Assembly: GCA_021234155.1 (NCBI GenBank) | Contig: JAJEKV010000099.1 | Coordinates: 2,236,165-2,300,164 of the forward strand | Direction: 5' to 3' | Length of the DNA: 64,000 nucleotides | From: Isoetes taiwanensis | Lineage: Eukaryota; Streptophyta; Lycopodiopsida; Isoetales; Isoetaceae | Part shown: one piece after another, positions 1 through 64,000 of the stretch | How the letters are laid out: each line of letters begins with the position of its first letter | How positions within the stretch are numbered: the first letter of the stretch is position 1 | Made by a program: the position numbers and the translations under genes | Notes under the pieces: generated by a model | Seen by the model: the letters and a program-made list of their open reading frames with translations, nothing else | What the model was told of the DNA's origin: nothing | Database searches by the model: none

Positions 1-221
1 AAAATTCAGTTAAAATGAACCGCGGTCCAGAAGATGTACCTCCCTTCCGTGGAGTTGCAAGGGCCATATATGTGCTCTATCCTACACACCATGACATTGC
101 TGCATGTCATGTGTTCATGCAAATGTTATGTCGAGCTAAAAAAGAACTGTTCTTACTTGCATTCCAGAAAATATGACAGCAGAACGTTGTAGAATTTTTT
201 TCCCACTTGAATAAGGAAAAT

Positions 222-322
222 GTATGGGGGGATGGAAACAGGGGAGACAATTCCAGGGGGTCCCGCGACCGGCGGCAGCCGGGAGCGGGTCCTGGAATTG
301 TCGACCCTGTTTCGTCCCCCCA
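222..322. repeat. Imperfect GC-rich hairpin
   Basis: Left arm 226-255 (GGGGGGATGGAAACAGGG, then GACAATTCCAGG) pairs with right arm 291-321 (CCTGGAATTGTC, then CCCTGTTTCGTCCCCCC). The loop is GC-rich. It looks like a small fold-back or MITE remnant. No coding content is supported. Confidence 0.6.
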
Positions 323-445
323 CAACATGGCAACTGGGGAGGAGAGAAATTTTGATCCGTTTACCTGTTTTTGACCTGTTAAGTGGAATCCAGCCTGCCT
401 ATTTCCATTCTGGAAGCGGAATGGGCTCCCCAGTTGCCATGTTGT
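322..445. repeat. Perfect 20-bp inverted repeat
   Basis: Positions 322-341 (ACAACATGGCAACTGGGGAG) are the exact reverse complement of 426-445, with about 84 bp between. It abuts the hairpin at 222-322. This could be a short MITE or the termini of a small deleted transposon. From 446 to 860 I see nothing else. Confidence 0.6.
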
Positions 446-867
446 TATGGGAGAGAGAAAGGCATAAAAATATTATTTTGTAGCTACAATCGTGTTATGT
501 TCTATTCAAGTAAAGTGGCTGCATTGTTTAAAGGTGCTTAGATAATTCATGCAATAGGTAACATCTTGGACAGATACTTTTTACTCCAAAAAATGCTGGC
601 GGCAACATGGTGAGCTGGTGGCATTAGGAGTGAGCCATTTTATCTTTTCCTCTCTTTTTTGTTGTTCAAGATTTCCGGTGAAGGATTGCCCCTATGTTGG
701 AAAATGAAGACGCCTCTGCAGGCCCTAGTCTTCAGCAGAATTCCAAAGCTTGGCCGAAATTGGATTGGGTGATTCTTTGAAAATAGAATTAAGTTGGGTG
801 ATTTTTCGAAAATTGTTATGGTTGTAGCAGCTGCACATGGTTATGTGATGGCGACATTATGTATATA

Positions 868-1003
868 AGAATGTCTTGTTTATCAGACATTCTGGTGTGG
901 AAGCAATGCCGACGCACCAGAATGTCTGGTAAATAGACATTTTTGTAACATGGAAACACGCCAGAATGTCTGGTAAACAGACATTTTCGTAACGTGGAAA
1001 CTT
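868..1003. repeat. 45-bp tandem repeat with internal dyads
   Basis: Two adjacent copies (914-958 and 959-1003) share CCAGAATGTCTGGTAAA and GACATTTT plus a GTAAC-TGGAAAC tail. A partial third copy lies at 868-900. CCAGA and TCTGG inside the unit are complementary, so each unit can form a small hairpin. Confidence 0.7.
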
Positions 1004-1067
1004 GTTATGTTACATTCTGCAGCAAAAAAATCCTTCCAAATGCTGCTAGATCTTCAGACCCTGTGTA

Positions 1068-1223
1068 GAATTGGTAGAAAATGGCTCGAATCGGTAGAAT
1101 CAGTGGCTAAAATGGCTTGAAATCGTCGCTTGGACCGCTTAAAGAGAATTGGTAGAAAATGGCTCGAATCGGTAGAATCGGTGGCTAAAATGGCTTGAAA
1201 TCGTCGCTTGGACCGCTTGAAGA
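1068..1223. repeat. 78-bp tandem repeat, two copies
   Basis: 1068-1145 and 1146-1223 are nearly identical; each starts GAATTGGTAGAAAATGGCTC and ends GCTTGGACCGCTT. The open frame that crosses it on the minus strand is only the repeat translated twice and is not a gene. Confidence 0.8.
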
Positions 1224-1400
1224 GCCGCCCGAGAAGGCCGTAGACCAAAACCTTGCAGCAAAGAAAAAATAGTTTACATTACGTGGCACAGTACGATTGG
1301 ATCTCAGGGCAGAATGTAACGTAACCGGTTTTTACGTCCAGCGGAACTTATATGTACAAGAAGTTTATCGTATAAGAAATTTATTGTAATGGCCTAGGCC

Positions 1401-1458
1401 GTTGCAAATATTTCTTTTGTTTCAAACTTGTTGCAAATATTTCTTTTGTTTCAAACTT
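1401..1458. repeat. 29-bp tandem repeat, two copies
   Basis: GTTGCAAATATTTCTTTTG and a TTTCAAACTT tail occur at 1401-1429 and again at 1430-1458. From 1460 to about 2,085 I find no gene or recognisable element. Confidence 0.75.
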
Positions 1459-2479
1459 ATCTAAACGCTCTATGTGAAGAGGAAGGTGGAGAGGTCGCAC
1501 CTTATTAAGTTGGAGAGGTCGCACTTTATTTGCAGTACGATTGTTTGTGTATGATTGATGGCGAACATGACAACCGCATCTCATTTATCTCTTGCCTCAC
1601 TCGCTTACATGTTAGGATTCTACTTGGATATGTATCAATTTGAGGACATATATCAATTTGAGAAGAGGCGGGAATTGAACCCATACTGTTGCCCTGTGCT
1701 TTTGTGTGCGTAACATAGATGGTTGTTATAGTCAACGACCATGGAGATTCCACCATTGATCTACAATGAATTTGTATTTCCTCCTTCCCTTCCTCTTCCT
1801 TTTTGTCATCCGATGATAGCCAATGGGGACTGCCCATAACAATGGCGGGGCCGCCATAACCAATGGCTTGGCCACTAGGCTTTCATTGCGATGGACATCT
1901 TTTTCATTCTTTATTTTCTCCTTCCTCTACGTTCCTTATTTTTACACTACCCAATGTTTGTCAACGTCTTTTGAGCCTGGATGGGGGCCGCCCCATTAGG
2001 CTGTCATCGCAATGGGTATTTTTCATTTATTTTTTCTTCCCATTTCACAAAAAAAAAATCTCATGTTCTTATAAATGTCATACACTTTTAATCTGGAACA
2101 TCGATTCGAAATCCTATGGCTCAAGTTCATCTGAGACACATCCTACAGCCTAGATGACCTGGCAGCTTATATATAGACGATCCTACATCCAAATTGTTTT
2201 GATCCTAATCGTCGATATGAGGATCCTATGGCTCACATTGCTCTGGGATATACCATACAGTCCAGATGGGAGTTTATATATAGACAATCCTGCGGTCCAA
2301 GTTGTTCTTGATCTTGATCGTCGATTAAAAATCTTACGATCCACGTTGCTTTAGATACCTGCGGTCCAAGTTGTTCTTGATCTTGATCGTTGATTAAAAA
2401 TCTTACGATCCACGTTGCTTTAGATATACCCTATGGCCCAGATTGATCTTAATCCTTGGTTCAAGATCCTACGACTGAT

Positions 2480-2612
2480 GTTGCATGTTCGGGCTTTAGT
2501 ATTTTCAATTAATCTCATAGAAGAGGCTTCGAAATTTTTTTATGTTGTTTGGAGGATTTGAACCCTGGTCATTATCCCCCAAGCCCCCCCTTCTAACAAC
2601 TAGACCAGACAT
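2480..2612 (-). mobile_element. tRNA-derived SINE-like pol III head, unit 1
   Basis: On the minus strand TGGTCTAGTTGTTAGA (2592-2607) fits a pol III A box and GGTTCAAATCC (2554-2564) is a textbook B box, at tRNA-like spacing. The segment between does not fold into a convincing complete tRNA, so a tRNA-derived SINE head is more likely than a functional tRNA. The 3' body and an A-tail were not defined. Confidence 0.4.
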
Positions 2613-3139
2613 TGATTCATTGAAAAAAATAATGTCTCATCCATACTTAATGATAAGGATCTAATTAAGACAGAATAGAGGAGGATGTCCTAGAAAGTTC
2701 GATATATGTTCTAGACTTTAATTTCGAATGTCGATTCAAGATCCTATGGCTCACGTTGACCTGGGACACATCGTACGACCTAAATGACTTGTGAGATTAT
2801 ATATAGACGAGCCTACAGTCCGTACACTTTAATCTGGAATGTCGATTCGAGATCCTACGACTCATATCGATCTGGGACACATCCTAAGTTGGGTTGGAAG
2901 ATTATATATAGACAATCCTACGGTCCAGGTTGTTCTTGATTCTGATCGTTGATACGAGATCCTACGGCTCACGTTGCTCTGGGATATATCCTATGGCCCA
3001 GATGGCTTGGGAGTTTATATACAAACGATCTTACGATCCAAGTTGTTCTTGATCATGATCGGCGATCAAAGATCCTACAATTCATGTTGCTTTAGATATA
3101 CCCTACATGATTCTACGGTCCAGATTGATTCTAATATAG

Positions 3140-3270
3140 ACATTGCATGCTTGGTCCTTAGTATTTTCAATTAATCCTAGGGAGAGGCTTTGAAAACTTT
3201 TTATGTTGTTTAAGAGATTTAAACCCTAGTCGTTGGCTTCCAAGCCTCCATTCTAACCACTGGTCCAGGC
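3140..3270 (-). mobile_element. tRNA-derived SINE-like head, unit 2 (decayed)
   Basis: This is the counterpart of the unit-1 head inside the second 640-bp repeat. The A-box-like TGGACCAGTGGTTAGA (3252-3267) is kept. The B box has decayed to GGGTTTAAATC (3216-3225), losing the invariant C of GGTTC. Spacing is the same as in unit 1. Confidence 0.35.
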
Positions 3271-3339
3271 ATAAATTCAATAAAAAGCAATGTTTCATAT
3301 ATATAATGTGAGGATCTAATTAAGATAGAATAGAGGAAA

Positions 3340-3815
3340 ATGTCCTAGAAAGTGTTGTTCTAGATTCTATAATGTTCTAGGAAGTTCTAGAATGATAGTT
3401 CAAATATTCTAGAATGTTCTAGTACGTTCCAGAAAGTTCTAGAATATTCTAGATTATTTTAGAATTCTCTGTAGACACGATCTGAGCCGTTGGATATGGT
3501 AGCTCATCTCGTCCGTCCATTTGTCCACAAATATCCCACATGCATTCGTGCAAAAAAAGGTCCATTTTCCAGTATACAAGGGGGCCATCCACATGAGGAT
3601 GGGCATCTGATTCATAGTTAGAATATTCTAGAATTCTCTAGAAAGTTATAGAATGTTCCAAATGTTCTAAATGATTTAGGAGTCTACTAGATTGCTCTAG
3701 AAAGTTCTAGAATAATCCAAAAAGTTCTAATTAGAATATAGAAAAAGTTGTAGAATCTTCTAAAAGATTCTAGAATCCTCTGGATTGTTTTAGAAATTTC
3801 TAGAATCTTCTACAT
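3340..3815. repeat. Dense TTCTAGAA tract
   Basis: Two blocks (about 3,340-3,480 and 3,618-3,815) are packed with TTCTAGAA and variants (GTTCTAGAAAGTTCTAGAA, ATTCTAGAATGTTCTAG). They are split by ~140 bp containing CGATCTGAGCCGTTGGAT. TTCNNGAA is also the core of a heat-shock element, so the tract could bind heat-shock factors, but it could equally be simple-sequence drift. No coding frame of note. Confidence 0.6.
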
Positions 3816-3859
3816 ATCTATTGCAATAGGTTGTGTACGCTTTCTATAACTGCTTTATT

Positions 3860-4435
3860 AACCATTGCCCAAATTATGGCCTTTGCTACAATAAGGAGTT
3901 GAAACACTTCTGAATCCCGTTCTACTAACATATGTAGACTTGCGTTGTTTTCTACAAGAGGAATTTGGAAGACCCCCTTGGATTTTTCCAAATTCGTTCC
4001 CTAGATATTGGAGAGTTGTGAGTGCTGTTGTGCTGCATGGGAGCACTATGTTTTGGTTTGATAATTCTTGGGATAGTTCCTAGCTTCTTATATGCACAGA
4101 CTACACCAGCAACACTGAATTATTGGATGCCTTTCCCCAGCAGACTAAACTGCCACTTAACAACCCAGATTGTAGCTTCTGTTATCTAAAAGATCTCCTT
4201 CTTGGGTTATACAGTCAATAGAACCTAGACGCTTCGATTCCCCTAACAAATCAGCTTCGACTACCAAAAAGTATGATTTTCCTGTACAGAACCGGTCCCT
4301 TTTGTTAGAGGGATCATCTTTAAGGCAGCACTACAAATGGCCCAATACTACACTGCCATGTGTACAAGCTGCTATTTATGATTCTCTCGACTTGTACACT
4401 CTATAATCCCTACTTGATTTTATGCAGTCATCAAT
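3860..4435. other. Unassigned spacer, possible retroelement debris
   Basis: No gene is supported. One plus-strand frame near 3,960-4,080 reads VVLHGSTMFWFDNSWDSS, which resembles the region before the zinc knuckle of plant LINE reverse transcriptases, but it is short and alone. The rest may be LTR of the copia remnant that follows. Confidence 0.2.
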
Positions 4436-4436
4436 T

Positions 4437-4660
4437 TTAATTCAGTAAGAACCTTTATCAATATATCTGCTTGCTATATTTGACAGGGACATACGTCACA
4501 TCAATTTCTCCTTTATCAACCTCTCCAACAAAATGGTGATGGATCTCTATGTGATTGGTATGTGAATGATCTCTATGTGATTGGTATGAGAATGACAAAC
4601 TGAATTTTTACACATTGCTATCCTGCTTTTATTATCGCAATAAATCGTTATGGCACCCCA
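4437..4660 (-). pseudogene. Ty1/copia RNase H C-terminal remnant
   Basis: Minus-strand translation gives CDNKSRIAMCKNSVCHSHTNHIEI, then HHFVGEVDKGEIDVTYVP (read across a frame change). This matches the end of copia RNase H, whose usual form is CDNxSAIxLAKNPVxHxRTKHIE, then HHFxREKV, then VxTxxQxAD. A short piece (GATCTCTATGTGATTGGTATG) is duplicated inside, shifting the frame. The fragment stops abruptly at the fold-back that begins at 4,666. It is dead. Confidence 0.65.
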
Positions 4661-4665
4661 GCATG

Positions 4666-4800
4666 ACTTTCCCAACTCCTCAAGCATTTTCGCAGCCAAA
4701 TGATTTCTGATATGGTATCAGAAATCATTTGGCTGCGATGATTTCTGATATGGTATCAGAAATCATTTGGCTGCGAGAATGCTTAAGGAGTTGGGAAAGT
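4666..4800. repeat. 135-bp fold-back palindrome
   Basis: The left arm beginning ACTTTCCCAACTCCT (4666-4680) is the inverse of the right arm ending at 4800. The centre holds nested perfect dyads built from ATGATTTCTGATA and TATCAGAAATCAT, plus CGCAGCCAAAT and ATTTGGCTGCG. The right arm overlaps the first codons of the broken gene that follows, so the left arm is an inverted duplicate of that gene's start. Such structures arise from template switching or fold-back transposition. It lies outside the part shared with copy B. Confidence 0.8.
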
Positions 4801-6678
4801 TAATGGAAGTTGCCGGACTGTGGGTGAACCGTAAGCTCAGCGACGACCATGGTGAGTTTCCGGACAAGCCGTCCAAAGACTTCTTTAACAAGACCTGGCT
4901 CCGTTTGCTACGAGGTATGTCGAATGCAGAGGTGTCACAGCTGCTCGATGAAATAATAGAAGGCAAGACGTATTTAAAGGTGCAGGCAGGGTATAGCGGG
5001 AGATTTGATTGCAAACAACGTGCAACTGACATCAAAACCCTCACTTTTATGAGGCGCGAAATTTTATCTTATGCCACAAATTTGCTGCAAAAGGATTTCG
5101 ATAGCTTCGAGGAATTGCTTCAGGCTTTTCCTGATTTGACTGAACAGAGAATACTTGATATATCAGATACTAAGAGTACGTGAAGGCTAACTATAACAAG
5201 GATCATACACTAGGTAACCTACCTGTAGCCTTTCTGGAGCCAATCAGAAATATTCTAAAGCCAGAAGAGGCTAGAAAAAGAAAAGAAAAGAAAAATATTG
5301 TCATAGCAGTGACAAAGGATGGCATCCCTACTTCCTTCCCAGTATCAGAGAATGCCACATTGATATTTATTGACATCCGTGGGATGAACAAGGTATGGGA
5401 TTGCAAGAAATACACAGACCTTTTTACAAGGATAGCTACCATGACTTAACTGCAAAAGTTTATCACTTGGTTATTATTATGCGCTCTGTGAATTTGCCCA
5501 ATTGCTTGTACAGTCAGAAGCAAATTTAGGGAGGTAGCCACCTGTCTTTGGGTTCTTATGAAGAAATGGGTTGGGAGAGCAAACGAAGGGTGAAAGAATA
5601 TCAGTATTATATTAGTCATATGTGCATTAACAGGAGTGACGTTCGTGTAGCACCTGTGCAACCTGAGCTGGAGCTTCGTCTATCTCCACACAGCAAGGCT
5701 CCTAAGCAAACACCATTGCCTCCAATGCCACTAACAGGTAATGAGGATGCCGACGACAAGATAAAAAAGAAGTTTCAAACTCTTTTTACAGGCAAACCAA
5801 GATACAAATGGGCAGCAATGGAAGGATATCTTGTATTGAAATGCCAGCTGAAAACCTCATATGCCTATTATATTGTTGATCAGCTGGTGCCCACCGATGG
5901 TTGCATCCTGGATTTCTTTTCGGCTGGGACCGCTTCTCGTGTCGCTCTTATGCAAGGCAAAAAGAGCATGGCCTTTGAAAGTTCAGGTAAAGTGTGCCGT
6001 TTCCTGAGGTCCTTCTTGGAAATGCTTGAGAAAATGGCCAGTCAAACTACTGGGGGATCTGAAGAAGAGGAGAAAGCAGAGAATGCAGAGGCTAATCCTT
6101 TGCTGCCCGACATCAGTATTACCCAAAAGACAGATATATCAGGGTTGGATGTCATTTTGGATAACCTCGATGCTAAAGGCTACGAGGAAAGAATGCAAGA
6201 AACAAAGCGATTGATGGAAGCAACTGAAAAAGGTATTGAGGCCCTCGAACCTACTTTCCAAAAACTAGGGGCACTAAACCAGAAGCTTGATGTGTATATG
6301 CCATTCTTGACAGGCGAATCTAGGTTTGAATACGTGGGCGTACAGCACATGGAAACAGACCAAGATGAGTCTGTTGGGACACAAGAGCATCAGGTACCCT
6401 GCAAAAAGCCGAAGATCTTTCATCCACACGAGATTGCTACTGAGTCGGAGAAGGAATTTATAGGCGTGATCAGTGCAGGCGATAGTGAAAATGTGGAGCC
6501 TGATTCACATGTGGAGCGCATCGCAAGTGCCATGGACGTTGAGATTCCAGAGGTCACAGGTTATTCAGAGATGGACACAACACAAGCTATGGAATTGGGT
6601 AGAGCGCATGTCATCCGCATTGCCAATGAATTGGGTGTGATACCTGATAGTGTATCTGAAACACAATCACAAGAATGA
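4767..6678 (+). pseudogene. Broken gene with beta-class amino-methyltransferase-like domain (copy A)
   Basis: Three open stretches follow one another on the plus strand: 4767-5183 (first ATG at 4779), 5180-5449 and 5548-6678 (first ATG at 5566). They lie in three different frames. A fourth stretch, 5398-5526, is in frame with the last one except for a TAG at 5527. The part from 5300 to 6010 resembles a beta-class N4-cytosine/N6-adenine DNA methyltransferase. A motif-IV position reads LIFIDIRGM instead of the catalytic DPPY. After a linker, a C-terminal motif I reads ILDFFSAGTASRVALMQGK (about 5,905-5,960), compared with the family form LDPFSGSGTT, LxA, GR. The N-terminal 138 codons are unrecognised. 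The C-terminal 200 codons are acidic and low complexity (GGSEEEEKAE). If the fold assignment is right, catalysis is probably lost. Introns or frameshifts could explain the breaks; GTACGT at 5177 looks like a donor site. No host function is proposed. Confidence 0.45.
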
Positions 6679-7049
6679 TAATTGCATCCCTATTGTACAT
6701 TACATCCTTCAATGGAAATTTTTGTTTCAGAAATATGTTTTACCATATCTTTTTGTCTTTACTATTACTTGGTGCATGTTTAATGTTGAAAATAATCGCG
6801 GCCGCGATCCTCTGTGGCAAATACATAGCTTTCAATAGTGAAATGTTTGTGCTATGCCTACTCCACTGCACCTTTCATGTACGTAATGCTCTCATATGGT
6901 GTTAATAAAAAGCTCATTATTTTGTCTCTTTTCAACTGCGAAAGATCGCGTTCGCGATTCTTGCGATAACATAGAGCATTCCATACTACTACATTCTACT
7001 CACGATGGACCTGCGCATGAGCAGTAAAAACTGTATTTCTGAACAACGC

Positions 7050-8017
7050 CGAATCATTGGTAGAATTTGTACTAAAAAACGCCAACTTTTACTTAGTTGC
7101 TAGTAGTTTCTGCACTATATGGCTAACCAAGAACCTATTTCATGCTAAACGAGAATTCCAAATTTCTCTAATTAATTAATTCATGCTTTACCGCTAGAGA
7201 CACTGCCTAATCTGCTTCTGCACTAGACTTTGCTATACACTCTTGTTTTTTACTTGTCCATGGTATTTTTGTATTTTTGAGCTTGCAAAGATAACCCATA
7301 AGTCGATTTTCTATCATCAATGTCTCCACCCAAATCTGCATCTGCATATCCAATTAAACTATTTTTTGCACTTCTTGAAAATCATAGGACATGAGTTGAG
7401 GTACCCGTCAAGTATCTAAGAACTCTCTTAGCTGCCGCCCAATGCTCCTATCTAGGCCTATTCAAAAAGCCTACTAAATAGAATAACAACATAAGTGATA
7501 TCTAGCTTTGTGCTATTTGCAACATACAGTAAACTACCTACTAATGATCCATATGGCCTATTTTCCATTTCTTTCTTCTCTGCATACATTTTTGGATACA
7601 TCTTTCTTGATATTCTTTGCCCCATATCCAGTGGTGTTTTTATTTATTGCTATCAAGCATTCTAAATTTGGCCAACATTTTCTTGACATACTGCTCTTGA
7701 GTAAGGTATAACATGCCTCGTGACCTATCCCTTCCAACCTCCATCCTTAGCAGTTTTTATAGTTCTCCCAGACCAGTCATTTGAAAATGATTTTGCAATA
7801 ACAATTTAGATTTGTCCAGCAAGGTCTTAGCACTACTAGCAATAAGGCAAACATATAGAGCCATTACCAGGCACTTGTCTCCGTCCTGTTCCACATAAAC
7901 ATTCCCTTCAGTTTTTAATTTTATAAACCCATTAGCAACTAGAAACTTATTCATGCATAAGTACCACTTTCTGGATGCCTGTGATTGTATTATAGTCTCG
8001 AACAACATGAAATGCAT
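7050..8017 (-). pseudogene. Ty1/copia reverse transcriptase-RNase H fragment (copy A)
   Basis: The minus strand reads SQASRKWYLCMNKFLVANGF, then VYVEQDGDKCLVMALYV, then FQMTGLGEL: the copia RVT_2 fingers and palm, with the YVDD region damaged. Continuing leftward it gives YGSLVGSLLYVANSTKLDIT, then YADADLGGDIDDRKSTYG, which is copia RNase H. Several stops and frameshifts interrupt it. Its upstream end meets the opposed copia fragment at ~8,040. It is non-functional. Confidence 0.8.
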
Positions 8018-8039
8018 GAAAAATGCAAGACCATTTTGA

Positions 8040-8815
8040 ATAACAGATTTGAGGTGACAAATTTAGGCATGTTGAAGAAATTTTTAGGGATGGAAGATTT
8101 GGTTTAGCATCATGCAAAGAAGTGAGTACACCATCAGTGCCAGGTCAGAAGCTTAGCTTAGAGTTATACTCTTCAAATCAAATGGAGATAGAACAAATGA
8201 AGAATGTGGCATGAAAAGAATTAATAGGATGCTTGTTGTATGTCTCGGATTGCACAATGCCAAAAATTTCTTATGAAGTCAATCTATTTTGTAGAATTCT
8301 GAATAACCAGGCAAGCAACATTGGCAAACTTCCAAAAGAATCTTGAGATTCTTGAAAGGTACACAAAATCATGGCATCATGTATAACAATGATAACTTAA
8401 CTCTTGTAACCTATATAAATGCAGATTGAGCAGGAGATATAGACACATGAAAGTCTACTTCAGGCTATATACTAATGGTTGGAAAAGGTTCAATATATAG
8501 CAACAAGGAAGCACAACTATGTCAACTACTGAAGCAGAGTACAAAGCAATATTTTCGGCTCCAGGAAAATAATTTAGGTTAAAGGATTGCTTAATGAGTA
8601 GGAATGATGCAAGTAATGTCAATAGTATTATTGTCTAACAGTATGAGCTGCATAGCAATAATGAAAAATCCAGTTCTACATGAAAGAACAAAGTACATTC
8701 ATGGTCATTTTATCATAGACAATTGCATATGAATAGGTTGCAGATATAATGGCAATGCCATTATGTGCTGGAAAATTTAGCAAATTCTAGCGGATGCTTG
8801 GAGTTAAAGACATGT
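8040..8815 (+). pseudogene. Second copia fragment, RNase H, opposite strand (copy A)
   Basis: Plus-strand frames read KELIGCLLYVSDCTMPKISY (about 8,217-8,280), AGDIDT with KSTSGYI-like residues (8,430-8,480) and ADIMAMPLCAGKF followed by MLGVKDMF (8,750-8,815), the usual end of copia RNase H. Stops are frequent. After it, AAAGGGGGAA at 8,976-8,986 fits a polypurine tract and TGAAAATATC could start a 3' LTR, whose end I could not place. It faces the minus-strand copia fragment head to head. Confidence 0.7.
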
Positions 8816-9292
8816 TTGATAACATTACAATAATTTTGGAGACATTTTTTTTGTTGCATGCAAAAACACATAAATCGTATGAAGTAAAATCAAGAATTTG
8901 TAAAGAAGTTGTAGCTATAGTTACAAACATATATATGAGATTAGGCACAATTATAAAGATGGATGAATATTGCTTATAAAGGGGGAATGAAAATATCATC
9001 AGAGAAGTTGTGTTTATGATGTGGTAATCATGATGCAATACACAAAAATGTAAGCTTAGAAAATACATTGAATAGATGTGAAGGTCTAGGATTATTGACC
9101 TAAATTATATTGAGAGTAAATAGTTTAGAGATTATATACTATTGGTAATTATATGCTTGAAAATACATTGATTGTAGACCATAGTAGAAAAATAAATGGC
9201 CAGTCAAATGCAACAGTGCCATTGCTAAATGATGTTGCTCATAGAAACTGTGATTTCTATCGCCAGACTGATAGGGTCCCAAAGAAGAGAAG

Positions 9293-9471
9293 ATTCTAAA
9301 ATGGGACTCGCAAAAAACCAACAAAGCGCCGATGAGACGTGGATGCAGAAACGCGCCTGAAATAGCGAACTCCCATCCAAAACGGGCATGCGCCGCCCGC
9401 ATGCATGCATGACATGCATGCTCGTCCCATTCTAGAATGGCGATCCGATGTCTCGGATCGATGCGATTAGC
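9293..9471 (+). mobile_element. Short hairpin-ended element (cassette unit 1, copy A)
   Basis: It starts at GATT then CTAAAATGGGACTCGC (9,292-9,311) and ends with GTCCCATTCTAGAATGGC, a perfect 7-bp-stem hairpin GATCCGATGTCTCGGATC, then GATGC and again GATT (9,468-9,471). The GATT on both sides reads as a 4-bp target duplication. Imperfect inverted ends (ATTCTARAATGGGAC and GTCCCATTCTAGAAT) enclose a GC-rich core rich in GCATGC. It has no coding capacity and is non-autonomous. Longer relatives sit in copy B. The open frame read across it on the minus strand is not a gene. Confidence 0.55.
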
Positions 9472-10799
9472 TGCAGCATTGAAGTAGCATTCAGTTGTTG
9501 GGCAGCCAGATTGATTCCCAAGGGAAAATCGTATAATGGTGAATGGTTGATTTGCAGGAAGTGAAGTTAGAGTTCTTAGCAACTCTTCTCATTGCTATCG
9601 TGACCATCGACATCTGATATAATATTGTTTATTTTGAACTATATTTGGCCATTGTACTATCTATATTGACAATAAAGTCCACATAATGCATTCACTGTAG
9701 CTTGGTCCAAATTTGAAATTTGATAGCTAACTTAAGGTTTTTATATCACAAAAAATCTTATAGACCGACCATTCGTATTCTAAAATCCATTAAGTCCGAG
9801 TTTCTATTCCCGGACTACTACCTCAAGACTCTAAATTCATATCCTAGACATGAAATAAAACTCCAACAAAAAACTAGAAAGTCGTATTTAATTAAAGTGG
9901 GACTCATTCCATTCCCATTTTTTTTCGGAACCCTGTTAATTTACACGAAAAGGAGCACCCCGACCCGAGAACTATCCTTAATTCGAATTTTTGTCTAGAA
10001 CTCTGCATCGAAGCTTACCTCCAGTTTCCCTGGATAGCGAGTCGAGAACAAGAACAATGCAACTGAAACAAAGGAAATTCATTAAAGATTGAAACCAAAG
10101 CTGATGTTGAAAAAGAATTTTTATTAATAAATTGAATAGGTACAATGTATTTTACATCGGACGCAGAGACCATGGCGGTCTTGCTGTCACTACAGTTACA
10201 TCATCTTGGTAGGTGGTCCACCTTAGGGGATTAACTTGCGGCGCTTCTTCACGCCGACTCTAAGAACTCCACATCTCAAAAATATGGTTTAAAAAATAAT
10301 ACAGAACAAGAAGCATAGTCCAAATTTTAACATTAATACTCTTTAAAAAAAAAAAAATTAGGTTAAAACCCAACAGAAAACTAGCACTCCACATCACAAA
10401 AATATATTTTTGAATATAATATAGAACAAGAATCTTAGTCTTAATACCTTAAAAACATAAATTAGTAAATTAGGCACCTTTATCCATATTATATTATGCA
10501 TCATGGTAAACCATTTCAAAAATAGCATTAATTCAAAACATTAAACCTCAAAGGATCCTTAGACGCAACATGCGAAATGAACATGATTTTAAAGTTCTTG
10601 AATATCTTTTACTTATTGGAATATCTTTCTAACATAAGTTTACTGCCAGATTAATGCCTAATGCTTGTCGAGTTCAATTCGTCTCACATGCATTTTTTTC
10701 GAGTCCGACACCATGTTGCAATGCACGAAGAATTGCAATGCATGGAGAATCTGCGTAGACAAAATCACATGGATCCAGTGAAGGGGGATGGCATCTCCT
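9472..10799. other. Spacer without a supported gene
   Basis: AT-rich sequence with homopolymer runs. One minus-strand stretch near 10,230-10,270 reads GVKKRRKLIP then stop, which could be the end of an old coding region, but nothing upstream supports it. AATC at 10,800-10,803 is the empty target of the inverted cassette insertion seen in copy B. Confidence 0.4.
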
Positions 10800-11079
10800 A
10801 ATCTTCAATTATGGAAAGGATGAAGTCATCTTTAGTATCTACTATAAGTTTTATGATGGGAGAAAAGTAGTTATATGACATGATTCCAGTTTGTAACATG
10901 CAAAGGCTTATGTTTCTACAACATAAGTAGATGGAAGTTGAGTTTGTAACTTCTTTTACGAGACTTTTCTAGATAGTACTTTCTTGGATAACACATCTGG
11001 TACCCCCATAAGGGTTGCTTGTGCTTACCATTTAAAGAGAATCATTCTGACAATCTATGTCCTCAATCATTGTTGTATT

Positions 11080-11430
11080 GGTATGTGGGCTAGGAAGACT
11101 TCACAAACAAGGAAGTTTCCTTCAAATATCATAGTGTTTCTGGGAAATGGGAACAAACTGATCCTTCTGTGCTTTTTTTGAAAGAAGATGAAGTGTTGAT
11201 TGTAAATTGTTTCTTCCGGCACCTTAACCTGATGGATGATTCTATTGTGGCTGAAGGCGCTAGAAAGATTTGACTTAGCAAGATCAGAAGCATGAACCCT
11301 GCTGTGTTTATTCAAGGTGTAAAAAACATCAACTATAACCTTTTCTTCATGTCCAGATTTACAGAAGCCATGATTTACCATGCGGTTATCTTTGATTCTT
11401 ATGATCATTGTCGCCTAAAGATCACCAGTG
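11080..11430 (+). pseudogene. GRAS transcription factor fragment, LISCL/PAT1-like (copy A)
   Basis: One plus-strand frame reads VSFKYHSVSGKWEQ, LKEDEVLIVNCFFRHLNL, RSMNPAVFIQGVKNINYN, then FMSRFTEAMIYHAVIFDS. This follows the PFYRE part of the GRAS domain in the LISCL (SCL9/SCL14) group, where the usual order is KWE, GEVLAVNCLFRFKNLLDE, NPDIFIHGIVNGSYNAPFF and TRFREALFHFSALFD. Here the family LLDET reads LMDDSI. A TGA follows GARKI in both window copies. Copy A also has a frame shift near 11,410 where CTGCC is written CGCC. Only about 110 codons remain of a ~500-700-residue family: no start, no leucine heptads, no SAW end. It is a dead fragment, retroposed or captured. Confidence 0.75.
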
Positions 11431-12725
11431 CTATTAAAAAGTTGGGCTAAAGTTGGGCTGTAGTATTTTTTGTCAAAATTTGAGCTGTTGTATTTTTACA
11501 AAAGAATCATCACATACATTTACTAATTTTAATACACATCCATACCAGCAAATCATTGTAAGCACTATCACTTCATACAGATTCATATTTTCTTTTGAGC
11601 ACTAGTTACAAATGTATTTTGTAGGGATTGCAAATAGTTTAAAATGTGATTTGTCATGTCTTGTAGTAAACGCCATGTAGTGTGCAACTACTTTGATGTG
11701 TACTTTTTAGATATTCTGAACCAAATCCATATGTGCAAGCATGGCAACAGGAATTATGCCAAAGTGTCGTAACAACGAAATGCATAAAATGACCAAAATG
11801 CATAAAATGGGCAATGAAATAATGCAGTAAAAAATGGGAAAGGAACAATGGGGATGAAAACAAACAAATCCATGAATATGACCATGACAAAACATAGTAA
11901 CACGGCTCCTACAAAATTGATGCACTAAAGAATGCTACATCAGCAAAAAGATATGATGAGAAAACCACGAGAGAAAAATGAAGCAATGAGAGAAATGAAG
12001 CGAATAATGGAGTGATAATATCAACTGTGAAAAAATGAGCCAGAATTAAAATATCTATCAGTAGGAAAAGAAGGTAAAAGAAGAAAATGAAGGAAACATC
12101 TTGGAAAGTGACACAATATGAGTAAAACAAGACCACTGAACTCTGAAGAATCAGTCGCTCGAAGCTTAGCCAACAGACCAATGGCAACTTTTAAAATTTC
12201 TCAAACAACACTGCGTTAGTAAGCTTTTATGATATAAACAAGAACATAATCCCAACGCATGTACAAATACATATAGCATGAGTATGAATAAAACAAGAAC
12301 ATAGAAACACCCTAGGGTATACACCAGCATATGACTATGACTCTTTTACAATAATTATTGGAATTGAAGGGCCAAAACATTTCCTTTTCCTTTAATGTTG
12401 GGCATTGGCACATTGTATATATAGTGCTCTATTGAGAATTTGGGGAGACTATTTAGGACAATAGTTGTAGTCAATTCACATGTACTCCAAGTGCAGCACA
12501 TGCACATGCCACATGAACATTGAGTCATCCAAAAGGTGCATCCATTTAAATATGTAGTATCCATCTAAAGAATGATGTTCAAGCAAAATTAACAAACTCA
12601 AGTGAAGGCTTCGGTATCCATCTCCAATGAATAAGCAAAACACAATATTTTGCCTCGTCGTCATGCAAAATAAATACATGAATAAGAAGAAGCAAAGGAT
12701 GTTAGATACGAATCCTTATTGAATA
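11431..12725. other. AT-rich spacer, no supported gene
   Basis: After the GRAS homology stops, both strands hold only short frames. GCATAAAATGACCAAAAT then GCATAAAATGG at 11,780-11,810 is a small tandem duplication. The matching stretch of copy B (about 42,000-43,290) is nearly identical, so no selection can be read from it. Confidence 0.5.
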
Positions 12726-12885
12726 AAATTGCTAGCTTAAAGCCATCTAAAACTTTATTAAAAGGTGTAAATCATTTCACGTTGTTGTCAATATTATATT
12801 ACATTTGTATTTGCAACATGCAAACTAAAAAGCATAAAGCATCGGCGGCGAATGCTGCCACGATAAATTCTTGTCTCTAATAATA
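12726..12885. repeat. Diverged repeat, left copy (pairs with 15,790-15,960)
   Basis: GCTAGCTTAAAGCCATC, CATGCAAACTAAAAAGCATA and TGCCACGATAAATTCTTG recur in the same order at 15,790-15,960 (GCTAGCTTAAAATCATC, ACTAAAAAGTACAA, CGCCACGATAAATTCTTG). The two copies bracket about 3 kb. They may be relics of LTRs or of two related insertions. Confidence 0.5.
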
Positions 12886-12957
12886 TATAATTGTAATATA
12901 GAAGGCAAGGAGCCAGCTTAGGCGCTGGTGCCTTTAATGGAAATTTATGATATGAAT

Positions 12958-13090
12958 TATACACGTGTCTACATGAAAACGTTTAGAAGACGGTAATTTC
13001 TTCTGGAGATTTCGAGTATGGACCTGAAGCTTTCGACAATTTCTGGAAGTTTCCAGCCTATTCTTTCAAGCGTTATATATAAAGGGCAAG
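12958..13090 (+). promoter_or_regulatory. Promoter-like stretch: G-box and TATA box
   Basis: ACACGTGTCT (12,961-12,970) contains the CACGTG G-box core. TATATAAAGGG at ~13,075-13,085 is a good plant TATA box, followed about 25-35 bp later by purine-rich leader sequence. The same arrangement is kept in copy B near 43,530-43,660. No convincing coding region follows, so this may be the promoter of a retroelement LTR or of a lost gene. Confidence 0.35.
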
Positions 13091-13149
13091 GGTCAGATGC
13101 TTCGACCAATGCAAGAAGAAGCCAAGAATTCTGAAGAGGTCGCGGAAAG

Positions 13150-13260
13150 GAGGGTAGGGCCCCTGTTTTCGGCCACAAGCCCTGTTTTCGGCCATAGCCC
13201 CTGTTCCGGCAAACAAGCCCTGCTTCCAGCCACAGGCCCTGCTTTCGGCCAGAAGATTGA
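13150..13260 (+). repeat. GC-rich ~20-bp degenerate tandem repeats
   Basis: CCCTGTTTTCGGCCACAAGC recurs with changes four or five times (CCCTGTTTTCGGCCATAGC, CCCTGTTCCGGCAAACAAGC, CCCTGCTTCCAGCCACAGGC, CCCTGCTTTCGGCCAGAAG). Open frames on both strands here (about 69 codons) are produced by the repeat. Confidence 0.6.
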
Positions 13261-13699
13261 TCCAGCCACCTCTTTTCTTCAATCTTTCCTAAATCCGACC
13301 CTCTGAGCTGCTTGAATGCAAGCTCAAAACCTCCTTTCTTCCTTTCTCAATATTCTTAATCCGGCTTTTATCTCTGAAACGCCAGCTATGGCACGCGATA
13401 CATAGTTACAGGTCGCTCTGATTCAGGGTAAACCAGTGCCGAAGACAGCGATTTCGGTAAGGATTTCAGTAAGGATTTCTTTTCCAGTTTGAAAAACAGC
13501 TGAATTTTGATAAGAGCCGCTCTAGAGTTGGGACAAGTACTTAGATCGGGTACGGCCAAAAGAGATAAAACAAGAAAATAGCCATGTATATTCATGCCCA
13601 GCTTTGGTTGTTTAGCTTCTGAAGTTTTGCCAAAAATGCAAAGGAGCCATTTGGGTTTTGCAAATCAACCTCTACTGGTAAAAATCACTAGAATTTGCA

Positions 13700-13803
13700 G
13701 GTAGCTTCTTACAATAACTGTAGTGATGTCCTGAATGCATTAGCAGCAGCTTGCCAAGCCGTTTTTTCGGACTCTGTGGAGCAGTCAAATTTGTTACGCA
13801 CAG
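13700..13803 (+). other. Exon-like segment between consensus splice signals
   Basis: TTTGCAG at ~13,695-13,701 precedes an open stretch translating SSYNNCSDVLNALAAACQAV then FSDSVEQSNLLRT, ended by ACAG followed by GTTAGT. The boundaries look like an acceptor and a donor. I do not recognise the peptide and no partner exon was found, so it may be one exon of a decayed or captured gene. It is identical in copy B at ~44,300-44,410. Confidence 0.2.
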
Positions 13804-14390
13804 GTTAGTTAATGCCAGTGATTTTTGGCCCAGGATATATGCTTTTCAAGACAATAACAATTATGGTGTGGCATACTTTTGGAGACAATTACGGCTGGCA
13901 GGGCTATGGAGATATATACAAGGTTTATGGAGATACATACAACGGCGATATATTAGAACAAAGGACCTACTTTTGTTGATTCATAGCACTTGCACGACTG
14001 CATGCCGAGAGTACCATAACAAACGTGATTATGTTCTTATTATTTGAAGGGCCCTGTACCATGTTCATGTCGAGTGTAATGCAGGGCTCCTTTACAGACA
14101 TGATGCAACAGTGCAAGAAGAAAGTGGAGCAACAAAACCTAGGAATGCTTTGAATAATCCTATTATGATGTAAGCTGGCGACACATAGTTACAGGTCGTG
14201 ATTGTGCTTTGGCAGTTGCAACTGTCCTCTGACAGGCAATTTTGTACCCACTTCCTAGTTTTCCTTCGAGCCTAAGCATGTTTTATTTGATGGCAAGAAT
14301 CAATTATTATCCACCACATAATGGAAGCGTCAGGCTTATTCTTTAGTTTCTGATCCTTCTCCTTCTAGATATGATGCGAACTTCCATGAG

Positions 14391-14690
14391 ATAGTTTTCC
14401 CATTTTATATACTTACTAACTATAGTTTTCCCATTTTATATGCTTACTAACTATGAAAAGCAGCAACTTATCTAATTTTAAAGCCAGAGGCTATTTGCCA
14501 TTTAAACACTTTTTTCCAATGTTGATGCTGCGATGCCAACAAAAATAGGGACATGTTCTTGATTGATTTTTTGTCCAAGATCGATTATTTATGGCTTTAA
14601 ATACAGATATTTGTTTAAGATATTTTAAGTTATCTAATCATAAAAAATATAGATATTTGTTTAAGATATTTTAAGTTATCTGATCGTTAT
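14391..14690. repeat. Two short tandem duplications, length-variable between copies
   Basis: ATAGTTTTCCCATTTTATAT with an ACTTACTAACT tail is repeated at ~14,391-14,455. TTGTTTAAGATATTTTAAG then TTATCT is repeated at ~14,611-14,690. The corresponding stretch of copy B (44,985-45,200) is rearranged and shorter, so this is a genuine difference between the two copies or an assembly weak point. From 14,700 to 15,790 no gene is supported. Confidence 0.6.
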
Positions 14691-15789
14691 TTCATGACTC
14701 ACTACAAGTTTGTACAATGCAGTTTGTAATCGCATCAAGTTACCATTCTTTTTGGTAGGGATCATGATTCACAATTATTCTTGCAAGAAAAAATAGTTAC
14801 AGATTCAAAGGTCTACAAGCTGGATTTGTGGAAGTGGATGCAAAATCTATGTTATATAGGCTGTGTATGTCACCTGGCTGACAATTATATGTTTCCTTGT
14901 GTATTTAGTAAGTTTGTTGAGCCGATCATGTTTGTCTTCAAGCTTCCGAGTTCAATATTCATACACAATTTATGAAGCACAATCTAAATTCAATACCGGT
15001 CTAGATGACTCAAGCTGAAGTAGCAAAAAACATGAAGAGATTTTGAAAAGGAGTGACCCTTGCTTACTGCATCTTTTGAAGCTTTGAAACGATTATCTTA
15101 ATATGCTCAATCCAAAATGGTCTTTTGCTATATTGTCTGTCTGATGGTAAAAGTATAGAAGCAACTGATATTTTGAGTTTGTTATGTAGATGGGCTAAGA
15201 CATTGAATTTTGTAATTGAACATAACCGAAATATAAGCAAATAGAGAGCTTTGTTTGAAGCTTGATTTATTGATTCTTTAGAGATGCTGAATATCGTTTT
15301 GATACAAAGTTTTGACCTTCATACGTCTTGCAGTAGAACAACAATATGCAGTCCATTATAAGATGAGCAACATATTGTCGATAGTGCAGTTGAATCTACT
15401 ACATTTACGTTTACAACTGTAAGTGAAGGCATGGTTGCACCAATAATATTACCTTAATATTTGGATCTTATCTTTAAAATAACTCTTTGTACAAAAAGGC
15501 TTTGCATGGTGTAACATACCTAGGAGTACTTGTGTTAGAATGAAGTTTCAACATCATAGTTTTATCTATCCTAGAATGTTCCATTACAATTTTGTTGTTG
15601 ATTCATATTGTACGTTGTGTAGTTCACATTGGATGGATGGAAGCTTCAACCTAATTGGAAGGCTACCACTTAGATACAAAAAGCAATAGGGGCTCCTCAA
15701 GTTTTCCACGTCTTCATCATCTAATTGAGTACACTTATAGACAAAGGCAAAAGATTTTTTTCCAGGAACCAATCCTATTGATTGTAAAT

Positions 15790-16110
15790 AGCTAGCTTAA
15801 AATCATCCTAGACTTTCTACAAAGATGTGCCCCAATATATATTTATCTATTCCTCTTTCATTTGCATTTCAAAGCAATTCAATCTCTTGCATACATACCC
15901 ATTCACTAAAAAGTACAAACTAGTGGCGGCGACAGCCGCCACGATAAATTCTTGTAATAATTTATAAATTTATGTGCCGTATCTAACGTATATTAAAAAA
16001 ATTTAGATTCTTTAGATACTTAGATACTTCAGTTACGTATTTTTTTAATATACATCTAGATACTTTAGATACTCATATCTAACGTATCTAAAGATAGATA
16101 CTTTTGAACC
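15790..16110. repeat. Diverged repeat, right copy, with perfect hairpin and GATAC-rich tract
   Basis: This is the partner of 12,726-12,885. It contains GTGGCGGCGACAGCCGCCAC at ~15,926-15,945, an 8-bp perfect stem with a GACA loop. It is followed by AT-rich sequence with repeated TTTAGATAC and TATCTAACGTAT. Copy B has a damaged hairpin at ~46,456. Confidence 0.5.
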
Positions 16111-16306
16111 ATGGAGCAAACAAAGATCCCGTAAGTTTGAGATTTCTCGCTCCTTTTTCTAATTGAAGGCTGTAAAAATGCTTTTTACAGTCCATTTACG
16201 TCTTTTCTTTTACTACTTAGGCAACACAACAGAACAGACGCCTGTCTCCTAGAAAAGAGTGGATGAGAAGTAAAAATATAAGTTCTAACCTCTGTGAAAC
16301 GTAATT

Positions 16307-18449
16307 TGATACGATTAACTAGTCTCCAGAGATTTACTGCAAAAATAATCGTCAAGAACCAAGTCAAATAAGCACAAATCCACCCTTCCGGGTAAGCTCA
16401 CCACCCAACCGGATTGTCCTTGAGCAAGAGACTTCCAAACAAAGGAAATAACACAAGTTAGCCACTACAAATCCTTTGTAGCAAAAACACAAATTTGAGG
16501 AATAGGCTAGGCTTAGAATTGGCTTAGATCTTCAATTGGGATAGAAACAAGCTTCCGCCCTCCCACATACGCTTACATAGTTGCCTCCATATATAACATT
16601 CACTTCCCTTGTAAAAAGGTAAAGGTATCCCTTAATAAGCCTTATTTGAATGACATCCTTATATTTAGCCCAAGTCCCTTTTTAATATTAAAAAGTACCC
16701 CTTTGTGCCCGTCCATATAAAGATGCGTATCTTTCTTAGCTATAATAATAGTTTACTATCTTTTCTAAGGTTCTTAGATTAGCTTATAGTTTATAACTTG
16801 TCCTACCTTACATTAGATAATAATATCCCCCAATGGTTTGGCTAAGGATAATTGCTAACTTAACTTATTGTATGTTCACTAAGATACTTGGGTCCAAGGG
16901 TTAACATAAACATTTACATCTTTCTTTCTCATACTCTTGCTCCCGACAACCACTCCCCCGAGCGCCACCATATCAATTCCTCTCCTTCTTGGGATTGATC
17001 GTCCTCGATCAAGAATTATATGGCAAATTAACACAACCAAGTCCATGGTTGCAACCTGCACAATCAGAAATGGTCAAGTCCAGCCCTTTAGGCTAAAAAT
17101 TTTCAAGTCCAGCCCTTTAGGCTAAAAATTTTCAAGTCCAGCCCTTTAGGCTAAAAATTTTCCAAGTCCAAATTCTTTTAGGCTAAAAAATTTCCAAGTC
17201 CAAAATTTAGGCTAAAAATATTTTCCAAGTCCAACTATTATGCTGCAAACATATTAGTTGTCTCAAGACTTACTATACACTACACAAAGAAAAGAACACC
17301 TTATACTTCCACCTTGGAATTCCCTAAGGCAAATGTAACTCAAATATCCGTTTACCTTATAGCCACAAATGCCTAAAACTTAGGTTGCTCATGTGCCAAT
17401 AAGAAGGTAAGAATATCTCCCAAAATAATTCCCCGCATGATGTTTCTATGTCCCGCAAAAACTCAATCATGACATTAGAACCCCGCAAACCCAAGCAAAT
17501 GGTATGGTTCTTTGGGTTATACCAATAATTGCATGTATCACCTAACATAGGTTCATGTCTTACACATTAACAACCTAGAGATTCAATGACCAAATGGTGC
17601 GTTTCTTTTACTAACATATCCTCAAATGATTTTTCTTTTCAAATATTATAGAAAGTTCTAAGGCTTGAAATGGTTTATTAATGGCTTCAAATGAAATGCG
17701 ACACTTATGAAGATCTAATCAATCACAACCTAGGGAGAGACCATGGCACAACCCATTTCCATATTCATTAAACTTCTATACCAAGTTATGCTCTTGCAAT
17801 TATTTCATATTAACCAATCACTTCATGGTCCAAGCGACCTATGATTTTCTCATAGTTCTTCATAAGCGGCTCATAACTAGCATTGTTTCCTAGCACATCT
17901 TTCAAGCTTTGATTAAAGGGCCGAAATTCACCAATACCCTAAATCTTTTTGAAGTAGAACCCTTGAGGGAAATCATGCAAAAAGAAAAACAAGTTAATGC
18001 TCTTATGCCATCCACAATTTTAGTTACATTCCTTGAGACCCAGTCTTACTTCTTCGGCTTTTAATTTAAACTCAAACGAATACCAAAAATATTTCTAATA
18101 GAGCAATTAGATTAGTTCTTACTTTCTTCACTCAAAAATGAACAAAATGAAAAACACACGGGCTCCAAGAGAAATCGGACAGTATTCGATACCAATTTGA
18201 TACGATTAACTAGTCTCCAGAGATTTTCTGCAAAAGTAATCGTCAAGAACCAAGTCAAATAAGCACAAATCCACCCTTCCGGGTAAGCTCACCACCCAAC
18301 CGGATTGTCCTTGAGCAAGAGACTTCCAAACAAAGGAAATAACACAAGTTAGCCACTACAAATCCTTTGTAGCAAAACACAAATTTGAGGAATAGGCTAG
18401 GCTTAGAATTGGCTTAGATCTTCAATTGGGATAGAAACAAGCTTCCGCC
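16307..18449 (-). mobile_element. Non-autonomous LTR retrotransposon (copy A)
   Basis: Two direct repeats of ~252 bp, 16,307-16,559 and 18,198-18,449, both begin TGATACGATTAACTAGTC and end near GATAGAAACAAGCTTCCGCC. Just left of the right repeat lies the complement of a primer-binding site for initiator tRNA-Met. It is damaged here (TTCGATACCA at ~18,185) but intact in copy B as GCTCTGATACCA. A pyrimidine run CCCTCCC just inside the left repeat is the polypurine tract on the minus strand. The element therefore reads right to left. The internal ~1.6 kb has no gag or pol, so it is TRIM/LARD-like and must move with borrowed enzymes. The exact LTR tips and the target duplication are uncertain. 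Confidence 0.75.
17073..17235 (-). repeat. ~31-bp tandem array inside the LTR element (copy A)
   Basis: TCAAGTCCAGCCCTTTAGGC then TAAAAATTT repeats five to six times, decaying rightward (AAGTCCAAATTC, AAGTCCAAAATTTAGG). Copy B (47,602-47,760) keeps CAGCCCTTTAGGC in more units, showing which copies decayed or were misread. Confidence 0.8.
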
Positions 18450-18583
18450 AGCAGCTTTGCCATAAAAGCATAAGCAAAAGCCCTGATGGCATAAAGTGGG
18501 TCCATTGCCCAAATGCAATTTGGGATCCCCTCAAAATATATTGCATCTAGCCTTGGACGACTTTTGCACAAACAACCATCTTT

Positions 18584-19100
18584 TCATACATGATGAATGA
18601 CAGAATAGAATGAAATGCTTGCAGAGCTTATTGTCACCAGATCCAAGCCAAAAGAAGCCAAAAACTCAGTGAACTTTAACTCCAAGAGGTGAACTGAGCT
18701 TGGCTTCACTGGAAGAAGAAATATATGGAGCACTCTATTCCTGATCGAACCAACATGCATACAAGAGTTTTGATGACAAATTAGTGCCAATCGGTCCGCA
18801 TACCATCCATGCTTGTGACAGGTGTCTCTGCCACAAGACTTGCATTGGTATTCGTTTGAGAAAGTACGAGGCCGTTTGCATCCTTTTACTGAACATTTGG
18901 GCTTCTTCATAACTCTGGTATAGTTGAGTGGATCTCACTCACCCTTGGCTGTAAATGCTTGCCTTACATTTGGATCTTCCCTAAAGATTTTTCTCACTGT
19001 AATGGCAGATACTGGGCATATTATCACACTTATATCATTTGAAGCTGGCTTTGCACAATCGTGTGAATTGTGAGACCTGTGCTCCAAGCAAAATGTCTGT
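18584..19100 (-). pseudogene. AN1-type stress-associated protein pseudogene, SAP11/13/16-like (copy A)
   Basis: The minus strand starts after an acceptor-like TTTTCACAG at ~19,098 and reads FCLEHRSHNSHDC, then VRKIFREDPNV, DPLNYTRVMKKPK, CSVKGCKRPRTFSNEYQC and KSCGRDTCHKH. Plant SAPs with two AN1 fingers and C2H2 motifs have the same order: FCLxHRSYxxHxC, VRLIPxxDPN, CDPSNYxKVTKKKKCPV, CxxxLTFSNTIxC and xDCxxxHCLKH. The conserved Cys before DP is replaced by a TGA stop, and the first AN1 finger and the C2H2 end are missing. Zinc ligands of the second AN1 finger survive. The family acts in stress signalling; this fragment should not. It lies just downstream of the B56 fragment on the same strand. 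Confidence 0.75.
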
Positions 19101-19347
19101 GAAAAGATTTACAGTCAGAATACATCATCTTCATATTTCTAGAGAATTCATACTCCATTTGTTCCTAAGAACAATGGTTGATATTTATAACAGCTCTTAT
19201 CCTAAAATAGAGTAATATAACAAAACGGACTTATGAAAGCAAAATATCAATCCCCAAATAGAACAAAATCCTTGAAATAAAAAGTATTCTTGAACTGATG
19301 GAGATCTCACCTGAAAATGTGAATTCTTCAGGCATCAAGCAATCTCT

Positions 19348-20200
19348 TTAAAATAATGGGATCATACAACGCTGGAACTCAGCAAGCTGTGTTGCTTCTA
19401 AGAAATATAACTTCCTGGCTATTGTTAGTGGCCAGTATTTTAAGAGGCCTCTAATGACTGAATCTGCAAGTTTGAAGTCCTTTTCAACAAACTGTGTAAT
19501 GCAGTATGAGAGTTGCTGGTGGTACAACCCCATTAATTATACTGCCTAGAATTTCCAGCAGCTCTGCTATACCATTATGCTTCTCAGTTTCAAAGATGAA
19601 ATGATATATTGATAGCTTTTGAGGATAAAGGGGCGGTAAACCATTAATTTTCCATAAAATTGATGCGGAATGGTCTTCAAGTATTCCCTCTCCATTAAAT
19701 CCTCTAAATCAAAAAGCTCCAATAGTTCCAGCACAAATGAGTGGTCTATGTATCTTTTTCCAATCTTCGCATCAGTATCAGGTGCAACAACATACCGAAG
19801 AGGAAATTCCTATACAAACTGCAGATATGGACAAGCAGGATCCATAACTAGTTCTTCCTCTTGAGGATCAAAACCTTCAGCATTGCAGTTCTTTACGAAA
19901 AGGTTCTGTCTTTCCAAATTAGGGACACCTAAAAGCAGAAAGCTGCTCAAAAGTAACAGTCAATCCACCATTTGCTGGGTCCACCTGATGCAACCAGTCC
20001 AGTCCGGTTGAAACTGACTGAATGGCAGTGTTTCTAGAGCCCACAAGAACAGCTGCAGATTGTCTAGCATTTAGGACTGCATCACCCCGAACTATAGTCC
20101 CTGCCTGCGCAACAGGCGCACTTGCTGTCACAACTCCAGAGGGCAAAGCCTCACTTGCTTTCATTTTTAGACGGTTTTCTGGGGAAAAACTTATTCTCTC
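19348..20200 (-). pseudogene. PP2A B' (B56) regulatory subunit pseudogene (copy A)
   Basis: Read on the minus strand from 20,164: an N-terminal tail (KASEALPSGVVTASAPVAQ), [55 protein letters not shown], then [20 protein letters not shown] and [11 protein letters not shown]. This is the order of the B56 HEAT-repeat core of PP2A regulatory subunits, which choose substrates for the phosphatase. Two internal blocks are missing: about 65 residues after NLFV, and about 25 between [11 protein letters not shown] and YHQQLSYC. There are stops after QFV and in the [11 protein letters not shown] region, and the C-terminal third is absent. No introns are evident across the remaining parts, compatible with a processed or captured copy. 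It is head to head with the Dof-like ORF (~290 bp between). Confidence 0.85.
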
Positions 20201-20487
20201 GATTCTATGCCTATCAGCATATTAGCTTCCCGATTTTGTAAAACCTAGGTTTCTTCAGAAGCAACCGACCTGTGTCCAACAATCGCACTTGAATGGAAGG
20301 AATCAAGCGGGCCGCAGGAACGGTAGCTTGATGTCTGAAACGTCTCGATGATGCCATAGCAAGAAAAACACGGTAGCGCGTTTCTCAAATCTCAGCCCTC
20401 GGATTGTAGCGGATGAAATCCAAACCGTCCAGATTAGGGCGAGACATACGGACTTCAGGTAACACCAATGCTATTTAAGGGTGGAAA

Positions 20488-21171
20488 ATGCGGAATACTT
20501 GTGTTGGACGAGAGAAGACTATGGTGACGAAGTGCGAGGATATCTCCATGGACGAGGAGGACGCCCTAGGTATGCTTGCTAAACAAGATGGTGCTTCCGT
20601 TGATGAAGATGTAGTAGACTTGTTAATTCATCGAGACTGGCCCGTGTCGAAAAGAGGTAGAGAGCTTGACCTTGTCAATGCATCTTCTAACGACACGCTC
20701 TCTCAAACTCCTACTGTATTAGTTCTTCATGATGGATACCCGTTGGAGGAAGAGTTGTCCAAGCTTTGTCTAGAAACGCCACAAAAAAGTGAAGGTGTTC
20801 TTTCTCAGGGGCAAATATGTGAGCAACAAGCAGCTCTAGGCATGAAGAAGAGGAAAATAGTTGCCAACTTTACTGAACTTGAAAGCGAACAGGCAAGGAC
20901 AAGCATGGAAAGTACATGGATGTTGTGGAAACAACAAGTACCACAAGCAATGGCAACTCCAATGATGAAAAAGAGGAAGATCATTCCCCATCAGCATAAT
21001 ATGATGCCTCATGATTGCCCGCGATGTTCTAGTAATGACACCCACTTCGACTACTTCATTAATGGGAATCCACACCAACCAAAGTATAGGTGTATGAGCT
21101 GCAAGAGAGAATGGATTGTTGGGGGACGTCGACAGCCTAGGAAATCCAAGGGCAAAGCTGCCGTCTCATAA
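20488..21171 (+). CDS. Small nuclear protein with C-terminal Dof-like zinc finger (copy A)
   Basis: A 227-codon intronless ORF. Residues 177-205 have the exact Dof spacing C-X2-C-X21-C-X2-C (CPRC and CMSC), with HFDYFINGNPHQPKYR and KREWIVGG. Canonical Dof has YYNNYNxxQPRYFC, KxCRRYWTKGG. A basic tail (RKSKGK) follows. KKRKI occurs at residues 120-124 and 161-165 and could be a nuclear signal. The N-terminus is acidic. Dof fingers bind AAAG sites, but normally sit near the N-terminus and have RYW, so DNA recognition here is uncertain. Met-12 (20,521) and Met-21 (20,548) are alternative starts. TATTTAAGG lies just before the first ATG. Copy B keeps the frame open despite about 4% nucleotide differences, which hints at some constraint. 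Confidence 0.6.
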   Translation: MRNTCVGREKTMVTKCEDISMDEEDALGMLAKQDGASVDEDVVDLLIHRDWPVSKRGRELDLVNASSNDTLSQTPTVLVLHDGYPLEEELSKLCLETPQKSEGVLSQGQICEQQAALGMKKRKIVANFTELESEQARTSMESTWMLWKQQVPQAMATPMMKKRKIIPHQHNMMPHDCPRCSSNDTHFDYFINGNPHQPKYRCMSCKREWIVGGRRQPRKSKGKAAVS

Positions 21172-22378
21172 CTTAATATCTGAAAACATTCAGCCACTTG
21201 CATATGCTTATTGAAATTGTGCAAGCCACTTGTATATAGTTATTGACATTGTAAACATGCCATTTTGAATTGAAAAATACAATGATGTCTTCTTTTGTAA
21301 GAATTTATGTTCACCTTTCCTTTTCTTTTGAGTATGTTTCTGCTCTAGTCCTTTTATGCATTTTATGTTTTCATTGTGTCGACAGATAGCGCGCAGTCCT
21401 TTCTCATTATGCAAGGAATTGGTACGGATTACTGTCATGTTTTCTGAGTTTGGCATGTTCTATTTCCCACAATATAGAAAAATCTAAGGCAAGATTGCTT
21501 CCAAACACTCAATCACCTGTATATTGTTATTGTTAAGTCAATCAAACCACCAATTTCATCATTTGTTATAGTGCCCATTTCAACTATCAATCGCATCAAC
21601 CCAATGTAGCCGCAACATGTTCTAAAGAAGTAGGTTCCTTGAGTTTTTGCAAATTTAGGCAGCTTCCTTCTCGCTGCTACTCCATCGAACCCATGTGATC
21701 GTGTTATTGTTGCCGAATATGTCAATGTGCTCCTATTACACATGCATGTCACCTTATTGCAAGGAAACTTTCAAGCATAAATGACAAAATGGAAGCAATT
21801 ATATGTATTGGATAACGTTCTCGTAAAGTTTCCATTTTACAAAGGTGTACATTATAAGTTCATGTTCGTATGATTTATAAAAGCTTCTCTAAAAAAGTTT
21901 AGTGGCATTCATGATGATGTCGATGGCATAACTACAATATATGTTAAGCCATGTTGTCCTTTTGAATAAATGACTCAATATCATAAATACGATAAGGAAA
22001 AACACTTTTTGCTTTATTTATAACAATGAATAGGAAATAGCACTAACTCCCTAGTTATAATGCACAGGTTTTTTAAGGATTATGATGACTTTGCCGAATC
22101 TGTGTCCTTTAAGATTGTTTTCTAAAGACCACAGATGCAATAAACAAATGCTAACTAACTAGGATGATTTTTGCCCCCCTTGGGTACAAACACTGCAAGT
22201 GTGTGCACCTAGATGGTTATTTGTAGAATGTTTCTGTCAAGCTAGATATTCATGTAGCCTGCCATAGGGTACAAGTTAAATAATCAACATATGCCACACC
22301 TTAACAAGTGCTTTTGGTCCTTCATAGTATAATCTAGTTATTCTCTAGATCTGCATGGATGATGAGTTCAGTGGATTG
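21172..22378. other. Spacer between the Dof-like ORF and the CACTA end
   Basis: AT-rich sequence, no supported gene. GAATTTATGTTCACCTTTCC then TTTTCTTTTGAG may be 3' UTR of the Dof-like ORF. Near-identical in copy B (51,692-52,905) except for small indels. Confidence 0.4.
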
Positions 22379-22439
22379 CACTACAAAGAGAATGACTAAA
22401 GAAGTCGTAAATCGTCGAGGGTCAAAACTCTATATGTGA

Positions 22440-22890
22440 TGTCTATCTTGCCGAATATAGTGATTAATCATATGACCTAAAAACCGACGTTTGGTTCTCG
22501 ACTAAACATCCGCCTAACATGCTTGACTAATTATATATTGATGATTTACCCGACGGTAATAGTTTGACTAAACCGCATGACTAAATATAATGCCGATTAT
22601 GTTGACTATTACATTGACTAACATCTTTCTTTTTTTTTCGACCCGAAATGGCCGACTAAAAATTTGACTAAATGCATAACTAATAGTATGACTAAAAGGG
22701 TGACTAAAAATATTACTAATAATTTGACTATTTTCGACTTATTGTTTGACGAGATGTCTAACTAAAAATTTGACTAAAATTAAAAACTAATAGTTGAACT
22801 AAACAAGTGACTAAGAATCGACTAATATATTGACTAAGATTGTGACTACTTGGTGACTTATATAGTGACTAACATTATATACTGCCGAAC
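22440..22890. promoter_or_regulatory. CACTA subterminal repeat array (copy A)
   Basis: More than 20 TGACTAA-like units (TGACTAAAAATT, TGACTAACAT, TGACTATT) in ~450 bp next to the CACTA terminus. In En/Spm such motifs are bound by the TnpA-type protein. Several units here read TCGACT or CCGACT where copy B has CTGAC. Confidence 0.7.
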
Positions 22891-23019
22891 ATTAATCGTA
22901 TATATGATATCAATTCTCAATATCATGTCACCTTTTATCCAATATCATGTTTACCACTTATAATTATCCCAAGTGTGTTTTCTAGTGTGAGAACATGTTC
23001 AACAACTCCATTGTAAGGA

Positions 23020-26000
23020 TTTTTTTTTTTTTTTTTTTTTTTTTGATCTAAAGCCAAAAGTTTATTAATCGAGAGAAAAATTACAAAATTTACATGTCTC
23101 ATCTAACGTATGTAAGCACACAGAGATGCCACGGGGCACGAGCCCGGAGCACAATGTACTTACTCCGAATAGGAGACTAATGATAAGAATCAATTTCAAG
23201 ATATCACCGAGTCAAGGAAGAACACTCGTAGGGCCGTCCAATATTTTTTTCCGGGAACCCTTTGGCAATAACATTGTGTGCGATGAATAAATGCCCCGAA
23301 AGATGTGAAATAATGCGGCGACTCCCATATCGACCATAGAATAACGGAACAAAGATGAAATGCCCTTTGTTTTATTTGAGGCCATGCGTTGGGATAGGGC
23401 GCCAAAGGATGCATCGGCGGTCCCATGTCTTGTAAATGGAAAAAAACCTTTGTAGCCATGACCACGCAAAGTTTGAACCTGGGGACAATCAAAGAGACAA
23501 TGCTCAAGAGTCTCAACACCGAGAGGCAAAAGCGGGCATACTAACGAATATCTTTAGGGATTATAGCGATGTCGAAGGCATTAACCCGCGGTGCACTGCG
23601 GATAACCCGCCACCACATGCATAGACTTTGGGTGGAGCAGCCATCCCAAAGCCATCGCCATGTACGACACAAAATTGGTCAGGAACATATGGGGTGCCAC
23701 CCATCGCGCAACTGGAGGGTTGTGGTGCTAAAAGAAGGCGATATCTTTGATGCCACAAAATTGCTTGCCTTTGTGAATATTTTCATGACAACCCCATGGC
23801 ACCCTTTTCATAACACCAACTTGCACTATGAGGGAGGCAAATTTTCTGCGACCTTCTTTCATAGAGATACATCCCCAGGAGAGCAAGAACTTTGCCTCGA
23901 AATTGGAAGCAAAGGCATGAGGGCGACCCTCCTCATACCATGCTTGAATAGAGACAACACCTCGCAAGAACCCATAAAGCCTCGTGTAAGGGATGAACTG
24001 AGGCGCTAATGGAGGTGGCCGAGGGTCGGAGGCGATGGTGCCCACCACCATGGAGTCTCCAATAGGGTGTGTGGATAGGGGGCATGGCCGTAAAAGATGT
24101 CTCACCGCCTCCCATGCGCCAACAAAACCACGCAAAAATGGAGAAGCGCTTGGAAAAGGCTCAGCAGAGTCTCAAATAAAAGCCCAAGATAGGGACTGGT
24201 TTGACAAATTCTTGCCTAGGAGGGATACAAGGGACCAAGAGCTTGTCTAAGAAGGCGTGAACCACGCGAGAGTCATCCTCACCATTCGAGTCTCCAAATA
24301 AACTTTGAAATAAGCACTTTGTTTCTGCCGGAAGAAGTCCATCATACCCGCACCACGCTTCCATTTTGGAAGGATGCACCCGACCGTTAACCCACCTTAA
24401 CCACGGCACCTTCACGGTACCTGCCCAAATAAAGTTCTGAACTGTTGCAATGAGCTCACGACTTTAATCTGTGGTGCTAGCATTAAGGATGCCATATAAA
24501 CATGGGTGCGACTGGGCCGACTTGGCCACTGGTGTCGCGACCTGCAAGAGACAACTTAGCAAAGGACCACCAGAACAAATGCTTCTCCAAACCCCTAATG
24601 ATCTCCTCCCATGCAGCTCCCCATAGTAACATGGATGCCAGCCGGAATCCCCAACAACTTGATGGCCCCCGTAGCGCATGCTAGTAATTTCCATGGATAA
24701 TCGTGAACACATCGCGGGGGTTATCAATGTCCACAAAATTGTACATACGCCACCCCACAAGAACACCTAGGAAGCCCGGTGAAAAAGTAATAAAAGCATT
24801 TTGGCGGCGGCAGTTCTCATCGACAGCGACTAGGAAGGCGAACGTCAATCGCCTGCGCATATTGATTGCAAACCTCTTGTGTAGCCGGTCCTCCATTGCA
24901 AGACCATGGAGAAGTCCCTGTCGTTGCAATGGTGAATAATCGTGACAAAAGCTTCTCGCAACAATTGTGAAAAGCAATGGTGCTAAAGGGCATCCATGGC
25001 CCGAATACCAATACGACCAGTGAAAAGGCATGTGACGGCTCACCATGGAACAGGACATTAATACCCTAGCGAGAGATATGCGGCTTCATAATATCGATGT
25101 GAATTGCTTCCCCAAATCCCGTCTTAGCATACAACCAAATCCAATGAATCCCGCCGACATTAATCATAAGCTTTTTGCAAAATCAAGCTTAAGGTATACA
25201 ACCCGGAAGGTTTTGCCTACGTGCCCAATAAATTCCCTCATAAAGCAAAGAGCAATATTATTCAAAATGCACCGCTTTGGAAGAAAACCGACTAGGTTGT
25301 TGAGATGGACTCGCCAAGATGTCCTTTACCCGGCCTGCAAAAAGCCTTGGCGAAGATCTTATATCGGATGACAATAAGGTGATGGGCCGCCAATGCGAAA
25401 TAGTCACGAGGATCCTTGACCTTGGGGATGAGTGAGATGGCACTGCGTTTAGAATTCTATCCAAAGCAAAGGACGGCGAAAATCACGAGAAAGCATCATA
25501 TACATCCGCTCCATTTCCCAATACTCCTGGAAGAACTCAATTGGCAAAACCATCCAAACCCGAGCATTTGCCTCTTTTTGCTTCAAAAAGGCGCGATTTT
25601 AAATCGTCCATTACCGTCATAGCCACCTCTATTGACTCTCGCCGCTCCACCGTGAGATGATGGGGAAACCCTAGATAAAACAAAGATCTTGCATTTCATT
25701 GAAAGGAAAGATGTTTCTCGAAAAAAACGCCTGGAAGTGGTTATGCGGATCTTTGCCTTCGAGTTCGGGCTCTGTTAGCATCGAACCATTCGGCAAAAGC
25801 AATGAGGACATGGTTGATGTCATCGCGGCGCTACTTAGCCGCACTAAAAAAAAAGCGCATAAACGGGTCTCCATCCGCGAAAACCATGCAGACACGCCTT
25901 CATCTTTGCTTGCTGAATTTGCTCCTCCTCCAATGCTTGGATGCATTGCCAAAATATCACAATCATGACATTAGGATTTTTGAGATCATAAAAGGCCTTC

Positions 26001-28926
26001 TAGAACCGACTAAAGCTATATGAACTACCAATCCGGAAAAAAATCGGTAAATCCGGTCGGCCAAAGAAAACGATTATAACTAACTTCTTGGATCACATTT
26101 TCTAGCATAACTGTTGATAGAAAAGTCCAAAAGAGCTCTTGTTTGGTGCAATAGATGAATCTCATTGAGATCTTTCCAACCTTGGGTGGTTTTGGTATAT
26201 CTTTTAGCTCGTAGGATACTAAAAATGGTAAAAACAATAGTTTTTGGAGTTTTGACAATCATAAGTGGTTAAAATATGTGCAAACCACCTAAGGTTGGAA
26301 AAGATCTCAACAAGATCTATCTATTGCCTAAACTTAAAGCTCATTTGACTTTTCTATCAATAGTTATGCTAGAAAATGTGATCCATGAGTTAGTTATAAT
26401 AATTTTTGCCGACCCGGACCCCAATCGAAACTCGATTTCTTATTAGTAGTTTATTTATCTTCATTTGGCTTAGTTGGCATGTTTTGAAGGCCCTTTTTAA
26501 TCTCAACAAAACCCTAATGACACGAAAGACGCCCCCAGCCGAATGGGCGGATCGATTACAAAGTGTCGGTAAAGCACGACCTGGCTGCTGCTCACTCTCG
26601 ACCCCACTCTTTGGCAAAACCCTTGGATGCCGCCGCATTGCATCCACTATGCTAGTCATACCTCGGCGTCGATTGAAGCGGTTGTCCAAGTATTCTTGCA
26701 ACCTTCTTGAAAATCGAATCCTTTAAGAACTTCACGTTCAAAGCGAAAACACGTCCTTCCGGGCGCCCGGCTTTGGGGGCGCGTCAAATGAAAATGGTGC
26801 GGATGGTGATGCGAAAGGGTTATCTCGAGGCGACCGAAAGAGACACGGAGTGCCGCGCAGATGTCTGCATTCCAATAAGCTCTATCAACCCGAGGAAACT
26901 TGCGCGACCCCACCAACTTGACCATTGCACCAAGTGAAGGCACCTTCACCATCAATCTCAGAGAGGTTCGCGGTCATGGAGTAGACAAAACCAGCTATTG
27001 GCGTTCAAAACCGGACACCCTTTGTAGAGGTTGGCCCCCAACCGATCGGACTCCACTTCCACCATATTGAGATCCCCACAAGAAGCCATGAAATGTGGCA
27101 GCCCAAAGTGAGTATCTTCCCTGCGCAAAGAGGCCCACCGGTGAAGCTCTGCGATGAGGTCTATTGTGGGCATAAACATTAATTAGACCATATTTAACCC
27201 TTGTTCCTGCCATACAATGAGGGCCCAGCGACCAAAGCGATCGGCTGAGTAAATATAACGGCAAGGAAGGAAGCCATGCTATCGACCCCCCACTAGCGGA
27301 GACGGTTTGCTGCTGATAAGGACATTAAACACAAGCGACCAATCATGTGCGCAAGCTTTGATCGTCTCCCTTACGACACTTATGCTCTTGAAGACATACA
27401 ACCGAAAGCATCCAATCTAGATTAGTAAAAAGAAATACGACTCGTTTGAGGGGAGGAGGCTACCCCTAACATTCCATGAGACTAACCGCGTGATCTTGTG
27501 ATGGGGCCAATTCGGATGAGACCACTAGTGTCTCAAGGGAACTTGAGGATGTTTCTGCGGGCGCGTGTGGCATGCGGCAAAGAATTCATCAACCAAATCA
27601 GCCCAAAGTGAATCAAAAGCGACCACCATGGGATGCAATGGGAGAGGCGAAGGCTATCCGGGCGGAACCGAGAGCCGGGGCCTTGAGAGGAATTAGACCC
27701 CTTAGCGGACTTTCGTGGTTGGCGGAAGAGCCTAAGGATGTTTAGGTGGTGGGTGGATGCCACAGCCGTCAATGTCCATATCACGCCTCTGAGCCTCTTC
27801 AATTTGCTCTTGCGATTTTACGATTTCACCCGGTCCTCAACATTTGGTGATCCGTGAGACCGAGGTGGAGGAGTCAGAATCGAAGAGAAGGGGGCAATCA
27901 GAGGGAGGAACTGCGAGAATATCCACCGAGGTGGGGAGCTGATCTATGAGCATGGAGTCTTGGGAGGAAGATGGAGAATCTGTTGGTGAACCCTACGATA
28001 TTGAGCAAAGAGGGGGCTTCGGGAAACATGAGAAGCTAGCTTCAGGGACCATTCAACAAGGACAACTTAAATGGAAAGAACATGGGCCCGCTTTGGACAA
28101 CAATTGTTTGAGGCAAATCACGATGAATGGGCCTTGCCACACAAAAACCTTGGTGATGCCGCGGTTATGGAGTGTTACCAAATGGAGTCCAATCTCATTA
28201 GCAATGGCGAAATGAACTTGGAATCCTCGTAACTCACGGGAGGAAAATCTTCGATAGCAAACCGTAGGGGGCACGTAAGGCATCCGACTTAGTTGGAAAG
28301 GATCCAGGGAACATGCGGTGATAGAGTAGGGAGTGTTTCCAGAGAGGATCAACACCTCGTTCTATGAGTTGGCGGCCAGTTCCGAGATTCAAACATCAAA
28401 AGAAAGCAAACTGATCTTTTTGCCACAAGCTTGATAGATTGATAGCGAGGAGCCCTAGCTTGTGAAGGTGCCCGCACCAAGAAGATCCCACGCGCTTCAA
28501 ATCGGAAAAAGGGCCGGTTAAGTGGCATCACCACGGAACACGCAACCAATCACTCCTACATGTAAATCGCCGATGATCCTCATGGCTAATCTGCACCACT
28601 TTGAGCCCCAAAACGCTCAAAAGTTGCCACCGCACTCCCTGAACCTCATAAAAAATTTCAATTAGATGGGAGCCGGACATCCATAGCGTCTGCTTTGGCT
28701 TGCAATTCTTTGGAGATAGACACAACTTCCTTCCTGTATTATCCACCATGGTGGCAATGGCCTCTGAGACACGAGCCGGTGGTGGCGGAGCCGCTGAGCC
28801 CTTGCAAAACCACTGCAGAACCTGACACACCGTGAACTCGAAAGTAAATCAGATAGATGATCTCCAAGGTGTGGTCGATGCAGCTTGGGGATAGAAGAGG
28901 ATGTAGCCCCAGTTGCCGTGGGGAAA
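23020..28926 (-). mobile_element. L1-type LINE (copy A, error-laden)
   Basis: The poly(T) of 25 bases at 23,020-23,044 is the 3' poly(A) of a minus-strand LINE. Homology runs to ~28,926, where AAGGATTTTTTTT recurs as the probable target-site duplication of the left-hand AAGGATTTT at 23,015. It contains the same parts as copy B (ORF1, endonuclease, reverse transcriptase, zinc knuckle), but in this copy no ORF exceeds ~135 codons because of many small changes at CTG/CAG. A fold-back MITE interrupts it at 25,966-26,522. Confidence 0.8.
25966..26522. mobile_element. Fold-back MITE inside the LINE (copy A)
   Basis: About 557 bp with long terminal inverted repeats: GACATTAGGATTTT at the left and AAAACCCTAATGACA at the right. 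Inner arms contain GATCACATTTTCTAGCATAA and its inverse, and CTTTCCAACCTTGGGTGGT and its inverse. It splits LINE ORF2 between the endonuclease and the reverse transcriptase. No coding capacity. Confidence 0.75.
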
Positions 28927-29129
28927 AAGGATTTTTTTTCTCCTATCAATGTAACTTTTAAACATGAAAACAATATAGGAATATAAAAAATAATTTGAGC
29001 ACTAGAAATACATACTTAAAACAAAAAGTAAATTGTCATATGTATAGAAACAATCGTAGTTTGAAATAATGATCTCTAGCTAGTCTAAAATCATCATCTT
29101 GTATGTCATTCCATTCATAATCGTCTAGT

Positions 29130-32100
29130 TATAAAAAGCAAACTTCCGTGATATTTGGCATTTGAAGGTCAACGTCTTCCTCCTCTTCAATATAATCTTA
29201 CGCCATTGGGGAGTGCATTGGTGATCCCAATTCTTCATTGGTGGTTTGCCCTTGAGCTTTATAATCTTCTAGACTTTGTCTCGAAAAAATTCCAATTCTT
29301 CCTCATGCTCTATATCTTCCTCACATTCCACAAATTCCAATTCTTGGCCATGCTCTAAATCTTCCTCATGTTCCTCCTCTTCTTCCTCAAGGGGTTATAT
29401 TAGGAGCGTGTCAATGTGATGTTGTTGGTTACGTAGGGATTCACATCCACCATGTATTGTGAGGGTTGACATGGAAAAATACTTGCTTTGAACTTGTTGT
29501 GGATACACAAACGATTCACTTACATCTACTAATACATGAGTGGAATCAACTTCACAAAAACCGGATGGATGTGGCGCGACTTTGATTTCTTCCGCGATAT
29601 AGAGGCTTGAACCATTTTAAACTTTTAAAATAGTCAGCCGAAATGAAACTAAAATCTACATCAATAATATCGGTAATAACTCGACATATTCAAGCTCTCC
29701 ATCAACAGATTATCATCTCTAGCGCTTGCTCGACTTTTTGGTCAATTGAGGCAATTATTCCAAAATCACAAGTGACACGAACTTTGTCAATGCTATCAAT
29801 TCGAAAATGTTGACCATGAGGCCCACATTGAATTATGGAACCCTAGCCCACCAAATTGAATAAAAACTCAAGTGTCGATTACATATTATGAATAACAATA
29901 ACAATAACAATAACAATAACAATAACAATAACAATAACAATAACAATAACAATAACAATAATAATAACAATAACAACAACAAATTCAGACTTCTTGATAC
30001 ATTGCTACACCCAAGAGCAATGTTGAGATCATCTTCTTGTATTTTTCTCCATTGCCTTGACCTCCCAAAACTTTTGATTGCCACCAAGAGGGATTCTCGT
30101 GCTAGGGCCTTAGTTCTCGAGGATATTGTACTCTCCTATGGCGTCTTCCCCGCATTCCCTTGCAAGATATGCTTTTCTATCACTATCTCTTTGTGCCTTT
30201 TCAACTTTATATAGTTCCACCCACCTAGTGAGACCATCTGCATTGTTCAATCACGAATTTGTTGATGCCTTCAAATATCTCGCTCACTTAACCTTCATGG
30301 TTGCTACCCCACCTTGTAAAAATTTCACCTTCTAACCAATCAAAGAGCCTCCTTCTTCCAAATCTTTGGTGCATTTGGATCTATTGATGTTGTGGCATCT
30401 GTTAAGAAAAAATGTCTCTTTGAACAAGGTACCCTTCCGCCATACATCCCTCGGGGCCTAGCCATCACATTACAAAGCCTTTTAAGACCTTCATATATAT
30501 CTCCAAAAAGAACATCCATCTAGAGGGGTTTGGATCCACGAGCAAAATCTCTTGTGGCAAATGCACCAACAAGTTAAATTTGATGATCACATTTAGTATG
30601 TGCAATTGCCAATGTGTGACTTATTCAACTAGCTACGTGCACGAAGATCAAAAAGCTAGTTGGAAATAAGTGTTCTAACCGGCATAATAATATCTTTTGC
30701 AATCTCTATTTCCATGGTGGGAATATCCGGCATGCCTACAATCTCTTTAGAAGACACTCACCTAGAAAAGCTAGGTAGTGAGTCTATATATGACCTTCCT
30801 GGGATAGAAGGCATGAGGCAATTCTCCTAAGGCACATGGGAGAATATATCATGAATTCACAAAAAAAAAAAATTTGATTAGTCATACATACAAGTTGTCA
30901 ATATTGTTTATCCTATAGTATAAATACCTCAGAAAGTTGTGCCAATCATGGGACTTTTAAGCCGGTGAGATCTCCATCTTTTGTGAATGCCCTTCTTAGG
31001 AGGAGCCATGACCAGGTTAGATGAAGAGTTTTAATAGAATTTTTCACTTGTTTGAGTTATCCTTTTCAATACCCACGGACCTCGTGGCGAGGAGCTTTTG
31101 CTTCTTCTATGATAATCCCACAATTACTTTTGATGTTGTTATCCTTTAGATCATTTCTAGCATTAAGAGTCTCCCAATCTCCTGTAAGATGTCGCCAAGG
31201 TGAATGGCTTACATTCTTAAAATATGCATAGGATCCAATAGATGTGCAATCTTCAATTCGCACCGGTATTCCAACTTGTATAAGATGGATAGTCTCTTCA
31301 TGCCGTGGAGGTGCGTAAGCTGTTTAGGTCATGATCATTCCATGTTTGCAACCAATCATGTGGAGTTCTTCTTCTAGGCACAACAGATGTATCACTACGA
31401 TGGCTCATGATCCAATGGTAAATATTTTTTGTGGTTTGTGTATATCATCTTCGATAGGTGCTTTGATCTATAAGATGTTAATTCTGGCCACATGATGGAC
31501 ATCCATTTTCCACTAGTTTGGCAAAATTCCGCAAAGTAATTCAATAACAATATATTAGAAAATAATCTAAAATAAGAATATGAATGACAATATTATACCC
31601 CTACTTAACACCAAGTCCCGATAATCATGAATAGTGAAACATAATATACCATGAAACATGAAATTGTGTGGTTGTCTCAAATATCATACATAATTATTCC
31701 CTCTCCATAAAGTGTCAAGTTCCTCCACAAGAGGTTCCAAGTACACATTCATATCCTTCACTTGGGATTTGCCTAAATATATATATTATTCAAATATAAA
31801 TCCAAAAACCATAGCCTATATAAAGACAAGCTGCAATGTTATGTAGAGATATTTACTGAACTATCAATTGTGAGCATTAAATGGCCCAAGTTAGTTGCCA
31901 TCCGCTGTGGTATATTGTAGTTTATAACAACAATGGGCCAAACTATAAGTAGACGATTAATCGCTAAATGGACTAACACCATCCATGCCCAAAGCCAAAT
32001 CTAACATTCCTAGGCTCGCCCCAAAAATGCTTCCATTTGTCTTCTATATGTTTTAATGCCTCACCATCGTTGATACCTCAAGACACCATCATTTTCCGAT

Positions 32101-32135
32101 GTTTTGCATGAAAGTCCATGAATTGGGCTAGATCC
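29130..32135 (-). pseudogene. CACTA transposase region (copy A, error-laden)
   Basis: Same exon order as copy B: tnp2 parts at ~32,135-31,030, DUF4218 at ~30,600-30,000, DUF4216 at ~29,850-29,420 and an acidic tail to ~29,130. Frames break often, mostly where copy B has CTG or CAG. The encoded protein would bind and cut CACTA ends. Describe the protein from copy B. Confidence 0.7.
29893..29984. repeat. (AACAAT)n microsatellite (copy A)
   Basis: About fifteen AACAAT units with an AATAAT interruption near the right end. It lies in the predicted intron between the DUF4218 and DUF4216 exons of the minus-strand transposase. Apparent poly-Asn or poly-Leu frames here are artefacts. Confidence 0.95.
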
Positions 32136-32872
32136 ACATATTTTAAGTCTGTTTTTTTATACAGGTCCATTCTCAGATAATGCATCTATTTCATATGCAC
32201 GGTAATGTTTATCTCTTGGTCCATTCTCTAGATAATGTGTCTATTTCCCACATCGAAGATCCGGATATAGCAGTTTTTATTATAATCAAAATATTCGAAG
32301 ACATGTTTTGTGAACATCTTCAAAAGCAACATATTCGAAAGCATGTGGATAGTAAAGCATAGTTTAAATATAAAAGAAAGCTATGCTTAGATTTTGCATG
32401 CTTAGATTCATGGCTCAGTTTGGGCTTCATGTCCTATGCGTGCGTAACATCTCCTTTGCCCACTCCCATATCCACTCCTTTTGGGCGTATGATCCCTCTT
32501 GCGGACACCGCCTCGGATCTCATATGGGTAACGGGTAGCCCAATGCAATGCCTTAATCAAATGGCATGTAGCATCTTTTTCTCAGAGATTCAAATGGTAA
32601 GTAAAATTGAAATAAATAAGTAGCATTTTTCTACGGCTATGGTGGCAAAAGCTTTGGAAATCAAGACCGCTAGCTATTTATGTGGGTCTAAATGTTGCCA
32701 ATGCATGCAATGTAAGGCCGTAAGTAATTTTTATCAAATGAAGTACGTGATAATCGCCATGATTTTGAAGGTTGTAATGTAGTGATAGTGAAGTAAAAAT
32801 TCGAAATCAGTCCATGAATAGCTTCAACTAGCATCTTTTTACTATGGTGGCAAAGCTTTGAAAATCAAGATC

Positions 32873-32878
32873 NNNNNN
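32873..32878. other. Assembly gap (6 N)
   Basis: Six N separate the end of copy A from the start of copy B. The left flank matches ~63,338 and the right flank matches 4,958, so the gap is a join between two overlapping sequences or the unresolved junction of a tandem duplication. Confidence 1.
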
Positions 32879-34618
32879 AAGAAGGCAAGACGTGATTTAA
32901 AGGTGCAAAAGTGCGTGGTATATGAGATTTGATTGCAAAACAACGCGGCAATCGAGCATCAAAACCTCACTTTTATGAGGCGCGAAATTTTATCTTATGC
33001 CACAAATTTGCCGCGAAAAAGGATTATAGCTTCGAGGAATTGCTTCTGTGCTTTTTCCCCGATTTGGATCTAACAGAGAATACTTGATATAATGTGATAC
33101 TAAGAGTACGGAAGGCTAACTATAACAAGGATCATACACTAGAAATCCCACCGTGAGCCTTTTCGAGCCAATCGAATATTCTAAAGTTTTAAGAGGCTAG
33201 AAAAAAGAAAAGAAAAGAAAAATATTGTCATAGCAGTGGATAAAGGATGGCATCCCTACTTCCTTCCCCAAAGATCGTAGAGAATGCCACATTGATATTT
33301 ATTGACATCCGTGGGATGAACAAGGTATTGGATTGCAAGAAATACATGTGCACTTTTACAAGGATAGCTACCATGACTTAACCGCAAAAGTTTATCACTT
33401 GGTTATTATTATGCGCCTCGTGGAATTTGCCCAATTGCTTGTACAATGTATAAATTCGTGGGAGGTAGCCACCTGCCTTTGGGTTCTTTAAGTGAAGAAA
33501 TGGGTTGGGAGAGCAAACGAAGGGTGAAAGAATATCAAGATTATATTAGTCATATGTGCATTAACAGGAGTGACGCTTCGTGGTAGCACCCGTGGGTAAC
33601 CCGAGCTGGAGCTTCGTCTATCTCCACACAAAGAAGGCTCCTAAGCAAAACACCATTGCCTCCAATGCCGCTATTGTGTAATGAGGATGCCGACGACAAG
33701 ATAAAAAAAAAGAAGTTTCAAACTCTTTTTATGTGCAAACCAAGATACAAATGGGCAGCAATGGAAGGATATCTTGTATTGAAATGCCAAAATGAAAAAC
33801 CCTTTATATGCCTATTATATTGTTGATCGCCTGGTGCCCACCGATGGTTGCATCCTCGGATTTCTTTTCTACTGGGACCGCTTCTCGTGGTCGCTTTTTA
33901 TGCAAGGCAAAAGAGCATGGCCTTTGAAAGTTCAGTAAAGTGTGCCGCTTCCCCGAGGTCCTTCTTGGAAATGCTTGAGAAAATGGCCACCAAACCACTC
34001 GGGGGATCAAGAAGAGGAGAAAGCAGAATGCAGTAGGTTAACTTTGTCTGCCTCGACATCGCGATTTCCCAAAAGACGATATATCAGGGTTGGATGTCAT
34101 TTTGATAACCTCATGCTAAAGGCTACGAGGAAAGAATGCAAGAAACAAAGCGATTGTCGGAAGCAACTGAAAAAGGTATTGAGGCCCTCGAACCTACTTT
34201 CCAAAAAACTAGGGCACTAAACTGTAAGCTTGATGTATATGCCATTCTTGATGCTTAATCTAGGTTTGAATATGGCATGCGATAAGCATTATGGAAATGT
34301 ACTCAAGATGAGTCCTGGGACACAAGAGCATCAGGTACCCCTCAGAAAAGTCAAGATCTTTCATCCACAATGAGATTGCTAATGAAATGGAGAAGGAATT
34401 TATAGGCGTGATCGGCAGCGAGATAGTGAAAATGTGGAGCCTGATTCACATGTGGAGCGATCGCGAAGTGCCATGGACGCTGAGATTCCGGAGGTCCCGC
34501 TGTGTTATTCGTAGAGATGGACATAACACAAGCTATGGAATTGGGTAGAGCGATGTCATCCGCGATTGCCAATGAATTGGGTGTGATACGGATAGTGTAT
34601 CCAAAACACAATCACAAG
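32879..34618 (+). pseudogene. Methyltransferase-like broken gene (copy B, 5'-truncated)
   Basis: Corresponds to 4,958-6,678 of copy A. It lacks the first ~65 codons because copy B begins here. Frames are broken every 30-60 codons. Most changes fall at CAG/CTG (for example TTTCTGGAGCC becomes TTTCGAGCC, and GCAGGCAGGG becomes GCAAAAGTGCG). The motif-I region is recognisable near 33,850 as a shifted GCILGFLFYWDRFSW. These breaks are probably sequence error, so copy A is the better guide. Confidence 0.6.
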
Positions 34619-35009
34619 AATGATAATTGCATCCCTATTGTACATTACATCCTTCAATGGAAATTTTTGTTTCGTAAATATGTTTTACCATATCTTTTTG
34701 TCTTTACTATTACTTGGTGCATGTTTAATGTTGAAAATAATCGCGTCACATCCTCCTCGCGGGCAAATACATAGCTTCAATAGTGAAATGTTTGTGCTAT
34801 GCCTACTCCATCAGACCTTTTCATGTAATAATGCTCTCTATATATGGTGTTAATAAAAGCTCATTATTTTGTCTCTTTTCAATCAAAGATCGCGTTGTCA
34901 AGGATTCTTAAGCGATAACATAGAGCATTCCATACTACTACATTCTACTCAATGATGGACCAGGTGCATGAGCAAAGAAAACCGTGATTTCTGAACAACG
35001 CTGAATCAT

Positions 35010-35965
35010 TGGTAGAATTTTGTACTAAAAACGCCAACTTTTACTTAGTTGCTAGTAGTTTCGCACTATATGGCTAACCAAGAACCTATTTCATGCTAAA
35101 CGAGAATTCCAAATTCTCTAATTAATTAATTCATGCTTTTACCGCTTAGAGACACCGCTTAACTGCTTCTCGCACTAGACTTTGCTATACACTCTTGTTT
35201 TTTTACTTGTCCATGGTATTTTTGTATTTTTGAGCTTGCAAAGATAACCCATAAGTCGATTTTCTATCATCAATGTTCCACCCAAATCAAAAGATCCGTG
35301 ATATCCAATTAAACTATTTTTGCACTTTGAAAATCATAGGACATGAGTTGAGGTACCCGCTGGTATCTAAGAACTCTCTTAGCTGCCGCCCAATGCTCCT
35401 ATCTAGGCCTATTCAAAAAGCCTACTAAATAGAATAACAACATAAGTGATATCTAGCTTTGTGCTATTTGCAACATACAAGAAACTACCTATTAATGATC
35501 CATATGGCCTATTTTCCATTTCTTTCTTCTCTGCATATACATTTTGGATACATCTTTCTTGATATTCTTTTGCCCCATATCCAGTGGTGTTTTATTTATT
35601 GCTATCAAGCATTCTAAATTTGGCCAACATTTTCTTGACATACCGCCTTGAGTAAGGTATAACATGCCTCGTGGACCTATCCCTTCCAACCTCCATCCTT
35701 AGCGCTTTTATAGTTCTCCCTGCACTGGGCCATTTGAAAAATGATTTTGCAATAACAATTTAGATTTGTCCAAAGAAGGTCTTAGTACTACTAGCAATAA
35801 GGCAAACATATAGAGCCATTACTGTGCACTTGTCTCCGATCTGCTCCACATAAGCATTCCCTTCAGCTTTTAATTTTATAAACCCATTAGCAACTAGAAA
35901 CTTATTCATGCATAAGTACCACTTTCCTCGATGCCCGTGATTGTATTATAGTCTCAACAACATGA
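35010..35965 (-). pseudogene. Ty1/copia RT-RNase H fragment (copy B)
   Basis: Same fragment as 7,050-8,017, with extra small indels. It runs head to head with the plus-strand copia fragment at ~36,000-36,767. Confidence 0.7.
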
Positions 35966-35999
35966 AATGCATGAAAAATGCAAGACCATTTTGAGTAAA

Positions 36000-36767
36000 C
36001 AGATTTGAGGTGACAAATTTAGGCATGTTGAAGAAATTTTTAGGGATGGAAGATTTGGTTTAGCATCATGCAAAGAAGTGAGTACACCATCGCTGCCAGT
36101 CGGCTTAGCTTAGAGTTATACTCTTCAAATCAAATGGAGATAGAACAAATGAAGAATGTGGCATGAAAAGAATTAATAGGATGCTTGTTGTATGTCCTTG
36201 ATTGCACAATGCCAAAAATTTCTTATGAAGTCAATCTATTTTGTAGAATTCTGAATAATGTGTAAGCAACATTGGCAAAACCGCCAAAAGAATCTTGAGA
36301 TTCTTGAAAGGTACACAAAATCATGGCATCATGTATAACAATGATAACTTAACTCTTGTAACCTATATAAATGCAGATTGAGCAGAGATATAGACACATG
36401 AAAGTCTACCGGAAGCTATATACTAATGGTTGGAAAAGGTTCAATATATAGCAACAAGGAAGCACAGCTATGTCAACTACTGAAGCAGAGTACAAAGCAA
36501 CATTTTCGGCTCCGGGAAAATAATTTAGGTTAAAGGATTGCTTAATGAGTAGGAATGATGCAAGTAATGTCAATAGTATTATTGTCTAACAAGATGAGCC
36601 GTGATAGCAATAATGAAAATCCAGTTCTACATGAAAGAACAAAGTACATTCATGGTCATTTTATCATAGACAATTGCATATGAATAGGTTGCAGATATAA
36701 TGGCAATGCCATTATGTGCTGGAAAATTTAGCAAATTCTAGCGGATGCTTGGAGTTAAAGACATGTT
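36000..36767 (+). pseudogene. Opposed copia RNase H fragment (copy B)
   Basis: Equivalent of 8,040-8,815. The end of RNase H and MLGVKDMF are still readable at ~36,745. A purine tract follows at ~36,928 (AAAGGGGAAATG), then the 559-bp insertion. Confidence 0.65.
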
Positions 36768-36948
36768 TGATAACATTACAATAATTTTGAGACATTTTTT
36801 GTTGCATGCAAAAACACATAAATCGTATGAAGTAAAATCAAGAAATTGTAAAGAAGTTGTAGCTATAGTTACAAACATATATATGAGATTAGGCACAATT
36901 ATAAAGATGGATGAATATTGCTTATAAAGGGGAAATGAAAATATCATC

Positions 36949-37507
36949 GTAATAGAATAGAATATGATTTTATCGTCCACGGAGACCAACCGCCTATGGG
37001 ACCCAAGTACAAAGAGAGAGCAGCAAAGCGACATTACCGTGATTAAAACCCTCACCAAGGGTTTTCGGGAAAACCTTAGTAGCAATAAGGATGCCGACAT
37101 ATCGCACGCTTATATACATAATCACAAGTACAATACCGAGGTTACTGCCTGATGTGGGGGCATAATCGAAGTCCCACAGATCCATTACCTCCCGGAGGTA
37201 ACGATCCCAACAAGCCTACAGAGGCCGTGCTCTCAAGAGAGCTCATGCAAGGCCCGATGGGGCATTAACTAACCGAGCATACCGAGCCCGGATATGCTCA
37301 GACACGGACAGCCCGGAGGGCGGACTTTCATCCTCAATGGGCCATGTTGACAAAGATTGGATGACTCGGCCCTCACGCTGGCCCCAATCCATCTCCCCGC
37401 CTCAACGCGGAGGTGGTGTGCACTGCATGAATGGAAGCAATCACCCTGGGCTTTTTTCATGGGTAGATGGGTGCATGTGTAGTGGTGTGGGCCCTCGTGA
37501 GCATGGG
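36949..37507. mobile_element. 559-bp insertion unique to copy B
   Basis: In copy A the flanks AATATCATC and AAGTTGTGTTTATG are separated by only a few bases. The insert is GC-richer than its surroundings. It contains AACCCTCACCAAGGGTTTTC then GGGAAAACC, a motif resembling one in the long hairpin-ended cassette (near 38,178). No clear terminal repeats or target duplication were found and the family is unknown. Open frames that run across the junctions are chimeric. Confidence 0.6.
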
Positions 37508-37800
37508 AAGTTGTGTTTATGATGTGGTAATCATGATGCAATACACAAAAATGTAAGCTTAGAAAATACATTGAATAGATGTGAAGGTCTAGGATTATTG
37601 ACCTAAAATTATATTGAGAGTAAATAGTTTAGAGATTATATACTATTGGTAATTATATGCTTGAAAATACATTGATTGTAGACCATAGTAGAAAAATAAA
37701 TGGCCTACCAAATGCAACAAAGGTTATTGCTAAATGATGTTGCTCATAGAAACCGGGTGGATTTCTATCGCCAGACCGATAGGGTCCCAAAGAAGAGAAG

Positions 37801-37965
37801 ATTCTAGAATGGGACTCAAGAAACCAACAAAGCCGATGACACGTGGATGCGTAAACGCTACCGAAATAGCGAACTCCCATCCAAAACGCATGCGCCACCA
37901 AGATGCATGCATGACATGCATGCTCGCCCCATTCTAGAATGGCGATCGGATGTCTCGGACGATGC
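37801..37965 (+). mobile_element. Hairpin-ended cassette unit 1 (copy B)
   Basis: Counterpart of 9,293-9,471. Starts ATTCTAGAATGGGACTC at 37,801 and ends ATTCTAGAATGGCGATCGG, TGTCTCGGAC, GATGC. The next unit begins immediately with ATTCTAGAATGGGACTCGC. Confidence 0.6.
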
Positions 37966-38981
37966 ATTCTAGAATGGGACTCGCAAGAAACCAACAAAGC
38001 CCGAATAGATAGGCTTCTCATTCATCTCAAGAGATTTTCTATTAATGAGGATGGGGGTACGCGACACATGCTAACTACCCACCTAAAAAATAAAGGGAAA
38101 ATCCAATTATATCATTTGGACCCCAAAAAATACAATGCTAATAGATGAGTGGTTGATGTACCGCCGAAAAGCTTATCACCGGATTAAAAACCCCTCTTCG
38201 GTTTTCGAGGAAAACCCTAGTGATAAGCCTCGGCAAGGGGCTTAGACAAACGTGAAGGCATAGAATCGCCCCAAAACCCCCAAGATGGAGAAGTCGAAAC
38301 AGATGCCGCCGCCATCCCGCAGACCGCATTACATCACCAACACAACAAACGAGAAAACATGCCGAGAATAGCATCACCCAGCGAGTGGAAAAACATGATA
38401 AACAGTAACTTGTACAAAATATAATAAACAAAGAAGGGGAGGGTGGGTTCAAAGAGAATAAGGTACCGGCCGAGAGAAGAGGAAGCTACCGGCGAGACGC
38501 GGGATGCGTAAACGCCTACCAAATAGCTTAACTCCCCATCCAAAACGGCATGCGCCGCCCGCATGCATGCATGATATGCATGCTCGTCCCATTCTAGGAA
38601 TGGCGATCCGATGTCCCTGATCGATCGCGATTCTAGAATGGGACTCGCGAAGAAACCAACAAAGCCCCACTACCGTGAGAACTTCCTTACAAACTAGGAT
38701 CGAGGACTAAGGTCACAGGACGAGGCCAAAGGCGGGTAGAAGGATAGCATGAAAGATACAATTAACATAAACCAGGCAGAAGAAGCCCTCCCCGCCCGGA
38801 AACAATTCAAAGAGAATAAGGTATCACGAGAGAAGAGGAAGCTACCGATGAGACGCGGATGCGTAAACGCTACCGGGGCCAGCTTAACTCCCATCCAAAA
38901 CGGCATGCGCCGCCAGCATGCATGCATGACATGCATGCTCGTCCCATTCTAGAATGGCGATCCGATGTCTCGGATCGATGC
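37966..38981 (+). mobile_element. Composite of two longer hairpin-ended cassettes (units 2 and 3), copy B only
   Basis: Unit 2 is 37,966-38,629 and unit 3 is 38,630-38,981. Each begins ATTCTAGAATGGGACTCGC, AAGAAACCAACAAAGC. Each ends with the same ~150 bp as unit 1: GAGACGCGG, CGGCATGCGCCGCC, GCATGCATGCATGA, CGTCCCATTCTAG, hairpin, GATGC. The interiors of 2 and 3 share TTCAAAGAGAATAAGGTA and GAGAGAAGAGGAAGCTACCG, so they look like nested deletion derivatives of one parent. No transposase. Absent from copy A, where unit 1 is followed directly by single-copy sequence. Confidence 0.6.
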
Positions 38982-40329
38982 ATTAGTCGCGCAGATTGAA
39001 GTAGCATTGGGCTTGTTGGGCAGCCAGATTGATTCCCAAGGGAAAATCGTATAATGGTGAATGGTTGATTTGCAGGAAGTGAAGTTAGAGTTCTTAGCAA
39101 CTCTTCTCATTGCTATCGTGACTATCGACATCTGATATAATATTGTTTATTTTGAACTATATTTGGCCATTGTACTATCTATATTGACAATAAAGTCCAC
39201 ATAATGCATTCATCAGAGCTTGGTCCAAATTTGAAATTTGATAGCTAACTTAAGGTTTTTATATCACAAAAATCTTATAGACCTAACCATTCAGATTCTA
39301 AAATCCATTAAGTCCGAAGTTTCTATTCCTGACTACTACCTCAAGACTCTAAATTCATATCCTAGACATGAAATAAAACTCCAACAAAAACTAGAAAGTC
39401 AGATTTAATTAAAGTGGGACTCATTCCATTCTCATTTTTTTTTTTCGAACCCCTGTTAATTTACACGGAAAAGGAGCACCCCGACCCGAGAACTATCCTT
39501 AATTCAATTTTGTCTAGAACTCAGATCGAAGCTTACCTCCAGCTTCCCCCGATAGCGAGTCGAGAACAAGAACAATGCAATCAAACAAAGGAAATTCATT
39601 AAAGATTGAAACCAAAGCCGATGTTGAAAAAGAATTTTATTAATAAATTGAATAGGTACAATGTATTTTACATCTGACGCAGAGACCATGGCGGGTTTCT
39701 ATGGGCTACCACAGCTTACATCATCTTGGTAGGTGGTCCACCTTAGGGGATTAACTTATGGGCGCTTCTTCACGCCGACTCTAAGAACTCCACATCTCAA
39801 AAAATATGGTTTAAAAAAATAATACGTAACAAGAAGCATAGTCCAAATTTTAACATTAATACTCTTTAAAAAAAAAAAAAAATTAGGTTAAAACCCAAAG
39901 TAAAAACTAGCACTCCACATCACAAAAAATATATTTTTGAATATAATATAGAACAAGAATCTTAGTCTTAATACCTTAAAAACATAAATTAGTAAATTAG
40001 GCACCTTTATCCATATTATATTATGCATCATGGTAAACCATTTCAAAATAGCATTAATTCAAAAACATTAAACCTCAAAGGATCCTTAGACGCAACATGC
40101 TAAAATGAACATGATTTTAAAGTTCTTGAATATCTTTTACTTATTGGAATATCTTTCTAACATAAGTTTATCGCTGATTAATGCCTAATGCTTGTCGAGT
40201 TCAATTCGCCTCACATGCATTTTTTTTCGAGTCCGACACCATGTTGCAATGCACCTAAGAATTGCAATGCATGGAGAATCAAGGTGAGACAAAATCACAT
40301 GGATCCAGTTGAAGGGGATGGCATCTCCT
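38982..40329. other. Spacer of copy B without a gene
   Basis: Equivalent to 9,472-10,799 of copy A with scattered indels. No supported coding region. Open frames here run into the cassettes on either side. Confidence 0.4.
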
Positions 40330-40333
40330 AATC

Positions 40334-41375
40334 GTGATCGATTCGAGACATCGGATCGCCATTCTAGAATGGGACGAGCATGCGTAATGTCGCGCATGCA
40401 TGGCGGCGCGATGCCCCTATTTTGGGTTGGGAGTTCGCTATTCAAAGCGCTGTATTCGCGATCCACGCGTCTCATCGGCGCTTCCCTCCTCTCAAGCCAG
40501 TACCTTATTCTCTTTGAATTGTTTCCGCAGGAGGGGCTTCTTCCGCCGGGTTTAGCCAATTTGGCGATCTTTCTTGCTATCCTTTCACGCCCGCTGGCCT
40601 CGGCCCCGTGACCTTCGCCCCCCGATCCTAGTTTGTAAGGAAGTTCTCCGGTAGTCGGGCGCTTTGTTGGTTTTTATGAGTCCCATTCTAGAATCGCATC
40701 GATTCGAGACATCGGATCGCCATTCTAGAATGGGACGAAAGCATGCATGTCATGCATGCATGCGGCGGCGCGATGCCCGCTTTGGGTTGGGAGTTCGCTA
40801 TTTCAGGTTTAAGCCGCGATCCACGCCTCATCGGGCGCTTCCTCTTCTCCCCGCCAGCACTTTATTCTCTTTGAACCCACCCTCCCCTTTCTTTGTTTAT
40901 TATATTTTGTACAAGTTCGCTTATCATGTTTTTCCACCCGCCGGGTGATTTTTTCCACCCTACCGGGTGATGCTATTCTCCCGTATGTTTTCTCGCTTGT
41001 TGTGTTGGTGATGTGCGTACATGTTGGCGAGCTGCATCTGCTTCGACTCTCCATGCGGGGTTTTGGGAGCGATTCTCCGCCTTTACGCTTGTCTAAGCTT
41101 CCCTTGTCAAGGCTTATCACTAGGGTTTTTCCTAAAACCCGAAAAGGGCGGGTTTTTAATCCCTGATAAGCTTTTCGACGTACATCACCCACTCATCTAT
41201 TAGCATTGTATTTTTTTGGGGTCCAAATGATATAATTGGATTTTCCCTTTATTTTTCGTGGGTAGTTCGCATGTGTGCGGCTACCCACTGTCCACCATTG
41301 TAGAAAATCTGCTGAGATGAATGAGAAACCTATCTAGGCGCTTTGTTGGTTTCTTGCGAGTCCCATTCTAGAATC
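40334..41375 (-). mobile_element. Same two-cassette composite inserted in reverse orientation, copy B only
   Basis: Flanked by AATC at 40,330-40,333 and 41,372-41,375; copy A has a single AATC at 10,800-10,803. Read on the minus strand it is GATT, CTAGAATGGGACTCGC, unit 2, linker hairpin, unit 3, hairpin, GATT: the same order as 37,966-38,981. The internal junction at ~40,692-40,695 again carries AATC. The hairpin stem is slightly altered (CGAATCGATCAC). The composite has therefore moved as one block and made a 4-bp target duplication. Confidence 0.65.
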
Positions 41376-41649
41376 TTCAATTATGGAAAGGATGAAGTCA
41401 TCTTTAGTATCTACTATAAGTTTTATGATGGGAGAAAAGTAGTTATATGACATGATTCCAGTTTGTAACATGCAAAGGCTTATGTTTCTACAACATAAGT
41501 AGATGGAAGTTGAGTTTGTAACTTCTTTTACGAGACTTTTCTAGATAGTACTTTCTTGGATAACACATCTGGTACCCCCATAAGGGTTGCTTGTGCTTAC
41601 CATTTAAAGAGAATCATTCTGACAATCTATGTCCTCAATCATTGTTGTA

Positions 41650-42005
41650 TTGGTATGTGGGCTAGAAAGACTTCGCAAACAAGGAAGTTTCCTTCAAATA
41701 TCATAGTGTTTCTGGGAAATGGGAACAAACTGATCCTTCTGTGCTTTTTTTGAAAGAAGATGAAGTGTTGATTGTAAATTGTTTCTTCCGGCACCTTAAC
41801 CTGATGGATGATTCTATTGTGGCCGAAGGCGCTAGAAAGATTTGACTTAGCAAGATCAGAAGCATGAACCCTGCTGTGTTTATTCAAGGTGTAAAAAACA
41901 TCAACTATAACCTTTTCTTCATGTCCAGATTTACAGAAGCCATGATTTACCATGCGGTTATCTTTGATTCTTATGATCATTGTCTGCCTAAAGATCACCA
42001 GTGCT
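41650..42005 (+). pseudogene. GRAS (LISCL-like) fragment (copy B)
   Basis: Almost identical to 11,080-11,430 and cleaner. The frame stays open through HAVIFDSYDHCLPKDHQC because CTGCC is present where copy A reads CGCC. The TGA after GARKI is kept, so the fragment is a pseudogene in both copies. Confidence 0.75.
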
Positions 42006-43525
42006 AAAGTTGGGCTAAAGTTGGGCTGTAGTATTTTTTGTCAAAATTTGAGCTGTTGTATTTTTACAAAAGAATCATCACATACATTTACTAATTTTAA
42101 TACACATCCATACCAGCAAATCATTGTAAGCACTATCACTTCATACAGATTCATATTTTCTTTTGAGCACTAGTTACAAATGTATTTTGTAGGGATTGCA
42201 AATAGTTTAAAATGTGATTTGTCATGTCTTGTAGTAAACGCCATGTAGTGTGCAACTACTTTGATGTGTACTTTTTAGATATTCTGAACCAAATCCATAT
42301 GTGCAAGCATGGCAACAGGAATTATGCCAAAGTGTCGTAACAACGAAATGCATAAAATGACCAAAATGCATAAAATGGGCAATGAAATAATGCAGTAAAA
42401 AATGGAAAAGGAACAATGGGGATGAAAACAAACAAATCCATGAATATGACCATGACAAAACATAGTAACACGGCTCCTACAAAATTGATGCACTAAAGAA
42501 TGCTACATCAGCAAAAAGATATGATGAGAAAACCACGAGAGAAAAATGAAGCAATGAGAGAAATGAAGCGAATAATGGAGTGATAATATCAACTGTGAAA
42601 AAATGAGCCAGAATTAAAATATCTATCAGTAGGAAAAGAAGGTAAAAGAAGAAAATGAAGGAAACATCTTGGAAAGTGACACAATATGAGTAAAACAAGA
42701 CCACTGAACTCTGAAGAATCAGTCGCTCGAAGCTTAGCCAACAGACCAATGGCAACTTTTAGAATTTCTCAAACAACACTGCGTTAGTAAGCTTTTATGA
42801 TATAAACAAGAACATAATCCCAACGCATGTACAAATACATATAGCATGAGTATGAATAAAACAAGAACATAGAAACACCCTAGGGTATACACCAGCATAT
42901 GACTATGACTCTTTTACAATAATTATTGGAATTGAAGGGCCAAAACATTTCCTTTTCCTTTAATGTTGGGCATTGGCACATTGTATATATAGTGCTCTAT
43001 TGAGAATTTGGGGAGACTATTTAGGACAATAGTTGTAGTCAATTCACATGTACTCCAAGTGCAGCACATGCACATGCCACATGAACATTGAGTCATCCAA
43101 AAGGTGCATCCATTTAAATATGTAGTATCCATCTAAAGAATGATGTTCAAGCAAAATTAACAAACTCAAGTGAAGGCTTCGGTATCCATCTCCAATGAAT
43201 AAGCAAAACACAATATTTTGCCTCGTCGTCATGCAAAATAAATACATGAATAAGAAGAAGCAAAGGATGTTAGATACGAATCCTTATTGAATAAAATTGC
43301 TAGCTTAAAGCCATCTAAAACTTTATTAAAAGGTGTAAATCATTTCACGTTGTTGTCAATATTATATTACATTTGTATTTGCAACATGCAAACTAAAAAG
43401 CATAAAGCAGCGGCGGCGAATGCTGCCACGATAAATTCTTGTCTCTAATAATATATAATTGTAATATAGAAGGCAAGGGGCCAGCTTAGGCGCTGGTGCC
43501 TTTAATGGAAATTTATGATATGAAT

Positions 43526-43660
43526 TATACACGTGTCTACATGAAAACGTTTAGAAGACGGTAATTTCTTCTGGAGATTTCGAGTATGGACCTGAAGCTT
43601 TCGACAATTTCTGGAAGTTTCCAGCCTATTCTTTCAAAGCGTTATATATAAAGGGCAAGG
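43526..43660 (+). promoter_or_regulatory. Promoter-like G-box and TATA stretch (copy B)
   Basis: Same G-box (ACACGTGTCT) and TATATAAAGGG as at 12,958-13,090. The diverged repeat pair 12,726/15,790 is also present here, at ~43,294 and ~46,325. Confidence 0.3.
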
Positions 43661-46600
43661 GTCGGATGCGCCCGACCAATGCAAGAAGAAGCCAAGAATT
43701 CGAAGAGGTCGCGGAAAGGAGGGTAGGGCCCCTGTTTTCGGCCACAAGCCCTGTTTTCGGCCATAGCCCCTGTTCCGGCAAACAAGCCCTGCTTCCAGCC
43801 ACAGGCCCTGCTTTCGGCCAGAAGATTGATCCAGCCACCTCTTTTCTTCAATCTTTCCTAAATCCGACCCTCTGAGCTGCTTGAATGCAAGCTCAAAACC
43901 TCCTTTCTTCCTTTCTCAATATTCTTAATCCGGCTTTTATCTACGAAACGCCCGGCCTATGGCCGTGATACATAATTCTGGTCGCTCGATTATGCTTTAC
44001 ACCGCCATTATCTTTTTCTATTTTCGGGGGTAAACCAAAGGCCAAAGACAATGATTTCGGTGGGGATTTCAGTAAGGATTTCTTTTCAGTTTGAAAAACA
44101 AATTTGAATTTTGATAAGAGCCGCTCTAGAGTTGGGACAAGTACTTAGATCGGGTACGGCCAAAAGAGATAAAACAAGAAAATAGCCATGTATATTCATG
44201 TCCAGCTTTGGTTGTTTAGCTTCTGAAGTTTTGCCAAAAATGCAAAGGAGCCATTTGGGTTTTGCAAATCAACCTCTACTGGTAAAAATCACTAGAATTT
44301 GCAGGTAGCTTCTTACAATAACTGTAGTGATGTCCTGAATGCATTAGCAGCAGCTTGCCAAGCCGTTTTTTCGGACTCTGTGGAGCAGTCAAATTTGTTA
44401 CGCACAGGTTAGTTAATGCCAGTGATTTTTGGCCCAGGATATATGCTTTTCAAGGCAATAACAATTATGGTGTGGCATACTTTTGGAGACAATTACGGCT
44501 GGCAGGGCTATGGAGATATATACAAGGTTTATGGAGATACATACAACGGCGATATATTAGAACAAAGGACCTACTTTTGTTGATTCATAGCACTTGCACG
44601 ACTGCATGCCGAGAGTACCATAACAAACGTGATTATGTTCTTATTATTTGAAGGGCCCTGTACCATGTTCATTGTCGAGTGTAATGCAGGGCTCCTTTAC
44701 AGACATGATGCAACAGTGCAAGAAGAAAGTGGAGCAACAAAACCTAGGAATGCTTTGAATAATCCTATTATGATGTATTTGGCGACACATAGTTCTGTGT
44801 CGTGATTGTGCTTTGGCAGTTGCAACTGTCCTCTGACAGGCAATTTTGTACCCACTTCCTAGTTTTCCTTCGAGCCTAAGCATGTTTTATTTGATGGCAA
44901 GAATCAATTATTATCCACCACATAATGGAAGCGTCAGGCTTATTCTTTAGTTTCTGATCCTTCTCCTTCTAGATATGATGCGAACTTCGATAGTTTGCCA
45001 TTTTTAAACACTTTTTTCCAATGTTGATAACTATGAAATGCAACTTATCTAAAAATAGGGACATGTTCTTGATTGATTTTTTGTCCAAAATAGGGACATA
45101 TTTTGATTGATTTTTTTAAAGATCGATTATTTATATTTGTTTAAGATATTTTTTAAGTTATTTCTTATCTAATCAAAAATATAGATATTTGTTTAAGATA
45201 TTTTAAGTTATCTGATCGTTATTTCATGACTCACTACAAGTTTGTACAATGCAGTTTGTAATCGCATCAAGTTACCATTCTTTTTGGTAGGGATCATGAT
45301 TCACAATTATTCTTGCAAGAAAAAATAGTTACAGATTCAAAGGTCTACAAGCTGGATTTGTGGAAGTGGATGCAAAATCTATGTTATATAGGCTGTGTAT
45401 GTCACCTGGCTGACAATTATATGTTTCCTTGTGTATTTAGTAAGTTTGTTGAGCCGATCATGTTTGTCTTCAAGCTTCCGAGTTCAATATTCATACACAA
45501 TTTATGAAGCACAATCTAAATTCAAGACCGGTCTAGATGACTCAAGCTGAAGTAGCAAAAAACATGAAGAGATTTTGAAAAGGAGTGACCCTTGCTTACT
45601 GCATCTTTTGAAGCTTTGAAACGATTATCTTAATATGCTCAATCCAAAATGGTCTTTTGCTATATTGTCTGTCTGATGGTAAAAGTATAGAAGCAACTGA
45701 TATTTTGAGTTTGTTATGTAGATGGGCTAAGACATTGAATTTTGTAATTGAACATAACCGAAATATAAGCAAATAGAGAGCTTTGTTTGAAGCTTGATTT
45801 ATTGATTCTTTAGAGATGCTGAATATCGTTTTGATACAAAGTTTTGACCTTCATACGTCTTGCAGTAGAACAACAATATGCAGTCCATTATAAGATGAGC
45901 AACATATTGTCGATAGTGCAGTTGAATCTACTACATTTACGTTTACAACTGTAAGTGAAGGCATGGTTGCACCAATAATATTACCTTAATATTTGGATCT
46001 TATCTTTAAAATAACTCTTTGTACAAAAGGCTTTTGCATGGTGTAACATACCTAGGAGTACTTGTGTTAGAATGAAGTTTCAACATCATAGTTTTATCTA
46101 TCCTAGAATGTTCCATTACAATTTTGTTGTTGATTCATATTGTACGTTGTGTAGTTCACATTGGATGGATGGAAGCTTCAACCTAATTGGAAGGCTACCA
46201 CTTAGATACAAAAAGCAATAGGGGCTCCTCAAGTTTTCCACGTCTTCATCATCTAATTGAGTACACTTATAGACAAAGGCAAAAGATTTTTTTCCAGAAA
46301 CCAATCCTATTGATTGTAAATAGCTAGCTTAAAATCATCCTAGACTTTCTACAAAGATGTGCCCCAATATATATTTATCTATTCCTCTTTCATTTGCATT
46401 TCAAAGCAATTCAATCTCTTGCATACATACCCATTCACTAAAAAGTACAAACTAGTGGTATGACAGTATCCGCCACGATAAATTCTTTAATAATTTATAA
46501 ATTTATGTGCAGATCTAACATTATATTAAAAAATTTAGATTCTTTAGATACTTAGATACTTGATTCATTATTTTTTTTAATATACATCTAGATACTTTAG

Positions 46601-46839
46601 ATACTCATATCTAACGTATCTAAAGATAGATACTTTTGAACCATGGAGCAAACAAAGATCCCGTAAGTTTGAGATTTTCGCTCCTTTTTCTAATTGAAGG
46701 TTTGTAAAAATGCTTTTTAGGTCCATTTATCTTTTTCTTTTACTACTTAGGCAACACAAATGTAACGCAGGGCCTTTGTCTCCTAGAAAAGAGTGGATGA
46801 GAAGTAAAATATAAGTTCTAACCTCTGTGAAACGTAATT

Positions 46840-48970
46840 TGATACGATTAACTAGTCTCCGGAGATTTCTTTGCAAAAATAATCGTCAAGAACCAAGTCA
46901 AATAAGCACAAATCCACCCTTAGGGTAAGCTCACCACTCAACCGGATTGTCCTTGAGCAAGAGACTTCCAAACAAAGGAAATAACACAAGTTAGCCACTA
47001 CAAATCCTTTGTAGCAAAAACACAAATTTGAGGAATAGGCTAGGCTTAGAATTGGCTTAGATCTTCAATTGGGATAGAAACAAGCTTAGCCTCCCACATA
47101 CGCTTACATAGTTGCCTCCATATATAACATTCACTTCCCTTGTAAAAAGGTAAAGGTATCCCTTAATAAGCCTTATTTGAATACATCCTTATATTTAGCC
47201 CAAGTCCCTTTTTAATATTAAAAAGTACCCCTTTGTGCCCGTCCATATAAAGATGCGTATCTTTCTTAGCTATAATAATAGTTTACTATCTTTTCTAAGG
47301 TTCTTAGATTAGCTTATAGTTTATAACTTGTCCTACCTTACATTAGATAATAATATCCCCCAATGGTTTGGCTAAGGATAATTGCTAACTTAACTTATTG
47401 TATGTTCACTAAGATACTTGGGTCCAAGGGTTAACATAAACATTTACATCTTTCTTTCTCATACTCTTGCTCCCGACAACCACTCCCCCGAGCGCCACCA
47501 TATCAATTCCTCTCCTTCTTGGGATTGATCGTCCTCGATCAAGAATTATATGGCAAATTAACACAACCAAGTCCATGGTTGCAACCTGCACAATCAGAAA
47601 TGGTCAAGTCCAGCCCTTTAGGCTAAAAGTTTTCAAGTCCAGTCCTTTAGGCTAAAAATTTTCAAGTCCAGCCCTTTAGGCTAAAAATTTTCCAAGTCCA
47701 GCCCTTTAGGCTAAAAATTTCCAAGTCCAGCCCTTTAGGCTAAAGATATTTTCCAAGTCCAACTATTATGCTGCAAACATATTAGTTGTCTCAAGACTTA
47801 CTATACACTATACAAAGAAAAGAACACCTTATACTTCCACCTTGGAATTCCCTAAGGCAAATGTAACTCAAATATCCGTTTACCTTATAGCCACAAATGC
47901 CTAAAACTTAGGTTGCTCATGTGCCAATAAGAAGGTAAGAATATCTCCCAAAATAATTCCTGCATGACAGTTTCTATGTCCTGCAAAAAACTCAATCATG
48001 ACATTAGAACCTGCAAACCCAAGCAAATGGTATGGTTCTTTGGGTTATACCAATAATTGCATGTATCACCTAACATAGGTTCATGTCTTACACATTGACA
48101 ACCTAGAGAATTCAATGACCAAATGGTACGTTTCTTTACTAACATATCCTCAAATGATTTTTCTTTCAAATATTATAGAAAGTTCTAAGGCTTGAAATGG
48201 TTTATTAATGGCTTCAAATGAAATGCGGACACTTATGAAGATCTAATCAATCACAACCTAGGGAGAGACCATGGCACAACCCATTTCCATATTCATTAAA
48301 CTTCTATACCAAGTTATGCTCTGCAATTATTTCATATTAACCAATCACTTCATGGTCCAAGCGACCTATGATTTTCTCAGTTCTTCATAAGCTGGCTCAT
48401 AACTAGCATTGTTTCCTAGCACATCTTTCAAGCTTTGATTCTGGCCGAAATTCAGTCAATACCCTAAATCTTTTTGAAGTAGAACCCTTGAGGGAAATCA
48501 TGCAAAAAGAAAAACAAGTTAATGCTCTTATGCCATCCACAATTTTAGTTACATTCCTTGAGACCCAGTCTTACTTCTTCAGGGCTTTTAATTTCGCTCA
48601 AACGAATACCAAAATATTTCTAATAGAGCAATTAGATTAGTTCTTACTCGTTCACTCAAAATGAACAAAATGAAAACACACAGGCTCCAAGAGAAATCGG
48701 AACCGTGCTCTGATACCAATTTGATACGATTAACTAGTCTCCAGAGATTTACTGCAAAAGTAATCGTCAAGAACCAAGTCAAATAAGCACAAATCCACCC
48801 TTCCGGGTAAGCTCACCACCCAACCGGATTGTCCTTGAGCAAGAGACTTCCAAACAAAGGAAATAACACAAGTTAGCCACTACAAATCCTTTGTAGCAAA
48901 AACACAAATTTGAGGAATAGGCTAGGCTTAGAATTGGCTTAGATCTTCAATTGGGATAGAAACAAGCTTC
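46840..48970 (-). mobile_element. Non-autonomous LTR retrotransposon (copy B)
   Basis: LTRs at 46,840-47,090 and 48,722-48,970 begin TGATACGATTAACTAGTC. GCTCTGATACCA at 48,707-48,718 is the complement of the initiator tRNA-Met primer-binding site (TGGTATCAGAGC on the minus strand), three bases from the LTR end, as in many plant LTR elements. The internal 31-bp array (47,602-47,760) is more regular than in copy A. No gag or pol. The left LTR here is damaged (TTTCTTTGC for TTTACTGC), whereas in copy A the primer site is damaged, so the two copies complement each other. Confidence 0.8.
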
Positions 48971-49111
48971 CGCCAGCAGCTTTGCCATAAAAGCATAAGC
49001 AAAAGCCCTGATGGCATAAAGTGGCGGTCTATTGCCCAAATGCAATTTGGGATCCCCTCCAAAATATATTGCATCTAGCCTTGGACGACTTTTGCACAAA
49101 CAACCATCTTT

Positions 49112-49620
49112 TCATACATGATGAATGACAGAATAGAATGAAATGCTTGCAGAGCTTATTGTCACCAGATCCAAGCCAAAAGAAGCCAAAAACTCAGTGA
49201 ACTTTAACTCCAAGAGGTGAACTGAGCTTGGCTTCACTGGAAGAAGAAATATATGGAGCACTCTATTCCTGATCGAACCAACATGCATACAAGAGTTTTG
49301 ATGACAAATTAGTGCCAGAATGCGGTCCGCATACCATCCATGCTTGTGACAGGTGTCTCTGCCACAAGACTTGCATTGGTATTCGTTTGAGAAAGTACGA
49401 GGCCGTTTGCATCCTTTTACTGAACATTTGGGCTTCTTCATAACTCTGGTATAGTTGAGTGGATCTCACTCACCCTTGGCTGTAAATGCTTGCCTTACAT
49501 TTGGATCTTCCCTAAAGATTTTTCTTACTGTAGTTGCAGATACTGGACATATTAGCACACTTATATCATTCTAAGCTGGCTTTGCATAATCGTGTGAATT
49601 GTAAGACCTGTGCTCCAAGA
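49112..49620 (-). pseudogene. AN1-type SAP pseudogene (copy B)
   Basis: Same fragment as 18,584-19,100, with the same TGA before DPLNYTRV. The upstream part has decayed differently: FLLEHRSYNSHDY replaces FCLEHRSHNSHDC (two zinc ligands lost) and there is an extra stop after AKPA. One codon is gained in ADRILALICH. The SAP fragment has been free of constraint in both copies since they parted. Confidence 0.75.
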
Positions 49621-49884
49621 GAAATGTCTGTGAAACAATTTACAGTCAGAATACATCATCTTCATATTTCTAGAGAATTCATACTCCATTTGTTCCTAAG
49701 AACAATTGTTAATCTTTATAACAGCTCTTATCCTGAAATATAGTAATATAACAAAACGGACTTATGAAAGCAGAATATCAATCTCCAAACAGAACAAAAT
49801 CCTTGAAATAAAAAGAATTCTTGAACTGATGGAGATCTCACCTGAAAATGGGAACTCTTCAGGCATCACGCATCTCTCTAAATA

Positions 49885-50720
49885 ATGGGATCACGCAATG
49901 CTGGAACTCAGCAGGCTGTGTTGCTTCTAAGAAACATAACTTCCTGTTGGCTATTTGTTAGTGGCCAGTATTTTAAGAGGCCTCTAATGACTGAATCTGC
50001 AAGTTTGAAGTCCTTTTCAACAAACTGTGTAATGCAGTATGAGAGTTGCTGGTGGTACAACCCCATTAATTATACTGCCTAGAATTTCCAGCAGCTCTGC
50101 TATACCATTATGCTTCTCAGCTTCAAAGATGAAATGATAAAAGATATTATTGATAGCCTTTAACCATTAATTTTCCATAAAATTGATGCAGAATGGTCTT
50201 CAAGTATTCCCTCTCCCTTGGATCCTCTAAATCAAAGACCTCCAATAATTTTAGCACAAATGAGTGGTCTATGTATCTTTTTGCAATCTTCGCATCAGTA
50301 TCAGGTGCAACAACATACCGAAGAGGAAATTCCTATACAAACTGCAGATATGGACAAGCAGGATCCATAACTAGTTCTTCCTCTTGAGGATCAAAACCTT
50401 CAGCATTGCAGTTCTTTACGAAAAGGTTCTGTCTTTCCAAATTAGGGACACCCCTAAAAGCAGAAAGCTGCTCAAAAGTAACAGTCAATCCACCATTTGC
50501 TGGGTCCACCTGATGCAACCAGTCCAGTCCGGTTGAAACTGAATGGCAGTGTTTCTAGAGCCCACAAGAACAGCTGCAGATTGTCTAGCATTTAGGACTG
50601 CATCACCCCGAACTATAGTCCCTGCCTGCGCAACAGGCGCACTTGCTGTCACAACTCCAGAGGGCAAAGCCTCACTTGCTTTCATTTTTAGACGGTTTTC
50701 TGGGGAAAAACTTATTCTCT
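49885..50720 (-). pseudogene. PP2A B' (B56) pseudogene (copy B)
   Basis: Same decayed copy as 19,348-20,200. Here FRGVPNLERQNLFVKNCNAE and DPACPYLQFV are in one frame, where copy A loses a few bases at FRC-P. The part encoding KRYIDHSFV is intact ([11 protein letters not shown]). The large internal deletions and missing C-terminus are shared, so they predate the copy split. Confidence 0.8.
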
Positions 50721-51007
50721 CGATTCTATGCCTATCAGCATATTAGCTTCCCGATTTTTTAAAACCTAGGTTTCTTCAGAAGCAACCGACCTGTGTCCAA
50801 CAATCGCACTTGAATGGAAGGAATCAAGCTGGCCGCAGGAACGGTAGCTTGGATGTCTGGAAACGTCTCGATGCCATAGCAAGAAAAACACGGTAGCGCG
50901 TTTCTCAAATCTCAGCCCTCGGATTGTGGCGGATAAAATCCAAACCGTCCAGATTAGGGCGAGACATACGGACTTCAGGTAACACCAAAGCTATTTAGGG
51001 GTGGAAA

Positions 51008-51691
51008 ATGCGGAATACTTGTGTTGGACGAGAGAAGACTATGGTGACGAAGTGCGAGGATATCTCCATGGACGAGGAGGACGCCCTAGGTATGCTTGCT
51101 AAACAAGATGGTGCTTCCGTTGATGAAGATGTAGTAGACTTGTTAATTCATCGAGACTTGCCCGTGTCAAAAAGAGGTAGAGAGCTTGACCTTGTCAATG
51201 CATCTTTAAACGACACACTCTCTCAAACTCCTATTGTATTAGTTCTTCATGATGGCTACCTGTTGGAGGAAGAATTGTCCAAGCTTTGTCTAGAAACGCC
51301 ACAAAAAAGTGAAGGCGTTCTTTGTCAGGGGCAAATATGTGAGCAACAAGCAGCTCTAGGCATGAAGAAGAGGAAAATAGTTGCCAATTTTACTGAACTT
51401 GAAAGTGAACAGGCAAGGAAAAGCATAGAAAGTACATGGATGTTGTGGAAACAACAAGTACCACAAGAAATGGCAGCTCCAATGATAAAAAAGAGGAAGA
51501 TCATTCCCCATCAGCATAATATGATGCCTCAGGATTGCCCGCAGTGTTCTAGTAATGACACCCACTTCGACTACTTCAACAATGGGAATCCACACCAACC
51601 GAAGTATAGGTGTATGAGCTGCAAGAAAGAATGGATTGTTGGGGGACGTCGACAGCCTAGGAAATCCAAGGGCAAAGTTGCTGTCTCATAA
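51008..51691 (+). CDS. Dof-like zinc-finger protein (copy B)
   Basis: 227 codons, same start and stop as copy A. The finger reads CPQC, HFDYFNNGNPHQPKYR, CMSCKKEWIVGG. FNNGN is closer to the Dof consensus (YYNNYN) than copy A, while CPQC is further from it (CPRC). Comparing the two by eye gives about 16 amino-acid and about 10 silent changes, clustered after codon 50; the first 150 bases are identical. The frame and all four Cys ligands are kept, which favours a recently functional gene. TATTTAGGGG replaces TATTTAAGGG upstream. Confidence 0.6.
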   Translation: MRNTCVGREKTMVTKCEDISMDEEDALGMLAKQDGASVDEDVVDLLIHRDLPVSKRGRELDLVNASLNDTLSQTPIVLVLHDGYLLEEELSKLCLETPQKSEGVLCQGQICEQQAALGMKKRKIVANFTELESEQARKSIESTWMLWKQQVPQEMAAPMIKKRKIIPHQHNMMPQDCPQCSSNDTHFDYFNNGNPHQPKYRCMSCKKEWIVGGRRQPRKSKGKVAVS

Positions 51692-52975
51692 CTTAACATC
51701 TGAAAACATTCAGCCACTTGCATATGCTTATTGAAATTGTGCAAGCCACTTGTATATAGTTATTGACATTGTAAACATGCCATTTTGAATTGAAAAATAC
51801 AATGATGTCTTCTTTTGTAAGAATTTATGTTCACCTTTCCTTCTCTTTTGAGTATGTTTCTGCTCTAGTCCTTTTATGCATTTTATGTTTTCATTGTGTC
51901 GACAGATAGCGCGCAGTCCTTTCTCATTATGCAGGGAATTGGTACGGATTACTGTCATGTTTTCTGAGTTTGGCATGTTCTATTTCCCACAATATAGAAA
52001 ATCTAAGGGCAAGATTGTTGCTTCCAAACACTCAATCACCTGTATATTGTTATTGTTAAGTCAATCAAGCCACCAATTTCATCATTTGTTATAGTGCCCA
52101 TTTCAACTATCACTGCATCAACCCAATGTAGCTGCAACATGTTCTAAAGAAGTAGGTTCCTTAGAGTTTTTGCCAAATTTAGGCAGCTTCCTTCTCGCTG
52201 CTACTCCATTGAGCCCATGTGATCGTGTTATTGTTGCCGAATATGTCAATGTGCTCCTATTACACATGCATGTCACCTTATTGCAAGGAAACTTTCAAGC
52301 ATAAATGACAAAATGGAAGCAATTATATGTATTGGATAACGTTCTCGTAAAGTTTCCATTTTACAAAGGTGTACATTATAAGTTCATGTTCGTATGATTT
52401 ATAAAAAAGCTTCTCCTAAAAGTTTTAGTGGCATTCATGATGATGTCGATGGCATAACTACAATATATGTTAAGCCATGTTGTCCTTTGAATAAATGACT
52501 CAATATCATAAATACGATAAGGAAAACACTTGCTTTTGTATTCCCCTTTATTTATAACAATGAATAGGAAACTAGCACTATCCCTAGTTATAATGCACAG
52601 GTTTTTAAGGATTATGATGACTTTGCCGAATCTGTGTCCTTTAAGATTGTTTTCTAAAGACCACAGATGCAATAAACAAATGCTAACTAACTAGGATGAT
52701 TTTGCCCCTTGGGGTACAGCTGCAAGTGTGCACCTAGATGGTTATTTGTAGATGTTTCTGTCAGGCTAGATATTCATGTAGCCTGCTCTGCATAGGGTAC
52801 AAGTTAAATAATCAACATATGCCACACCTTAACAAGTGCTTTGGTCCTTCATAGTATAATCTAGTTATTCTCTAGATCTGCATGGATGATGAGTTCCAGG
52901 GATTGCACTACAAGAGAATGACTACTAAGAGTCAGGTAAATCGTCAGAGGGTCGAAAACTCTATATGTGATGTCT

Positions 52976-53410
52976 ATCTGCCGAATATAGTGACGAATCA
53001 TATGACGAAAAAAACTGACGTTTGGTTCTGACTAAACATCTGTCTAACATGCTGACTAATTATATATTGATGATTTACCTGACGAATAGTTTGACTAAAC
53101 CCATGACTAACATAATGCTGATTGTGTTGACTATTACATTGACTAACATGCTGTCTTTTTTTTTTCTGACGAAATGGCTGACTAAAAATTTGACTAAAAT
53201 GCATAACTAATAGTATGACTAAAAGGGTGACTAAAAATATTACTAATAATTTGACTATTACTCTGACTTATTGTTTGACGAGATGTCTAACTAAAAATTT
53301 GACTAAAATTACCGACTAATAGTTGAACTAAACAAGTGACTAAGAATCTGACTAATATATTGACTAAGATTGTGACTACTTGAGTGACTTATATAGTGAC
53401 TAACATTATA
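52976..53410. promoter_or_regulatory. CACTA subterminal TGACTAA array (copy B)
   Basis: By eye about 27 TGAC cores, most as TGACTAA or TGACTAT, direct and closely spaced (10-25 bp). The terminus itself contains AATGACTAC. Likely binding sites for the element's own accessory protein, as known for En/Spm TnpA. Confidence 0.75.
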
Positions 53411-53639
53411 TACTCGTCAGAACATTCGTCATATATGATATCAATTCTCCAATATCATGTCACCTTTATCCAATATCATGTTTACCACTTATAATTATCC
53501 CAAGTGTGTTTTCTAGTGTGAGAACATGTTCAACAACTCCATTGTAAGGATTTTTTTTTTTTTTTTTGAAGGACGAAAGCCAAAAAGTTTATTAATCAGA
53601 GAAAAAGTACAAAATTTACATGTCTCATCTAACTGTGTA

Positions 53640-55305
53640 AGCACACAGAGATGCCACAGGAGCACGAGCCTGGAGCACAATGTACTTACTCCAGAATAGG
53701 AGACTAATGATAAGAATCAATTCGAAGATACTGACTGAGTCAAGGAAGAACACTCGTAGGCTGTCAATATTTTTTCCTGGGCCACTGTAATAACATTGTG
53801 TGCAGATGAATAAATGCCCTGAAAGATGTGGTGTCTGCGACGCTCCCATATCGACCATAGGAGCCAACCGGAACCAAGATGAAATGCCCTTTGTTTAGCT
53901 GGAGGCCATGCGTTGGGATAGGGCGTAAAAGGATGCATCGGCGGTCAATGTCTTTGTTAAACAAACCTTGTAGCCATGACCACGCTGGTTGAACCTCAGG
54001 ACAATCAAAGAGACAATGCTCAAGAGTCTCAACGTCCGAGAGGCAAAGCGGGCATACTGCAGATATGCGCGGATTATAGCGATGTCGAAAGGCATTAACC
54101 CCGAGCACTGTGGATAACCCGCCACCACAAGTCTGAGACTTTAGGGTGGAGCAACCCATCCCAAAGCCATCGCCATGTACGACACAAAGTGGGTCGTGGA
54201 ACATGTAGGTGCCACCCATCGGCAACCGGAGGGGTTGTGGTGCTAAAAGAAGGCGATATCTTGATCGACAAATTGCTTGCCTTTGTGAATATTTTCATGG
54301 CGGTCCCATGGCACCCTTTCAAAGAACACCAACTTGCACTATGAGAGGCAAATTTTTGCGACCTTCTCCCATAGAGATACATCCCAACGAGAGAGCGGGG
54401 AACTTTGCACGAAATTCAGGCCAAACAAGGTGGCGACCCTCCTCATACCATGCTTGAATAGAGACAACACCGCAAGAACCCATCGTCTCGTGTAAGGGGA
54501 TGAACCGAGGCTGCCAATGGAGGTGCCGAGGGGTCGGAGGCGATGGTGCCCACCACCATGGAGTCTCCAATAGGGTGTGGATAGAGGGGCATGGCGAGAA
54601 AAAGATGTCGATCGCCTCCCATCGCCGCCAACAAGCCACACAAAAATGGAGAAGCGCTTGGAAAAGGCTGCAGAGTCTGAAATAAAGCCCAAGATAGGAC
54701 TGGTTTGACAGCCTTCTTGCCTAGAGGGATACAGTGACCAAGAGCTTGTCTAAGAAGGCGTGAACCACGAGAGTCATCCTCACCATTCAGGAGTCTCCAA
54801 ATAAACTTTGAAATAAGCACTTTGCTCTGCGTAAAGAAGAAGTCCATCATACCCGGACCACCGCCCATTTTGGAAGGATGCACTTCGACCAAGCCACCTT
54901 AACCACAGCACCTTCCTCAGTACCTGCCCAAATAAAGTTCTGAACTATTGCAATGAGCTCACGCACTTTAATCTGTGGTGCTAGCATTAAGGATGCCATA
55001 TAAACATGGGTACGACTAAGGACTGACTTGGCCACTGTAATGCGACCTGCAAGAGACAACTTAGCAGTGGACCACCAGAACAAGTGCTTCTCCAAACCCC
55101 TAATGATCTCCTCCCATGCGGCTCCCATAGTAACATGGATGCCAACCTGGAATCCCCAACAACTTGATGGCCCTGTCCATGCGCCAAGTAATTTCCATGG
55201 ATAATCGTGAACACATGCCGGAGCCGGATTATCCAATGTCCACAAAGCTGTACATACGCCACCCCACAAGAACAGGAAGCCCGGTGAAAAAGTGTCTAAA
55301 AGCAT
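53640..55305 (-). pseudogene. LINE ORF2 C-terminal part with zf-RVT knuckle
   Basis: Frame-broken. 55,305-54,850 encodes the thumb/connection (WWSTAKLSLAGRITVAKSVL, VQNFIWAG). 54,225-53,764 encodes WRVIHSARGVNAF-type sequence and the knuckle CPLCLSDVETLEHCLFDCPE (CX2C, then HX4C). Both window copies are damaged here, so real decay and sequence error cannot be separated. Confidence 0.75.
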
Positions 55306-55339
55306 TTTGGCAAAGCAGCCCGATTCTCATCATTAGCGA

Positions 55340-56460
55340 CTAGGAAGAGGAACGTGTCGTCCGCGCATATTGATTGCAAACCTCTTGTGTGCCGTCCTCC
55401 ATTGCAAGACCATGGAGAAGTCCCCTCTCCGCCGTTGCAATGGTGAATAAGCGTGACAAAGCCTGCGCAACAATTGTGAAAAGCAATGGTGCTAAAGGGC
55501 ATCCATGGCGAATACCACGACCGAGTGAAAAGGCATGTGACGGCTCACCATGGAACAGGACAGTCGCCCTAGCAGAGATATGCAGCTTCATAATATCTGA
55601 TGTGAATTGTTCCCCAAATCCCAGTCTTAGCATACAACGACGCATGAATTCCCAGCTGACACTGTCATAAGCTTTTGCAAAATCAAGCTTAAGGTATACA
55701 ACTGGAAGGTTTTGCCTACGTGCCCAATAAATTCCCTCATAAGCAGCAGCAATATTATTCAAAATGCACCGTTTTGGAAGAAAACCTGACTAGGTTGTTG
55801 AGATGGACTCTGCCAAGATGTCCTTTACCCGCTCTGCAAAAGCCTTGGCGAAGATCTTATATACGGATGACAATAAGGTGATGGGCCGCCAATCTGAAAT
55901 AGTCTGAGGATCCTTGACCTTGGGGATGAGTGAGATGGCACCTGTGTTTAGAATTCTATCCAAAGCAGTGGACCGCTGAAAGTCACAGAAAGCATCATAT
56001 ACATCTGGCTCCAGCCATTCCCAATACTCCTGGAAGAACTCAATTGGCAAACCATCCAAACCTGAGCATTTGCCTCTTTTCAGTTCAAAGACTGCCGATT
56101 TTAAATCGTCAGCTGTCATAGCCGCCTCTATTGACTCTCGCTGCTCACCAGAGATGATGGGGGAAATCCGAGATAAAACAGCATCTTGCATTTCTGATTG
56201 AAAGGAAAGATGTTTCTCAGCAAAAAACGTCTGGAAGTGGTTATGCAGATGCTGCCTGAGTTCAGTCGGCTCTGTTAGCATCGAACCATTCGGCAAAAGC
56301 AATGAGGACATGGTTGATGTCATGCGACGCCTCTTAGCTGCACGAAAAAAGAAGCCCGTACAACGGTCTCCATCACGAAACCACTGCAGACCTGCCTTCA
56401 TCTTTGCTTGCTGAATTTGCTCCTCCTCCAATGCTTGGATCTGTGCCAAAATATCATAAT
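55340..56460 (-). pseudogene. LINE ORF2, reverse transcriptase part
   Basis: The open stretch 56,449-55,790 carries SGLDGLPIEFFQEYW, ISLIPKVKDP, ISDWRPITLLSSVYKIFAK. After a short frame break, 55,762-55,340 carries LDFAKAYDSVSWEF, GIRHGCPLAPLLF and, shifted, ADDTFLF, the equivalent of the catalytic [FY]xDD box. These are RVT_1 motifs in the right order for plant L1-like LINEs. Short indels interrupt it. Confidence 0.85.
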
Positions 56461-56462
56461 CA

Positions 56463-57021
56463 TGACATTAGGGATTTTTTGAGATCATAAAAGGGCCTTC
56501 TAAGAACTGCTGACTAAGCTATACGAACTACCAATCAGAAAACAAAACTGGTAATCCAGTCAGCAAAACAGTTATAACTAACTTACTGGATCACATTTTC
56601 TAGCATAACTGTTGATAGAAAAGTCCAAAGGAGCTCTTGTTTGGTGCAATAGATAGATCTCATTGAGATCTTTCCAACCTTGGGTGGTTTTGCATATCTT
56701 TTAGCTCTGTAGGATACTAAAAATTGGTAAAAACAATAGTTTTTGGAGTTTTGACAATCATAAGTGGTTAAAATATGTGCAAACCACCTAAGGTTGGAAA
56801 GATCTCAACAAGATCTATCTATTGCACTAAACGAAAGCTCATTTGGACTTTTCTATCAATAGTTATGCTAGAAAATGTGATCCAGTGAGTTAGTTATAAT
56901 AGTTTTGCTGACTGGACCCGTCAGGCTCTGATTTCTTATTAGTAGTTTATTTATCTTCATTTGGCTTAGTTGGCATGTTTTGAAGGCCCTTTTTTAATCT
57001 CAACAAAACCCTAATGACACC
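56463..57021. mobile_element. Fold-back MITE inside LINE ORF2 (copy B)
   Basis: Long inverted arms: CATTAGGGATTTTTTGAGAT (56,466 on) against the inverse of 56,985-57,018; GATCACATTTTCTAGCATAA near 56,590 against its inverse near 56,870; CTTTCCAACCTTGGGTGGT near 56,670 against its inverse near 56,790. The loop is short. No clear target duplication. It holds the stop codon that ends the endonuclease frame. A third nesting level: MITE in LINE in CACTA. Confidence 0.8.
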
Positions 57022-57999
57022 TGGAAGACGTCCCTGTCGAGAATGGAGCAGGTCCTGATACAAAGTGTCCAGTAAAGCACGACCTGCTGCTGCAGACTCT
57101 CGACCCCACTCTTTGGCAAAACCCTTGACTGCCGCAATTGCATCCACTATGCTAGTCATACCTCGACGTCGATTGAAGGCAGTTGTCCAAGTATTCTTGC
57201 AACCTTCTTGAAAATCAGAATCCTTTAAGAACTTCACGTTCAAGCGAAAACACGTCCTTCCAGGCCGCCGCTGCTGCAGGGGCTCGTCTGAAATGAATTG
57301 CGGATAGTGGTCTGAGACTGAGTTATCTCTGAGACAGAATCGAAAGAGACCTGGAAGTGCCGCAACTGTATCTGCATTCCAATAAGCTCTATCCAACCGA
57401 GAGCTTGCGCGACCCCCACCAACTTGACCATTGCACCAAGTGAAGGCACCTTCACCATCAATCTCCGAGAGGTTGCAGTCATGGAGTAGACAAAACCACT
57501 GCTGGCGTTCAAAACCAGACACCACTGTAGAGGTCGCCCCCAACCGATCAGACTCCACTTCCACCATATTGAGATCCCCAACAAGAAGCCATGAAATGTG
57601 GCAGCCCAAGCTGAGTATCTTCCCTCGCAAAGAGGCCCACAGTGAAGCTCTCTGATGAGGTCTATTGTGGGCATAAACATTAATTAGACCATATTTAACC
57701 CCTTGTTCCTGCCATACAATGAGGGCCCAACGACCAAAGCGATCAGCCTGAGTAAATATAACTGGCAAGGAAGGAAGCCATGCTATCACGACCCCTGCAC
57801 TAGCAGAATCAGCTGCTGCGATAAGGACATTAAACCTGCGACCAATCATGTCTGCAAGCTTTGATACGTCTCCCTTACGACACTTATGCTCTTGAAGACA
57901 TACAAACTGAGCATCCAATCTAGATTAGTAAAAAGAAATACGACTCCGTTTGAGGGGGGAGGAGGCTACCCCCTGAACATTCCATGAGACTAACCGCAT
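56947..57999 (-). pseudogene. LINE ORF2, APE-type endonuclease part
   Basis: ORF2 starts at ATG 57,999-57,997 (MRLVSWNVQG, endonuclease motif I), overlapping ORF1's end. A frame shift near 57,940 leads into the open stretch from 57,918: QEHK (catalytic Glu), NVYAHN, VGDLN, RLDRAYWN and SDHYP, the full set of APE endonuclease motifs, then a linker. The frame then enters the fold-back MITE at ~57,020 and ends in it at 56,947. The enzyme would nick target DNA. It is severed from the reverse transcriptase, so the element is dead. Confidence 0.85.
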
Positions 58000-59246
58000 T
58001 GATCTTGTGATGGGGCCAATTCAGATGAGACCACTAGTGTCTCAAGGGAACTTGAGGATGTTTCCTGGGCACGTGGCATGGCAGCAACTTCATCAACCAA
58101 ATCAGCCCACTGAAGTGAATCAAAGCGACCACCATGGGATGCAATGGGAGGGGCAGTGCCATCTGAAGCAGGAACTGAGAGCTGGGACGCAGAGGAATTA
58201 GACCCCTTAGCAGACTTTCGTGGTTGACGAAGAGCCGGTGGATGTTTAGGTGGTGGGTGGATGCCACGCCGATCAATGTCCATATACTGCCTACGAGCCT
58301 CTTCAATTTGCTCTTGCGATTTCTGGATTTCAGCCAGTCTCAACATTTGGTGATCCAGAGACTGAGGTGGAGGAGCTGCAACTGGAAGAGAAGGGGGGGC
58401 AATCACAGGCACAGGAACTTGCGAGATATCCACTGAGGTGGGAGCTGATCTATGAGCATGGAGTGCCGGAGGAGCAGATGGAGAATCCTGTTGGTGAACC
58501 CTACGATATTGAGCAAAGAGAGGGGCTTCGGGAAACATGAGAGCTAGCTCAGGACCATTCAACAAGGACAACTTAAATGGAAAGAACATGGGCCCGCTTT
58601 GGACAACAATTGTTTGAGGCAAATCACGATGAATGGGCCTTGCCACGCAAACCTTGGTGATGCCGTTGGTTATGGAGTGTTGCAAATGGAGTCCAATCTC
58701 ATTAGCAATGGCAGAAATGAACTTGGAATCCTGTAACTCTGGAGGAAAATCTTCGATAGCAAACCAGAAGGGGGCACGTAAGGCATCTGACTTAGCTGGA
58801 AAGGATCCAGGAACATACTGTTGATAGAGTAAGAAGTGTTTCCAGAGAGGATCAACACCTCGTTCTATGAGTTGAGCAGCCAGTTCGGGAGATTCAAACA
58901 TCAAAAGAAAGCAACGTTGATCTTTTGCCACAAGCTTGATAGATTGATAAGCAGGGAGCCCTAGCTTGTGAAGGTGCCCAGACAGCCAAGATCCCACGCG
59001 CTTCAAATCCAGGAAAGGGCCAGTTAAGTGGCAGACCACGGAACACGCAACCAACTGCTCCACATGTCGTCGATGATCCTCATGGCTAATCTGCACCACT
59101 GGAGCCCCAAAACGCTCAAAAGTTGCCCTGCACTCCTGAACCTCATAAAAAATTTCGTCTGATGGGAGCTGGACATCCATAGAGTCTTGCTTGGCTTGCA
59201 ATTGCTGGAGATAGGACACAACTTCCTTCCTGTTATTATCCACCAT
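57990..59246 (-). CDS. LINE ORF1, DUF4283-type nucleic-acid-binding protein
   Basis: 418 codons, open throughout. Residues ~65-185 resemble DUF4283 of plant LINE ORF1 (VGSWLSGHLHKLGL, CFLLMFESPELAAQLIERG, APFWFAIEDFPPEL, AIANEIG). A Pro-rich linker (~250-310) and a Glu/Gln-rich helix (EIQKSQEQIEEARRQYMD) follow. No CCHC knuckle is seen. Its role would be to coat the LINE RNA. Its stop (TAG) overlaps ORF2's start in ATGCGGTTAG. Confidence 0.8.
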   Translation of the reverse strand: MVDNNRKEVVSYLQQLQAKQDSMDVQLPSDEIFYEVQECRATFERFGAPVVQISHEDHRRHVEQLVACSVVCHLTGPFLDLKRVGSWLSGHLHKLGLPAYQSIKLVAKDQRCFLLMFESPELAAQLIERGVDPLWKHFLLYQQYVPGSFPAKSDALRAPFWFAIEDFPPELQDSKFISAIANEIGLHLQHSITNGITKVCVARPIHRDLPQTIVVQSGPMFFPFKLSLLNGPELALMFPEAPLFAQYRRVHQQDSPSAPPALHAHRSAPTSVDISQVPVPVIAPPSLPVAAPPPQSLDHQMLRLAEIQKSQEQIEEARRQYMDIDRRGIHPPPKHPPALRQPRKSAKGSNSSASQLSVPASDGTAPPIASHGGRFDSLQWADLVDEVAAMPRAQETSSSSLETLVVSSELAPSQDQCG

Positions 59247-59621
59247 GGTGGCAATGGCCTCTGAGACACGAGCCGAGGTGGCGGGAGCCGCCAGGCCCTT
59301 GCAAAGCCACTCAGAGAACCGGACACCTGTAACTCGAGCAACTGTATTAGATGATCTCCAAGGTGTGGTCGATGCAGCTTGGGGGATAGAAGAGGATGTC
59401 GCCCCAGGCTGCCGTGGGGAAAGGATTTTTTTTTTCTCCTATCAATGTAACTTTAAACATGAAAACAATATAGGAATATAAAAATAATTTGAGCACTAGG
59501 AAATACATACTTAAAAACAAAAAGTAAATTGTCATATGTATAGAACACCGTAGTTTGAAATACGATCTCTAGCTAGTCTAAAATCATCATCTTGTATGTC
59601 ATTCCATTCATAATCGTCTAG

Positions 59622-62616
59622 TTATAAAAGCAGCCTTCGTCGTATATTTGGCATTTGAAGGTCAACGTCTTCCTCCTCTTCAATATAATCTTCTGCCATT
59701 GGGGAGTGCATTGGTGATCCCAATTCTTCATTGGTGGTTTGCCCTTGAGCTTCATAATCTTCTAGACTTTGTGTCTCGAAAAATTCCAATTCTTGCTCAT
59801 GCTCTATATCTTCCTCACATTCCACAAATTCCAATTCTTGGCCATGCTCTAAATCTTCCTCATGTTCCTCCTCTTCTTCCTCAAGGGTTATATTAGGAAC
59901 GTGTCAATGTGATGTTGGTTCTGTAGGGATTACGATCCACCATGTATTGTGAGGGTTGACATGGAAAAATACTTGCTGAACTTGTTGTGGATACACAAAC
60001 GATTCACTTACATCTACTAATACATGAGTGGAATCAACTTCACAAAAACCAGATGGATGTGGCCGCACTGTTTGATTTCTTCCGCGATATAGAGGCTTGA
60101 ACCATTTCGCTTTTAAAATAGTCTGTCGAAATGAACGAAAATCTACATCAATAATATCAGTAATAACTCTGACATATTCAAGCTCTCCATCAACAGGATT
60201 ATCATCTCTAGCGCTTGCTCGACTTTTTTGGTCAAATGAGGCAATTATTCCAAAATCACAAGTGACACGAGCTTTGTCAATGCTATCAATTCGAAAATGT
60301 TGACCATAGGCCCACATTGAATTATGGAACCTAGCCTGCAAATTGAATAAAAACTCAAGTGTCAGTACATATTATGAATAACAATAACAATAACAATAAC
60401 AATAACAATAACAATAACAATAACAATAACAATAACAATAACAATAACAATAACAATAACAAATTCAGACTTACTGATCTGTTACACCCAAGAGCAATGT
60501 TGAGATCATCTTCTTGTATTTTTTCTCCATTGCCTTCAGCCTCCCAAAACTTTTCAGATTGCCACCAAGAGGGGGGATTCTCCGGCAGGGGCCTTAGTTC
60601 TCGAGGATATTGTACTCTCCTATGACGTCCTCGACGATTCCTTGCAGTATATGCTTTTCTATCACTATCTCTTTGTGCCTTTTCAACTTTATATAGTTCC
60701 ACCCACCTAGTGAGACCATCTGCATTGTTCAATACGAATTTGTTGATGCCTTCAAATATCTCGTCACTTAACCTTCGTTGCTTACCCTGACCTTGTAAAA
60801 TTTCACCTTCTAACCAATCAAGAGCCTCCTTCTTCCAAATCTTTGGTGCATTTGGATCTATTGATGTTGTGGCATCTGTTAAGAAAAAAAATGTCTCTTG
60901 AACAAGGTACCCTTCTGCCATACATCCCTCAGGCCTAGCCATCTGGCGCACAAAGCCTTTTAAGACCTTCATATATATCTCCAAAAAGAACATCCATCTA
61001 GAGGGGTTTGGATCCACGAGCAAAATCTCTTGTGGCAAATGCACCAACAAGTGTACCTGATGATCACATTTAGTATGTGCAATTGCCAATGTGTGACTTA
61101 TTCAACTAGCTACGTACCTGAAGATCAAAAAAGCTAGTTGGAAATAAGTGTTCTAACTGGCATAATATCTCTGCAATCTCTATTTCCATGGTGGGAATAT
61201 CCGCAGCTACAATCTCTTTAGAAGACACTCACCTAGAAAAGCTAGTGAGTCTATATATGACCTTCCGGATAGAAGGCATGAGGCAATTCTCTAAGGCACA
61301 TGGGAGAATATACTGTAACGAGACAAAAAAAATTTGATTAGTCATACATACAAGTTGTCAATATTGTTTATCCTATAGTATAAATACCTGTAGAAAGTTG
61401 TGCCAATCATGCGACTTTAAGCCGGTGAGATCTCCATCTTTTGTGAATGCCCTTCTTAGGGAGGAGCCATGACCAGTTGGAGTGCGAAGAGTTTTAATAG
61501 AATTTTTCACTTGTTTGAGTTATCCCTTTTCAATACCCACGGACCTCGACGAAAGCGAGGAGCTTTGCCTTCTTCTATGATACGCCACAATTCTGTTTTG
61601 ATGTTGTTATCCTTTAGATCATTTCTAGCATTAAGAGTCTCCCAATCTCCTGTAAGATGTCGCCAAGGTGAATGGCTTACATTCTTAAAAATATGCATAG
61701 GATCCAATAGATGTGCAATCTTCAATTCAGACCAGTATTCCAACTTGTATAAGATGGATAGTCTCTTCATGCCAGGTGGAGGTGCAGAACTGTTTAGGTC
61801 ATGATCATTCCATGTTTGCAACCAATCATGTGGAGTTCTTCTTCTAGGCACAACAGATGTATCACTACGACGAAGCTCATGATCCAATGGTAAATATTTT
61901 TTGTGGTTTGTGTATATCATCTTCGATAGGTGCTTTGATCTATAAGATGTTAATTCTTGGCCACATGATGGACATCCACATTTTCCACTAGTTTGCAGTC
62001 CTGCAAAGTAATTCAATAACAATATATTAGAAAATAATCTAAAAATAAGAATATGAATGACAACATTATACCTGACGCAACACCAAGTCCGGGATAATCA
62101 TGAATAGTGAAACATAATATACCATGAAACATGAAATTGTGTGGTTGTCTCGAAATATCATACATACGTATTCCTCTCCATAAAGTGTCAAGTTCCTCCA
62201 CAAGAGGTTCCAAGTACACATTCATATCCTTCACTTGGGATTTGCCTAAATATATATATTATTCAAATATAAATCCAAAAAACCATAACCTATATAAAGA
62301 CAAGCTGCAATGTTATGTAGAGATATTTACCTGGAACTATCAGTGTGAGCATTAAATGGCCTGCTTTAGTTGCCATCCAAGGTGGTATATTGTAGTTTAT
62401 AACAACAATGGGCCAAACACTATAAGTAGACGACACTGTGCTAAATGGACTAACACCATCCATGCCCAAAGCCAAACGAACATTCCTAGGCTCGTCCTTA
62501 AAATGCTTCCATTTGTCTTCTATATGTTTTAATGCCTCACCATCGGTTGGATACCTCAAGACACCATCATTGCTTCGATGTTTTGCATGAAAGTCCATGA
62601 ATTGGGCTAGATCCAC
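59622..62616 (-). CDS. CACTA transposase (tnp2, DUF4218, DUF4216), multi-exon, best read in copy B
   Basis: Open stretches on the minus strand, in order: 62,616-62,290 (FKDEPRNVRLALGMDGVSPF, YNIPPWM, GHLMLTLIVPG: tnp2 core); 62,234-62,013 (LEPLVEELDTLWRGI); 62,022-61,507 (SCGQELTSYRSKHLSK, LLDPMHIFKNVSHSPW: end of tnp2); 61,089-60,475 (VHLPQEI, RPEGCMAEGYLVQETFFF: DUF4218); 60,336-59,904 (CDFGIIASFDQ, FRQTILKAKWFKP: DUF4216); acidic tail to 59,622. GTAAGT at ~60,472 and TTTGCAG at ~60,337 bound an intron. Several stretches end with CAG-GT-like donors. The protein would cut CACTA ends. Whether it is still functional is unclear; the N-terminal exon is not found. Confidence 0.8.
60377..60461. 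repeat. (AACAAT)n microsatellite in a transposase intron (copy B)
   Basis: About fourteen uninterrupted AACAAT units, read TTATTG on the transposase strand, inside the DUF4218/DUF4216 intron. Copy A has an interrupted version. Confidence 0.95.
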
Positions 62617-62636
62617 ATATGTTAAGTCTGTGTTTT

Positions 62637-62735
62637 TTTATCTGTGTCCATTCTGTAGATAACAGATCTATTTCATATCTGTTAATGTTTATCTGTGTCC
62701 ATTCTCTAGATAACAGGTCTATTTCCCACATCGAA
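62637..62735. repeat. ~58-bp tandem duplication upstream of tnp2
   Basis: TTTATCTGTGTCCATTCTGT then AGATAACAGATCTATTTC occurs twice. The minus-strand open frame with EIDLLSREWTQI repeated is a product of this duplication. Copy A keeps it at ~32,155-32,250 with damage. Confidence 0.6.
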
Positions 62736-63069
62736 GATCCAGATATAGCAGCTATTATAATCAAAATATTCAGAAGACATGTTTTGCTGGAACATCTTCT
62801 GAAAGCAACATATTCGAGCATGGATAGTAAAGCATAGTTTAAATATAAAGAAAGCTATGCTTAGATTTTGCATGCTTAGATTCATGGCTCCGTTTGCAGG
62901 CTTCATGTCCTATGTGCAGAACATCTCCTTTGCCCACTCCCATATCCACTCCTTTGGCAGAAGTGATCCCTCTTGCCAGACACCAGCTTAGATCTCATAT
63001 GGGTACTGGGTAGCCCACGAATGCCTTAATCAAATGGCATGTAGCATCTTTTCTGTAGATTCAAATGGT

Positions 63070-63455
63070 AAGTAAAATTCTGGAAATAAGTAGCATTTTT
63101 CTACAGCTATGGTGGCAAAGCTTTGGAAATCAAGACTGCAGTTATTTATGTGGGCTGCTAAGGTTGCCAATGCATGCAATGTAGGCTGTTAATTTTTTAT
63201 CAAATGAAGTACGTATACTGCCATGATTTTGAAGGTTGTAATGTAGTGATAGTGAAGTAAAATTCTGGAAATCAGTCCATGAATAGCTTCAACTAGCATC
63301 TTTTTACAGCTATGGTGGCAAAGCTTTGAAAATCAAGACTGCACTGCAGGTATTTAAGTGGGCTGCTAAGATTGCCAATGCACGCAGTGTAAGCTGTTAT
63401 TTCTTATCAGATGATGTACGTATACTGCCATGATTTTGAAAGTAGTGATAATGAA
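63070..63455. repeat. ~185-bp imperfect tandem repeat in the CACTA 5' region
   Basis: AGTAAAATTCTGGAAAT, TACAGCTATGGTGGCAAAGC, AATCAAGACTGCA, GTGGGCTGCTAA and GTATACTGCCATGATTTTGA recur in order in two units (from 63,070 and from 63,254). Copy A ends at the N gap inside its second unit. Confidence 0.75.
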
Positions 63456-63459
63456 GGAA

Positions 63460-64000
63460 ATGAAGCCTTATAGAACTAACAATGAAGCTTTATGAACCAC
63501 AGACAGGCTAACAGAACCGCCCTAACAGAACCACAGGCTTTAGGAAAAACAGACTAGCTATAGATGGGCATGACTATGGTTTATAGAAGAAGAAGAAAAA
63601 GAATGGGTTAAGGGAAGGCATCATTCCGATGTGCAGCAGAACCGTTGTTGTGATGCTGAAGAGTTGCAGCGAATTGAGCAGTACCATGGTGAAGAGCTGC
63701 ATTGCATTCATCATGCCATGCTGCAGAGTTCCAGGAACAGAAACAAGCTCTCAAAATCAACTTGCTGCAAATCTGTAGCAGTCTAAGGAGCAGCGAGAGC
63801 ATTGTGATGCAGAAAAAACGAGCAGATTGAGCTCCAAAAAAGTCCTATAAAAAGTACTTGATGAATAGCTCCAAAATCAGTAACTTTGAACTGTAGGAGT
63901 CGTTTGTGAAGATATGGTCATAAAGTTGCCTTAAGCTTTTGGTGACAGTCCTTTAGATGATCAGCTTATGGAAACTGTTAATAAAGAGGATCATTTGATG
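63460..64000. other. CACTA 5' region, nothing further resolved
   Basis: Repeats of AACAGAACCRC and ACAGAC lie at 63,500-63,555, then GCAG/CAGC-rich sequence. No terminal repeat and no supported gene. The 64-codon minus-strand frame at 63,608-63,802 has no recognisable features. Confidence 0.4.

Follow-up and report, generated by a model that had tools for sequence, protein, structure and literature searches.

The window examined here, a 64,000-base stretch of the Isoetes taiwanensis assembly, contains two long, similar segments that meet at a short run of N. The question raised by this locus is whether the genome carries the sequence twice or the assembly has recorded it twice. The evidence strongly favors the latter: copies A and B are best explained as an assembly artefact in which the overlapping ends of two contigs cause one locus to be written twice, a reading to which we assign a probability of about 90%.

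Two collinear copies on either side of one gap

The only non-ACGT run in the window is NNNNNN at 32873-32878, and the two copies, which are direct and collinear, lie immediately to its left and right:

4958..32872, + strand: copy A, 27,915 bp, read as the right-hand end of the left contig; differs little from B at 11-13 kb, with many errors between ~22.4 kb and the gap
32873..32878, no strand: 6-N gap between the contig tips, the only N run in the window
32879..63338, + strand: copy B, 30,460 bp, read as the left end of the contig that follows; many errors up to ~41.4 kb, better beyond

The alignment pairs A 4958-9000 with B 32880-36948 (91.0% identity), A 9004-9464 with B 37507-37965 (92.3%), A 9329-10803 with B 38845-40333 (93.2%), and A 10800-32870 with B 41372-63338 (92.6% over 22,416 columns). 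Positions 9329-9464 and 10800-10803 of A each fall in two blocks because repeats are inserted in B. Chance similarity is ruled out for the long blocks (E = 0.0). At the gap the alignment stops only 2 bp (A) and 1 bp (B) short, such that the repeat is flush with both sides of the N run. The initial annotation had described a 28-30-kb direct repeat meeting at a 6-N gap, with A ending in the sequence found at ~63,338 and B starting with that found at 4,958; the alignment blocks and the single N run confirm this geometry. Two probes internal to the unit have near-full-length copies only in A and B, with 40 candidates scored per probe. These observations bear on the proposal that a dispersed segmental duplication was wrongly joined by the scaffolder. 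The scaffold is presumably a computed join, but a dovetail flush with the gap is what an overlap gives, and neither probe yielded a third near-full-length copy among its scored candidates, making a misjoin very improbable.

Copy B exceeds A by 2,545 bp, chiefly through three insertions of dispersed repeats:

36951..37508, no strand assigned: dispersed ~558-bp repeat, B only; empty site in A at about 9000-9004
37966..38981, no strand assigned: dispersed ~1-kb repeat, complete in B; only a short remnant in A, at about 9289-9470
40337..41374, no strand assigned: second copy of the same ~1-kb repeat in opposite orientation, B only; empty site in A at 10800-10803

Of the 39 other matches listed for the ~558-bp repeat, 33 start at query positions 51-53 and all 39 end at 607-609 (40 of 3602 candidates scored). 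The inverted pair at 37966-41374 in B was considered as a fold-back read artefact and rejected, both arms being copies of the dispersed ~1-kb repeat. Insertion polymorphism of this kind is expected where two alleles overlap, although paralogues would show it as well.

Coding content is carried by both copies, and three features serve the comparisons below:

20479..21171, + strand: Dof zinc finger open frame of copy A, 230 aa (PF02701, 4.1e-14)
50999..51691, + strand: Dof zinc finger open frame of copy B, 230 aa (PF02701, 1.5e-14)
55340..59438, - strand: LINE-type retrotransposon frames in B (Exo_endo_phos, DUF4283), used as an outgroup yardstick

The two Dof frames are separated by 27 substitutions and no indels (3.9% divergence), the amino acid being altered in 15 of 24 differing codons.

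Error at the contig tips and divergence between them

Divergence between A and B is lowest at A 11-13 kb, with 0.3-0.4% mismatch, and is intermediate at A 13.4-22.6 kb (24.9 mismatches per kb, 12.5 indel events per kb). It is much higher at A 4958-9000 (52.6 and 29.2 per kb) and at A 22.6-32.9 kb (63.1 and 36.8 per kb), a profile in agreement with the earlier observation that quality drops toward both tips, after ~22.4 kb in A and before ~41.4 kb in B. Relatives of the window's repeats elsewhere in the genome were used as outgroups to assign the error, over ~2.2 kb at the left tip and ~1.9 kb at the right. At the left end A matches all four relatives (the best 4 by score of 39 other places listed) at 95.1-97.1% with 3-14 gap openings, against 84.9-86.1% and 88-96 for B. 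The roles are reversed at the right end, where B matches seven of seven relatives (the best-scoring other places cut out, among 87 rows listed) at 95.8-96.8% with 0-7 gap openings, against 85-86% and 73-83 for A. Excess private error thus sits at A's right end and B's left end, as decay of quality at contig tips would give:

22600..32872, no strand: noisy tip of A, from outgroup identity and gaps; at most 154 aa without a stop, where B reaches 482 aa
32879..41371, no strand: noisy tip of B, from outgroup identity and gaps; at most 96 aa without a stop within its first 4 kb, where A reaches 382 aa

In copy A, the frames corresponding to B's LINE-type frames fall within the noisy tip and are fragmented. 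Error at both contig ends is consistent with nanopore sequence left nearly raw.

In each of the five A/B zones there are 0.49-0.58 indel events per mismatch, and the idea that the whole middle is dominated by substitutions was accordingly rejected; error probably reaches into the middle as well. Substitution-type divergence is nevertheless seen locally, in the Dof frame (27:0) and at A 19-20 kb (50 mismatches, 7 indel events). This mixture is relevant to a narrower version of the overlap reading, in which both contig ends derive from the same haplotype and every difference reflects sequencing error plus local misassembly. Being a sub-case, it shares in the odds given above and does not add to them. 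Error at both tips, near identity at A 11-13 kb and a middle whose indel/mismatch ratio equals that of the tips all agree with it. Dispersed-repeat insertions with precise empty sites, however, are not base-calling errors, and neither the 19-20 kb interval nor the Dof frame resembles the tips, so that a same-haplotype origin appears doubtful. A separate haplotype for each contig is probable, because B holds insertions that A lacks and the Dof frame has 27 substitutions without an indel; as the whole-middle ratio is not substitution-like, the case for two haplotypes draws on the insertions, on the 19-20 kb interval and on the Dof frame. The initial annotation had left open a contig or a haplotype overlap, and the latter fits better than one haplotype read twice, mainly on account of the insertions. 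For a pair of alleles, however, the copies diverge strongly, by 2.5% in the middle and by 3.9% in the Dof frame, and this counts against the preferred reading, as do the 15 amino acid changes among 24 differing Dof codons.

Divergence of 2-4% is easily accommodated by paralogues, and a real, older tandem duplication of ~28-30 kb, whose copies diverged by base changes and insertions and between which the assembly broke, would likewise account for the insertions confined to B, opposite empty sites in A, and for a Dof frame that is open in each copy although the two differ by 27 substitutions, none of the differences being an indel. Both contigs would then have had to break off amid errors, 1-2 bp from the ends of the alignment and with 6 N between them, and the error at the tips would need a separate explanation. 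That a tandem duplication is conceivable had been noted earlier, together with the argument that its junction would have to fall at the gap by chance. The first point stands, although such a duplication is unlikely; the second is not strictly so, since the picture would be the same if each contig broke off within one of the copies. Sequence would then be missing between the contigs, however, and could not fit into 6 N if the gap was sized from the optical map.

Assembly route and a proposed origin

The assembly analysed comprises 1,658,258,908 bp in 1110 contigs. According to its published description, the I. taiwanensis v1 assembly (1658.30 Mb, 204 scaffolds and 909 contigs) was built from ONT v9.4.1 reads with miniasm, racon, pilon, Bionano DLE-1, LR_Gapcloser and purge_haplotigs (PMC8566536). 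We infer that the window belongs to v1 and is thus Bionano-scaffolded. In a second report, the Bionano tool is described as leaving the overlap of overlapping contigs duplicated around a 13-N gap; these overlaps "usually correspond to allelic duplications," and short reads tend to align to just one of the copies, so that the other goes unpolished (PMC7649008). LR_Gapcloser, run after scaffolding in the published pipeline, is able to close gaps in part (PMC6324547), which would explain 6 N instead of 13 N.

The optical labels may be considered from motif positions only, in terms of CTTAAG. We take this to be the DLE-1 label motif. The two sites in A, at 9731 and 25188, match in position those in B at 39249 and 55688, and the distance between the paired sites changes by 982 bp from one copy to the other, about the length of the 1-kb insertion; an extra site in B at 34907 is without a counterpart in A.

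On the preferred reading, A and B would be overlapping ends of two contigs spanning one locus, each ending in near-raw long-read sequence. Each contig would probably stem from its own haplotype of a diploid plant, a difference that likely kept the assembler from joining them. With the optical map showing the overlap, the scaffolder would have set the contigs in series with a short N gap, unmerged, so that the shared 28-30 kb was written twice. Later gap closing would have shortened the gap in the window and probably erased gaps at similar places elsewhere. We infer the order of these steps at this site, the original gap size, and haplotypes rather than paralogues as the source of the two contigs. 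The overlap had already been suspected from the letters of the sequence; the flush dovetail, the tip-specific error and the presence of only two near-full-length copies for two probes support it, as do the Bionano step in the published pipeline and two N-free abutting repeats elsewhere in the genome.

Related repeat pairs and known forms of false duplication

Four further same-contig repeat pairs were followed (C1110, C1048, C1069 and C952; a fifth, C967, was left out), and two of the four, one of 26 kb and one of 47 kb, proved to be direct repeats whose copies abut, with no N at either junction:

C1110, 2357102-2382956 / 2382967-2408972: abutting direct repeat on the same scaffold as the window, ~58 kb from the A/B pair; no N at the junction
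C1048, 10848896-10895824 / 10895826-10942687: abutting direct repeat of about 47 kb; no N at the junction

The left end of the C1048 repeat was predicted from its right end before retrieval and then found. Compared with one relative, the start of the second C1110 copy is noisier (73.8%, 47 gap openings) than the first copy (84.1%, 13), and an interior outgroup comparison gave 89.9% with 54 gap openings against 89.1% with 59. The pieces read from the other pairs are N-free. At C1069 (34.8 kb spacing) no match of at least 150 bp was present at the predicted left end of an abutting copy. The C952 pair (125.8 kb spacing) is a direct duplication that extends over about 11 kb or more: a transposon match is flanked by 2.3 kb at 90.4% on one side and by 6.1 kb at 95.8% on the other. 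No match was present at the predicted end of an abutting copy. Judged by sequence, the abutting repeats at C1110 and C1048 may be continuous tandems, and their N-free junctions lend something to the tandem alternative in the window too. Genuine diverged tandem duplications of 26-47 kb at all three places would mean that large head-to-tail duplications are unusually common in this lycophyte genome, a prospect slightly less probable still than a tandem at the window.

As an assembly artefact, the A/B pair is biologically ordinary. Its consequences fall on users of the assembly. Counts would include the frame with the Dof domain twice, and several transposon frames likewise, while genes would falsely seem broken in the noisy tips. 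Studies of tandem duplicates, of copy number or of young duplications would read the pair as a recent event. As the same arrangement occurs at two other, N-free places, a filter based on N gaps would miss such cases.

In haplotype-type false duplication of long-read assemblies, both alleles of one locus are kept in the primary assembly. The window would share this pattern, but with the alleles end to end in one scaffold rather than in a separate haplotig. The closer parallel is the Bionano hybrid-scaffold overlap targeted by BiSCoT. As described in that report (PMC7649008), exactly 13 N are documented where the window has 6; shared with it are two contigs in series, a short N gap and a duplicated overlap, and the likeness extends to an often allelic origin and to one copy left unpolished.

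A direct repeat meeting at a gap

The sole run of N in the 64,000-nt window (32873-32878, 6 N) separates two copies of a direct repeat. The repeat and features near its right end are:

4958-32872: copy A, running up to the gap, 27,915 bp
32879-63338: copy B, running from the gap, 30,460 bp
29891-29982: AATAAC hexamer array in A, 15.3 units, 96% matches
60377-60462: AATAAC hexamer array in B, 14.3 units, 100% matches
59907-62097, minus strand: transposon pieces in B with Transposase_21 and DUF4218 (DUF4216 under its cut-off), which we take to be CACTA type

The copies represent one locus in equal orientation and align in four main blocks at 91.0-93.2% identity, with 2 bases unaligned at the gap on the A side and 1 on the B side. 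The initial annotation had placed the repeat at these coordinates, which the near-flush alignment confirms, and had read it as an unmerged contig or haplotype overlap; that reading is borne out by a repeat flush with the gap and error private to the gap-facing tips. The probability that the pair is an overlap artefact, with contig ends from the same or different haplotypes, is put at roughly 0.9. The pair is read as an unmerged contig overlap, probably of two haplotypes, and not as a biological duplication, the haplotype part being less certain than the overlap. Overlap within a single haplotype counts as a special case of this reading, so the odds of the two are not exclusive. As a finding, the overlap is ordinary.

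In the searched assembly (1,658,258,908 bases, 1110 contigs), probes of 2.55 kb (10850-13400) and 3 kb (19300-22300) gave near-full-length matches at A and B only, the rest of the best 40 candidates scored being partial.

Error in the gap-facing tips

In 1-kb bins along A, differences between the copies are minimal at 11-13 kb (0.3-0.4% mismatch) and peak toward both repeat ends.

Differences between A and B by zone of A (mismatches per kb; indel events per kb)
4958-9000: 52.6; 29.2
9004-10799: 44.0; 21.5
10800-13425: 6.9; 3.4
13426-22600: 24.9; 12.5
22600-32870: 63.1; 36.8

Transitions relative to transversions stand at 1.0-1.13 for the noisy ends, as against 2.6 and 1.25 for the two middle zones. 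Indel events per mismatch are alike in all five zones (0.49-0.58), a measure that thus does not, alone, separate the middle from the tips.

Close relatives, elsewhere in the genome, of transposable elements in the outer parts of the repeat served as outgroup. On the left, all four fetched relatives are closer to A (95.1-97.1% identity, 3-14 gap openings) than to B (84.9-86.1%, 88-96 gap openings). On the right, B is the closer copy to all seven relatives (95.8-96.8%, 0-7 gap openings, against 85.1-86.1% and 73-83 for A). The excess difference is therefore private to the right tip of A and the left tip of B, about 2 kb being tested per tip, in keeping with the earlier proposal that quality falls toward both gap-facing tips. 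Longest stop-free stretches agree with the outgroups (left part, 382 aa in A vs 96 aa in B; right part, 482 aa in B vs 154 aa in A). The added difference, some 10-11 points and rich in indels, would fit nearly raw nanopore sequence.

A self-inverted insertion of ~557 bp (56463-57019; 78% to its own reverse complement) splits a LINE-type element in two; the listed relatives match to either side of the insertion, none across.

Probably real differences between the copies

The differences that are probably real include three dispersed-repeat insertions in B and substitutions between the Dof open frames of the two copies:

36951-37508: insertion 1, ~558-bp dispersed repeat, empty site in A
37966-38981: insertion 2, ~1-kb repeat, short remnant in A
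40337-41374: insertion 3, ~1-kb repeat, empty site in A
20479-21171: Dof open frame in A (PF02701)
50999-51691: Dof open frame in B (PF02701)

Among the matches listed for insertion 1 (best 40 of 3602 candidates scored), 33 of 39 others begin at query 51-53; every one of the 39 stops at 607-609. Insertions 2 and 3 are copies of one repeat in opposite orientations. Both families have many genomic copies, mostly ~80-89% identical to those in B among the matches listed. The Dof frames differ by 27 substitutions (1, 11 and 15 at codon positions 1, 2 and 3) and no indels, with the amino acid altered in 15 of 24 differing codons, and the 19-20 kb bin of A holds 50 mismatches vs 7 indel events. Insertions, Dof frame and this bin show differences of the type expected for haplotypes or, equally as far as sequence goes, for old paralogues. 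Sequencing error probably adds to differences in the remaining middle.

Other repeat pairs and the assembly procedure

Four other same-contig repeat pairs, encountered incidentally, were examined (C1110, C1048, C1069, C952), and two abut (C1110, C1048). On C1110, the window's own scaffold, but outside the window, 2357102-2382956 and 2382967-2408972 form a collinear direct repeat of ~26 kb (91.8% over a 25,762-column main block) with an N-free junction of 10 bp. At its start, copy 2 is noisier than copy 1 when both are compared with one relative (73.8% and 47 gap openings vs 84.1% and 13); an interior outgroup comparison gave no clear difference between copies. Taken together with the repeat in the window, this one is probably the other end of a ~114-kb contig (2269043 to ~2382956), both ends of which repeat its neighbours' ends, bridging ~57.6 kb uncovered by them. 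On C1048, a third abutting direct repeat (10848896-10895824 and 10895826-10942687, ~47 kb per copy, compared at its ends) has a junction of 1 bp, again free of N; the left end, predicted from the right, was then matched at 80.9% (3,686 columns, 195 gap openings). These N-less junctions would fit gap closing, and real tandems as well. No match was found at the position predicted for an abutting copy on C1069, nor at its predicted end on C952, where a direct duplication of at least ~11 kb (12444695 and 12570470 onward, 125.8 kb apart) has a noisy left part (90.4%, 80 gap openings) and a right part at 95.8%. Relatives of window 19783-20320 form an equal-extent pair on C967 (413807 and 575178, 161 kb apart), possibly another duplicated stretch.

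The assembly searched appears to be the Isoetes taiwanensis assembly of PMC8566536 or a near version. That paper gives 1658.30 Mb, divided into 204 scaffolds and 909 contigs. ONT v9.4.1 reads were assembled with minimap2/miniasm, racon and pilon; Bionano DLE-1 maps then served for hybrid scaffolding, after which LR_Gapcloser was run twice and purge_haplotigs last. As the BiSCoT paper describes the Bionano tool, contigs sharing labels are left unmerged and written as contig, 13-N gap and contig, doubling the shared region; such overlaps are usually allelic, and short reads tend toward one copy while the other stays unpolished (PMC7649008). The two CTTAAG sites of A correspond to two of the three in B, their spacing differing by 982 bp, near the length of insertion 3. 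The gap in the window has 6 N, unlike the 13 N of the Bionano tool's unmerged overlaps; partial gap closing is described for LR_Gapcloser (PMC6324547) and could be the source of the shorter gap.
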